A DNA stretch of 64,000 nucleotides from Periplaneta americana. Its lineage: Eukaryota; Arthropoda; Insecta; Blattodea; Blattidae. The position numbers were made by a program, and so were the translations under genes. This document shows positions 1 through 64,000 of the stretch, piece after piece. The notes beneath the pieces are model-generated. The model saw only the letters and a list, made by a program, of their open reading frames with translations, ran no database searches and was not told the origin of the DNA. The stretch lies in assembly GCF_040183065.1 (NCBI RefSeq), contig NC_091119.1, forward strand, positions 206,667,298-206,731,297, given 5' to 3'. Position 1 is the stretch's first letter. Each line of letters opens with the position of its first letter.

Positions 1-372
1 CAAGCCATGAAATGTTTCATGTAAAACAATTTTTATCTCGGAAAAGAAGCAAAAACGAGCAAAATTGTATTAAACTTTTTTGTTCAAAATATCTCAAAGA
101 ACAACTCCTTGAAAAACACTCTTTAAAAGGTTTTATACAAAACAATTTTTATTTCGGAAGGGAAGCAAAAACGAGCAAAATTTCATTAAACTTTTTGTTC
201 GAAATATCTCAAAGGACAACCCCCTGAAGAACACGCTTTGAAATGTTTTATGTTAAACAATGTTTATCTCGGAAAAAGAGCAAAAACGAGCAAAATTGTA
301 TTAAACGTTTTTGTTTCAAATATCTCACAGAATAACCCCCTGAAATTAATGACATTTACTATTTATTCTGTA
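1..372 (-). repeat. Right end of a foldback element with three internal subrepeats
   Basis: Three tandem units of about 116 bases start near 9, 125 and 240, each with the core ATCTCGGAAAAGAAGC and AAAACGAGCAAAATT. The outer end reads CCTGAAATTAATGACATTTA and finishes near TCTGTATA. This is the same terminal sequence as in the complete foldback at 44166-44720. Copy B equivalent is 50356-50616. Confidence 0.7.
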
Positions 373-1014
373 TATGTGTCACGGCGGCCCTTGATATTCC
401 TACATTTGGTACCCCCTTCATCATTATCCTTCTTCTTTTTATCTCTATCATTATCTGTACATCTTAATAAATACTTAGTTTAGTAATAAAACTTAATACA
501 AGATATACCCCCTGTCATTGCTTTCACCGTACCTGAACTTTTATAGTCCCTTCCTTATCATCTGTATTACTATATGTTCATACTTACGTCTTTATTATCT
601 ATCCTTATTTACTATCATCCCGCAAGAGTTCTTCCACTATTACAGACACTTCAAAAGAATCTCTATACCTTATTTTTTTTTTAATTCCTCTATCCCTCTC
701 GGTTCATCACAACTACATTCTCTTAATACTTCTCTTACACAACTTTTCCAGTCTACCTATTACTTTTCTTTTATTCTTATTCTTCTAAGTTCTCCTTCGT
801 TCAATCTAAATATCCATCGTTTCTCCTCCTCTTTTACTTTAACATCACTATATTAGAATATTCGATTTGATACCCAGTTTCCCCTCAGTTCCTGTCATTG
901 TTTAATACATTTCCACAAGCTATGTTCATTTCTGCCTCTTAGATATAGTCACACTGTCCTATCCTACAACACACTTCTTCAATCTCCATTAAGCTTTTCT
1001 TTATCTCTTCAAAT
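373..1014. other. Intronic sequence of OBP-A, pyrimidine-rich, no gene seen
   Basis: T/C-rich sequence with short spurious open frames. Conserved in copy B (about 50617-51233), but with frame-breaking differences, so I do not call a gene. Confidence 0.5.
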
Positions 1015-1016
1015 GT

Positions 1017-1822
1017 ACAGGGTGTCCACATGAAACCTTTACAACTTCAAGTGTAAGTAAAAAAATTATTGAGACACGATATCTGAATGCGGTTTTATGG
1101 GAATTTTGTTGCATTGTTGAAATTCTTTCTTTTTTTTTTTTTGTTTCAAATGTGAATTTTTGTGAAATCTGACATTGAAGGAGATGTGGATACCTCAGCA
1201 GATGGCACAATGTGTATCCTGGTTTATCGACACACGATCAGTAAGCCCTGGTAAGTCCATTCTCTGTGCCACCAGGGAATTGAACTTGGCACGTTCGACT
1301 ATCCACAAAGCCCTTTACAAGAATCTGAGGCTGTTTGCGAACAAAGTTCAGGTAGAGAAAGCTCTTCAGCCTGATGATCGTGCACGCCGCACAGCATTTG
1401 CTGTCGACATGCTGGCTAGAATTGATGCCGAGGAAGGCTTTCTTGCACGTGTTCAATGTCCTCCACACTTGTGCTTTTCCGCCCACTACCTTTCTGTCTC
1501 AGCACACTCCCACTCTCTATAAATTTTCGATGTCACCCCCCGAATTATTGGCCGTGATGGCGGTTCTTTTCCATATTGGGTCCGGACGTGAAGCTGACCC
1601 TGTGTTTCTGATCGTGCCTCGATAAACCAGGATACACATTGTGCCATGTCCACTGCCACATTTCAGATTTCACCAAAATTTACAATCCAATGCACTCATT
1701 TTAACAATCCAAAAAAATTCCCACAAACCTTTTGTCAGTTTCTGAAAACCACATTCAGGTATCGTGTCTCAATAATTTGTTAGTTACACGTGAAGTTGTA
1801 CGTGTTTCATGTGGACACCCGG
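1017..1822. mobile_element. Long-TIR DNA transposon derivative, Tc1/mariner-like
   Basis: Ends are CAGGGTGTCCACATGAAAC and its inverse ending GGACACCCGG, flanked by TA. The terminal inverted repeats are over 200 bases and even include the segment GGCACAATGTGTATCCTGG (about 1205) and its inverse (about 1632). The middle encodes a helix-turn-helix-like fragment at 1203-1480 (RSTIHKALYKNLRLFANKVQ, then LQPDDRARR) typical of an N-terminal transposase DNA-binding region; the catalytic part is absent. Copy B carries the same element at 51236-52076. Confidence 0.75.
1203..1480 (+). pseudogene. Transposase N-terminal fragment
   Basis: Reads a transposase-like DNA-binding segment: ELNLARSTIHKALYKNLRL followed by KALQPDDRARRTAFAVDML and [13 protein letters not shown]. 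This resembles the start of Tc1/mariner-type transposases in which the first catalytic Asp follows soon after; here the frame runs into the right inverted repeat instead. Non-functional by length. Confidence 0.65.
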
Positions 1823-2052
1823 TATATCATTACATATATTTTGCTGTACAATGTACAAAGCCATCTCTAATTGTGAAACTGATATAATGACAAACTTCTG
1901 TAATGTTATACAAATGTTTATTACATTCAATTCAATTAACTCATAAGTCTGAAGAGTGTTCCTCTAAGTGGTGATGAACTGTCACTGCATTTTATCATAT
2001 GAATATCATAAAACTAATTACTTTTCTAACAAAAATGAACACTTGATTATTA

Positions 2053-2786
2053 GAGATTTCACACCTTCCTGGTCCGCTAAACGGCTAACGCTATGTTGAC
2101 GTCAATAGTGACGTTTTTGGTGACGTACCGTATGTTACGTTCGTAAAACATTGAAAAGAATCGGAAGGGATCATTGCAAGTGTTCCTTTAACGTACGGCT
2201 TTATTATACGATATTTCCAGCGTCTTTAAATATTTATCATGTCGTAACTGCTATGATTGTCAATCAATCGCGGTGGATGTTATTTTATATAATTGATAGC
2301 TCAATCTCTAAGGAAAGTATACAACCAAATTCGAAATGAAAATATTTTTTGAAAAGTGAGAAAAAAATACTAACTGCGATGTGCTCGCTACTCAAAACCT
2401 TTACTAAATTCAGAGTTGCGGCGAGTTGAACAAAAGCGTCTTTGCTTGGCGGAGTACTCACGACTCAACCCTTTGTCGGTTGGAATTTCCACGAAAAATT
2501 CTTTCCTGAGCCTTCTTGTACTTCTGATAGAATAATGTATCCATCTTGAGCGGTTCTAAGTAGATGAACATCGTCCACAGTGGTAAATCTCAAACGACAT
2601 GCCATGTTTAAACACCGAATTAGCCCTGCGGTAAACTTCGTTCACGTCCACATTATCCACCTAGAGATAGCGAGTCTATTATTGAAACAACATGAAGTGA
2701 ATGGCTCTGATTCGCTCTTTCGTCAATGACGTCAACATGGCGTTAATCGCTTAGCGTAGGCCTATCAGTAGAGTGCAAAAACTCTC
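2053..2786. mobile_element. Foldback/MITE with CRE-like inverted ends
   Basis: The left end contains CCGCTAAACGGCTAACGC and TGTTGACGTCAATAGTGACG; the right end is the imperfect inverse, CGTCAATGACGTCAACATGG then GCGTTAATCGCTTAGCG and GAGTGCAAAAACTCTC. No coding capacity seen. It lies about 50 bases before an OBP-A exon. Copy B element is 52312-53136. Confidence 0.65.
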
Positions 2787-2839
2787 CATTGTTCGATAAT
2801 AGCAGTTAATTTCAGTAATATTTATGTCAGTAAAAACAG

Positions 2840-2913
2840 GTATCGAGCAGAATACCTTGTGCAACAGAGCAGCCAGTGACTACGTAGAATGCGTGTACCA
2901 CTTCGCTGACATG
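2840..2913 (+). CDS. OBP-A exon (equivalent to exon 7), upstream paralogue, partial gene
   Basis: Same 74-nt length, phase, acceptor (AAAACAG) and donor (GTAAGT) as OBP-B exon 7. With an incoming G it reads [18 protein letters not shown] then VYHFADM. Both cysteines and the X9 spacing are kept. It differs from OBP-B at 10 bases, changing seven residues with one silent change. The first six exons of this gene must lie before position 1, since OBP-B has about 25 kb between exon 1 and this exon. Confidence 0.83.
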
Positions 2914-3118
2914 GTAAGTAAACACCATTGAAATATCGAGACATTATGTATTTGTTCATTTTATTGTGTGGATAAGTGATAATACTCACGGTGGTGTTTG
3001 TCAACTCAAAATTGTATGTAAGACATAAGGAACCTTGACCAATAATCTCCATCTCTCTATACATTTCTACAATTAGTAAATTGAGGATATTTCCTAAATT
3101 GCCTATTTGTTTCCGTAA

Positions 3119-3795
3119 GTGCTAAACATGCACGGATTACATCAGCTGCTTGTTTATGCGGATGACGTGAATATGTTAGGAGAAAATCCACAAACGATTA
3201 GGGAAAACACAGAAATTTTACTTAAAACAAGTAAAGAGATAGGTTTGGAAGTAAATCCCGAAAAAGAACCAAACTATAAGTTTATGTCTCCTAACCAGAA
3301 TATAGTCATATAAAACTTGGAAATTTATCCTTTGAAAAGGTGGAATAATTCAAATAACTTGGAACAAATATAAATGACACTCTAGAGGAAATTAAACGCC
3401 GAATAAATATGGCAAACTCCTGTTATTATTCGGTTCAGAAGCTTCTATCATCCAGTCTACTCTCAAAGAAACTTAACGCTAGAATTTATAAAACAGTTAT
3501 ATTACCGGTTGTTCTGTATGGTTGTGAAACTTAGACTTTCAGTTTGAGAGAGGAACATAGGTTAAGGGTGTTTGAGAATAAGGTACTTCAGAAAATATTT
3601 GGGACTAATAGGGATGAGGTTACAGGAGAATGGAGAAAGTTACACAACGCAGAACTGCACGCATTGTATTCTTCACCTAATATAACATTAAACATTAAAT
3701 GCAGATGTTTGACATGGGCATGTAGCACGTAAGCGTGAATCTAGAAATGCATGTAGAGTATTAGTTGGGAAAACTGAGAGGAAAAGATCTTGTAA
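3119..3795 (+). pseudogene. RTE-like LINE reverse transcriptase fragment, family 1
   Basis: Contains the catalytic YADD box ([13 protein letters not shown], about 3145-3183), then [17 protein letters not shown] and, after frameshifts and a stop, [15 protein letters not shown] and [20 protein letters not shown]. This is the 3' part of the commonest LINE in the window. Several frame breaks make it non-functional. Also present in copy B at 53485-54145. Confidence 0.8.
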
Positions 3796-3820
3796 TGATG
3801 ATGATGATGATGATGATGAC

Positions 3821-3861
<41 letters not shown>
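3796..3861. repeat. (GAT)n/(AAT)n microsatellite
   Basis: GATGATGATGATG grading into AATAATAATAAT, directly after the LINE fragment. Confidence 0.95.
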
Positions 3862-3865
<4 letters not shown>

Positions 3866-4744
3866 AAAGTTCACTTTTCTGTTAGCAAGTTCACATTTTT
3901 ACAACACACTTCGTATACACGTTAACCATGTAGAAGCATCTTAAGCAGAGTTTTGAAAATTGATCTTCGTAGCTTTCGGTGTAAAAGTTTCGAGTGAGCC
4001 ACAGAAAACAATAAGAATAACAATAATAAACAGGGTGATTCAGAGGGAGTAGTAATTATTGCAGGAAGTGTTCGTAACAACTATTCTCAGCAAAAGAGTT
4101 CATACAGCTGCAGTACACACTTTCTACATTTTATCTCTAAAGATATTGTAAATCTGTTATATAAACAACTTCCCTTTGTTAACTGATACTGTGCTCTTAA
4201 TTTACCTTAATTATTAAATAATCATTAACTAAAGTAAAATTAACACATAAATTTACCAAATCTTAAGTAAAACAAGTTCATATAAACCTGTGCATGAATT
4301 ATCAACGGCTGTGGAAGTGACTACAACGCTCGGAAATCTCTGAAAATTGTTCACAAAATGTACATAATATTTCCTTCATAATTGAGACTTTCTCTGGAAC
4401 AAGAACATAACTACAAAATCTTGAATTTGATTTATAGATCATCAAACATTTCAGATGTGGTATAACAGCATTGTAAATTCAAATGCTTCTAGAGGGGGCC
4501 GTGTTTGTTAGAGGTACATAGTATTTTTTTCAGGAGGGAAATTTTTATTAAGATTCAATATATGTTGGAAACTTAAAAAGTAATCTAATGTACATTAAGT
4601 TGTTATTCCAGTGAATGTCTTCATTTCAACAAGTCAAGTAACCTATCCTTATTTTCTGTTAGTTCATTTAATTTCGTTTATATGTAACTTAGAAGCAGAT
4701 AATATTCCACATAAAATAATCAAATGTATTTTAATTTCTTGCAG
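3862..4744. other. OBP-A intron, no further element recognised
   Basis: AT-rich intron sequence closely matched by 55013-55936 in copy B. No coding signal. Confidence 0.5.
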
Positions 4745-4772
4745 TACTGCCCGGCAGAGAAACAGGTCAAAG
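4745..4772 (+). CDS. OBP-A exon (equivalent to exon 8), Cys-Pro microexon
   Basis: Acceptor TTTCTTGCAG and donor GTAAGA. Encodes YCPAEKQVK plus one base. All 28 bases match OBP-B exon 8, and the flanking intron is also closely similar. Carries the C-P motif typical of Plus-C OBPs. Confidence 0.83.
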
Positions 4773-5845
4773 GTAAGAAATAAAATTCAGCGTATTTATA
4801 TGCGTGCAAAACTGTAGTTACTGCATTTTAAATATCCGCATAACACACAGTGAACGATTACAAAGCAATATAATTTCTGAAGGAAAAATAAGTAGCAATA
4901 TAAACACAAATGTACAATTTTTGTAAATTTCAGTAATACTGTTACAAGCACCAAATCTTGCAGAACCTCAGGTAAAGTTTATATTCTGCTGTATAAATAT
5001 CTCAGTTGACGACATTCCTAAAACCTCAAATCTCAGTGATATTGAAATCATTAAAGTCCTTGCTGAATTCTAGAGGTTTCTATTAAAAGTTATCACAATA
5101 TTAGAAAGCGAGAGTCGCTATCAACTTTCGTCAATCAATTTGTCTCTTTTTGTAGGTAAATTATTTCTTCTATCTGTTATAAAATGACTGCAAGTCATAA
5201 AACAATATTTTCTCAAAGAAAGCAAACTTGATAATGATATAAAAAGGCACTGGAAACAAAGCAAATTTACTTATTAATGGTGACAATTTGATTTAATTAT
5301 GACAAAAATAAATGTAATTTATCTTCCGAACATCTTGTACACTTCTAATCTTTGTACGTTTCTTTCCTAGGGTCTGAAGAAATTACGATTCAGTTCGTAA
5401 ACCTGAGAATAAAAGGTTCATGAGCTGTTCGCTAGGAAAGTGTTCACAATCGCAGAACTAAGATTTCTAAATAATAACAGCTGATAACTGAAGATGAAAC
5501 TGCATTAATTCTTAATTTAGTGCTATACTGTGAAGAAAGTCGTTATTCCATCATACATGTCCAAAGCTCTCTATTGTGTGGTTTACAAGTTAGCTAGTTG
5601 CTAGTCACTACCATGTAGTGTAGACTTGAGCTCTGGGACACGGCCTAAGTAGAAGACGTGATGTGGATAAACTTGTTTTGGTACGGTACTCCTATCGAAA
5701 CTGGTTCTACACCGTGATTAAGGAAATTTATTGTTATTACTAATTTCAATTTAAAAATATATGAATATAATATCTAGTCTTTTGTGATTACAAATTATTT
5801 ATAATAAAGGAACGTTCCCAAATTACCACGTTTAACGTCGCACAT
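4773..5845. other. OBP-A intron between the last two exons, 5' part
   Basis: Shared with copy B (55965-57715), which has extra insertions at 56515-56872 and 57018-57393. Nothing coding recognised. Confidence 0.5.
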
Positions 5846-6463
5846 ATATATGTATTTATTTACACTGTAAGTGGGCAAGCACCCGGTGGCAGTGGTATAC
5901 ACAATATAAACAATAAACAATAAAATTTACAATACACAATACAATTTTATACACAATACAATAAGAATACGCAATACAATTTTACACAATAATTACAATT
6001 AATAATAAAACATAAATAAAATACCTAATTTTACAATACAGCCTACATAATTATGTATAGGCCCTACATAAGTTTCAATAGTCTTTCACTTTACTCTCAT
6101 CTCACTCACTGTAGTGGCACTATGATGCATTTAACTGACACTCTATAACACATTTCACTGACACTATAGAACACATTTCACTGACACTATAAATTATCAC
6201 TGATCGGAACTGTTCACTGCACTCTAAAACCATAACTTCACTGACTCACCTCGCTTCACTGATACAACAGTTCAAATAAGTCAAATAATTACATCCTTAT
6301 GCATACTTATAAACAGAACTACATTTAAACTAAACATTTCTAGTCTAAGACCCTTTTACACGGTATTCATAAATAATTTACAATTCAAACCAAGGGAGTA
6401 ACTCGTCAGGCTAAATAAATACATGTCACCTTAAAAAATTAAATGTTTTATGTCAACTTAATT

Positions 6464-8035
6464 TTAATTTGCACTATATACACAACTTTTTAATTTATTC
6501 TTGAATCTCCTTAAGGAAGGACAGCCCTCAAAGACCGCTACAGGTAGGTCATTCCAATCATTTATAGTTCTATTTAAAAATGAGAATTTACCTACATCCG
6601 TTTTCAGTTTCCTACATTTGATTTTAAAATCATGATCGTTCCTACCATAGTACGTTGGCTTTTCGAACCGAGCCGTTATGTCTACCCATTCTTTCTGACC
6701 TAGATGTGCTCTATACAATGATATTATTCTAGTTTTCCTACATCTGTTTTCCAAAGTTTCCCCATTTAAGTTCTTTTATCGTATCGTTTCCATCTTCTCT
6801 TTCACCTTTAACAAATTTAGCTGCCCTATACTGTATTCTTTCTAAGAAATTTATCTGATATATTCTATAGGGATCCCAACATGTAGTTCCGTATTCCATT
6901 AACGGTCGCACTAACGTTAGATATACTATTTCCCTCGATTTGGGACTAGCCTTTCTCAAGATTCTCATAATAAAGTGAAGTGCCCTCCATGCTTTACCCG
7001 TAACATTATCAACATGCTCTCCCCAAGAAAGTTTGGAGTTTAAATACACTCTTAGGTATTTACAACATTGTTCTTGCGGAATTACAACACCACTGAATTC
7101 GTAATTAAGACTAGTTTCCTCTCGGGTTTTACAAAATGTTATAGATTTACTTTTAGAACCATTTATTTTCATCCTATGCATTAACGCCCAGTTATAAATT
7201 TTATTCAAGTCTGTTTGAATAGCATCTACATCTGAATTATTTCTAATCTTTCTATAGATAATGTAGTCGTCTGCAAAAAGCTCACATTTGATGTAATATT
7301 CTGGCATAGGTCATTTACGTATATTATAAAGAGTAATGGACCCAGAACGCTGCCCTGTGGCACCCCTGAACTTACATTTCCAATTTCCGATATTGCATGA
7401 CCTACTCTAACTCTCTGGGTTCTATCTTTTAAGAATTCTTGGATCCATAGCACCACTCTTTTATCTATTCCTAGCCTACTTAACTTATCTATTAATATGT
7501 CATGTGGCACCAAATCAAATGCTTTCGAAAAATCAATCACAACTGCGTCGATTCTTCCGCCTCTATCTACCTCTTCAGCTAGATCCTGAACCAGCGACGT
7601 AATTTGACTATCACATGAGAAACCTTCCCTAAAACCATGCTAGCGGTTGTAAAACCAGTCTTTCGCATTTAGAACATGACGAATATAATCCGATATCAAA
7701 TGCTCCATGACTTTACATACGACAGATGTAAGGCTAATCGGTCTGTAGTTTCCGACATCTAATTTATTTCCACCTTTATGTATGGGTACCACTATAGCTG
7801 ATTTCCAGTCACATGGAATAGCTGCATTGTTTATGGAAACATGAAATATACGCATTAAGTATGGAATTATGGCCTCGGAACCTAATTTAAGAATCTCTGT
7901 AGCAATACTATCTGGTCCTAGAGACTTCCGATTTTTTAATTTCGTTATTCTCACTCTAACCCCTTTGGAAGTTATTTTGAAAGTCGAATTTGGTTCACAT
8001 TCATGGTCTGTGACACAACCACTCCTATCAGCGGG

Positions 8036-8092
<57 letters not shown>

Positions 8093-8690
8093 GAAAACCG
8101 AAATGAAATAGGAATTTAATAAGTCGGCCTTTTCTTTGTCATCAGTTATACTTTCTCCGTTCTGATTTCGTAAAAGCACTACTCCTTCGTTTTTTCCTTT
8201 TCTCCTGCGTACATAATTATAAAACTGTCTCCAATTGTTACTTTCATCTTCTTTTAAAATAGTTTTTAGAAAATTTTCCTGAGCTAACCTTTTTTCACAC
8301 TCAAGTTTCTTAATTAATTCGACATATTTTTCCCAATGCTCATGGCTTCGTTTACGTTTGCTAAATGCGCGCCTTGTCTTTTTCTTTAAGTAGCGAATAT
8401 AATTAGTGTAATATTCTGGGTCCGGATTTTTCTTAATTATTTTAGAAGGTACACATTTTACTAATGCCTCGAAAATTATACTCTTAAATTTATGCCACAC
8501 ATTTTCCACATTTCCTTCAGTCCTTAGAAAGTCATCATGATTTTGTCGTAGAAACGTTTGTAATTCATGGCCATCGGTTTTGTTGAAGTTCCAGACAGAC
8601 ACTGGACTTGGCCTCGGATTTACTGTGTTTTCCCAGACGATTTCTAATAAGACGGTATTGTGATCACTTATTTTATGAAGACTTTCAGAG
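6464..8690 (-). pseudogene. LINE endonuclease/reverse transcriptase ORF, broken
   Basis: Read from 8690 down to 6464: endonuclease end (ISDHNTVLLE), linker, then RT motifs [50 protein letters not shown] and the catalytic FADD box ([12 protein letters not shown]), ending with TINDWNDLPVAVFEG. Breaks: a stop near 7640, a frameshift near 7260-7300 just before FADD, and another near 6740-6760. A run of about 20 Asn from an in-frame ATT/AAT repeat sits near 8037-8092. Inactive as it stands. Confidence 0.85.
8036..8092. repeat. (ATT)n microsatellite inside the LINE ORF
   Basis: About 19 ATT triplets. On the minus strand they are AAT and extend an Asn tract in the RT linker without breaking frame. 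Confidence 0.95.
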
Positions 8691-8712
8691 TTGACAAAGA
8701 GAGTTAATAATA

Positions 8713-9194
8713 GTTGAATATCAATAATAAATAGGCACTCGTACTGAACACAGAAAATAGTTATTAGTAAGAATCGTAAAGATTAAGACAAAGCTCTCAA
8801 AAAAAAATCTTAAAAGCTGCATTCAAGTAACCGTTTTGTGTCACTATTGAAACACTCGTGTTTGACACGACCCTCCGTAATTTTTATTTCTGACTTGCAG
8901 ACCAAATGTAAACATACTGCGTTCTAATTCTTCCATCACACTCGGTTACTCTTTGTGCATTACACAACATACAATAATAGTAGACACCGATCTAGTTAAC
9001 GTAAGACTTCTGTCACTATGGCAAAGTACGATGTGACGCATCTCACTTGTTACTCTTAAAAACAACCAGAAATTTCATCCAAACACTAATGGAAAGAATA
9101 TTTACGTCTTTATAAAAACTGTTTTTACCTTAAATTTGTATTGAAGGAACGCGTATTGGACACTTTTATTACTGCTAAATATTCTTTGTTCCAG
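8713..9194. other. OBP-A intron before the terminal exon
   Basis: Conserved with 57720-58185 and, from 9001 on, with 16207-16405. Nothing coding. The shared TTCTTTGTTCCAG acceptor marks its end. Confidence 0.5.
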
Positions 9195-9262
9195 ACCCAA
9201 TATGCGATTACCTGAGAATGACACTTCGGAAGAAATACAACGTGGAATACACTCGTTACTAA
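9195..9262 (+). CDS. OBP-A terminal exon (equivalent to exon 9)
   Basis: Acceptor TTCTTTGTTCCAG. Joined to the preceding exon it reads D-PICDYLRMTLRKKYNVEYTRY and stops at TAA (9260-9262). It keeps the last cysteine at P-X9-C and the RKKYN core. Compared with OBP-B it has Y/E, R/T, M/V and V/E replacements and five extra C-terminal residues. Confidence 0.83.
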
Positions 9263-9640
9263 GGTGCTATGATGTAATCTGCATGTGACAACATCCATGA
9301 CAAGAAATATTTAGCTCATTTATACTAAGGGAAAGGGTTTCTAATTATCTTGTAAACTGTCTGTCTGAACTTCAGTAATTTCTTAATTCTAACATAATAA
9401 CATTTCAAATTTTGTGATAATTTGTCACAAATGTTCTTAAAGTTTTACTTATGTACATATACTGTAAAATACACTAAACAAAATATCTTGATTAGGATAT
9501 TATAAATTGAATTTCATATAGGGTTTGCCAGATTTCCAACATGTAACTCCAGGAATACACGGGAAGGAGAGAGAAATCTGTGAACGCCATCTCTGACCAT
9601 ATACTAGCATCTTAAAGCACAGTAGGCCTAATGACAAAAT
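9263..9640 (+). other. OBP-A 3' UTR and downstream sequence
   Basis: Follows the TAA stop and is conserved in the two other terminal-exon blocks (58242 onward and 16462-16868). I see no canonical AATAAA signal close to the stop, so the polyadenylation site is not assigned. Confidence 0.4.
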
Positions 9641-9649
9641 AGCTTAGCT

Positions 9650-11640
9650 ATTAAAACAGTTATGTTACTCCCAAAGAAATTAAGAAAAGGACCATTTAGT
9701 ATTATATTAAAAAAAAATAAATTTCGTAATATATTATCTAATGTAATAAAGAGAGCGAAAGCTAATTATTTCTCTACCAAATTAGAAAAATATAGCAATA
9801 ATACTTAATTTTTGGCAAACTGTGCGAGAAACGGCAAATTTTGAAGTAAATGAAAAAGAATATTTTAATGAGATTATTTCTCGAAATGGTTTAATCTTAA
9901 GTGATAAAAAACATAATCTAACAGAATTTAATTCCTATTTTACACACATTGACTTGGATACTGTATCGTTTATAAAAAAAAAATGGCAATCTTCTTAGTA
10001 ATGTAATTTCAGTAAATTTTTGTATGTAGGCCTATCTTTACTTCGTATCACATGATGAAATAATCAATACAGCCAAAACTTTAAAAAATAATGTATTACC
10101 TGGTCCTGATAACACAAGTGCTAAAAACCTTAACGTGGTTATAAATTATATTGCCAAACCTCTAACTCATGTTTTTAATTTATCTTTTTCCAAATAAATT
10201 TAAAAATGCAAGTGTGAAACCCATTTTTAAAACAGGAGACAAAAAGAATATGAACAATTATAGACCAATATCATTACTTTCTGGATTTCAAAATTACTAG
10301 AAAATGTATTAAAGTTCGATTAATGAATTATCTTGATAAACATAATATATTAAGTGATACTGAATTTTGTTTTCGAAAAAAGTTTAGTACAGATAATGCA
10401 ATATATCAAGTTACTAAAAAAATTGTTAGAGAATTTGATCAAGGTAACAAATGTACTGGTATTTTCCTGGACATAAGAAAACCATTTTATACAGTGAAAC
10501 ATGACATCTTAATTGAGAAATTACACTTATTAGGGATCAAAGGTAATGCTTTAAACTTAATAAAAATCTCAATGACATAACTCAAATAACGAAAATTAAC
10601 AATCATTCAAGTGATCCTTCAATTATTAATATAGGTCTTCCCCAAAGCACAGTTCTTGGCCCTATTTTATTTTTAATATAATATATTAATGACTTATTAA
10701 AAATTGACTTACAACAATACAATGGTGTTCATTATTCTTATGCAGATGACACAGTTTTACTTTTTGGTGGAAAAACCTGTTATGATGCATATAATAATTC
10801 AAATAATGGACTTAAATTAATAAAAAATGGTTTGATATAAATTATCTTTCTATCAACGAAAATAAAACCCTAATTATTTCATTCTCATGATCTGAAAAAT
10901 GTAACAGACCTCCTACATCTATATTAAGTGTTAAATTACATAATTCTGATTGTTACCTTATGCAGTGTAAATGTCCGATTATTAAAGAGTCCTCTGAAGT
11001 TAAGTATTTAGGCATAATTTTCTACAGTCATTTAAAATTGGAACCAACACATTAATTACCTTTGTAATAAATTATGTGGAATATATTATTTTGTTTTATT
11101 GAGGAAATGCTTATCAATAAGTTTATTACGCACAATATAGTTAACTTTATTTCAATCGGTAATCATGTATGGAATTTTTATTACAGAAGAAAATAGTTAA
11201 ATGATGTTTTCATAAACCACATCAAAAATTGTTTATTGACTTTAATGTTCTTAAAATAAGACAAATTTATTATTATTGTATTAATAAAATCCATACATAA
11301 AAATCGAAATAATTTTGAATTGTATTCTCTATAGTTGTGAAACAAAGGGGTATGAATTCTTTAAGATTGTTTGAACCAAAATGCAACACTGTTACAGTAT
11401 TTAATCATAATAGTAATTTAGACCTAAGAATATATAAGAAATTTATATTTAAATATCCTAATCTTGCCAATTCTAACAGTTCTAGCATTAAATTTAAAAA
11501 GTTATGTATAGATTTTGTAATTAATGAAAAATTGTAAATTTAAATTTATATATTCTTATTGTATAGTTGACATAAGACAAAGTGTATTATACAGTATACT
11601 TCTTAATTTGAATTCAGGAATCCACCCCTGAGCACGAGTT
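9650..11640 (+). mobile_element. LINE family 2 (Jockey/CR1-like), degraded
   Basis: RT motifs in broken frames: MNYLDKHNILSD, FRKKFSTDNAIYQVTKKI, GIFLDIRKPFYTVKHDILI, VLGPILFLI-like and SYADDTVLLFGG (about 10738-10770), ending [19 protein letters not shown] to INEKL. Many stops and frameshifts. Present at the same place in copy B (58845-61200), so inserted before the duplication. Confidence 0.75.
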
Positions 11641-12166
11641 CTACTCTTCCAGGGGTGAGCTAAAGTTTTATCTGTTTATATTGCTTTGTATCACAATTAT
11701 TAGCAAAATAAATCATTAAAAAATAGTTCATTTGTATTAATAACATTTAGAAGCACATTTATGGTACAGATTGCGAAGAGGTAACTGCAAAGCTTGTATT
11801 TATACAAACTACTAATGACGTTCTATTTTTCCTAACTGCAATAAACACGCTCTCTTTATTTTATGGTAAGAAGAATCAGTCATTTTGGTTTGAAACACTT
11901 TCGGCGTCTTCACACACACATACTACACCCAATCAAGAAGAATTAATGTACCAATCAATAAACATGCACAGCTATTGCTTGGGAATGTAATTAATTTCAA
12001 CTGAAACAGAAGGCAGTCAAGGTTTAAATTTAGCTCCTTATTCGTTATTACGTTTCTAAAGACACTTATGTTAATAAAATGTTTATCATAATTATGTAAT
12101 ACCATATCCGTACCAAGAGTAGAGACAATGAAAAAAGTAAAAATAAAATGACAGTAATAACAATAA
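11641..12166. other. Downstream sequence, nothing recognised
   Basis: Conserved with 61200-61690. No coding or RNA signal seen. Confidence 0.4.

Positions 12167-12211
<45 letters not shown>
12167..12211. repeat. (AAT)n microsatellite
   Basis: About 15 AAT triplets. Confidence 0.95.
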
Positions 12212-12310
12212 TTATTTCTTTCATTTATTTATTTATTTCGAATATTAATGTGCAAAACATCAGCACAAAATAAAAAACCAAACTAAACAGAACAAATGAT
12301 TAATAATAAT

Positions 12311-13143
12311 AATAGTTTTATTTTCCCTGGCAGAGTTAAGGCCATCAGGCCTTCTCTTCCACTCAACCAGGATCAAATCACATACAGAAAAATGCATACC
12401 GGTATACAAATATTATCTTAAAAATAATAATAAACATAATTAAGTAAAAAAGATAGATTGAATACATATACACAATCAGTATTAACTTTAAAATAACAAT
12501 AATAAAAATTATTTATATAATAAAAAATGAGACTGAATACATAATCACAAACAGGAAAATACATCTAGTATACAGTATTAACTAAAAAGAAAAAAAGAAT
12601 TAATACATATGAATATAATCTCACAACTAAAGGAACAGTACAATTAGTATGATCAGCACAGCACGTGTTACATTGAGACAATGACAATTACCTAGATATA
12701 AGTGTTAATGGAAAAATAAAGTAATGGCAGTATCATTCACCAAATGCAACAAAATAAATGGCAATATCTAACAAATAATAAAATATATTAAATAACAAGT
12801 AAGGATATATCATGCATAAGTAAAATCAAATCAGATCTTGCAAATTAGCACTTTTAATACACCTGGCTACTGGAGAAAGGGATTTAAATAATTTAGTGAA
12901 GAAAATTCTTTGCCCACGAAGACCTTTCACGGGAATTCTAAGGTAGGTGTTATGTATAAAAGAATCACAATCAATGACACTATTACTAGCATTATTAAAG
13001 AAAGTGTAATCAATATCCTGACGTCTCGATTACAGACTGGTACAGTTAAAATATTTACTAGCTAGTTCGTAATTTAAAGAAGAGGAGTTAGGTACAAATC
13101 TGAACGCACAAAGAAAAATTAATTTTCTTTGGATATTTTCTAG
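12311..13143 (-). mobile_element. CR1/L2-like LINE 3' end, copy A only
   Basis: On the minus strand the coding end reads VPNSSSLNYELASKYFN, then IPVKGLRGQRIFFTKLFKS and SPVARCIKSANL. A 3' UTR follows, ending in GAGAAGGCCTGATGGCC and TTAACTCTGCCAGGG. Related 3' ends occur at 18640-18715 (plus) and 34930-35010 (minus). Not present at the equivalent site of copy B. Confidence 0.7.
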
Positions 13144-13148
13144 TTTAG

Positions 13149-13207
<59 letters not shown>

Positions 13208-13214
13208 TAATGGC

Positions 13215-13245
<31 letters not shown>

Positions 13246-13262
13246 ATAATAATGATAATGGC

Positions 13263-13306
<44 letters not shown>

Positions 13307-13313
13307 TAAAGAC

Positions 13314-13349
<36 letters not shown>

Positions 13350-13350
13350 C
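13144..13350. repeat. Long interrupted (AAT)n array
   Basis: About 200 bases of AAT interrupted by GATAATGGC and GATAAAGAC variants. One of the longest triplet arrays in the window. Confidence 0.95.
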
Positions 13351-13576
13351 GTTGGCTACCTATGAAATATCCGTCAATACGGGATTTTGTGTCCCGTATT
13401 TAATTCATACAGGACAAGTTTTTCTGGTCTCAAATACGTGACATCTCTTACAATACGGGACATCTGGTAAGCGTAATTTCATATTATGTTCAAATAATTT
13501 TACTTTTTCACGCTGACTATGACTTTTCATTGAATTTAAGAATACGAGAGGATCGTAAGGACATTTCAATTAATGT

Positions 13577-13855
13577 TTTTTTAATGCCACCAGGTTGTCT
13601 TTTCGACATTTCTAGTCTTCTCTCCTGGCCGTGGCTTAGTTGTAACCTGGAAGGCGGAGTTACATTACCCCGATGATGTGTTAGGATGATTATGATAATG
13701 TGGTGCCAGGAGAGGTCTTAAATCTAAACTTAACCTAAATTGCAGACCATGGACGAACACAGGAATAAACCCCTTTAAGGAAAAATTCCTGTGCTCTAAC
13801 CGGGAATTGAACCCGGGACCTAATGAACTATATCCACTAGACCATGAGGCTGGTC
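13577..13855 (-). mobile_element. tRNA-derived SINE with target-site duplication
   Basis: The head on the minus strand has an A-box-like TGGTCTAGTGG and B box GGGTTCAATTCCC. The body has a conserved CACAGGAATTTTTCC and ends in a short A tract. The 13-base duplication TTTCAATTAATGT flanks it (13564-13576 and 13856-13868). Copy B (near 62813-62825) has the single, empty site. The same family lies at 40655-40880 on the plus strand. Confidence 0.88.
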
Positions 13856-13984
13856 TTTCAATTAATGTATGAATTTGTAGCCCAAACCATAAATATCATT
13901 AATATAATTACGCTGTCAAAATATTGCACTATAGTTTAGGACGCAGCAGACAAAGATACAACATCGGAAACGAGTTTTTCTGTA

Positions 13985-14281
13985 TCAACTATGATGATTG
14001 GATTGTTCTTTCTCTCTTTATCGGTTTTAATTTTCCCTGTAGTACTGACTTATAAACCATTGTGGCGGAGGGGAGGGAGGGTATTGTCTCTGAATCCACA
14101 TTGGATATCTACACAACGCGGACTCCCCTGGATGTGGGTCAACGCAGGGCCACCGCAGAAACATCACAAGACTTAGGACAACCACCCATTCCCATAGAGG
14201 GAAAATAAATTTCTTTCATTTCTGCACCGGGAATCGTACCACGGACCGCTTGGATGGGCAGAGCCACCGCGACGGACCTCA
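13985..14281 (-). mobile_element. tRNA-like SINE shared by both copies
   Basis: The minus-strand head near 14281 reads GTCGCGGTGGCTCTGCCC and then a B-box-like GGTACGATTCCCGG. The body contains CACATCCAGGGGAGTCCGCG. The copy B equivalent is about 63545-63867, so insertion predates the duplication. Short open frames here are not genes. Confidence 0.65.
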
Positions 14282-14435
14282 TGTACATTCATGTATCAGA
14301 ACTATTTTCACATCCACAGTTAAATTAAAATGTTGATTCATTTAACTCCTACACATGTGATCTTGTGTTCAAGAGTAACTTACTTGTTTGAGCAAGAATC
14401 AACGCAATTAGAGGGAAATTGTAATGTAAACAATG

Positions 14436-15557
14436 TAAACTTAGGAAATTAAATATAGATGCATTACGAGCACTTGATGTTTCTGTGTTCTTAGCAGTTT
14501 TAGGCATAAATTACATGAGAAGTCTCACTCCCATAGATGATGCATAACTTTAGACAAGTAGGGAAATATTGCCACAAAGGTAAAATAAATCTCTCTAAGC
14601 AATCTCGTAATGTTTTCCAAGAACTACAATAACCTCATTCCACTTTATAACATAAATGTTACCAACTGTACTGCGTTGTTGCAGAATTGCGTCAAAAATT
14701 GTCCTGATGCAGTTTATGGGTACTTAAACAGTGTGGCGGAACTTTCGGTTCTGCCGATAAATTTGTCAGCCTTAATATTGCTTCCAACATAATATGCTTT
14801 AAATAAGCTTAATGTAGGGTTCTAAAATTGTATTGTTGCGATATGAAGAACATGGGTTTAATATATGGAATACAACCTAATATTTTGGACACATTTCATC
14901 CAGTGAAAGCAAAACTGGTTCATATGCACGCACGTCCAATTTCGCCTCGTTTTGTAGTTACAGCCAATTTTGTGTCCCATTCATTCTGTAAGCAGTCTCA
15001 GCTACTACAACTAATTTTCCACTCCCACTGCCATAAGTATGACGTTATTAGCTTGTTCTTAGGAAAGTAATTAATGGACTTTGCCGTGATAATGTTGGTT
15101 GCTATTGACGACGGTACGAAGTCACATAGCTTTCTTTCCAGTAATCATTTGCAACATTTAATTCCCCATGTTATTAACACGCCTAGAGCCAGAGGAGTGG
15201 CGAAGATATAGAAAATTAAAATGCGCGTAAGCATTTAAAGATGTTTAAAACCATTAAACCTTTGAGACATTTGAGTCATTCTTTACCACAAGTATATATT
15301 TCTGGTATTTTTTCTAGGTAAAAGTCTGAATTGTTTTAATGTCGTGAAGTTGTGCCACAGTGGCTTCAAATAAAGCCACCTCCTAATTTGTACGCAAATT
15401 TATGAAAATAAGAATTGTTTGCAAATTTCATTTCCATTTTATATATTCTATTTCATTTGACCAATATCCACCTCAAACTTGTTCTGGTGCCTCAAAGGGT
15501 TAAACTACTTATTCTTACATTTCCTCATCTGTTGAGTAAAATTCTATTAAAATAATA
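14436..15557. other. Intergenic, nothing recognised
   Basis: AT-rich; no similarity to other parts of the window and no coding support. A short frame at 14610-14792 containing NCVKNC was considered and rejected. Confidence 0.4.
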
Positions 15558-16206
15558 CACTCAGGGACAAAAAAACCGGACACTTCTATATTTGCTTGTG
15601 TTTTGTTGCCAATTATTTCAAAATGAAACAAAACTCATTTAAACAAAATAATGTTTCATTTAGCACCTTATACGACAACATTTGAAAAAAAAAAATCTCT
15701 GATGAGAAAATTTACAAAAAATTACAAAGGGCGTATAACTATGGCATTGTTTGGTCTAACTGTTTTTTCATTTTATGGTGCCTTAACCATTAAAAACTGT
15801 TTTTAGTAACGGGTATTACCCCCTCTGGCTTGAATAACTGCATCCATAATTCTTGGCATGCTCTCAATTTGGTTAGCAATGTCTTCTTGAGGAATAAGTT
15901 CCCATTCTTCGCCAAGTGCTCGCCTCAACTCTTGTAACGATTCTGGTCTCGGTCGTCTATTCTTAACACGCCGTCCCAGCATGTTCCACACGTGTTCAAT
16001 TGGGTTCATGTCTGGACTCCTTGCTGGCCATGGAAGAACATGGATTCCCACTTCTTGGAGATAATCTCCGACCACATGGGCAATATGCGGCCGTGCATTA
16101 TCATGCATTAAAACAAAATTATCGCCTACAAATTGGCCAAATGGCACAACATGATCAGCCAAACTTTCATTTATATACCTATCAGCTGTTAGTCTTACTC
16201 TTTGAC
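15558..16206 (-). pseudogene. Tc1-like transposon, 3' part only
   Basis: The end at 15558 reads CACTCAGGGACAAAAAAACC after TA, a Tc1-type terminus. Minus-strand coding runs from LRQRVRLTADRYINESL through VLMHDNARPHIAHVV and WPARSPDMNPIEHVW to a stop at 15803. Asp (HDN) and Glu (IEH) are 34 residues apart, the DD34E signature. The N-terminal half and other end are missing: at about 16206 the frame enters the duplicated OBP block. Confidence 0.88.
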
Positions 16207-16868
16207 GTAAGGAGTCTGTCTCTATGGCAACGTAAGATGTGAAGCTTCTCACTTGTTCCTCTTAAAACAACTAGAAATGTCATCCAGACACTAATGGAAA
16301 GAACATTAATTACGCTCTTTATAAAAACTGCTATCACCTTACATTTGTATTGAAGCAACGCGTATTGGTCACTGTTTTATTACTGCTAAATATTCTTTGT
16401 TCCAGGCCCAACTTGCGATGACCGGAGAGTGGCACTTCGGAAGAAATACAACGTGGAATAGACTCCTAAGTAAGGTGCAATGATGTAACCTGCATAAGTG
16501 ACAACATCCATGCCAAGAAATATTTAGCTCATTTATGTTAAGGCAAAGGTTTTGTAATTACCTTGTAAATTATCTGTCTGAACTTCATTAAATATGTTAA
16601 TTCTAAAATAATAACATTTCAAATTTTGTGATAATTGTCACAAAAGTTCTTAAGGATTCACGGAAGTTTAGGTACCGTAAAAATAAACTAAACAAGGTAT
16701 CTTGGTTACGATATAATTTGAATTTCATATAGGTTGCCAGAGTTTCAGAATTGAAATAGGAAACGGTTGCAACATTTAACTCTAGAAAATTACGAAGAAC
16801 TTCTAAGAAAGAGACAGAGAGAGTTCTGTGAGCTTCATCTCAGACCATATACTAGCACCTTAAAGCAC
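16207..16868 (+). repeat. Third copy of the OBP terminal-exon block
   Basis: Matches 9001-9618 and about 57990-58810, including intron end, exon and 3' flank. It ends at TACTAGCACCTTAAAGCACAG, where a different LINE begins. Confidence 0.85.
16406..16461 (+). pseudogene. OBP-C relic: orphan third terminal exon
   Basis: Acceptor TTCTTTGTTCCAG, then a frame that after an incoming G reads G-PTCDDRRVALRKKYNVE and stops at TAG (16459-16461). Cysteine and RKKYN core are kept. The flanking block 16207-16868 matches 9001-9618 and about 57990-58810. I find no matching exons 7 or 8 before it. The block is joined at about 16206 to a broken Tc1 element, so I infer a gene fragment that lost its 5' exons. 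It could still serve as an alternative last exon of OBP-A, which would need transcripts to test. Confidence 0.7.
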
Positions 16869-16879
16869 AGTACATACAT

Positions 16880-17330
16880 AAGTGTTCTGCCCAAGGGCAG
16901 GTCTTTCACTGCAAACCCAGAATTCTCCAATCTTTCCTATTTTCTGTCTTCCTTTTCGTTTCCTCACATGATCCAAATATCTTAATGTCGTCTATCATCT
17001 GATATCTTCTTCTGCCCCGAACTCTTCTCCCGTTCATCATTCCTTCCAGTGCATCCTTCTGTAGGCAGTTTCTCCACAGCCAGCGACCCAGCCATTTCCT
17101 TTTTCTCTTTCTGATCAGTTTCAGCATAATTCTTTCTTCACCCACTCTTTCCAACACAGGTCCGTTTCTTATTCTGTCTGTCCACTTCACACGTTTCATT
17201 TTTCTCCATATCCACATTTCAAATGATTCTATTTGCTTCTATTCACTTCGTTGCAATGTTCATTTTCTGTCCCATACAATACCACACTCCACATAAAGCA
17301 CTTCACTAGTCTCTTCCTTAGTTCTTTTAA
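16880..17330 (-). pseudogene. LINE ORF C-terminal fragment, family 3
   Basis: Minus-strand reading MWIWRKMKRVKWTDRIRNG, then RKWLGRWLWRN, ALEGMMNGRRVRGRRRYQ and MIDDIKIFG. This layout, a WxGH-like core followed by a basic GRRxRGRRR and a DDI motif, is typical of the C-terminal end of RTE/Jockey-type LINE polyproteins. 5' truncated. Confidence 0.65.
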
Positions 17331-17420
17331 ATTTATGTTAGAGAAATGAATCTGTAAGAATTACAATAACAGAAATGAGAATACTCTATATTAATTTGTA
17401 ATTGTATAATTCATTACTCT

Positions 17421-17650
17421 ACGACGCTTTATCTACTGCTATGGCTATCTAGCGTCTGAGTGTGATGAAGGTGGTAATGCCAACCAAATGAGTCCAGAGT
17501 CCAACGCCGCAAGTTACCCAGCATTTGCTCTTACTGGCTTGAGAGAAAACCCCGGAAATAAATCGCCTCTAAATAGCTTTCCTAAACAGGATTTTAACCC
17601 GGGTCCGCTCGTTCCGCGGTCACACATCCTAACCGTTACTCATGTTACGG
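17421..17650 (-). mobile_element. tRNA-derived SINE, family with GTTACCCAGCATTTGCTC
   Basis: Shares GTTACCCAGCATTTGCTC and GAGAAAACCCCGG with the better-preserved copy at 41470-41735. The tRNA-like head lies at the right end, with a damaged B box around 17598-17610. Confidence 0.7.
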
Positions 17651-17989
17651 TACTATTTAATTATTATTAATAGTTGCAATGCTAATAATGTTCAGCAAGT
17701 CTGGCGACTGATGTTAGCTATTAGAGATGCCGACGTGCTGTAATCTTGTCGTGCTGGCATTTTTTTACTGTACCGGTGGTTTTATTCCCTATTTTTAGGT
17801 CTGTATGTCCAGATATTTCACTTCCCATAGCACTGACACACATGTAGTGTCATTTCATGGAATTTATAGTAGTCAAGTTGAATGGTCTTTATATGTTAAG
17901 TATATTGTAATCTGTGAATTAAACTAACCTTATTTTGTTTATTTTGGTACATGCAAGATCATGTGTTCTTCAGGCATAGCACTACTAGG
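17651..17989. other. Intergenic, nothing recognised
   Basis: No similarity or coding signal recognised. Confidence 0.35.
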
Positions 17990-18715
17990 CTTACTAAATA
18001 AATGTTTAGAGGAATTCTTGAGGCTGATCACGTAACACTATCCCTCGAAATGTTGTCCTGGCTCAGTCTAGAAGATCGTAGGAAAATCCACTGTCTTTCC
18101 CTTCTCTTTCACATATTGCATTTCTCCACTCCTGTCTATCTTGCGTCTCGTTTTCAAAATTTATCCACCCATCATAACCTAGACACACGATCACAACACT
18201 CCTCAATATTATCCATTCCCTCCCACCGAACATCCTCATATTCATCTTCTTTCACTGTGGCTGTTCCTCGACTTTGGAATTCCCTACCGAGTAATGTCAT
18301 GGACTGTCAGACATCAAACCAATTTAAGAATACCCTAACGAAATATTTTTCTAACAATTATTGTTAACAATAATAGCTGTTTCAGGTTTCTCAATGTTTA
18401 ATGGTTATATATATCACAGATAAATATCTAAATAACCCATTATTATTATTATTATTATTACTATTATTATTATTACTATTATTATTACCATTATTATTAT
18501 CATTATTATTATAACTATTTCTTACCAGTGTTTATTATTGTCACACTAACATTAGTTATCAAATTTTCATTATTTACTTTCATGTTGTTTTATGATCTAG
18601 ATATTAACGTAATAACTATGTAACCAATTGTATTTAATTAGAATTAGAGTCTGGCTGGGCGGAAGAGAAGGCCTACTGGCCTTAGCTCTGCCAGATTAAA
18701 TAAATAAATAATAAT
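17990..18715 (+). mobile_element. CR1/L2-like LINE 3' end
   Basis: The open frame at 18002-18367 ends with SFTVAVPRLWNSLPSNV and FKNTLTKYFSNNYC, the typical C-terminus of CR1/L2 reverse transcriptase proteins. The 3' UTR carries an ATT array (18440-18515) and ends with AGAGAAGGCCTACTGGCC and GCTCTGCCAGATTAAATAAA. 5' truncated. Confidence 0.8.
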
Positions 18716-18760
18716 TATAATTATTATTATTATTATTGTTATTATTATTATTATTATTAA
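18716..18760. repeat. (ATT)n microsatellite
   Basis: ATT triplets following the LINE tail. Confidence 0.9.
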
Positions 18761-18799
18761 ACTGGCAATTGTTATTTGAGATGCATTTATTTCAAACTA

Positions 18800-19790
18800 T
18801 AGATGAAAGCCGCTTCACTCACAAGGGAAGGGTTTCGGCTCGAACAGGAATTTCGTATCCAAAATTTCTTTACAGGCCCATCTTTACATCTCTGTAAAGC
18901 TCCCAAAAGCATTCGTTTGTGTAATGTGTGGTTTGTCTGTTAGAGCACTGTACAAGTTGAAGGGTGGGAAGAGCACTGCACAAGTTAAGGGGATGGGACA
19001 GCTTACCCGTAAGCCTAGCCTAGCCTAGCCTAGAAGCTAGTGCGAGTGATAAAATGTCTAAAGCCCATTTAAGAACATTTTTCTCCAACATTCTGTCTGA
19101 AAATATTGCAGCTAATCAAAAGTATATACTGTTGTGTGAGTCATTGAATGGGCACAAGGACACGACCTTAATAAATTAATCATTCCAAGACTAAGATATG
19201 GAATGCATGATCATTCCACCTAAAAAAAACTAAATATTTCCAGCCTCTGAATATCTATTTCCTTAGACAATACAAAATATATGCTCGGAGGATAACAGAT
19301 TGCATAAGGTCTCTTGCTGAGAATCCAGAACTTAACTTGGGAATCGAGTATTTATAATGAAAATGCACTCTGTTGTTCATAACCAGTTGTCTGCTCCAGT
19401 GTACCGCCCTATGCTTCAGTATTCCTGGCAGTCAGCTGGTTACGTGAATCGTGAACAAGTCTCGGAGTTCAAAAATGTAATTCAGGTAGCATTTGATTGT
19501 TCAGCACTGGAGTGTGGTTCAGTAGATTGTTCAGGTGTTGCTTCTGCGTGTTGTGCTTATCGCTCTGCTCCATGCTGTTTCATGCATTTTATAGAGAATC
19601 CTCATGTACATTTTTAAAGAAGTGTATTGACCAATACCAACCAAACGGAGAGTTAGACAAATGAATGCTTTTACGGTCTTCATCATCATTGTGAGGTAAG
19701 CCCCTGTACAAATTTTTAACCAAAAATTCCTGTTCGAGCCGAAACCCTTCCCTTGTCAGTAAAACACGACCACTCATCCTCGCGCACCTG
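18800..19790. mobile_element. Internally deleted DNA transposon with inverted ends
   Basis: Left CAAGGGAAGGGTTTCGGCTC then GAACAGGAATTT (about 18821-18852) is mirrored at about 19722-19756. Inside, plus strand, are remnants of a transposon protein: NIYFLRQYKIYARRITD, MKMHSVVHNQLSAPVYRPML, QYSWQSAGYV and a cysteine-rich tail. I associate these motifs with an uncharacterised transposon-encoded family in arthropods. Exact ends not set. Confidence 0.6.
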
Positions 19791-20084
19791 TCCAATTGCT
19801 TTCCGCACACGTACCCCGAGAGCCAGTTCTTCCTTGAAGAGATCTGGATGGGCTATAAATCATGATATTTAGATAAATAAGTTATTTGTATTATCTTTCT
19901 TATAACGCATTATTAAACAAATATTAATTATATAATTTTCTTCATATTTTGCACAATCTAAATGATTGCCTATAATTATGTAGATAGGAAAACAATATTC
20001 TATGCGTAATGACACAATCCTGAGTGTACTTCATTGTAACCATGTTCTTTTTTAGTTTATTATGTAACGACAATATCAAATGCC

Positions 20085-20618
20085 TGCTATTATTCTGTTC
20101 AGAAGCTTTGTCATAGAGTGTCTTTAAAAAAAACAAAACTGAAAGTTACAATTTATAAAACAGTTATATTACCGATTGTTCTGTATGCTTGTGAAATTTG
20201 GACTCTCACTTTGAGAGAGGAACAGAGGTTAAGGGTGTTCGAGAATAATGTGTTTACAAGAATATTTGAGGCTAAGAGGGATGAAGTTACAGGAGAATGG
20301 AGAAAGTTACACAACACAGAACTGCACGCATTGTATTCTTCACCTGACATAATTAGGAACATTAAATCCAGACGTTTGAGATGGGCAGGGCATGTAGCAC
20401 GTATTGGCGAATCCAGAAATGCATAAAGAGTGTTAGTTGAGAGACCTGATGTAAAAAGACCTTAGGGGAGGCCGAGACGTAGATGGAAGGATAATATTAA
20501 AATGGACTTCAGGTGGGATATGATAGTAGGGACTGGATTAATCTTGGTCAGGATAGGGATCGAGGGCGGGCTTATGTGAGGGCGGCAATGAACCTCCGAG
20601 TTCTTTAAAAGCCAGTAA
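20085..20618 (+). pseudogene. RTE-like LINE family 1, 3' end
   Basis: Reads [74 protein letters not shown], then stops and frameshifts. Ends with the LINE's simple-repeat tail AGTAAGTAAGTA. Confidence 0.85.
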
Positions 20619-21695
20619 GTAAGTATCAACTACTTGATTATTTAACTTCGATCGGATTGGTTATAGCAAGGTGTTATTGGCGAGATGAGACTGAGGATTC
20701 GCCATATATTACCTGACATTTGCCTTCGATACTCTATGGTGAGTTTACTCTGTTACCATTCGCACAGAACAAGTGCTCGGATCCCTTCTCTTGCGAGGAC
20801 TGCGGCGTCCCTCTCTCCACTGGCTGCCCTGACTTATAGCATACCTGCCCTGCTGTGTTCTTTTGTGTTCCTTGCCCTCCTTATGTGTTAGCTATTAGGT
20901 TGTCCATTTTTTACTTTCCCCTACAAATTCTTTATGTTCCTTCATATAGAATGGCGAAAATAGGAGTAAGACAAATGGCCAACAGGCTTGCAGCTCACAT
21001 AGACTTTTCGTCTGAGCTACAAATTGCCTTACAAGGATGAGTTTTCGCGTATCTTTTAAATGTTCCTCCATCCATTCCCAAATTAATTCATTTATTCATG
21101 TTGCGAAACGTTGATGTATCTACATCCTGGTACGGAGCTAAAAATAAAAAAATTCTCACCGCATGTGACACTTTGCTAGGAATTGTGTATATTAGAAAAA
21201 AAATAGTGCGCAGTATAAAAATTATTCGTGGAGGAAGGCCATGCATGATGCTTTTATTTCCTTGTTGCTAAGTTACCAGTCTCTAAATTTAATTAGCAGG
21301 GCTCGGATAATTATATAATTACAGTTTTTTTTCTATTAACATTAAGATGCGACATTTGTGATATGTTGGAGTTTCATGCCAATTAGAGTCTAAAAACGTA
21401 AACTTTAATGTCCATATATTTACATATTTTGCTTATAAGTAGGCCTACATATTCTCACATATTTTACTCATACGTAGGTATTTTTACATATTTATTAACA
21501 TTTCCATGCTTAGTTGCAATTTTATTGAAATTCATAAAATATCCTGGAAGTGTATGCCCTTGCATGACACGGTCAAAAAGGTCACCTGTCTTGAATCTCA
21601 CTGTCCGACCGTCGGTCACGTGATGCTCACCTTGCCACTGCGTGTCCGTCGGTCGCGTAATGCGCAATTTGTCACCGCGCACACTGTGCAACTTT
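20619..21695. other. Intergenic, nothing recognised
   Basis: Short open frames show no family features. A GTCGGTCACGTGATG / GTCGGTCGCGTAATG near-repeat lies around 21611-21661. Confidence 0.35.
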
Positions 21696-21870
21696 CTTAA
21701 TCTAGCTGGACAAAATTAATAACTTCTCTCCTTTTGAACAGATTTTCATGAAACTTTATCCAGAACTTCATTGTAACGTATTTGATTTCAGGACAAACTC
21801 TGATTACACAAATAAAGCTTTCAGGTATAATTCTCTGTAAAGTTGATTTGAATAATTTCGAGGGAAAAAT

Positions 21871-21947
21871 TGTTCCGGTGCCGGGTATCGAACCCGGGAC
21901 CTTTGGTTTAACGTACGAACGCTCTACCAACTGAGCTACCCGAGAAC
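21871..21947 (-). repeat. tRNA-like SINE unit 1
   Basis: The minus strand folds as a cloverleaf: A box TAGCTCAGTTGG, anticodon arm TTCGT/ACCAA (imperfect), B box GGTTCGATACC and matching acceptor. Embedded in a ~290-base tandem unit, so more likely a tRNA-derived repeat than a functional gene. Confidence 0.7.
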
Positions 21948-22156
21948 TCTACCCGACACCGATCCAATTTTTCCCTCTATATCCACAGACCTCAAAGTGG
22001 GCTGACAACCGTCAAGCAACCAACATTGAGTGCACACTAACTCTGTGTGACTTAAATTGTGGTTTTCTGTTAACGAACAGTGACGTGAATTATGCAAATC
22101 AAGCTTGCAGGTATAACTCCCTGTAAAGTTGATTTGAAAAATTTCGAGGGAAAAAT

Positions 22157-22233
22157 TGTTCCGGGGCCGGGCATCGAACCCGGGACCTTTGGTTAAACGT
22201 ACCAACGCTCTACCAACTGAGCTACCCGAGAAC
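22157..22233 (-). repeat. tRNA-like SINE unit 2
   Basis: Same cloverleaf as unit 1, about 286 bases downstream, with the spacer containing GGGCTGACAACCGTCAAGCA and TTAAATTGTGGTTTTCTGTT repeated. Confidence 0.7.
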
Positions 22234-22442
22234 TCTACCAGACATGGATCCAATTTTTCCCTCTATATCCACAGACCTCAAACTGGGCTGACAACCGTCA
22301 AGCAACCAACTTCGAGTGCACGTTAACTCCGTGTGACTTAAATTGTGGTTTTCTGTTAACGAACAGTGACGTGTATTATGCAAATCAAGCTTTCAGGTAT
22401 AACTCCCTGTAAAGTTGATTTGAATAATTTCGAGGGAATAAT

Positions 22443-22506
22443 TGTTCCGGGGCCGGGCATCGAACCCGGGACCTTTGGTTTAACGTACCAACGCTCTACC
22501 AACTGA
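22443..22506 (-). repeat. tRNA-like SINE unit 3, truncated
   Basis: Loses its 5' end at 22506, where the sequence switches to an inverted copy. Confidence 0.7.
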
Positions 22507-22524
22507 TCGGTAATGTCTGGTAGA

Positions 22525-22600
22525 GTTCTCGGGTAGCTCAGTTGGTAGAGCGTTGGTACGTTAAACCAAAGGTCCCGGGTTCGATGCCCGGCCCGGAACA
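22525..22600 (+). repeat. tRNA-like SINE unit 4, inverted
   Basis: Plus-strand cloverleaf: A box TAGCTCAGTTGG, anticodon stem TTGGT/ACCAA around the loop ACGTTAA (formal anticodon GTT, but C at position 33), T arm CCGGG-TTCGATG-CCCGG. The unusual C33 and repeat context argue against a working tRNA-Asn. Confidence 0.7.
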
Positions 22601-23107
22601 ATTTTCCTTCGAAATTATTCAAACTCTGATTACGTTTGTGTAAGGTAAACTACCCCTTTATAGGGAATGAATTTACACAAAATTATTATTTTCTTTTCTA
22701 TCTAACATATTTTATAAAACTTTATGCAGAAATTTAAGGTAGCATATTTTATTTGTGTACAAACTTTTATTACATTTGCCTAAGGAGAACTACCCATTTC
22801 TAGAGGATGAATTTAAACAAAATTAATAACATTTCTCCTATCTAACATATTTTCATGAAAATTTATGCAGAACTTACAGGTAGCGTATTCGATTAGTGTA
22901 ACAACACTCTGAGTACATACTTTTACACAAGAAAAATTCTCTCTTGTAGGGGTTCAATTAAACAAAATTAGTAACTATCAATGCAAATGAATATATAAAA
23001 AAAAATTGTTATAAAATATGTAGGCTTACCTTATCCTGTTTAATTAATGGTATATGTTATGAATTGTTGAAATGTATCCACATTTATGTCAAATCTTACT
23101 TACATAT

Positions 23108-23612
23108 TTACTTCCTTACTTACTTACTGGCTTTTAAGGAACCCGCAGGTTCATTGTGCCCTCACATAAGTCCGCCATTGGTCCCTATCCTGAGCAAGAT
23201 TAATCCAGTCTCTATCATCATATCCCACCTCCCTCAAATCCATTTTAATATTATCTTCCCATCTACGTCTCGGCCTCCCCAAAGGTCTTTTTCCCTCCGG
23301 TCTCCCAACTAACACTCTATATGCATTTCTCATTCGCCCATACGTGCTACATGCCCTGCCCATCTCAAACGTCTGGATTTAATGTTCCTAATTATGTCAG
23401 GTGAAGAATACAATGCGTGCAGTTCTGCGTTGTGTAACTTTCTCCATTCTCCTGTAACTTCATCCCTCTTAGCTCCAAATATTTTCCTAAGCACCTTATT
23501 CTCAAACACCCTTAACCTATGTTCCTCTCTCAAAGTGAGAACAACCGGTAATAAAACTGTTTTATAAATTCTAACTTTCAGATTTTTTGATAGCAGACTG
23601 GATGACAAAAGC
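23108..23612 (-). pseudogene. RTE-like LINE family 1, 3' end
   Basis: Minus strand: [75 protein letters not shown], frameshift, [18 protein letters not shown] and [15 protein letters not shown]. The 3' terminus is the CTTACTTACTTACTGG repeat at 23108-23128. Confidence 0.87.
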
Positions 23613-24130
23613 TTGACAGCACACAGCAGTTAGCATTTTGTAACTTAAGTCAGAGTTTTTGGAGAAAAATATATAAATGTCCTTCATATCAAATACAAGC
23701 CGTATTGTGGACTCTATTTTAGTAATTTAGCTAAATTACATAGTATGCTGAAGCACATACCTCGATTTATAAATTCCATATGGAATAAGAAAACAAAACA
23801 CAATTTATCACTCCTTAATGCGACCTTAAACGAAGCGCTCTCTATTGCGACTGAGGAGTGTGGTTTCAACCCTCTGCAGATAGCAATGTTTACGCTGCTG
23901 TAAAACAAATAAATATTCACGAGAAATGCCGTGTAGTGTCTTCATAAAATCCTTCGTACATTCAGGGACACGTATTCATAAAAATATATAGTGACATCAA
24001 CAAGTCGAAAAATGAATTTTGTCCAGTTAGATTAAGAAAATTGAACACTGTGTGTGCTGCATGTCTAAGCCATGCCATGTCATCGAGTGAAGCGTCAGTT
24101 AGTCGCAGTTAGGCGGCGTGTGTAGAGTGA
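23613..24130. other. Intergenic, nothing firm
   Basis: AATTTTGTCCAGTTAGATTA at 24013-24032 is the near-inverse of 21700-21716, possibly ends of a larger element; not enough to call. Confidence 0.35.
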
Positions 24131-24249
24131 ACAATAACTTTGTGTTGTGTGTCCTCAGCATTTAAATTTTTCTTTAATTCAAGATAAATATTGCACTAAA
24201 AGATGCTGAAGGAGAAAACCCAGATAGAAAGATATTTTTTGCCTGGTTT

Positions 24250-25070
24250 GTGAGAAGAATGTGCCCTGTTCTCAACGTTTTCAAGTCCTGTAACACTTAT
24301 CCCCATCACGACATCGGACCCTTGCTTCGAAGACATCTCAAAAAACGTTGTTACTCACTGAACCTCAAGCTCAGAAACACCCAGGAGCTCAGGAATCTCA
24401 GTTTGCATGCTATGGTTTGTGTTTATATCCCTATTTGGAAATTTAAAAAATCCAGTGCTGTGAGAGTTTCTTGAGAAATACACACGTGAAACTGTGCCAG
24501 ATGAATCTACAATCAGAAAGAACTATGTACCTGACTTATGTACATGTATTATTTAATTCAATGCAGTGGAATTTGACTGATTTATATACGGAAACAATCA
24601 ACTCTATTCGTTTGGAAATTGGTGCTGATGATCCCATTTGGGCCTCAATTGACGAGACAACTGATGTACAGGGAAGGCATATTGGAAATGTTACAGTGGG
24701 CGTGTTGAAAGATAATGAAGCCAGTAAGTCTGTGAGGTGTTACTAAAATGCAATCATCAAAATATTGCTTAATTTTTTAATGATTCAATGAGACTTCTGT
24801 GTCCGGATGGGTGAAACACAGCAATGTCTTCGTTCTTAAAAATTATATTGCCCACATCCAGTGCAATTTTTCGTATTCATGCATTGCCATTAAATCTTTG
24901 GCGACATCTTCTTTCAAAGTCTCAGACAGCCTTGATGTTATTCATTCTGTAGTCACTTCTCTGGAAAGTCTACAAGGGCCGGTTGTAGCTGCAGTGAATG
25001 ATAAGCTCTATTCCAGTTTGAAGAAAAACCCAGGATTCAAAACAGTCAGTGCTAAGTGAAGGTAGTACTG
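24250..25070 (+). pseudogene. hAT-like (DUF659-type) transposase remnant
   Basis: A broken frame with SIRLEIGADDPIWASIDETT followed by DVQGRHIGNVTVGVL near 24600-24710, then SDSLDVIHSVVTSLESLQGP and KKNPGFKTV. The IDETTD motif within a W-x-IDETTD context is typical of DUF659/hAT-derived proteins. Stops and frameshifts throughout; no catalytic C-terminus seen. Confidence 0.65.
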
Positions 25071-25307
25071 AAGTCTTTGAAATTGAGATTTGTGCAAGTT
25101 TCAATGAGCACCCATTACTTCATGTGAAGTTCAACAATGATTTAGTGAGTACAAAGCCATGTTACGCGATAAAAGGAGAAGTTTTCTACTTGACAATTTG
25201 AAACACATGTTTGTTCCTTATTTTATGGGGATCGTAATTTGGAAAATTAACAGCAATATGTAATATTCAATTTTTGAGTTATTTACATACATCTCCAGAT
25301 TATTATA

Positions 25308-26407
25308 CAGGGACATCATTTTATTTTTACTTCAATTTTTATTGTACCTGAGTTTTTTAATGTACTTCACTCCCACCCCTTCTATTAATGAAGTTCAACC
25401 GTCCTGCACACAGATCCAAGACCGCATATACAGTCATAGTAGCCTTACGGTCATAGTAACAGTACGTTCCAAAAATATGTTCGCGTTTTCCAGTGACGAA
25501 AGAGCTTTCAACTTTGAATCATTTTCGCACAGGTACTGTCGTACATTTGCCTACGTCGTATCCCGGTTTCCCCCACCTGCTTTTATTTGCCAGCTAGTGG
25601 CTGGGCTGTCTTAGCTCTTTTCTGAGAACATTAATTTCTGTTAGGAATTGGACATCTACGTAATATTATACAGCTGTTTAAAACAATTTAAATAAAAGGG
25701 CCTCGTTAAGTAATTAACTGTCACGTGATTTCCTCCCTTTCTACGACCCTACGGCATAACCACTTGGACGGACAGTAGATAGTATGTCTGAGTAATTTTA
25801 TCTTTTCGGATCGGGCACAAGTGAAGATTAAATTTACAGTACGTAAGGTACCCTTTTATAGAGTAGGTACAGAATTATTTCAACACGAGTTACTAGTTAC
25901 GAAGGACGAAACTGGTTAATTGAGATTAGGTACAATAGTCTATATTGCGATGATATGCACATTAGAACTGATGCCTGTATCGAAATGAATGGCCACCATT
26001 TTCAAAAATGTGTTTAAATATCCATATTATGATTATTTTTCAATTTAACTTCATTCTCTATATTGTACGCTAATGTGCTGTAGACAGTATAATATACACT
26101 GCATAATGAATACGTCCGAATGAATAGCTCAGTTCGTGAGTAAAAACACTCATTGTTAATACTGTACTGTATTTTGATTAAACAAAAACCTAATGAAAAT
26201 GATCAAACTCAAAAGCACGATATTTTGTAGTTTACGTAAATGGATGAACTACTTTTCTTCCCTCCTATACCTAGTAAAGTGATTTGTTTCTATATTACGC
26301 CAGTATCATCGAACTCCAGTCGTGGAAGGGAGTAGCAAACGGCGTTGATCCAAAGGTATAGCCAGGTTAATATTAAAAATGATAGTAAAAATAAAATGAT
26401 GTCCCTG
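25308..26407. mobile_element. Non-autonomous DNA transposon, TIR CAGGGACATC
   Basis: The left end TACAGGGACATCATTTTATT and right end AATAAAATGATGTCCCTGTA are perfect inverses over at least 20 bases, flanked by TA. Length 1.1 kb. No long coding frame. Superfamily unassigned; TA flanks suggest Tc1/mariner or similar. Confidence 0.82.
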
Positions 26408-26773
26408 TACCTAATTGTAGTATTGGATCCATAATAGGGTATGTGTTGAGACAGCAATATATTTCAAGAAAATATAGGAAATTCTGATATTATGATGTTA
26501 CATATTTTTTGTTTTTTTTTTAATGGCTTTATTACATATTTCAAGACTTCTAAGTACATATATATGTACATATTTTACTGATCTTTAGTACGTAACTATC
26601 CGGGCATTGTTAATAAGCAATGTTCTGTATACTGGAAATGATGTCGGGATCTGTTGAAACCGAAATTCTTTCTGAAGTTGTCAAAGCCAAACAAGCTGAA
26701 GATAAATTGTTGCCAATTAAATAAATAAAAGTATAAATAAACAAACAACATATTTTTTTGGCCCTAGGGCCTA

Positions 26774-27576
26774 TAATAGTAATATGCGTTACAAGAGCGG
26801 TATGTTGATGTTTTCATGTTCGAGGAAAAGATTGAAAAAGCGAAACGTAGTTGAGCTTTTTTAATTTCCGAGAACATGAAAACAAACATACCGCTCGTGC
26901 ATCGTACATTATTTTGTGCGAAGATCGTTTATTACATACCTCAAAGACGAATTTATAATTAGTTGCAATGAAATCTCCATGTTGGTTTCTGTTCAATGAC
27001 GGCAACTATGGAAAACAAATATATCTATCTTCAACATTGTTCCTATAAAATGTTTTCTGTGTTTACTATACTCCAGCAGGCCGTGATATACGTCTGTCTT
27101 TTTTTCCCCCCAGTCTATAAATGCGAACTTAAAACAAACGGTAAGGTTATGTAATGATTTATTTTTAATTTTAATATTTTAACAATATTATTTATATAAC
27201 ATATTGCAGTAATAACATCGGCAAGTTTGTTGATTTTTTCACGGCTTCCTTAATGTTACTTGCATTACAAATGCAGTAACCTTTGTGGTGTTGTAGAGTT
27301 TACTTAATTTTTGCAAATATTTAAAAACAATAATTAACATTGCAATTTAGGTGAAATTGCAGTGGTAAGTTTCCAATTTATAATTATTACTATGTTAAAC
27401 GTCTCTAAAAATAATATGTTAAAAGCCTAAAGCAGTAAAATGAATATGGCGCTTAAGCAGTAAGAAGAGGGAAATTGTTATGTGTGTTACGTTGGGAATA
27501 CTGAATGTGGTATTTCACACTTACCGCGTATTGGTTTTATGCGGAAAGCAAGCAAATACGCACGATCTCGCACAAA
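26774..27576 (+). repeat. ~800-base interspersed repeat, copy 1 (just upstream of OBP-B)
   Basis: Closely matches 31807-32606. Starts TAATAGTAATATGCGTTAC, holds a hairpin (CAAGAGCGGTATGTTGATG with the inverse CATACCGCTCG about 70 bases on) and ends at GATCTCGCACAAA. No convincing product. Ends about 165 bases before the CRE of the OBP-B promoter. Confidence 0.8.
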
Positions 27577-27740
27577 AGTTATTTTAGGCCCGCAAAGGTA
27601 TAATGGATTGTATTACATATATAGTATGCATGGAGAAATTAAACAATTATGGGATAGTGCGTCATAATAAAATTGATAACTTGCTAAAGACATTTTCCTC
27701 AACATTTTCCTGCAGGTTATATAAGGACCCGGTTTACCTC

Positions 27741-27884
27741 TGACGTCAATTTGTCACTTGCTTTGTCTTTGTTCTGCTCAATTGAGCATGTTTCCTGACT
27801 AGTATGGCCAATTAATTAATCTTAGGCAGGTATATATAGGCCTACAGGCGCTCCTCGTTGTCACAACAATACTTCCGTTTCACA
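27741..27884 (+). promoter_or_regulatory. OBP-B core promoter and 5' UTR
   Basis: A TATATATA box at 27831-27838 lies about 30 bases before a TCAC initiator-like site near 27861-27864, followed by a short 5' UTR and the start context CACAATGAC at 27881-27889. Further upstream are a perfect CRE palindrome TGACGTCA (27741-27748), a CCAAT (27808-27812) and an ATTAATTAAT homeodomain-type core (27811-27820). Spacing suits a focused insect RNA polymerase II promoter. The transcription start is inferred. Confidence 0.6.
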
Positions 27885-27957
27885 ATGACGACAAGCATCA
27901 GGATTCTCGTGTTAGTAGCTGTCTTCTGTGTAGGACTACAGAACGTGGCAGACTCAG
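27885..27957 (+). CDS. OBP-B exon 1: start and signal peptide
   Basis: Starts with ATG at 27885 in a good context (CACAATGAC) and ends at a GTATGT donor. Encodes residues 1-24 plus the first base of codon 25. The peptide has a short polar N-terminus, a hydrophobic core ([12 protein letters not shown]) and small residues before the predicted cleavage near A23/S24-A25. The leftover phase is required by exon 2, whose only open frame needs one preceding base. Confidence 0.85.
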
Positions 27958-28126
27958 GTATGTAGCCCTCAAGTACTGTAAGTGTACTGTAGATCAATCC
28001 TCAATACGCGTTCTATGACATCTGAAAAGAAGCGAACATTCTTCTTCGCCAAAGTTCACTTTTCGCAACCGTGCAGTAGTGCTTAATTTCAACTGTCTTG
28101 AGCATTCTTTTAATTCACCGCAATCA

Positions 28127-28164
<38 letters not shown>

Positions 28165-30147
28165 TACTAGCCGTACCCGTGCGCTCCGCTGCACCTGTTA
28201 GAAATAAATATAAAGTAATTACATAATTAAAATAGGACGTTTGATCCAGGGAACAACTTTTACAACAGCGCAAGATAATCTGCTTCGCTCATTACCCATT
28301 TTTTTTGCATTGCATTTATTGCATATATATTTTATGTATTTTAACACGATTCAATTGAGTATAGTTAAAATTTGAATTATAAAATAATGGATTGCTAAGC
28401 TAACGTACTATTACTGCATACTAAATCAATACACTCTCGTTGTTCGTTAATTCTCTGAGATTAAAATGAGTGTACATAAATATTACTTTAAGGGGAGAGG
28501 ATAGTAATTTTTAAAACTTTTTTCTTATTTGGTGTAAAATATTAATTTTTTGTATGTAGAGAGCTCATGGCTATAGCAACTCAACAAAATATAAATATTT
28601 TGAATAAATTATTTGGGAGGCAGATTTGAAAAAAAAAATGTACCCAATGCAGGATTTTACTAAACTCGATATATCTAAGCCATTTTTAAAGATAAATTTA
28701 AACACTATGTTACAATTTATTTGTAAAAGCACGCTCTACAAACTGTCTGTAACAGAAATTTGATATTAGTTCCTACATTTGTAAAATAAACAATTAAAAT
28801 TTAATAACATTTTTTTTATTTTCTTTCTTGCAAACAGAGAGACTTATTTTTAAAATGAAATCAATTAGGGAAATTCCGTCACAGAGAAAAGTTTCCTAGT
28901 AGTCTAGAGAATGTGTATTCTAAATTTCATATATATATCTTTAATAGTTCAGAAATTATATCGATTTTTGTCTGGCTATGTAGCGAAAAAAGTAAAGTTC
29001 CAGAAACAGCAATCAAAGGGGGTGTGATTTAATAATCCAGAGCGCAGGAACTTGAAAATGGCGTCTCAACATCCAATAAGGGCACAGATACCCACACAAT
29101 GTTATACAATGTATTCCACACACATCACAGAGTATTTTAAAGAAAAATTTGGTTTTGAAAAAAAAAATGAAGTTCCGGAAACAACAAACAAAAGGGCGGT
29201 GTGATTTAAAAATCCTGAGCGCAGGAAGTTTAAAAATGGCGTCTCAACAACTGATAAGGGCACAAATACCCACAAAATATTATACAATGTATTCTGCACA
29301 TATCACAGAGTATTTTAAGGGAAAAAATTGTTTTTTGAAAATTTACTCATTTTTCACCAAAAAATACCATCCTCTTCCCTTAAGAAATACAGAAAACGAA
29401 TGTACAAAATAGCCTATCAAATTTTCTGTGCATAAGAAGCTATTTTAATCTTACCTGTCGTCGATTTACTCAGACGTTACTGTAATAACATTATAGCATT
29501 ATGTCCATCTAGAGAAACTACACTTTCCAATGGTGAAATAATAATTAATTATACAAATCGGTTAATTTAGCTTCTGATATTACTTCACACAAACACAGAA
29601 ACATTCTCTGTAGGCTACTATGTTTAATAGCTTTCTATTGTTGTTGTCCAAGGCCCCATATAGACGAAGTCATTTGTTCTTAATTGATTGCACCGTCTTA
29701 ATGGCGTTATTTTAATTTTAAAACTCATTTAGCTCATTAAATATCAGTCCTATCAAAATTTTGTAAAGAATAAAACTTATCGGAAATCATTTTTAAAGAA
29801 ACTTTTGTTACGTAACATTTTCCACTAAAATCAATAATAAGCGACATATTTCGATTTATTTAATTCAGGCCCCCTTATAACCCCCCTTTTAAATAAAGTA
29901 TTTTGAATGCCATATAGCCTAAAATCTAAGTTACAACGAACTTAATTTATATTCCAATTTTCATATAAATCGGTTCAGCCATTATCGCGTGAAAAGGTAA
30001 CAAACATACAGACAGACACACAAACAAAAATTTCAAAAATGCGATTTTCGGTTTCAGGGTGGTTAATTATATATGTTAGGACCAGTTATTTTTGGAAAAT
30101 CGAAAATTACCAGAAAAATTCCGGCTACAGATTTATTAGTATTATAG

Positions 30148-30212
<65 letters not shown>

Positions 30213-30800
30213 TTATGGCATTATTTGCAACAAACAATTAGAAAACTAATATGCAAATATAACATTCAAATTGAGTAATGACAATTTAAAATCCTGTGTT
30301 GTGTACGTTGTAAGTGCCAACCAGTAATTTTCAAGGAAATATGACAAATGAAGTAATACAACTCGAATTATAGTCACATTATACACATAATTTTGTTAAG
30401 AATTTCCTCTAATTTGTATTTTAAACATCTTTTTAAATGAAGGGCTTGGAGCAATAAGAAAAGTCACACTTTTGTTCAAATTGAGGTATTTGTATTTAAA
30501 TATGGAGAGAAATTTCCCATACCGTCTGTGAAAACAGTGTCATGATTCCTCAACAGATAGCACCACCATTCAATAAGTTCTTCTATTACCCGATAGATTT
30601 TCTGTCAGTTTCTGTGAAAGCACCATAGAGTTAGATGAATATAGCGCGTACAGCTGCCCAGAAGGCTGCTAAGGGGTATCAACATCGAAACACAGGCGAG
30701 TCACGTGACTTTGGGACGAACGTAGCCGATTTCTGTTGACTGACAAAGGCGCGTAAAGATTTTTTATAGGAAACTAGCTCAAAGCACTCGGGGTTGCCCC

Positions 30801-30836
<36 letters not shown>

Positions 30837-33800
30837 TGGTTGTTAGACTTTTCGGTCGTACTAAAGAATCAATATATACATATATCATTTAATTTATATT
30901 GGAAGATTTTTTACCCCTTGACTGCTGCAGGCCTATTTTTTAATATGACTTGAGAAACTATATCTCACATATTAGGCCTACATTAATTCTTATTTCATAC
31001 ACAGAATACAGATACAATATAAACTCGCAATAAGTAACTTTTTAACATAGAGACTAATATTCTGAGAGACATATACCAGTTTTTTTTTTTTTATAGAAAT
31101 TAAGAGAATATTTCCACAACGTATAACATACTACATTGGCAACGTGATTACACAGTTAGAATTTCGCAGTAACACATTTTCGGACATGAACAAAAATATT
31201 TTGAGAGACGTATGATATAATTTTTATTTTTACTATTTGACCTGACAGCGTTATTTTCAGTCGGCTTACGTACATTCACATACTACATTAGCAATATGAC
31301 AAAAGTATCACTGGACTTCTTTTTGATGCGTGTAAAATCTTTTTTTTTTCCTACTTCTTTGTATAAAATATAGTTGAGATTGTGAAAAACACGAAGTTTT
31401 TAAGTTAATGTCTGCAACTTTGAGGGACTGTCCTTGAGTTTAATTTTAATATGGCCATAACAAATGCTAGTGGCATTGAAATTGCAGTTGGTTAAAATCG
31501 AAATGCATTTAGTGGGTATCATAAAAATGCGTGGATAAAAACATCTTCTTCCGTTTTGCCAGTTAATATTGTCACTTCCATTACTACGTTCTGAATGAGT
31601 TTTTTCACACCAATTCTTGTTTCATTGCATAATTTTGATGGGTCAGTATTTCACAATAGCACTATTGGTGATTCAATATTAAGTATTAAATTATGTGGTA
31701 GCAATCCATGTGGGTGGAAAGAATTCAAGAATTCAGTTGGATAGAACACAGCCTGCTCACTATGTACAACTGCATTGAGAAATTGATAATACGTTCCTGG
31801 GCTGAGTAATAGTAATATACGTTACAAGAGCGGTATGTTGACGTTTTCATGTTCGAGGAAAAGGTTGAAAAAGCGAAACGTAATTTCCGAGAACATGAAA
31901 ACAAACATACCGCTCGTGTATCGTACATTATTTTGTGCGAAGATCGTTTATTACATACCTCAAAGACGAATTTCTAATTAGTTGCAATGAAATCTCCATC
32001 TTGGTTTCTGTTTAATGACGGCAACTTCGGAAAATAAAAATATCTTTCTCCAACATTGTTGCTATAAAATGTTTTCTGTGTTTACTATACTCCAGCAGAC
32101 CGTGATATACGTCTGTCTTTTTTCCCCCCCAGTCTACTGTATAAATGAGAACTTAAAACAAACGGTAAGGTTATGTAATGATTTATTTTTCATTTTAATA
32201 TTTTAACAATATTATTTATATAACATATTGCAGTAATAACATCGGCATCTGGAATCTTGTTGATTTTTTCACGGCTGCCTTAATGTTACTTGTATCAGGA
32301 ATGCAATAAGTTTCGTGGAGTGGTAGACTTTACTTAATTTTTTAAAATATTTAAAAACAATAATTAACATTGCAATTTAGGTGAAATTGCAGTGGTAAGT
32401 TTCCAATTTATAATTATTACTGTGTTAAACGTCTCTAAAAATAATATGTTAAAAGCCTAAAGCAGTAAAATGAATGTCGCGCTTAAGCGGTAAGAAGAGG
32501 GAAATTGTTGTGTGTGTTACGTTGGGAATACTGAATGTGGTATTTCACACTTACCGCGTATTGGTTCTGTGCGGAAAACAAGCAAATACGCACGATCTCG
32601 CACAAAGATATTTATTGCATGAATTGTTTAGTTTTAGCCCTCATGATGTGTCTCAACAATGTTATTTAATTTCGTGATATAATTTCCATGGCCTCGTGAA
32701 AGTCGATGTTGAATATAACAGACAAATAAAGAACAATTGACTGCAGAAAATTGCATTTTAATATTATACATGAATGTTTGATGTTATTTCTTATTTCTTT
32801 ATTAATTTAATGTCCATTTGCAGAACTTTAATATAGCCTATGTTCTTCTCCTGGTTATGAAAGTTAAATGTGCAAACTTTGGCAAATATCGATCAAAGCG
32901 TGTAGATTTGTATAGAGTACATACATACATACATACATACATACATACATACATACATACATACATACATACATACATAGCCACACTGACTTTTATATAT
33001 AAGATATATTATTTTTTTCTATCTAGCACAACAAGTAGAAATATCCTATTATACCTACGTATAAAGAAGTTCACTGATTGTCTAAACTCCCGTGACTGTA
33101 TATATTAGACCGAGATGATACCCTGCGCAGTAGACCAGGCGCGCTCTATCTATACTTACTCCATGGAAAGAACATAAGAAGAAAAAGAAACTGTGAAAAA
33201 TTAATGCAACTAAATGAAAAATGTAATTTATGTAGGCTGAGGTATGGAATACTGAGAATACACGCAGCGTATTGAAAGAAAATCCACAAAAAAATACTCG
33301 TAGGTTGTCAGAAGAACTTGGCTTTTCAAAGTATACAATACATCGACACGTTAAGATGCTTAGAAAAGCATATGAAAATTATAGATCTGTACCTCATGAA
33401 TTGACACTTGAACACGCTCAACGCAGAATGGACATTTGTCGTCAGCTTATCGATGCTCCTATGGATTATAGATTTAGCTGTATAAACGTTAATAAAATCT
33501 ATAAATTCCAACCGACTGTGCTAATTCTTTCAGAAAGTTGTTTAATACGCATGCCTACACCGTTTTCTATCATTACTTTCGATTTTCGACCCAAAGAAAA
33601 AGTTTGTAAAAATTTAGTTCTTGCGGGATTTTAAGGCATATAAATATGAATAAAAATTACAAGTACCATCGGAATCTTCTAATTTTTTTTAATTATTAAA
33701 TTCGTGTGCCTGCACAGATATCTGTCAACATTTTTTCAGCCTTAATTTCTCAGTTTCTAACCAAACCTGAAGTAGAAGAGCTCACAGTGTTCACGGATAA

Positions 33801-36800
33801 TTGTTGTGGACAAAATAAAAACCGGAAAATTGTTGTCCATGGACATAAGTTAATATTATTCATATTCATATTCTTTATTTGCCTGAAGGTACAAGAATAC
33901 AAGAGGCCTCGTCAATGTGATAATATAAAAAACAATGTGTCAATATTTAAAATAATTAAAATAATAAAAGAAAAGGGGCTAAAGAGCACTGAGCATTTAT
34001 CCTCATATCTGGACACACCCATCTTCCTTCAGATAGAGACTTTGGGTTTACTGAAAAATATAAACAGAAATTTCAAGACATCTACACTGCCAAAATAAGG
34101 ATGGACATTATAAGAAAGGCACATAAGAAAAATACTTTTCATTTTACTTATATGAAAAGGGAACATTTTCTTAATGTTGGTAACTTGTTACATAATAAGC
34201 CAAAGAAACAAAATGTGATGCACCGGTTGCTTTTTTCTACAGCTATAGCCTTCACATCTACCTGTAAAAATCTTACCAGTTTTTTCATTAAACATGTTCT
34301 GAATGGTAACTACAAAGAACTACAGTGGAGAGTTGATAAACCATCACAAATAATGTTGAAAAGCCTTCAGCAGTGGTACACAGATCCACTCAAGATCAAG
34401 CATAAGAAATTAAGCAATGTTAAGCAACTTCTTCCAATTTTTCATGATTATTACACTGGATTAATTCCTGACAACCTAGAGGAAGATGATGTCGAAGCGG
34501 AAGTTATACAGTAAAGATTATATTGCTCTGAATGGCGTGCGAGTACAATCTCTCATTTTTCCTTGTTTATATTAATTTTTTTTTTTGTCGAATAATGTGA
34601 CAAGTTTTCATACTTCTTGCACAACACTCTATATAAGAACGATTATTATTTTTTTCTATGATAAAAGAATATCTTGTCAAATGCAGTATTTATGATATAA
34701 AACATAATTAAATACAGTTTTGTCCAGAATTATAAACAATTTATACTATTTATTCCTTTTCCAATTTAAATTTATTGCAAAATAAAAAGAGGCAATAATA
34801 TGACAAGCCACAAAATAAGTGTCACTTATCTATAAAAATATCTATCAATAATCACGAAATATGCCACTCAATTTCAACTGAAGCAAAGTATATGAAATAA
34901 TGAAAAAAATAATTTATTTTATTTATTTATTTATTTATTTATTTAACCTGGTAGAAATAAGGCTATCAGGTCTTCTCTTCCCCTCTACCAGGGGATTACA
35001 ACTACAATATTAAGAATACAATTACAATTATAATTACAATTAATGTGTTTTACAATAACTCTAAAGAAAAATTGAACATTCCAGAATTTTTACAAACACA
35101 AAAATGGTTACCGTAATTTCCCATAACTATGGTCCAGGGTCCAGGCACCCAACTATTGTCCAAAACGCATTATGTACTACTTAGTCCCCCAAGAGTTCGG
35201 TGTTTGCCATTTAAGGCGCCACTGTCATGGAATTATGTTCCCCATAGATGCTTCTATCTACCATTACACGTGGCAATGATATGGATGCTTAACAAGGTCA
35301 GTTTGCATCGTTCTATTAAATGTGTGAAGACACGAAATCATTCAGTTTGTGATTGTCTGATTTATTAAGCTCTCCTCTGTAGAACTGGTACGTTATAGAT
35401 ATATGATTCTTTGTACAATTAAACCTGGCTGTATAGTGTTTACTTTCACGTAATAATTAGACTGGCAGACGTTAAGAACTCTGCGTGAAAAATATTTAAC
35501 CTCTAGGCTAGAAGTCAGTCCTCAACTATGTACCACAATTTTTCGTGGACCATAGTTGTATTTCATTTTGAAATATTTGTTTCAATAAAATGTGATCGAT
35601 GTCATTATTTACTCCTGCAAATACGGTATCTCAGTATATTCTAAAACACCATTTAACATTATAGTCATGTAAACAAAGAAACAGGCTGTTCCAGCATCAA
35701 TGGTACTAGCACGAATGATGGTCCGGTAAAACGAAAACTTCAGGGTAGAAGGACAACAACCGTCCCTGTAAGTGACTATGAGAGCGATGAAATTGAATTG
35801 GATACAGATTATGATGTTTCCGGTGTTCTCTCCATATTTACAGACAGTGAGTCAGATATGGAAGAGAAGACGAAATCTGTTAAATTAATGCTAAAGGCAC
35901 ATAGTTATATGGTAGTTACTTATGAGGAGGAATTGTGGCCAGGGAAAGTTTTGGAAGTGAAGTACAATGGAGCTGTTGTTTCATGTATAGTAAGAAGCGG
36001 CAATTACTGAGGTGGCGAGAAATGGAAGACATTTTATTCTATAGAAAGGAAAACATAATAAAACAAATTAAAGACCCCCAAATGCGTCTCGAAAAAGAGA
36101 GATCTATTTTCAATTTCATAATTACAAGAGAAGTGGAGATTCAAAGGATCGAAATAAGCCTACTGAATGTAGTTCTCAGTACGATAAATAAACATTATCG
36201 GTGAATTTATTTGCATAATATTTTGCTAAGAATGTGTTAGTTTATTTTGATAGCGTACTTTTGTTCTTTAATATACACTCACCTGCAAAAAAAACCGGGC
36301 CAACTACATTTTCTTTAAAATTTTTGAAAATTGTAGGATTTTTTAAATAATTGTAGGTATACTGAGATTAATTTAGTTATTCATTTATTCTGTGATATGT
36401 AACAATGTAATACTGAATACGTAATAGCCAACAATGATCTGAAAAGAAGATCCGTTCTTCTTGTAATATTGTGTGTAAACTTCTCGGACTCATTTCGAGC
36501 TAAACTGAAGATGTCTACAGACTGGTAAGCTCTTTAGAGGCAGTATTGGAGTACTTCACTGTATACAAATGTCACTAAGACCTACCGATTCAGCTAAAGT
36601 GGTTGCATTGATAGAAGGTGGGAATAGTCAGTGTTATGTGGCTGCAGTTCTTGGGATTCCTCGATCGACCGTACAACGAGTGTACCTCGCTTTAGAGAGA
36701 CAGGAGGTTATTCCAGGAGACCCGGTTCAGGGAGAAAACGAGTAACTTCGGCTCGTGACAACCATTTTATTGTCCAAAACGCATTAAGAAATCGCCATTC

Positions 36801-39800
36801 CACAGCTATTGAGACCAGAAGAGCCTTCCAGAAAATAAGACAAGTTAACGTGAGTGGGAGAACTGTAAGAGGACGTCTGGATGAATGTGGGCTGATTCCA
36901 GAAGACCAGCTAAAGGCCCAGAATTGCTCCAGCAACATCATGTTGAACGATTACGTTTTGCTCACAATCATGCTAATTGGAACCTGGGGGAGTGGCGACG
37001 AGTGCTCTTCACAGATGAATCGAGATTTAGTTTACAAATGGATGTGAAAGAGTGTGGAGAAGAGAAGGAGAACGTTTTTCTTCATGTACCTTCAGATCAC
37101 GTATCAGTTTCCAAGGTGGATCAGTAATGGTATGGAGTGGCATTTCGTATGAAGCTCCCACAGAACTTGTTTTAATTAATGGAGGTGCTTTGACTGCTTC
37201 AAGATACATCGAAGAGGTCTAATTTAACATGTGGTAAAATATGTCCCACTTATTGGTTGAAAGTTCCTGTTAATGCATGACAATGCTTGCCCTCATGCTA
37301 CAAGAATCGTGGATGAGTTCCTTCACGACGTTGGATTGAATAGGATGACATGGCTAGCGAGAAGTCCTGATATAAACCTTATTGAACATGTGTGGAAAAT
37401 GTTAGGGAAGCGAGTTAGAAGTCGTCTAACTCCTCACAGCAACTTACAGCAGCTCCGAAATTTTCTAAGTAAAGAATGGAATATAATCGACCAGACTGGC
37501 ATCCAGAATCTGATCGAAGGGTTGAATAGGCGAATGGTAACAGATCATACAGTCGCGGGGAGGCAATACCCGCTATTACCAACATCTGGGTGGCCACAAA
37601 ATCAGTTGAACGTTTGGAAGGAAATTGATATAATTTGTAAGTTTTTACACCTTTTAATTATATCTATTGTTTGGCGTTGAAAATAATAGCGCAAATGATA
37701 ATGAATAACTTTTTTTTTCTGGGAAGCAATGTTTTCTTAATTTCATAAAGGATTGTCTGATTCTCACCTTATAAAAAATTTAGAAATTTTAGGTGGCCCT
37801 GTTTTTTTTACCGGTGAGTGTATTTGTCCATTATTGCAGAAAAATGACCTTCAGATTTCACTTGTTTATTGTGTGTTTATGCAATGTGTACTAATAAAAA
37901 GAATCCATGTACTTTTCATTTATTTTTAATATTTCTGTGCTAGAATATGTTTGTACTCTTAAATTAGAAACTCAATGTATTGATTTACGAATAATTACAG
38001 CTCCAGCCATAGTCCATTCATGCTTTTAAGCATGAACTTATGAGTGGACCATAGTTGGGCAACTCAGAATACAACTATGTACCAATGCTTATTATTTTTT
38101 AACACTTGTAATTAAATAATTTCAAACACATATGTCAATCTATATACATAATCTCAACTGGTAATGGAAATTATGGGAAAAAGGCTAAACGGATTTTAAT
38201 AAATGACCCCTCATTTTAAAGGTTGGAACTCGAAGTTTTTCGGAAAAATAGTGACTTTCAGTGACGAGTTAGTTTTCCTACATAATTTTCCTATTTTCCA
38301 AAATCCATTTTTCGTCAGTTTTGAGAACTAATTGGATATCAGTATAAAACAAAACACACACTACAATAAACAATAGGATATCACACGAAGGTCATGACCT
38401 GCAGGATTGCTAACATATTTAGAGCTCAAATTCAATTGGTTATTAAAAACTTCAAGACTTACTAAAATAATTTACAGGTCTGATTCTGCGGTGTGTAATT
38501 TTCTGAGTACAGCTGTGGTGTATTGGATATTAAAATCTACAAAATCTGAGGTGGTTTGATGACATTATTACCATTAGAAATGAAATATTATTATAGTTAA
38601 TGCCATTATGTGACTACTTTTCATTAATATTATGATTATATGAATGTGAAACATTTTGGGGTTATAGAATAGAGAATAACTTAAATTAGCTCTTCATTTC
38701 TATAATTTACTGAGTGGCGGCTATATAGAAGGTATATAACTACAAAACTTACGTAAGATAATAATATTGTTATTAAAAATTAAATATTTTTATAGTTATT
38801 AATCAAGTGAGGGTGAGTCTTTTTCATGTATTTAATGGCGATGTGGTGTAGATATTTATATGCGCTCGAAAGAGCGTAAAAATTACAGTCCCTGATAAAA
38901 GACCAAAAGGTATTACTTACTGATAAAAACAAGAAGCCTACAAAATTATATAGTCTCCCGATCATTTCAGCAAGATCTCTTAGCAGGATAAAATGATTTT
39001 ACCCTCTACATGCAGCAGCTATAGCAAGATGCTAAGCTATTGTTCGAAAGCATAGCAAACCTGATATTTTTTTAAGTTTCACCTAGAATCCATAATGACC
39101 TGAAATAGCTATTGCTTTACTTCCATAAGAAAAACCGACTGACACTGTTACTTGCGTTTTCGCGTTGAAACTGAAAACCTTAAGATGGATAGGTTCAAGA
39201 AAAAGTATTTGGCATAAAAAAAAACATTCAGAGGGAGTATGTTTCATTATTACGGAAGCAAATATCTTTCAAAATGTCTGGTATTCTTCATTGAAAAAAA
39301 AAAATCTGAAAAAATTTTATTTGAACGTCTAATGAACTTAGTTTGCAGCATTTGCTGCACAAGCCACTAGTATTTATTTAATATAAACTTACAAGAGTCC
39401 GAAGCCAAAATTTCACTTAATCTGGATGAATAGTATTGAATATACAAAGAAAAATGTGACAAATGTGGACCATAGTTAGGGGAAAATACGGTATATCTCA
39501 AAACATGCAATATGTGGCTTGTCTTGTTATTGCCCCAAGCCCTTCAAATAATCACATCATGTTTGCAATCTTATCTGCTGGTCCTTCAATGATGCTAATA
39601 TAATATGCATCTACGTAAATAAAGACAAATTTTGTTGTTTACTTGATGGGAGACACGCCCATCTTAGTGGTTAGAAAATAACAATTTCTAATAGAAAGTA
39701 AGCGTATGTATTAAATCGTAATTTTTCTTGTTCCAGCACACAGCAGCACATCGCAAATGAGTCACCTGTCTTTTTCATCTCTCGCGTCATTGACGAGACC

Positions 39801-40609
39801 AAAGCGTGAAGCTGACGGCGAATTTAAGCAGGTGAGGGAGCAGATACATCATTTTATTGTAATAATAAATTCACAGCAGCAGTAACAAATATAAATGACA
39901 CTCGGGAGGAAATTAAACGCAGAATAAATATGAGAACTGCGTGTTATTATTCGCTTGACAAGCTCTTATCATCCAGTCTGCTGTCAAAAAATCTGAAAGT
40001 TAGAATTTATAATACAGTTATATTACCGGTTGTTCTCTATGGTTGTGAAACTTGGACTCCCACTCTGAGAGAGGAACATAGGTTAAGGGTGTTTGAGAAT
40101 AAGGTACTTAGAAAAATATTTGTGGCTAAGAGGGATGAAGTTACAGGAGAATGGAGAAAGTTACACAACGCAGAACTGCACGCATTATATTCTTCACCTA
40201 ACATAATTAGGGACTTAAAATCCAGACGTTTGAGATGGGCAGGGCATGTAGCACGTATGGGCGAATCCAGAAATGCATATAGAGTGTTAGTTGGGAGACC
40301 GGAGGGAAAAAGACCTTTAGGGAGGCCGAGACGTAGATGGGAGGATAATATTAAAATGGATTTGAGGGAGGTGGGGTGTGATGATAGAGACTGGATTAAT
40401 CTTGCACAGGATAGGGACCGATGGCGGGCTTATGTGAGGGCGGCAATGAACCTTCGAGTTCTTAAAAGCCATTTGTAAGTAAGCAAGTAAATAAATTCAC
40501 TTATTTAGATTTATCACAAAGATTCATTCCAAATTAATGTTTTACTACTACTGTTGCTGCTACTGCTACCTAACACCACTACTACTATTACTGTAATACT
40601 ATTATTATG

Positions 40610-40650
<41 letters not shown>

Positions 40651-42903
40651 AGAGTTGACCAGTCTCATGGGCTAGTGGTCAGATTTTCTGACTACAGTTC
40701 ATGAGGCCCCGGGTTGGATTCCCGGTTAGAACACAGGAATTTTTCCTTAAAGGGGAATATTCCTGTATTCGTCCATGGTTAGTCTTAGATTTAAGACCTC
40801 TCCTGGCACTTCATAATCATCCTATCACAATATCATCGGGGCAGCGTAACTCCGCCTTCCAGGCCCCCAACCTCAGAAGTGGGTTTAAATTTGTTTATAG
40901 ACTTTAATGTACTTAACGTAAGAAAATTTATTATATTGTATTAATAAAATTCATACATAAAAATCGAAATAATTTTGAATTGTATTCTCATACTTATGAA
41001 ACAAAAGGTATGAATTCTTTAAGATTGTTTGAACCAAAATGCAACACTGTTACAGACCAGAAATGTCAAATGGAAACCTGGTGGCAATGGATAAAAATAA
41101 TTATTATTACAGAATCATTGGTACTTGGAATGTGACAAGTCTGTATAGAACAGGAGGGGTAACATTAGTAGTAAAATAACTAGGTATATATACATAGAAT
41201 AGACTTTGTGGGAGTGGCCAAGAGAATGAATAAAGTTACACAACGCAGAACTGCACGCTTGTATTGTTCACCTGACATAATTAGGAACATTAAATCCAGA
41301 CGTTTGAGATGGGCAGAACATGCAGCATGTAAGGGCAAAATCAGAAATGCATATAGAGCAGCGGTCATCAGAACACTGCACTCTCGGGCTAGCGTCTCTT
41401 ACCCACAAGTCTCTTACAGCACCAGCGTACATCCGAGGCTACTGGCGGGTATGCTTTCTCCCGCACGAGGGTGCATATTTATTTATTTTATTGGGTTATT
41501 TTGCGACGCTGTATCAACATCTAGGTTATTTAGCGTCTGAATGATATGAAGGTGATAATGCCGGTGAAATGAGTCCGGGGTCCAGCGCCGAAAGTTACCC
41601 AGCATTTGCTCATATTGGGTTGAGGGAAAACCCCGGAAAAAACCTCAAACAGGTAACTTGCCCCGACCGGGATTCGAACCCGGGCCACCTGGTTTCGCGG
41701 CCAGACGCGCTGACCGTTACTCCACAGGTGTGGATAGGTGCATATTGTCTTGCACTGCTTACCCATGGGTATTTGCACTCAACACAGCAACATAGTAGTC
41801 GTTATTGCACTCCACACGATGGCAATGACAATACACGTATATTATTGAGAAGAAGAACAATGTACTCCTAATTTCAACTAATGTTCACAAAGCACTATGT
41901 GCAGAACAAAACTGTCAGTTCTCAGTTCAGAGTTCGTTCGCCTTGGCTAGTTCTTCTAGCTCACTCAAGTTCACTGCACGTCGAACCCCAGTCTTCTGGC
42001 TACGGTTCACGACACGTCGAACTCCGGTCTTGCCAGTCGCGGTTCTCTGCACGTCGAACCCCGGTCTACCAGATGCTCTCGAAGGCTGGCTTCCTTGCTC
42101 GCTCGAAGACTGACTGAAGACTGACTGGCTGACTGACTGACTGCCGAAGACTGCTCACGCTTTTATTACTAAACCGCATGTTCTCGGACCTTCCATTCGC
42201 GTGGCTTACAGAATCTTAGAGAGAGATCCATGTCTCGATGCTTCCTTACTTCCGCCCAGCTTTTCTCCCCTTGCTCCATACCGCAGCTAGAGTCAGGGGT
42301 TCGTGTTTCCGCTTCCCGCGCCTTCCTTGTGGCGAGATGCGCGCGCAACTCCCCGATGCAACCAGAATATTCCAGGCGGGTGCCACAATATGTTATAAAA
42401 TCGAATGTAGGGTTGATTCTAGATACATCAGGGCCTCTGAAGAGTGAAATAATAATAAAATTGATAAATCCAAAATCAACAGAAGCGAATATCAACAGGA
42501 AATTTTGCCGAAACGATATTAACAGTCTCAGTAGCGTAAGTCGTTACGGCACTGGTCTGTTGAACGAGTTAATAATAGTAGTTCAAGGTTGGAATCTCCC
42601 ACAATCTTTTTTTTATTTTTTAATTACAAATTTGCCATCACATAATATGTCTCGCAAAGCTATAATTATGTGGCGACATCTCTTAGAATATGCCCAAACT
42701 CTAATAAATAATAAACCTCCCTCTCTCTTGCAAGCCAGCTCGTGAGATTGACTACATTGTAGACGGACGACTTTCAACGAAGAGACACCACAGCAATGAC
42801 TTGAAGTGCAGTTCCTTTAAAACGAGTGAACCGCGCGACAGAACTTAGCATTTCTATCGACCGAGAATCGACCCATTCTTTTTGCCGTTAAGTGTACAAT
42901 CAA

Positions 42904-42949
<46 letters not shown>

Positions 42950-43532
42950 AGTATTACTATTTTTACGCACATCACAAAAGTTTGGAAACACATATTATAT
43001 TCAGTATTATAGTAGTAAACATGTTTAATAACATTCCTCTTTGGTTTTTATATTCATTGTTATTTTTTTCGATGTTATTGATTTTTTAACAATAGCAATG
43101 AAAACAAATGCCAGACACTAATAGAGTAATAAGCTTCAAATATTGCAAATAACTTAGACTAAGTTATCCGTCAGTGTGAACATAGTTATAAAAGTTGGAA
43201 ATTTTAAATCTGTTTTAATTATCATTAAAATTATTACTAATGGCACATCGCCATGTATTGTGGGTACCTATCACCACGGCATGGCGCGTCCTCAGGTTGC
43301 GGATCGAGGAGACGGCCTCCAGATATGGAGGGTAGCTGCGAATATATTGAATAAGCAGTCGCGGACAGCCGATGAGGGGTGGTCCTCCAGCTTGGGGGTT
43401 GGGCGAAGGGCTAACAACCCATCACCATAAAAACAGTTTGGTTACGAATTCTTAAAATAAATAAATATAACTAATTTATCCAACTAATCCAACTATCCAA
43501 CTAATTTATATCCGGCCGGAAGTAGAAACGTA

Positions 43533-43599
<67 letters not shown>

Positions 43600-46500
43600 T
43601 GAATAGTTAACGTCTGCATTAAGTTTATACTAATTTAAAGTTAAAGAACTAAGTGTCTACTCCCGGTACCGGTGCTGAATGTTGTACTACAAGATACTCT
43701 TTTCTAAGAAGCTGTTGTACTGGTAAGTGTTCCGTTTTGGGCTTCAGAAGTTCTGGTCACAATAAAAACGACAAAAACGCGAAATGTGCTAAGTGAGCCA
43801 GTAGTTAGACTCAAATAGCAAGCGTAATCACAAGATTTGCGTGGAGTAGCTCACCACATGATATATGAAAGTGAGCCATTTCCTTCTTAGAAGGTCCTAG
43901 CCCTTTATGGGACACATTGGGCTCATTCAATCATTATTGCACTCACTTCATGTACAAAATACATCATTTCTGAAGCAGGCAAGAAAGACTTAGTCCTAGT
44001 GCTCTGTCAGTTTCAGGTTTGTTGGATAGTTGAAAAGAGAAACCAAACAAAGAAGAAAGAAGAGGAAGAGAGCAATTTGGAGAAATGTAAGAATGAAATA
44101 ATGAAGAAGTTTGGAATCGAAGAATCAGAACTGGAAGGTAAGCTGCTATTGGCACTGCTGCTAATATACAAGATGAACCCTAAGTAATGTCACTAATTTC
44201 AGGGGGTTATTCTTTGAGATATTTTAAACAAAAAAAGTTCAATACAATTTCGCTCGTTTTTGCTTTCTTTTCGAGATAAAAATTGTTTCATATCGTGTTT
44301 TGGGAAAGCCACTGATTTAATTTTCAACATGATCAGTCAATTTAAGACAGCAGTGTATTATGACAATGAATGATTGAAAAAAAATTTAGTTTTGTCCTTG
44401 AAATGTGCAAAAATTTAGTTCTGAAATGAATTTTAAAATGTTACATTTGTTCGGATCAAATTTCTTCACATTTAAAGGAAAAACTAAAATTCTTTCAATT
44501 AATCATTATCAAAACACACTGCTCTCTTAAATTGACTGAGCATATTGGGAATTTAATCAATGGCTTTCTCAAAACACGCTATGAAATGTTTCATGTGAAA
44601 CAATAATTATTGTCTCGAAAAGGATCCAAAAAAGAGCAAAATCGTATTGAACTTTCTTTTAAATACCTCAAAGAATAATTCCTTGAAATTAATGACAATA
44701 TTTACGGATCACTCTGTATAAACTTCTCTTAGGACATTCAAGAAACGTTCACTTACATTCATTACTGTCAGAATACTTGGTCCTCATATTGCCACGTAAT
44801 GTGGAAATTTCAAATTATACTCAATCGGAACAAAACTAAGTGCGAACTTCGGATGCAATACTTTTGTAATAAATTTGTTAATAAATAATTTAAAGTTTAT
44901 GTTCGATTTATTGCTACACAGAGTCTCATATGTGAATATAAAGCGATACAAAGGCAGACCGAGATATTCTTGCTGAATTAAGACCTCTATAAAGTTTCTA
45001 CCGCTATATCAAGTTTACTATCACATACTTTTTTTTTTCAATTATTTCTAGTTACCAAGGGCAATTAGACACTACACGCCAGCTGGAAAAAGACATTTGG
45101 AAAGATCTCTGAAAAGAGGGGAAGACCAGTAAATTACATTGAACAACAAAATTGACCTTAAAAAAACATTTTTTTCAATAATATGTCATTTATTGTGTAT
45201 TTTGATGCGCTGAGTTAAAATATGCCCTTAGTTTTTATGTAGCAACCTCATATGTTTATTAAATCACATTTTTTTTATATTTTTGAGAGCAAGAAACAAA
45301 ATCCCACTGACAGACCAGTTGTACTAGTCATTCTGCACTTTCTTTAAGAGCAGTTCCATATTGTCATAACTTTCTTTCATTTGCACTGCATGACCAATGG
45401 ATACGATGGTTGTATGTTTCCATTATGTAAGAGCACAGCTTTCAGGCTTAACTTTGATGCCTCTGTGAAAGGACTCCATTCATCTGGGTTGTGACTTTTA
45501 CCAAGATCATTCATTAAACCATCAATATCACAACAGTAACGCAGGGAATCCTCCATTTTGAAGCAGTTAACCTCTGCTCCTGTCGTTCTCGAAATACAGA
45601 TATACTTGTATCTCTATAAGAAATTCCATTCGTTTAGCACAGAACCTAAAAGTTCTGCTTGGGCTTTGAAAGATTTAAATCTCGAACCAGATCATTTAAC
45701 TTTCCCTGAATTACCTGATGACGCACATTCGGTCTGTGCCATCAAACTCTGAACCAGAGTTTGATAGAACTCGTTCCGGATTATCACTTCTTTCATTCTC
45801 CCTTTCTAGTGTCGAAAGTCAGGAGGAGTAGGAATCGACATCTCATCACTGTGTCTAACCGGTCTAATAGCTGAGTGAAGGAATATTTGGGTATTCAATT
45901 TTCTGACTATCTTTTCTTTTAAGCCCTCCTATTTTAGACATACAAAAATAACAGTCTTCAATACGAGGGGGGACCCAAAACTAACAGGAACCGAACTGTT
46001 GCGCGCGCTTGCTTTGTAGTTACGAGTTGTGCTGTTAGGTGGTGTTAGTTTGGGGTCTCCCGCGACCGTTAGTGAGCTGGCGTCAGTCTGAGTTAATTGG
46101 TTTGTTTGTGCTGCTGTGTTGTTTGCGTTCCTGTTTCAACCGTTTGGCGATTAGTGAGTTGGCCGACCACAAGGAACAAAGAGTATCTGTGAAATTTTGT
46201 TTTCTGTTAGGGAAAACTGCAGCCGAGACCGTTGGGATGCTTCGGCAAGCCTTTGATGATGATGCTTTGAGGAAATCACAGGTCTGCGAGTGGTTTTCCC
46301 ATTTCAAATCTGGCAACATGTCAACTGAAGACATGCCACGCCCCGGGCATCCTTCGACAGGAAGAAATGACGAAAACATTGCCAAAATCAATCGTGCAAT
46401 TGATGAAGATTGTCGAAAGACCATTGACGAAGTTTCTGACCAAACGAACCTGTGATGGAGCACGGTCCAGAGAATTTTAACAGAAGATTTGCACATGAGT

Positions 46501-47977
46501 CTGCAAAATTTGTTCCTCGCTTGCTCACAGATGACCAAAGTACGCATGAGAGTTTGCCGCGACTTGAAGAGTGAAGTGCAGAACGATCCAAATTTTCTTC
46601 AAAGAATTGTGACTGGGGATGAGTCTTGGTGCTATCGGTACGATCCAGAATCAAAGCAAGCATCGAGCCAGTGGAAAACTCCAAAATTCACCACGACCCA
46701 AGAAAGCACGTCAAGTGCGATCCAATGTGAAAAAAAAATGTTGATTTGTTTCTTTGATGTGAGTGGTATTGTCCACAAAGAGTTCGTTCCACAGGACAAA
46801 CAGTGAACCAACATTTCTATTTGGATGTGTTACGAAGATTACGAGAGAGTGTGCGACGAAAACGGCTCGAAATGTGGAGAAATGGGAACTGGTTGCTTCA
46901 CCAAGACAATGTTCCAGCCCACACAGCTCTGACGGTCCGACAGATTTTGACAAACAACATGGTGCTTGTGCCTCGTCCACCCTACTCGCCCGATCTGGCT
47001 TCGTCGGAATTTTTTTTGTTTCCACGGATGAAGAAATGTCTGAAAGGAAAGCGATTCAGTGATGTGGATGACATCAAAGAAAACACGCTAACGGCTTTGA
47101 ACAGTATCCTGCCTCAAGAGGTCCAGCACTGTTTTCAGCAGTGGCAAAAGCGTTGGGACAAATGCATTAATGTACATGGACAATACTTTGAAGGGGACTA
47201 AAGTGCTGTGAATGTAGAGTTCAATAAAAATGCAAAATATATATATATATTTTTTTTTTCGGTTATTTTTGGGTCCCCCTCGTATGGTTGGTTAGTTTCT
47301 TCCATACCTTCGGAATTCCGAAAGGCATAGAAACTTTTATCTGTTCTTTAGTCGCCCGCTTACACGGCTAGCACAATTACACATGAGCAGCCCACCTCCT
47401 ATTTTGATCACCTGGTTTACAACCAAAATATAATTCGTAAACTTTTTCTATAGATTTAACTGTATATTCACCACACACAAAGCAGAAATTGTCAGAATCA
47501 CTAATATACTTCCGCGACATATTTAACTCTGTGTTCTAGTACTTTAATTTAATAGAACACAAACATAACATATGGATTCCACTACACACAAAGCTAAATG
47601 ATGGCTGTATCAACCACATACTTCTTTACAGCAGTAAAACTTGTAAGTGACTGAGTCTGCTAACAAGGAACTGAAGACATTTCTCTGGAGTGGTCTTGAC
47701 CTTCAGAGTGGTGCAACAGACAAGATAAGGAGTGGAGATACAGAAAGTTAAAGAATACTTAGAAGGGAGTTTTGTATCGTAACATAAATGTGAGGGGTTG
47801 GAAAAGGAAACACACTAACCCTTTTCAAAGCGTTATCTTTACTACATGCCTCGTTTTATCGTGACAACGCTTTTTAGTTCTTTTAGCACTCTGATTATTA
47901 TATTATTTATTTGTTATATTAAGAATTTTAGATAAGGGCGCAAATAGCCATAGTAGCTGACGTGCCCTTCTTAAACC

Positions 47978-48073
<96 letters not shown>

Positions 48074-48450
48074 TTTACTACATTTTAAGAGGCTGTGAAA
48101 GGAAATAAAGTTATGTGGGGCGAAAATATCATCACACCAGAGTTCTTGGTCCACTAAAGCAGTAAATTAATAAAATTAATTAATTTAATTACCACTATTA
48201 GCTTTTGATTATTGTATCATTTAGTTAAAAGAAATATTAGCATTTATAGCCCACCCAAAAATCAAAACCAGACTTAAAAAAAAAACAGAGTGCCAGAGAA
48301 AAATTGATTGCACCATTATTAAATTCAGCACTAAAATCCGAATTATAAGGTTCTCATTTCATACAAGAAAAAATTTCACTGTTGTTCAGTGTAATTAGTA
48401 AAAGTTTGGAGTCGGAACGAATCCAAAATAAACCAACATTCATGATTATA

Positions 48451-48484
<34 letters not shown>

Positions 48485-51400
48485 CGACGATTATGTAAAC
48501 GTTAACGTCATCACAGTTCCAAATTGTCTCCCATTTCGGCCATATATGTATATTAAATTTAAGCTTGGAGAACGACGTAGGTGAAGGAAGACGTTCATAC
48601 TCCAATATTAAAGTCTGGTCTCTGTAGTAATTTGAAACGCTGCAAGCTACAAGAATTTGAATTAATTGATGACACTTTATCCAATGTTTCTATTTCTTAC
48701 TTATTGTGAGCGAAGTCCACTTTGAACGAAGAGTCGACCTGGGTGGCGCATTGGTAGAGTGCTGGCCTTCTGTGCCTGAGGTTGCGGGTTCGATCCCGGC
48801 CCAGGTCAATGGCATTTAAGTGTGCTTAAATGCGACAGGGTCATGTCAGTAAATTTACTGGCATGTAAAAGAACGGCACACCGGCGACGTTGATATAACA
48901 TCGGCAGTTGCGAGCGTCGTTAAATAAAACATAATTTAATTTTGAACGAAGGAATTGTTTCAGTACAAAAAACTATGAGATGACCTGACTTTTAACTTCT
49001 ATTCCAGCAGAAGAGAATACGAAAGTCAGAAATGATGGTGCAGAATGTGAAACCTTCGGGAATTACAGTGCGGTAAGTAGCTGCAACCACAGAGAAAGAC
49101 AAGAAAGCAAGTGTTAGACTAGATTGGCAAGTGATATCATCTGACGAGCAGCTTCCATGTACTTTCCACAGATGTAAGATCAATATCTTTGAAGGTCGAT
49201 GAAAACTTATAAGATTATTGTATGTCTAGCCCCATTACAAAGTATTACTGTATGCTTGATTTTGTCAGTGAGGCATTAATTTAAGTTATTTTGTTCATTT
49301 AGTTGTGGTTTTTGCCACACCTACTTGTATCCATTTAAAATTCCTCCTTAAACGTTTTTAATTTATAAAAAGTAAGATTCAGACATTATACTGTATTAAA
49401 TTGTACAAATATTATATAAGTGATAATAGTTACGGTTTTTGCCTCACCTACTTCTATCCATTCAAAATTCCTCTTTAAACGTTAATAATTTATAAAAATA
49501 AGATTCAGACAATATACTTTATTAAGTTGTACAAATATTGTACAAGTGATGAAAGTGTACGAACAACATTAATGTCTCTTTTATTTTTCAGTGTATCGCG
49601 GAATGCGTCTTTAAAAAATATAAGGTGGTAAGTACGCTGAAATTTGATGAATTGAGATGTTCAACATGAACCAAATCATAATAAATTAAAATGGTATTTG
49701 TTAAGTTTGGAACTATCTGTGATTATAGACGGACATCAATGGCACTATCATCCCTGACGAAGCTATCAAAATAATCGAGCCACCCATACTCGCTGAAAGC
49801 GAAAAGTTCTGGAAAGCAGTTCGCAATAAATGTAGCAAAGGTAACTTACTAAAAATATGAGTTATTTAAAGTTGAAATTATACTCAAGTTATACAAAAGA
49901 AGTATAAAGTAAATGTTATTCATAGCAAAAGAAGAAATTAGTGATTATGTGTGCAGGAGTTGAAAGTCTGAAATATGATATTGGGTATGTGAATCTTGGG
50001 TTGCAATGAGTGTCTGGATATTTTCTTCTGGTGTCATTTCCTGATATACATCACACTTAGTGATTCAAGAACATAGATTATGATTTTACGTGTGATTTTG
50101 AAAAAAAATAGTAGAAAGTTCATATTAACGTCGGTTCAATTTCGAAACGTTACCTTATAAACTACGGAATTGACCGAGCATTTTCGGAATTATATCAATG
50201 ATATTCCAAAACACGCTATGTATGTATGCATTTATTTACACTGCAAGTGGGCAAGCACCCGGTGGCAGTGGTATATACAATATTAACAATACACAATAAA
50301 TTGATAAGCAATACACAATACAATTTTACAACACATAAAACAATTTTACAACACATAATATGTTTGATATACAACAATTTTTATCTCGGAAAGGAAGCAA
50401 AAACGAGCAAAATTACAAGTATATTAAACCATTTTGTTCGAAATATTTCAACGAATAACTCTCTGAAAAACACGCTATAAAATGTTTCATATCAAACAGT
50501 TTTTATCTCGGAAAGAGAGCAAAAACGAACAAAATTGTATTAAACGTTTTTGTTTGAAACATCTCAGAGAATAAGCCCTGAAATTAATGACATCATTTAC
50601 GGTTCATTTTGTATATGTGTAATGGAGGCTCTTGAAATACCTGCATTCGTTACCCCCATTCATCATTATCTTTATTCTTTCTATCTCTATCACTATCTGT
50701 ACATCTTAATAAATACTTACTTTAGTAATAAAACTTAATACAAGGTATACCCCCTGTCATTTGCTTCACCGCACCTGAACTTTTATAGTTATTTCCTTAT
50801 CATCTGCTTTATTATATTTTCATACTTCGTTTTTATTATCTATCCTTATTTACTATTATCCCGCAAGAGTTCTTTCACGATTACCGACACTTCAAAAAGA
50901 ATCCCTAAAGCTTAATTTTTTTAATTACTTTATCCCTCTCAGTTCATCATAACTACACTCTCTTAATATTTCTCTTACACAACTTTTCTAATCTACCTAT
51001 AATTGCCCTTTCATTCTTACTCTTCTAAGTTCTCCTTCGTTCCCTCCAAATATCCCTCGTTTCTCCTCCTCTTTTACTATAACATCACTTTATATTAGAA
51101 TATTCGATTTGATATCCAGTTTGCCTTTAGTTCCTGTTATTGTTTAATACATTTCCACAAGCTATGTTCATTTCTGCCTCTTAGATATAGTCATACTGTC
51201 CTAGCCTAAGCTTTTTCCCATTTCTTAAAAATGTACAGGGTGTCCGAATGAAACCTTTACAACTTCAGGTGTAAATAACAAATTATTGAGACAGATATCT
51301 GAACGCGATTTTCTGAATGTTAATTAGAAACTGTCAAAGTTCTTATGGGAATTATGTTGGACTGTTGAAATGCGTTTTTTGCTTTCAGGTGTGAATTTTG

Positions 51401-54400
51401 GTGAAATCTGACATTGAAGGAGATGTGATACCTCAGGAGATGGCACAATGTGTATCCTGGTTTATCGACACACGATCAGTAAGCCCTAGTAAGTCCAATC
51501 TCAGTGCCGCCAGTGAACTGAACTTGCCGCGTTCGACTGTGCACAAAGTCCTTCACAGGAATCTGAGGCTGTTTACCAACAAAGTTCAACCAGAGCAAGC
51601 TCTTCAGCCAGACGATCGTCTACACCGCACAGCATTTGCTCTCGACATTCTGGCTACTATTGATGCCGAGGAAGGTTTTCTTGCACACGTTCAATGTCCT
51701 CCACACTTGTGCTTTCCGCCAACTTACCTTCTGCCGCAGAACACTTACTCTGTGTAAGTTTTCGATGTCACCCCCGAATTATTGGGCGTGATGGCGGTTG
51801 TGTTCCATATTGGGTCCGGACGTGAAGTTGAACCTGTGTAACTGATCGTGCCTCGATAACCAGAATACACATTGTGCCATGTCCTTAGGTGTCCACATCA
51901 TCCAGTGTCAGATTTCAGATTTCACCAAAATTTACAATCCAAGAAATTCATTTTAACAATCCAACAAAATTCCCATAAAACGTTGTCAGTTTCTGAAAAC
52001 CACATTCAGATATCTTGTCTCAATAATTATTTGTTATTTACACCTGAAGTTGTAAATGTTTTATGTGGACACCCTGTATATCATTACAAATATTTTGCTA
52101 TACAATGTACAAAGCCATCTCTAATAATTTTGAAATTGATATAATGACAAACTTCTGTAATGTTATAGAAATGTTTATTATATCCAATTCAATTAACTCA
52201 TAAGAGTCTGATGAGTGATCCTCTAAGTGGTGATGAACTGTCACTGCACTTTATCGTATGAATATCATAAAACTAATTACTATTCTAACAAAAATGAACA
52301 CTTGATTATCAGAGAGTTCTCGCACCTTCTTGCTCCGCTAAATGGCTACCGTCATGTTGACGTCAATAGTGACGTATTTGGTGACGTATGTTCATGTTCG
52401 AAAAACATAGGAAAGAATCGTAAGGGAACTGTGCACGTAAGGCTCTATATAGATATTTCCAGCTCCTTTAAATACTTATCATGTCGTAGCTGCTATGATT
52501 GTCAATCAATCGCGCTGGATGTTTTTTTAATTGAGAGCTCAATCTCTAAGGAAAGCAAAGAACCAAATTGAAATGAAAATCTTTTTTTGAAAAGTGAGAA
52601 AAAAGTACTAACTTCGATATGATCTGTTCAGAATAAAGATTTATACCTTCAAAAGTTAGTAAGCGGCAAACTTTTTATTTTTCACTTTATCTGGGGTGTC
52701 AAAGCGAGACGAATGTTGAGAAAGAATGTAAATTACCTTTAAATGTTGTCGCTACTCCAAACCTTTACTACATTCCGAGTTGCGGAGAGTTAAACAGTGC
52801 AGGTTTTTGCTTGGCGGAGTACTCACGACTCAACTTTTGTCTATTGGAATTTCAGCGAAAAATTCTTCCTGAGCCTTATTGTACTTCTGATTGAATAATT
52901 TATCCATCTTGAGAGGTTCTAAATAGATGAACATCGTCCACAGTGGTAAATCTCAAACGACATGCCATGTTTAAACACCGAATTAAGTAAACTTCGCTCA
53001 TGTCCACGTTATCTGGCTACAGATAGCGAGTCCACTATTGAAATTACACTAAGGTGAATAACTCTGACTCGCTCTTTCATCAATGACGTCAACATAGCAT
53101 TAATCGCTTAGCGTATCAGTAGGGTGCAAAAACTCTCCATTGTTCGATAATAGAAGTTAATTTCAGTAATATTTATGTCAGTAAAAGCAGGTATCGAGCA
53201 GAATACCTTGTGTAACACAGCAGCCAATGACTACTTTGAATGCGTGATCTACTTCGCTTACCTGGTAAGTAAACACCATTGAAATATCGAGATATTATGT
53301 ATTTGTTTATATTATTGTGTGGATAAGTGATAATACTCACGATGGTGTTTGTCAACTCAAAATTGTATGTAACTGACGTAAGGCACCTTGACTAATGATC
53401 TCCATCTCTATGTATATTTCTGTCGCTAGTAAATTGAGGATAGCCCTATTTCCTAAATTGCCTTTTTGTTTCTGAAACTGCTAAACATGCACGGGTTACA
53501 TTAGCTGCTTGTCTATGCGGATGACGTGAATATGCTAGGAGAAAATTCACGAACGATTAGGGAAAACACGGGAATTTTACTTAAAACAAATAAAGACAAA
53601 GTTTTAGAAGTAAACCCTGAAAAAGAACCAAACTATAAGATGTCTTGTGACCAGAACATAGTACGAAATAAAAATTAAAAAATTGGAAATTTATCCCTTC
53701 AAAAGGTGGAAAAATTCAAATAACTTGGAAAACAATAATACATATAAATGACACACGAGAAGAAATTAAACGCAGAATAAATATGGGAAATTCCTGTTAT
53801 TATTCAGTTCAGAAGCTTTTATCATCCAGTCTGCACTCGAAAAATCTTAAAGTTAGAATTTATAAAACAGTTATATTACCGGTTGTTCTTTATGGTCGTG
53901 AAACTTGGAATCTCACTTTGAGAGAGAAATAGAGGTTAAGGGTGTTCGAGAATAAGGTGCTTCGGAAAATACACAACTCATAATTGCACGCATTGTATTC
54001 TTCACCTGACATAATTAGGAACATTCCACATTTAAGATGGGCAGGGCATGTAGCACGTAAGCATGAATCTAGGAATCGATGTAGAGTATTAGTTGGAAAA
54101 ACTAAGAGGAAAAGACCTTTGGGGAGGCCGAGTATATAGTTATTTTACCTTAGATATTCCAACTAACACTCTATACGCATATTGAATTCACCCATGCATG
54201 CCACATGCCCTGCCCATCTCAAAGTTTGCATTTAATTTTCCTAATTATGTCAGATGGAAAACACAATACGTGCAGTTGTGCGTTGTGTACTTTTTCTATT
54301 CTACACTAACTTCATCATCCTTAGCCCCAAATATTTTCCTAAGCACCTTATTCTCAAACACCCTTAACCTCTGCTCCTCTCTCAAAGTGAGGATACAAGT

Positions 54401-54908
54401 TTCACAACTATACAGAACAATCGTTAATAAACCTATAACTGCTTTATAAATCTAACTTATAGTATTAAAAAAATACTGGATGACAAAACTTCTGAACCGA
54501 ATAATAACAGGCATTTCCCATATTTATTCCGTGTTTAATTTCCTCTCGAGTGGCATTTATATTTGTTACTGTTGCTCCAAGGTATTTGAACTTTTCCGCC
54601 TTTTACAAGGATAAATTTCCAATTTTTATATTTACACTTCGTACAATATTCTGGTGACGAGACATAATCATATAGCTTGTTTCTTCTTCGGGATTTACTT
54701 CCAAACCCATCTCTTTACTTGCTTCCAGTAAAATTCCCGTGTTTTCCCTAATCGTTTGTGGTTTTTCTCCTAACATATTCACGTCATCCGCATAGACAAG
54801 CAGCTGATGTAACCCGTTCAATTCCAAACCCTCTCCGTTATCCTGGACTTTGCTAATGGCATATTTTAGAGCAAAGTTAAAAAGTAAGGTGAAATTGAAT
54901 AATAGGCC

Positions 54909-54968
<60 letters not shown>

Positions 54969-56515
54969 TAATAATAATAATAACAATAATAATAATAATA
55001 ATAATAATAATTCACTTTTCTGTTAGCAAGTTTACATTTTTACAACACAATTCGTGCACACGTTAACCATGTAGAAGCATCTTAAGCAGAGTATTGAAAA
55101 TTGATCCACGTAGCTTTCTGTCTAAAAGTTTCGAGTGAGCCACAGAAAACAATAAGAATAACAACAATAAACAGGGTGATCCAGAAGGAGTAGTAACTAT
55201 TGCAGGAACTGTTCTTAACAACTATTCTGTTCAAAGAGTTCATACAGCTGCATTACACACTTTTTATATTTTATCTCTAATGATATTGGAAATCTGTTGT
55301 ATAAACAACTTCCCTTCGTTATTTGACACTGTTCTCGTAATTTACCTTAATTAATATATAATCAATAACTAAAGTAAATTACCAACATAGTTTCAATTAA
55401 CACATAAAAGTTTTTTTTGGACCTATAATAAATTTACCAAATCTTTAGTAAAACAAGTTCATATAAACATGTGCATGAATTACCAACGGCTGTGGAAGTG
55501 ACTACAACGCTCGGACATCTCTGAAAATTGTTCATAAAATGTACATAATACAGTATTTCCTTTATAATTGAGACTTTCTCTGAAACAAGAACGTAACTAC
55601 AAAATCTTGAATTTGAGTAACAGATCATCAAACATTTCAGATGTGGTATAACAGCATTGTACATTCAAATGTTTCTAGAGGGAGCTGTGTTTGTTGAAGG
55701 CACAATAGTATTTCTTTTTTTCAGGAGGAAAATATGTTATTAAGATTCAACATATCTTGAAAACTTAAAAAGTGGTCAAATGTATATTAAGTTGTTATTC
55801 CAGTGAATGTCTCCAGTTCAATAAGTCAAGTAGCCTATCCTTATTTTCTGCTAGTTCATTTAATTTCGTTTATCTGTAACTTTGAAGCAGATAAAGTTCG
55901 ACATACACTAATTAAATGTATTTTAATTTCTTACAGTACTGCCCGGCAGAGAAACAGGTCAAAGGTAAGAAATAAAATTCAGCGTATTTATATGCGTGCA
56001 AAACTGTAGTTACTGCTTTTTAAATATGCGCATAACACACAGTGAACGATTACAAAACAACATAATTTCTGAACGAAAAATAAGTAGCAATATAAAAACA
56101 AATGTACAATTTTGTAAATTTCAGTAATACTGTTACAAGCACCAAATCTTGCACAACCTCAGATAAAGTTTATATTCTGCTGTATAAATATCTTAGTTGA
56201 CAACGTTCCTAAAACCTCAAATCTCAGTGATATTTAAATCATTAAACTCCTTGCACAATTCCAGAGGTTGCTATTAGAAGTTATCACAGTAGTAGATAGC
56301 GAGAGTCACTACCAAATTTCCGCAATCAATTTGTCTCATTTTGTAGGTAAATTATTTCTTCTATCTGTTATAAAACGACTACCAGACATACAACAATATT
56401 TTCTCAAAGAGTATAAGAAAAGCAAACTTGATAATGATATAAAAAGGCACAGGAAACAAAGCAAATTTACTTATTAATAGTGTGACAACTTGAAGAAATT
56501 ACGATTCAGTTCATA

Positions 56516-56566
<51 letters not shown>

Positions 56567-58241
56567 CCGTGGCGCTACATCCCGTGAAGGACCTAGACCG
56601 ACCAGCCGGCTGCTGGCCTCACGCCCACATACCGAAGCAGAGGTGGACGATCATCCAACCAGAATGGAGATATCGTGTGGTTAGCACGATGATCCACCCA
56701 GCCGTTATAGCTGGTATTCGCAACCGGATTTCGCTACCTATCGTAGCTCCCCAAGTGCATCACGATGCTGGGTGGGCACCGGTCCCATACACTGGCCGAA
56801 ATTTCATGAGAAAATTTCTTCCCACATGAGGATTGGAACCAGCGCCCATTCCGTAACGCGAGTCCTAGGCGGGATCAGTTCGTAAACCTGAGAATAAAAG
56901 GTTCATGAACTGTTCCCTAGGAAACTGTTCACAATCGCAGAACTAAAATTTCTAAAATATAACAGCTGATAACTGAAGATGAAATTGCATTGATTCTTAA
57001 TTTAGTGCTATACTGTAAAGTCATGGTTTTTACAAAATGTTGTTGTTGTGTTGTTGTTTTCTAATGCCAGGCGTTTGACAATAAAGTCATTTGACCTCTT
57101 GCACTCCAATATTTTTCAAAGATATTATCATGGCCAGCCACTGAAGCACAGATTTTGAGGTGTTCCGAATCCATTTCTTGGTTTGAGTTGCACAATGGGC
57201 AGTTAGGAGACTGATATATTCCAATTCTATGCAGGTGTTTGGCCAAACAATCATGGCCTGTTGCCAATTTAAAAGCAGCTACAGACGATTTTCGTGGTAA
57301 ATCGGGAATTAACTGTGGATTATGATCCAGAGAGTTCCATTTTTTCCCTTGAGATTGTGTTATCAAATTTTGTTTGTTGAAGTTTGCTTTTTATAAAATA
57401 CTCTGTGAAGAAAGTCATGACTCCATCATACATGTCCAAAGCTTTCTATTGTATAGTTTACAAGTTAGCTAGTTGCTAGTCACTACCATGTAGTATAGAC
57501 TTGAGCTCTGAGACACGGCCTAAGTAGAAGACGTGATGTGGATAAACTTGTTTTGGTACGGTACTCCTATCGAAACTGGTTCTACACCGTCATTAAGGAA
57601 ATTTAGTGTGTTACTAACTTCAATTAAAAAATATATGAATATAATATCTAGTCTTTTGTGATTACAAATTATTTATAATAAAGGAACGTTCCCAAATTAC
57701 CATGTTTAACGTCGCACATGGTTAAATATCAGAAATAAATAGGTACTCGTACTGGACACAGAAGAATTGTAAAGATTAAGACAAAGCTCTCAAAAATATC
57801 TTAAAAGCTGCATTCAAGTAACCGTTTTGTGTCACTATTGAAACACTCGTGTTTGACATCACCCTCCGTAATTTTTATTTCTGACGTGGAGACCAAATGT
57901 AAACATACTACGTTCTACTTCTTCCATCACACTCGGTTACTCTTTGTGCATTACACAACACAATAATAGTAGACACCGATCTAGTTAACGTAAGAAGTCT
58001 GTCTCTATGGCAACGTACGATGTGACGCTTCTTACTTGTTCCTCTTACAAACAACCAGAAATGTCATTCAAACACTATTGGAAAGAACATTTACGTCTTT
58101 ACAAAAACTTTGTTTGCCTTACATTTATATTGAAGGAACGCGTATTGGTTATTTTTTTATTACTGCTAAGAATTTTTTGTTCCAGACCCAATATGCGATG
58201 AGCTGACAGTGACACTTCGGAAGAAATACAACGAGGAATAG
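27885..58241 (+). CDS. Plus-C odorant-binding protein gene (OBP-B), nine exons, complete
   Basis: Joined coding sequence of 657 nt (218 aa plus TAG). Exon lengths are 73, 95, 121, 62, 36, 112, 74, 28 and 56 nt, and every junction keeps frame. Residues 1-24 are a hydrophobic signal peptide, so the product should be secreted (OBPs act in sensillar lymph and other extracellular fluids as carriers of small hydrophobic ligands). Mature cysteines lie at 58, 80, 109, 118, 122, 164, 174, 184, 193 and 204, with C118-X3-C122, C122-X41-C164, C184-X8-C193 and Pro194 directly after C193. This closely follows the Plus-C OBP signature (C-X3-C, X39-47, X9, X8, C-P-X9-11-C). The C164-C174 spacing (9) is shorter than the usual 17-29. 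Sequons occur at N65, N114 and N133, and an RPKR basic site at 45-48. Total span is about 30 kb, almost all intronic repeats. No ligand can be inferred. The gene model rests on splice logic, not on transcripts. Confidence 0.88.
28129..28163. repeat. (ATT)n microsatellite
   Basis: About 11 ATT triplets in OBP-B intron 1. Confidence 0.9.
28165..30145. repeat. Interspersed repeat in intron 1, motif CCGTACCCGTGCGCTCCGC
   Basis: Begins CTAGCCGTACCCGTGCGCTC and ends near CGGTTCAGCCATTATCGCGT, CAGACAGACACACAAAC and an ATT array. This head-and-tail layout is common in arthropod interspersed repeats of LINE or Helitron-like origin; class not decided. Contains a tandem duplication at 28996-29343. Confidence 0.55.
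28996..29343 (+). repeat. Two ~174-base tandem units
   Basis: Units begin AGTTCCAGAAACAGC (28996) and AGTTCCGGAAACAAC (29170) and share GAGCGCAGGAA, AATGGCGTCTCAACA and ATCACAGAGTATTTTAA. Confidence 0.85.
30150..30211. repeat. (ATT)n microsatellite
   Basis: About 20 ATT triplets. Confidence 0.95.
30786..30833 (+). other. Perfect GC hairpin followed by 30 T
   Basis: ACTCGGGG-TTG-CCCCGAGT (30786-30804), an 8-bp stem, then an uninterrupted T tract to 30833. In an insect nuclear context this is more likely a transposon end or pol III product terminus than a bacterial terminator. Confidence 0.6.
30834..31806. other. OBP-B intron 1, nothing recognised
   Basis: AT-rich sequence with T tracts; no coding signal. 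Confidence 0.35.
31807..32606 (+). repeat. ~800-base interspersed repeat, copy 2 (in OBP-B intron 1)
   Basis: Near-identical to 26774-27576, same orientation, 5.03 kb apart. The two copies bracket the OBP-B promoter and exon 1. Confidence 0.8.
32918..32979. repeat. (TACA)n microsatellite
   Basis: About 15 ATAC tetramers. Confidence 0.95.
33250..33480 (+). pseudogene. Mariner-like transposase N-terminal fragment
   Basis: Reads [53 protein letters not shown], matching the helix-turn-helix and VPHELT linker of mariner transposases. The catalytic domain does not follow. Confidence 0.75.
33700..34514 (+). pseudogene. Transposon-associated protein fragment with [11 protein letters not shown] motif
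   Basis: The first part reads [20 protein letters not shown]; after a frame change it ends with [25 protein letters not shown] and [16 protein letters not shown]. The F-x-D-N-C-G-G-Q-N-x-N type motif resembles the RNase-H-like DUF7869 family, often transposon-encoded in insects. Frame breaks near 33860 and 34090-34100. Confidence 0.6.
34515..34914. other. OBP-B intron 1, nothing recognised
   Basis: AT-rich; no features. Confidence 0.35.
34915..35090 (-). mobile_element. CR1/L2-like LINE 3' terminus
   Basis: ATTTATTTATTTATTT tail then AACCTGGTAGAAATAAGGC and ATCAGGTCTTCTCTTCCCC, the same 3' end seen at 12311 and (inverted) 18640-18715. Confidence 0.75.
35735..36204 (+). pseudogene. Protein gene of the 4.4 kb transposon, frameshifted
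   Basis: Reads [19 protein letters not shown] and [12 protein letters not shown], then shifts frame near 36005 to [20 protein letters not shown]. The order YEGELWPGK, RSGKxW, WxxxxDILWY, I..KI recurs in uncharacterised transposon-encoded proteins of insects and cnidarians. Function unknown. Confidence 0.55.
36276..37820 (+). mobile_element. Tc1-like transposon, full length but degenerate
   Basis: Ends CACTCACCTGCAAAAAAAAC and its inverse ending ACCGGTGAGTG, flanked by TA on both sides (36274-36275, 37821-37822). Length 1,545 bases. Nested inside the 35109-39494 element. Confidence 0.9.
36570..37590 (+). pseudogene. Tc1 transposase, multiple frame breaks
   Basis: Recognisable in pieces: [20 protein letters not shown] with [13 protein letters not shown], then [31 protein letters not shown] (first Asp, near 37010), [15 protein letters not shown] (second Asp) and [16 protein letters not shown] (Glu). 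Second Asp to Glu spacing is 34. At least three frameshifts. Confidence 0.88.
37823..39460. other. Right part of the 4.4 kb transposon
   Basis: Contains two subterminal boxes near 38046-38094, otherwise AT-rich with no coding frame of note. Confidence 0.4.
39737..39831 (+). CDS. OBP-B exon 2: Ser-rich N-terminus with RPKR site
   Basis: Acceptor TTCTTGTTCCAG and donor GTGAGG. Only one of three frames is open, and it is the one joined by exon 1. Encodes residues 25-56: a Ser/Thr-rich stretch, then RPKR at 45-48, which fits the furin consensus R-X-K/R-R, then EADGEFKQ. There is no cysteine. A LINE with target-site duplications begins 44 bases after the exon. Confidence 0.82.
39875..40489 (+). 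mobile_element. RTE-like LINE family 1, 5'-truncated, with target-site duplication
   Basis: Flanked by AATAAATTCAC (39864-39874 and 40490-40500). Encodes the best-preserved C-terminal RT frame in the window (39930-40478): [80 protein letters not shown]. The tail is GTAAGTAAGCAAGTAAA. Lies 44 bases after OBP-B exon 2, same strand. Confidence 0.92.
40600..40650. repeat. (ATT)n microsatellite
   Basis: ATT triplets before the SINE head. Confidence 0.9.
40655..40880 (+). mobile_element. tRNA-derived SINE, same family as 13577-13855
   Basis: Head CTCATGGGCTAGTGGTCAGA with B-box GGGTTGGATTCCC; body GAACACAGGAATTTTTCC; tail region CATCGGGGCAGCGTAACTCC. Confidence 0.82.
40885..41056 (+). mobile_element. 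LINE family 2, 3' fragment
   Basis: Matches about 11240-11396, including TCTTTAAGATTGTTTGAACC and AAATGCAACACTGTTACAG. Confidence 0.8.
41057..41370 (+). pseudogene. RTE-like LINE family 1 with internal deletion
   Basis: The start reads [15 protein letters not shown], the N-terminal APE-endonuclease motif of this LINE type, then jumps to C-terminal RT sequence ([20 protein letters not shown]). Confidence 0.75.
41470..41740 (-). mobile_element. tRNA-derived SINE
   Basis: Minus-strand head CTGTGGAGTAACGGTCAGCG with B box GGGTTCGAATCCCGG; body GAGGTTTTTTCCGGGG and GAGCAAATGCTGGGTAAC. The same family as 17421-17650. Confidence 0.85.
41940..42150. repeat. Short GC-richer repeats (CACGTCGAAC) and GACTGACTGACTG tract
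   Basis: CACGTCGAACCCC or CACGTCGAACTCC occurs three times at ~40-base spacing, followed by AAGACTGACTGAAGACTGAC-type repeats. Higher GC than neighbours; origin unknown, possibly part of an LTR or SINE. Confidence 0.6.
42515..42610 (+). repeat. Possible tRNA-like SINE head
   Basis: TCTCAGTAGCGTAAGTCG resembles an A-box region and CAAGGTTGGAATCTCCC a weak B box 50 bases on. Tentative. Confidence 0.4.
42903..42948. repeat. (ATT)n microsatellite
   Basis: About 15 ATT triplets. Confidence 0.95.
43225..43440 (+). mobile_element. LINE leader-like sequence
   Basis: Reads [33 protein letters not shown] and ANNPSP then stop. I recognise this text as commonly preceding the endonuclease ORF of a cockroach RTE-like LINE. 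The ORF itself is absent here. Confidence 0.5.
43536..43597. repeat. (TA)n microsatellite
   Basis: About 30 TA dinucleotides; cruciform-prone. Confidence 0.95.
44017..44137 (+). CDS. OBP-B exon 3: charged linker with first two mature cysteines
   Basis: Acceptor CTGTCAGTTTCAG and donor GTAAGC. In the frame set by exon 2 it encodes residues 57-96 plus one base: VCW, a basic/acidic stretch ([10 protein letters not shown]), then [14 protein letters not shown]. It begins in phase 0 and ends with one extra base, exactly the shift needed between exon 2 and exon 4, which is strong evidence that it belongs here. Cys58 and Cys80 are in this exon. A foldback element starts only 28 bases after the donor. 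Confidence 0.82.
44166..44720. mobile_element. Foldback element with ~150-base inverted ends
   Basis: Left TATACAAGATGAACCCTAAG and right end GGATCACTCTGTATA are inverse; inside, ATTTCAGGGGGTTATTCTTT is mirrored by AAAGAATAATTCCTTGAAAT, and the arms continue to AACACGCTATGAAATG. Non-coding. Starts 28 bases after OBP-B exon 3. Confidence 0.8.
44721..45302. other. OBP-B intron 3, nothing recognised
   Basis: AT-rich; no signal. Confidence 0.35.
45303..45557 (-). pseudogene. Fragment of an uncharacterised transposon-like protein ([10 protein letters not shown] motif)
   Basis: Minus strand: [45 protein letters not shown], then after a frame change [21 protein letters not shown] recognise this motif order from an abundant, uncharacterised, transposon-like ORF family in hemimetabolous insects. 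Broken. Confidence 0.55.
45964..47282 (+). mobile_element. Mariner transposon, full length, inactive
   Basis: Ends CGAGGGGGGACCCAAAA and its inverse TTTTGGGTCCCCCTCG, each flanked by TA (45962-45963 and 47283-47284). Length 1,319 bases. Lies in OBP-B intron 3. Confidence 0.95.
46159..47201 (+). pseudogene. Mariner transposase, stop plus frameshifts
   Basis: N-terminal domain [19 protein letters not shown] and [20 protein letters not shown], then NL-stop-W (TGA at 46453), a frameshift near 46490, [20 protein letters not shown] (first catalytic Asp), a frameshift near 46795, [14 protein letters not shown] (second Asp) and [20 protein letters not shown]. The usual third Asp (CDF/CDY) is Glu here, and spacing from the second Asp is 33 instead of 34. 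Ends GQYFEGD-stop at 47201. Confidence 0.9.
47290..47978. other. OBP-B intron 3, nothing recognised
   Basis: No coding or RNA signal. Confidence 0.35.
47979..48073. repeat. (CTA)n microsatellite
   Basis: About 31 uninterrupted CTA triplets, the longest pure array in the window. Confidence 0.97.
48448..48492. repeat. (GAT)n microsatellite
   Basis: About 13 GAT/GAC triplets. Confidence 0.9.
48732..48940 (+). mobile_element. tRNA-Arg-like SINE with target-site duplication
   Basis: The head at 48736-48807 folds as a tRNA: acceptor GACCTGG/CCAGGTC, A box TGGCGCATTGG, formal anticodon TCT, B box GGTTCGATCCC. A ~130-base body follows (CGGCACACCGGCGACGTTGA) with an A-rich tail. TTTGAACGAAG/TTTGAACGAAGG flank it (48721 and 48941), a duplicated target. 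Located 70 bases before OBP-B exon 4. Confidence 0.88.
49011..49072 (+). CDS. OBP-B exon 4 with NAGNAG acceptor
   Basis: The acceptor reads ATTCCAGCAG, a tandem NAG-NAG site. Using the second AG gives exon 49011-49072; using the first adds CAG at 49008 and one extra Ala in the protein. The donor is GTAAGT. Encodes residues 97-117, including [11 protein letters not shown] with Cys109 and the sequon N114-Y-S. Cys109 lies eight residues before the C-X3-C motif in exon 5. Confidence 0.85.
49302..49555 (+). repeat. Two ~127-base tandem units in intron 4
   Basis: Units begin GTTGTGGTTTTTGCCACACC (49302) and GTTACGGTTTTTGCCTCACC (49429) and share CAAAATTCCTC-, AAGATTCAGACA- and TTGTACAAATAT-type text. 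Confidence 0.88.
49592..49627 (+). CDS. OBP-B exon 5: C-X3-C motif
   Basis: A 36-nt microexon with acceptor TTATTTTTCAG and donor GTAAGT. It encodes residues 118-129, [12 protein letters not shown]. The C-X3-C pair is the C2/C3 hallmark of insect OBPs, in the third helix of the fold. Begins and ends in phase 0. Confidence 0.88.
49729..49840 (+). CDS. OBP-B exon 6: central helices to C4
   Basis: Acceptor GTGATTATAG and donor GTAACT. Encodes residues 130-166 plus one base: [12 protein letters not shown], then an [14 protein letters not shown] segment and VRNKCSK. Cys164 is 41 residues after the second cysteine of the C-X3-C pair, within the Plus-C range. The acceptor lacks a long pyrimidine tract. 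The exon joins exon 7 through a shared Gly codon. Confidence 0.85.
49841..50214. other. OBP-B intron 6, 5' part
   Basis: Nothing recognised before the copy B repeat begins. Confidence 0.35.
50217..50355 (-). mobile_element. LINE 3'-end fragment, same family as 5846-8712
   Basis: Contains GGGCAAGCACCCGGTGGCAG as at 5870-5890. It splits the foldback repeat (ACACGCTATG | AATATGTTTG), so it inserted into it; severely 5' truncated. Confidence 0.8.
50356..50616 (-). repeat. Foldback element end, copy B
   Basis: Two ~120-base subrepeats with ATCTCGGAAAGGAAGC and AAAACGAGCAAAATT, ending TTCATTTTGTATATG. Copy A has three subrepeats (1-372). Confidence 0.7.
50617..51233. other. Intron 6 sequence matching 373-1014
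   Basis: Pyrimidine-rich, no gene. Confidence 0.5.
51236..52076. mobile_element. Long-TIR Tc1/mariner-like derivative, copy B
   Basis: Same element as 1017-1822: ends CAGGGTGTCC and GGACACCCTG flanked by TA, with transposase fragment [19 protein letters not shown] then [18 protein letters not shown]. Confidence 0.78.
52312..53136. mobile_element. CRE-containing foldback, copy B
   Basis: Ends AGAGTTCTCGCACCTTCTTG and inverse GGGTGCAAAAACTCTC; arms carry TGTTGACGTCAATAGTGACG and GTCAATGACGTCAACA. About 90 bases longer inside than copy A. Confidence 0.65.
53191..53264 (+). CDS. OBP-B exon 7: C-X9-C helix
   Basis: Acceptor AAAAGCAG and donor GTAAGT. The incoming base from exon 6 completes GGT, and the frame reads [18 protein letters not shown] then VIYFAYL (residues 167-191). 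Cys174 and Cys184 are nine residues apart. The exon has a diverged homologue at 2840-2913 in OBP-A. It lies just after a foldback element (52312-53136). Confidence 0.87.
53485..54145 (+). pseudogene. RTE-like LINE family 1, copy B
   Basis: Orthologous to 3119-3795: [21 protein letters not shown], later [16 protein letters not shown]. Several stops and a deletion in the C-terminal part. Confidence 0.78.
54146..54900 (-). pseudogene. RTE-like LINE family 1, inverted, copy B only
   Basis: Minus strand: [40 protein letters not shown], then C-terminal RT text down to 54146. It faces the plus-strand copy at 53485-54145 tail to tail, giving a long imperfect inverted repeat. Confidence 0.8.
54907..55012. 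repeat. (AAT)n microsatellite
   Basis: About 35 AAT triplets with two AAC interruptions. Confidence 0.95.
55013..55936. other. Intron 7 sequence matching 3862-4744
   Basis: AT-rich, no gene. Confidence 0.5.
55937..55964 (+). CDS. OBP-B exon 8: Cys-Pro microexon
   Basis: A 28-nt exon with acceptor TTTCTTACAG and donor GTAAGA. It encodes YCPAEKQVK (residues 192-200) plus one base. Cys193 is eight residues after Cys184 and is followed at once by Pro194, the diagnostic C-P of Plus-C OBPs. Identical at all 28 bases to the OBP-A exon at 4745-4772. Confidence 0.87.
56515..56872 (-). mobile_element. SINE-like insertion with AAT tail, copy B only
   Basis: A (AAT)n tract (56517-56566) followed by GC-richer sequence; minus-strand head near 56872 has GACTCGCGTTACGGAATGGG and GCTGGTTCCAATCC, weak A and B boxes. 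TTCAGTTCATAAA before and TCAGTTCGTAAA after are a diverged target duplication; copy A (about 5391) has one copy. Confidence 0.7.
57018..57393 (-). pseudogene. LINE C-terminal fragment with zinc-knuckle motif, copy B only
   Basis: The minus-strand frame 57366-57061 reads [55 protein letters not shown]-x-C...EHL..C after a GHDCLAxHLxRIG segment is typical of the region after RNase H in R1/LOA/Jockey-type LINEs. Absent at the equivalent point in copy A (near 5530). Confidence 0.75.
57394..58185. other. Intron 8 sequence matching copy A
   Basis: Matches 5530-5845 and 8713-9194 with the copy A LINE absent. No gene. Confidence 0.5.
58186..58241 (+). CDS. OBP-B exon 9: terminal exon
   Basis: Acceptor TTTTTTGTTCCAG. 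With the base from exon 8 it reads [18 protein letters not shown] and stops at TAG (58239-58241). Cys204 is nine residues after Pro194. The stop occurs where OBP-A has TAC, so this protein ends five residues earlier than OBP-A. A short MITE begins about 20 bases after the stop, inside the presumed 3' UTR. Confidence 0.87.
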
Positions 58242-58261
58242 ACTCGTAACGAAGGTACAAT

Positions 58262-58444
58262 CACAGTCTAGTATATATTGTCACGAAGCTCAATACGTAG
58301 TAAATATGCAAACATTAGGTACTTGCTCACCACTAGGATCGCTAATATCGGCTCATTACAGACAATGCAAAATAGTTCCGGCACAGTCTATTGTTTCTAG
58401 CGCTCTCAAAATTCAAGCTTCGTGACTGTATATAGTAGACTGTG
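58262..58444. mobile_element. MITE in the OBP-B 3' UTR, copy B only
   Basis: Left CACAGTCTAGTATATATTGT and the inverse right end TATATAGTAGACTGTG, with arms reaching CACGAAGCTC / CAAGCTTCGTG. 183 bases. Copy A and the OBP-C block lack it. A related end occurs near 33085-33110. Confidence 0.78.
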
Positions 58445-58844
58445 GTAAAATGATGAAATCTGCATGTGACAACAACCAAGCGAAGAAATATTTACCTCAC
58501 TTATATTAGGGCAAAGGTTTTGTTATTACCTTGTAAATTGTCTGTCTGGACTTTAGTAAATATCTGAATTCTAACATAATAACATTTCAAATTTTGTGAT
58601 AATTGCCACAAACGTTCTTAAAGATTTACTTATGTTCAGATACTGTAAAATACACTAAACAAGGTATCTTGATTAGGATATTATAAATTGAATTTCATAT
58701 AGGGTTTGCCAGATTTCCAACATGTAACTCCAGGAATACACGAGGAAGGAGAGAGAAATCTGTGAACGCCATCTCAGACCATATACTAGCATCTTAAAGC
58801 ACAGTAGACCTAATGACAAAATAGCTTAGCTATCAAAGCTGTTA

Positions 58845-60720
58845 TGTTACTCCCAAACAAATTAAGAAAAGGATCATTTAATATTATAAAAAAAAAACAA
58901 ATTTAAAAAATCTGGTAATGTATTATCTAATGTAATAAAGAGAGCTAAAGCTAATTATTTCTCTACCAAATTAGAAAAATATAGCAATAATACTTAATTT
59001 TTGGCAAACTGTGCGAGAAACGGCAAATTTTGAAGTAAATGAAAAAGAATATTTTAATGAGATTGTTTCTAGAAATGGTTTAATCTTAAGTGATAAAAAA
59101 CATATTGCAACAGAATTTAATTCCTATTTTACACACATTGACTTGGATACTGTATCGTTTATAAAAAATGGCAATCTTCTTAGTAATGTAACTTCAGTAA
59201 ATTTTTGTATGTAGGCCTATCTTTACTTCGTATCACATGATGAAATAATCAATACAGCCAAAACTTTAAAAAATAATGTATCACCTGGTCCTGATAACAT
59301 AAGTGCTAAAATACTTAACATGGTTATAAATTATATTGCCAAACCTCTAACTCATATTTTTAATTGATGTTTTCCCAAATAAATTAAAATATACAATTGT
59401 GAAACCCATTTTTAAAACAGGAGACAAAAAGAATATGAACAATTATAGACCAATATCATTACTTTAATGTATTTCAAAATTACTAAAAAATATATATTAA
59501 AGTTCGATTAATGAATTATCTTGATAAACATGCTATATTAAGTGATAATCAATTTGGTTTTCGAAAAAATTTTAGTACAGATAATGCAATATATCAAGTT
59601 ACTAAAAAAATTATTAGAGAATTCGATCAAGGTAACAAATGTATTGGTATTTTCCTGGACATAAGAAAACCATTTTATACAGTGAAATATGATATCTTAA
59701 TTGAGAAATTACACTTATTAGGAATCAAAGGTAATGCTTTAAACTTGATAAAATCGTATCTCAACGACATAACTCAAATAACGAAAATTAACAATTATTC
59801 AAGTGAACCTTCAATTATTAATATAGGTGTTACCCAAGGCACAGTTCTAGGCCCTATTCTATTTTTAATATATATTAATGACTTATTAAGAAATAACTTA
59901 CAACAATACAATGGTATTCATTATTCTCGTGCAGATGACACTATTTTGTGGAAAAACCTGGTATGATGCATATAATAATTCAAATAATGGAATTGAATTA
60001 ATAAAAAAAATGGTTTGACTTAAATTATCTTTCTATCAACGAAAATAAAACCACATTTATTCCATTCTCATTATCTGAAAAATGTAACAAACCTCCTACA
60101 TCTATATTAAGTATTAAATTACATAATTCTAATTGTTGCCCTATACAATTTAAAACCGATTATTAAGGAGTTCTCTGAAGTTAAGTATTTAGTCATAATT
60201 TTCTACAGTCATTTAAAATTGGCACCAACACATTAATTACCTTTGTAATAAATTACATAAAATATATCATTTTGTTTTATTGAGGAAACACTTGTCAATA
60301 AGTTTATTACGCACAATATAGTTAACTTTAATTCAATCGGTAATTGTGTATGGAATTTTTATTACAAAAGAAAATAATTAAAACATGTCTTCATAAACCA
60401 CCTCAAAAATTGTTTTTAGACTTTAATGTTCTTAAAACCAAGACAAATTTATTATTATTGTATTAATAAAATTCATACATAAAAATCGAAATAATTTTGA
60501 ATTGCATTCTCATAGTTGTGAAATAAAGTATGAATTCTTTAAGCTTGTTTGAACCAAAATGCAACACTGGTACAGTATTTAATCATAGTAGTAATTTAGA
60601 TCCAAGAATATATAACAAATTTATATTTAAATATCCTTATCTTCCCAATTCTAATAGTTCTAGCATTAAATTTAAAAATTTATGTATGGATTTTGTAATT
60701 AATGAAAAATTGTAAATTTA
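58845..60720 (+). mobile_element. LINE family 2, copy B
   Basis: Same element as 9650-11640. The frame 59511-59966 is better preserved: MNYLDKHAILSDNQFGFRKN, IFLDIRKPFYTVKYDILIEK, NIGVTQGTVLGPILFLIYIN. The catalytic box reads RADDTI instead of YADD, a disabling change. Confidence 0.78.
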
Positions 60721-61172
60721 AATTTATATATTCTTTTGTGTAGTAGACATAACACAATTTGTATTATATACTTCTTAATTTGAATTCAAGAATCCATCCC
60801 TGTTATGTATGGATTTTATAATTAATGAAAAATTGTAAATTTAAATTTATATATTCTTTTGTGTAGTAGACATAACACAATTTGTATAATATGCTTCTTA
60901 ATTTGAATTCAAGAATCCATCCCTGTTATGTATGGATTTTATAATTAATGAAAAATTGTAAATTTAAATTTATATATTCTTTTATGTAGTAGACAGAAGA
61001 CAAATTGTATTATATACTTCTTAATTTGAATTCACGAATCCACCCCTGTTATGTATGGATTTTATAATTAATGAAAAATTGTAAATTTAAATTTATATAT
61101 TCTTTTGTGTAGTAGACTTAAGACAAATTGTATTATATATTCTTAATTTGAATTCAGGAATCCACCCCTGAG
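60681..61172 (+). repeat. Four tandem 123-base units at the LINE tail
   Basis: Units begin TATGTATGGATTTT at 60681, 60804, 60927 and 61050, exactly 123 apart. Each carries AATGAAAAATTGTAAATTTA and a CTTCTTAATTTGAATTCA segment. Copy A has one unit (from 11503). Confidence 0.92.
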
Positions 61173-61706
61173 CACGAGTTCTACTCTTCCAGGGGTGAGC
61201 TAAAGTTTTATCTGTTTATATTGCTTTGTATCACAATTATTAGCAAAATAAATCATTAAAAAAATAGTTCATTTGTATAAATAACATTTAGAAGCACATT
61301 TATGGTACAGATTGCGAAGAGGTAACTGCAAAGCTTGTATTTATACAAACTACTAATGACGTTCTATTTTTCCTAACTGCAACAAACACGCCCTCTTTAC
61401 TTTATGCTGAGAAGAATCAGTCATTTTGGTTTGAAACACTTTCGGCGTCTTCACACACACACTACACCCAATCCAAGAAGAATTAATGTACCAATCAATA
61501 ACATGCACAGCTATTGCTTGGGAATATAATTAATTTCAACTGAAACAGAAGGCAGTACAGGTTTAAATTTAGCTCCTTATTCGTTACGTTTCTAAAGACA
61601 CTTGTGCTAATAAAATGTTTATCATAATTATGCAATACCATATCAGTACCAAGAGTAGAGACAATGAAAAAAGTAAAAATAAAGTGACAGTGATGACAAT
61701 AGAATA

Positions 61707-62147
61707 CTTACTTACTTACTGGCTTTTAAGGAACCCAGAGGTTCATTGCCGCCCTCACATAAGCCCGCCATCGGTCCCTATCCTGAGCAAAATTAATCCA
61801 TTCTCTACCATCATATCCCACCTCCCTCAAATCCATTTTAATATTATCTTCCCATCTACTTCTCGGCCTCCCTAAAGGTCTTTTTCCCTCCCGCCTCCCA
61901 ACTAACACTCTATATGCATTTCTGGATTCGCCCATACGTGCTACATGCCCTGCCCATCTCAAACGTCTGGATTTAATGTTCCTAATTATGTCAGGTGAAG
62001 AATACAATGCGTGCAGTTCTGTGTTGTGTAACTTTCTCCATTCTCCTGTAACTTCATCCCTCTTAGCCCCAAATATTTTCTTAAGAATCTTATTCTCAAA
62101 CACCCGTAGTCTCTGTTCCTCTCTCAAAGTGAGAGTCCAAGTTTCTA
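61707..62147 (-). mobile_element. RTE-like LINE family 1 with target-site duplication, copy B only
   Basis: Flanked by ACAATAGAATA (61696-61706 and 62148-62158). The 3' end is CTTACTTACTTACTGG. Minus-strand frame: [80 protein letters not shown]. 5' truncated. Confidence 0.92.
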
Positions 62148-62153
62148 ACAATA

Positions 62154-62158
<5 letters not shown>

Positions 62159-62211
<53 letters not shown>
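62159..62211. repeat. (AAT)n microsatellite
   Basis: About 18 AAT triplets. Confidence 0.95.
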
Positions 62212-62231
62212 CGTTGGCTATCTATGAAATA

Positions 62232-62623
62232 TGGCCTGCAAGACAGCGAGAAGATTAAAATGGAAATGGGGAGGACATGTAGCCAGACTACCCGCCGAGA
62301 GATGGGCATACGCCACTGCAGTCTGGGACCCAAGGAAGGGGAAGACCAAGGAGGAGATGGGCACAGGACTTCGTTGACGTGATAGGACCACAGTGGACGT
62401 GTATTGCGAGAGACAGAGAAAAGTGGAAAGATATAATTTTAGATTTAGAATAAGTAACAGTAGAACACAAAACAGTGAAGTGAAGTGAGAAGTGAAGTGA
62501 CTCAACTTTGAGTAAGGCCCGCAGGGACTAGCTCACCCGTGAGCAAAAGTAGAACTGCCCTACCGATGGTAGGAGACCCTTGCCTACTAAGGATCTAATG
62601 GGTTTTTCTAATTCTAATTCTAA
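62232..62623 (+). mobile_element. Second LINE type with TAATTC tail, target-site duplication, copy B only
   Basis: Flanked by TCTATGAAATA (62221-62231 and 62624-62634). The plus frame reads KTARRLKWKWGGHVARLPAE, RWAYATAVWDPRK, then (shift) RPRRRWAQDFVDVIGPQW, IARDREKWKDIILDLE-stop. Ends TTCTAATTCTAATTCTAA. Copy A (about 13362) has the empty site. Confidence 0.88.
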
Positions 62624-62847
62624 TCTATGAAATAGCCGTCAATACGGGATTTAGTGTCCCATATTTAATTCATACAGGTAAAGTTTTTCCGGACTCAAAT
62701 ACGGGACATCTGGTAATCGTAATTTCGTATTATGTTCAAATAATTTTACTTCTTCACGCTGGCTATGATTTTTCATTGAATTTAAGAATACGAGAGGATC
62801 GTAAGGACATATCAATTAATGTATGAATTTGTAACCCAAGCCATAAT

Positions 62848-63468
62848 AGTACATTATGCAACGAGCCTATAATGGTAGTAATTAAGACGCAAGTATGTTT
62901 GTTTATGAAACGAGCGCAAGCGAGTTTCATAATTTTCATACGAGCGTCTTAATTACAATTATAGGCAAGTTTCATACGACTTGTTATGCTCGACCACATT
63001 TCTAACTTGAAATTATTTAAAATTAGGTCTTCTTATGGTTATGTGCGAACTGAACTGAATTGTGAGATGTGCGCAGACGCGAAAGTATTGATTTTTTCCG
63101 AGGCCGAATGTCATTGACCTTGGCAGAGAATAAGATGAAGATTACTCTGATATAACCTGGAAATTGATTTAGAACTGAAAAACGAGATCACAAATTGAAT
63201 TTATTTGAATATTGTTTACAATTAACGCTAATTGTTATAGTAATAGAACAAAACCTTCTGCGACAGTATTGGATTTCCAGCCTCCGTGACTTTTCGCTAA
63301 TTGTCTTTCGATTGCATATCCGAGAATAATCGATATAACGGTACAAAGCTCACTTCTCATTGGCTGAACACCTGAACTTTAATGAGTAGGTGTACTTTAA
63401 TGACATGCATTAAAGGACTGCTACCAGATATATAATTACTACATTTCGGCATGGTCGAGCATAAATAT
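62848..63468. mobile_element. Hairpin-rich insertion, copy B only
   Basis: Copy A joins CCATAA to ATATCATTAA directly; copy B has about 620 bases between. The left part is a large palindrome: GACGCAAGTATG...GAAACGAGCGCAAGCGAG against CGAGCGTCTTAATTACAATT. TGCTCGACCACATTT (62986) is inverted at the right end (TGGTCGAGCA). No coding frame. Confidence 0.65.
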
Positions 63469-63544
63469 CATTAATATATTATGCTGTCATAATATTGCAC
63501 TATAGTTTAACACACGGCAGACAAAGATACAACATCGGAAACGA

Positions 63545-63867
63545 GTTTTTCGGTATCAACTATGGGGATTGGAATGGAATGTTGTTTCCCTCTTTATCCG
63601 TTTTAATTTCCCCTGTAGTACCGACTTATAAACCACTGCGGCGGGGAGGGAGGCAGGGTATTGTCTCTGAATCCACATTAGACATCTACACAATGCGGAC
63701 TCCCCTGGATGTGGGTCTGGCACAACGCAGGGCCACCGCAGAAACATCACAAGACACAGCACAAGCACCCATTCCCATAGAGGGAAAATAAATTTCTTCC
63801 ATTTCCTGTACCGGGAATCGTACCACGGACCGCTTGGATGGGCAGAGCCACCGCGGCGGACCTCATG
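63545..63867 (-). mobile_element. tRNA-like SINE, copy B equivalent of 13985-14281
   Basis: Minus-strand head CCGCGGTGGCTCTGCCC and GGTACGATTCCCGG; body with ATCCAGGGGAGTCCGC. Confidence 0.65.
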
Positions 63868-64000
63868 TACATTCATGTATCATTTAAATTAAAATGTTGA
63901 TTCATTTAACTCCTACACATGTTATCTTGTGTTCAAGAGTAACTCACTTGTTTGAGCAAGAATCAACGCGATAAGAGGGAAATTATAATGTAAACAATGT

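Follow-up and report, generated by a model that had tools for sequence, protein, structure and literature searches.

A nine-exon gene for a predicted Plus-C-type odorant-binding protein in a same-strand tandem array of the American cockroach

A gene of nine short exons occupies positions 27885-58241 on the plus strand of the window, the 64,000-nt stretch of Periplaneta americana DNA analysed here, and its joined product is identical, letter for letter and over the full length, to a protein already deposited for this species. The gene, referred to here as gene B, is very probably a functional cockroach odorant-binding protein (OBP) gene of Plus-C type that lies in a same-strand array on a chromosome of this species and encodes a secreted carrier of small hydrophobic ligands, the duplicates of which have diverged with selection for change. 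Assignment to the OBP family draws jointly on profile matches, the cysteine pattern and gene structure, the profile scores being weak.

Structure of the gene and its deposited product

Exon 1 (27885..27957) supplies the start codon and a hydrophobic, signal-peptide-like segment, and ends after 24 codons plus 1 nt. The serine-rich exon 2 (39737..39831) carries a furin-like R-P-K-R site at residues 45-48, exon 3 (44017..44137) contains an extra N-terminal cysteine (Cys58), an acidic/charged stretch and C1 (Cys80), and exon 4 (49008..49072) carries Cys110, which is absent in the two neighbouring paralogues. The remaining cysteines of the pattern are distributed over five small exons, namely exon 5 (49592..49627, 36 nt) with C2-X3-C3 (CIAEC), exon 6 (49729..49840, 112 nt), which reaches C4, exon 7 (53182..53264, 83 nt, with its start as in the deposited protein) with C4a-X9-C5, exon 8 (55937..55964, 28 nt) with C6-P, and exon 9 (58186..58241) with C6a, the C-terminus and the TAG stop. 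All nine exons are on the plus strand. The architecture proposed in the initial annotation was thus recovered in most respects: the gene is complete, all eight introns are GT-AG, the frame is unbroken, the phase of exon 3 is compatible with exons 2 and 4, and the longest exon measures 121 nt. The product length of 218 residues had to be revised, since the join that uses an exon 7 acceptor at 53191 comprises 660 nt and 219 aa, and the join with exon 7 starting at 53182 comprises 669 nt and 222 aa; it is the latter that equals the deposited protein P0001.

A first protein search returned P0001 with 99% identity at full cover and a second protein, P0002, with 63% identity; a second search, run with an alignment, added P0003 (55% identity), and a third search, also with an alignment, found nothing beyond these three P. 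americana proteins. All three are deposited only as 'uncharacterized protein' of Periplaneta americana. The view that the gene was hidden is therefore correct with respect to the deposited text, which lacks a family name, and incorrect with respect to the protein itself, which is already present in public databases. The gene is regarded as real because of the full-length identity with a deposited protein and a nearly identical nine-exon layout in two adjoining paralogues. These two observations, together with Markov controls of the mini-exon search described below, rule out a chance assembly of exons, and the gene stands far beyond chance.

The introns were initially described as full of transposons. 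Dispersed repeats are indeed present, for example at about 39880-40490, a stretch that recurs at several further positions of the window, but three open reading frames in the introns yielded no Pfam family above the cut-off. A tRNA-Arg-like match in intron 3 (48736-48808) is, by eye, likely to be the head of a SINE. Just past the stop codon of gene B, at about 58260-58447, there is an insertion with ends that look inverted by eye; it resembles a small DNA transposon and is absent from both paralogues. Elsewhere in the window, three tRNA-Asn (GTT) genes, two on the minus strand and one on the plus strand, lie in or beside tandem repeats of about 286 nt at 21803-22623, and a 123-nt unit is repeated in tandem at 60680-61170, the units being about 94-96% alike. 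Pieces of a reverse transcriptase (PF00078) and a DDE_3 transposase (PF13358) are found in the flanks at 59487-59966, 6738-8782 and 15803-16261, the two PF00078 pieces on the minus strand scoring below the cut-off.

A tandem array on one strand

When P0002 and P0003 were mapped in 264 kb around the window, both aligned exactly to nine-exon genes on the plus strand, gene A (P0002) at -30971..9262 and gene C (P0003) at -77018..-51784 in window coordinates, gene A being the nearer upstream paralogue. Among A, B and C the exon lengths are 73, 95, 112 or 121, 62 or 65, 36, 112, 83, 28, and 56 or 68 nt; P0001, P0002 and P0003 have 222, 225 and 219 aa, and the start-to-start distances among C, A and B are 46,047 and 58,856 nt. 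The last three exons of gene A are inside the window on the plus strand, as mapped from P0002 (exon 7 at 2831..2913, exon 8 at 4745..4772, which is identical to exon 8 of gene B, and exon 9 at 9195..9262, which includes the stop). Between A and B there is an orphan exon 9 (16406..16461, plus strand) close to exon 9 of gene C, the two peptides differing by one junction residue; other exons of this copy were not found within the window. In addition, 124-14436 and 50356-64000 duplicate each other over much of their length. A lone gene was also considered as a reading of the locus, and was rejected once the neighbouring copies had been found.

The two smallest internal exons offered a way to look for further members. 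Patterns for a 36-nt exon with C-X3-C at its start and a 28-nt exon with C-P, built from genes A to E, which were already known, were searched in 294 kb (264 kb plus 30 kb). On the plus strand the exon 5 form was found at eight distinct places (20 raw counts, a figure inflated by triple hits of the expression at some of them) and the exon 8 form at seven, the two alternating along the strand; on the minus strand of the 294 kb neither form occurred, and no array genes were found there. In 20 second-order Markov control sequences the mean was 0.6 raw counts for the exon 5 form and 0 for the exon 8 form. Genes F, G and H are new finds of this search. Exon 7 was located for seven of the eight exon 5 places and exon 6 for five of them (G, C, A, B and D). 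At gene H (147674) exon 5 is the only exon recovered, with no exon 6 in 6 kb and no exon 7 or 8 in the 26 kb beyond, and the count is accordingly given as at least seven same-strand genes in 294 kb, perhaps eight, as predicted from these exon patterns. The array would span -119170 to 147674 in window coordinates, with F, G, D, E and H outside the window. A search of the whole genome with the gene D peptide gave three matches, all of them exons of gene D itself.

Plus-C cysteine pattern and the C4-C4a gap

The proposal that gene B belongs to the OBP family was upheld by the Pfam profile PBP_GOBP (PF01395), although narrowly, as P0001 scores 23.4 bits against a cut-off of 22. P0002 reaches 22.2 bits and P0003 remains below the cut-off at 17.3 bits, while the 219-aa join of gene B scores 24.1 bits and that of gene D, made from exons 5-9, scores 24.3 bits. 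The profile of AgamOBP47-like proteins (PF22651, OBP47_like), which represents mosquito Plus-C proteins, matches residues 164-211 of P0001 (C4-C6a) weakly, with 14.7 bits and well under the cut-off of 27; at E up to 1 it gives no match in the other two proteins. Sequence comparison against solved structures, run at E up to 10, matched no OBP and produced only weak matches to other proteins. An AlphaFold2 model built on the three paralogue sequences is poor, with a mean pLDDT of 34.9. By eye, a hydrophobic, signal-peptide-like N-terminus is kept in all three paralogues.

The available text of PMC2808328 gives the Plus-C motif as C1 X8-41 C2 X3 C3 X39-47 C4 X17-29 C4a X9 C5 X8 C6 X9-11 C6a, and a version with the proline appears in the accessible part of PMC4956155. 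The eight-cysteine layout with C6-P, as first proposed for gene B, is present in A, B and C alike. The C1-C2, C2-C3 and C3-C4 spacings are 38, 3 and 41 in P0001 (with Cys80 as C1) and in P0003, and 37, 3 and 41 in P0002 if its extra Cys132 is counted over. In addition, C4a-C5 (9), C5-C6 (8) and C6-C6a (10, including the proline) fit the motif in all three paralogues. The exception is the C4-C4a gap. In the five of eight array genes for which it was measured, each with its best-scoring acceptor, it amounts to 10 in D and to 12 in the other four (A, B, C and G), outside the 17-29 of the motif. Because this gap in the deposited forms departs from the published motif, the array proteins are termed Plus-C-type, and are not members of the class by the strict motif.

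The size of the gap depends on the start of exon 7. The gap of 9 initially reported for gene B requires the acceptor at 53191, which is among the two weakest of four in-frame candidates, whereas the acceptor at 53182, 9 nt upstream, adds V-K-A and gives a gap of 12. The deposited A and C proteins use the acceptor matching 53182 and hence an 83-nt exon 7. In a score table derived from 21 acceptors in these three genes (A, B and C) with exon 7 excluded, a small set of related and non-independent sites that score 4.2 to 19.7, the gene B candidates score 7.8 (53182), 2.4 (53167), 0.5 (53191) and 0.3 (53188), and the ranking at the matching sites of A and C is the same. The deposited A, B and C proteins and the acceptor scores therefore led to the rejection of a main form with a gap of 9. 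A scan for exon 7 in the other genes gave only an 83-nt form in F and G, forms of 77 and 98 nt in D, and forms of 62, 80 and 86 nt in E; the best-scoring forms, 77 nt in D and 86 nt in E, are both different from 83 nt. In A, B and D the in-frame acceptor of the 53167 type, further upstream and lower in score, would yield a gap of 17, and its counterpart in C a gap of 18. Taken as predictions from splice sites, these data indicate that a C4-C4a gap below the published range is likely to be genuine in the array genes; the distinct hemimetabolous subgroup initially suggested by the short gap is one possible reading of it.

Minor products made through the other exon 7 acceptors, either 53191 with its gap of 9 or 53167 with a gap of 17 that would fit the Plus-C motif, seem somewhat unlikely. 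In-frame AGs for both are present in A, B and C, the UniRef label 'isoform X2' on P0001 and P0002 implies that other isoforms exist, the 90% UniRef clusters of these two proteins hold 2 and 3 member sequences, and in P0002 the acceptor of exon 4 is shifted by 3 nt, so that this exon measures 62 nt and not 65. However, both sites score lower than 53182 in the small table of related genes, and in gene G the 83-nt exon 7 with a gap of 12 is the only form found.

Divergence among the paralogues

Over 221 codons, A and B differ with a dS of 0.117 and a dN of 0.220, a ratio of 1.88 (codon bootstrap 0.006). Alignment of exon 3 is difficult; with this exon left out, 181 codons remain, over which dS is 0.061 and dN is 0.160, a ratio of 2.61 (codon bootstrap 0.0005). 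When the A-B comparison is divided into groups of exons, exon 2 gives a ratio of 5.2 (bootstrap 0.003), exon 3 one of 0.97, exons 4-6 one of 1.7 (0.11) and exons 7-9 one of 3.0 (0.046). In this last group, neither the Fisher test against silent sites (P 0.53) nor that against introns (P 0.25) was significant. The two pairs that include C show no excess, with ratios of 1.13 and 0.94, or 1.09 and 1.05 without exon 3, so that an excess of dN over dS was found in one of three gene pairs, tested without correction. When C is used to polarise the A-B differences, both branches prove to have changed (37 replacement and 5 silent in A, 38 and 6 in B, 23 unresolved). Exon 1 differs between A and B by two changes, both replacements, and exon 8 by none.

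The introns provide a second yardstick. Among aligned, ungapped intron sites, mismatches number 1257/13756 for A-B, 960/7941 for B-C and 922/7645 for A-C, and replacement differences per site (0.191, 0.238 and 0.228, respectively) are above the intron level in all three pairs; without exon 3 this excess still has P below 0.001. Silent sites also exceed introns in both pairs with C (P 0.010 and 0.021), which means that the intron yardstick is too low for these pairs, and such a low figure is expected because counting was limited to BLAST-aligned stretches. For A-B there is no difference between silent sites and introns (P 0.26), and the case for selection thus rests on this pair, in which the excess of amino-acid changes over silent ones points to selection for change.

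Upstream region and a furin-like site

In the 300 nt before the ATG, A and B are similar and the nearer part is also shared with C. An alignment of this region revealed a TATA-like element, TATATAAGG, at 27718..27726 (plus strand), conserved in A, B and C, and a second TATA-like element at 27831..27836 (plus strand), which lies 54 nt ahead of the start codon and is shared with A and partly with C.

All three proteins carry R-P-K-R or R-P-R-R at residues 45-48, which we take to be a furin-type site by its consensus; as the copies are related, their agreement counts for little, and between 2 and 10% of shuffled mature sequences contain such an R-P-[K/R]-R motif. The region upstream of exon 5 was scanned in six genes with a fixed exon 2 pattern derived from A, B and C; the pattern was present in these three genes and not found in D, E or G, nor on the minus strand of the 264 kb. 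Perhaps the site is limited to a single subgroup; alternatively, the fixed pattern missed the others. The cysteines at 58-61, 110 and 132 vary among A, B and C. Speculatively, these three genes could encode proproteins in which a furin-like cut after R-P-[K/R]-R frees the Plus-C domain from a serine-rich propeptide, with the domain diversifying under positive selection and its cysteines at 58-61, 110 and 132 partly reshuffled, a scheme that we consider unlikely.

Possible functions

According to the preferred reading, gene B, for which the DNA layout and the deposited protein show nine short exons and the alignment a conserved region just upstream, would be spliced from these exons, and its product would be exported by means of the predicted signal peptide. 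The mature protein would, as expected of the family, fold into a helical carrier stapled by disulfides and could carry a small hydrophobic ligand in sensillar lymph, in another body fluid or in a secretion. The duplicates would then have diverged, with amino-acid changes exceeding silent ones in the one pair (A-B) that shows this by dN/dS.

An excess of replacement changes is common in reproductive and secreted defence proteins, and the A-B pattern would also suit an OBP-fold protein with a non-chemosensory task, namely a carrier or secretion component in the haemolymph, cuticle, gut or reproductive tract. Such a role, which is compatible with membership of the OBP family and competes with the sensory reading alone, is given a little less than an even chance. 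It agrees with the description of PameOBP3, a P. americana Plus-C protein, in the available part of PMC5232348, where expression is broad across tissues and higher in female abdomens than elsewhere, and all 87 odorant ligands tested bound only weakly. By contrast, the newly added OBPs of Blattella have mostly head RNA-seq support, and the accessible text of PMC6175461 suggests that they might be gustatory. By analogy with related Plus-C proteins, taste, secretory or other non-antennal roles would be at least as likely as smell. That gene B is instead a decaying or non-functional duplicate, its high replacement rate reflecting relaxed constraint, appears most improbable: the orphan exon 9 suggests that copies do decay at this locus and dN/dS is near 1 in two of the three pairs, but relaxation alone is not expected to raise dN above dS as in A-B, the frame, splice sites and eight Plus-C cysteines are intact in all three genes, and between A and B the signal-peptide exon and exon 8 have hardly changed or are identical.

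Relation to known systems and implications

The OBP family and its tandem habit are already known in cockroaches. In Blattella germanica the Plus-C clade comprises 71 genes, most of them in a 61-gene array over about 1.6 Mb, and OBP genes typically have 7-9 short coding exons after a signal exon, as stated in the accessible part of PMC6175461. The P. americana genes resemble this clade, as described there, in being tandem cockroach Plus-C-type OBP genes with many short coding exons, whereas the first intron, compared by description and not by sequence, is in phase 1 in gene B and in phase 0 in most Blattella OBP genes; the close genes here lie 46 and 59 kb apart, start to start. Compared likewise by description and not by sequence, PameOBP3, which has 8 conserved cysteines, shares the species, the subclass and a similar length with gene B, and the last of three lengths listed in the available text of PMC5232348 is 215 aa. 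Two Plus-C types have been described in locusts (PMC6062766, PMC5623057 and PMC5913285, each in its accessible part). No published description of the P. americana array was found in the open literature that was searched.

The accessible part of the P. americana genome paper calls the OBP numbers of blattodeans, which are highest in P. americana, 'dramatically reduced' relative to Drosophila and other insects (PMC5861062), and another 2018 paper, in its available text, gives 109 OBPs for Blattella (PMC6175461). The array described here is in tension with the former statement, although it represents a single locus. With at least seven predicted Plus-C-type genes in 294 kb, three of them deposited as 'uncharacterized', it suggests that OBPs with small exons may have been undercounted. 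The paired mini-exons, one of 36 nt carrying C-X3-C and one of 28 nt carrying C-P on the same strand, constitute a simple local finder where the protein searches of this analysis failed. Furthermore, positive selection on these carriers can be put to the test with the pair A-B. If the proprotein scheme were true, the three genes would form a family of carriers that track ligands or evolve as in an arms race, in a species with an OBP repertoire that has been called reduced.
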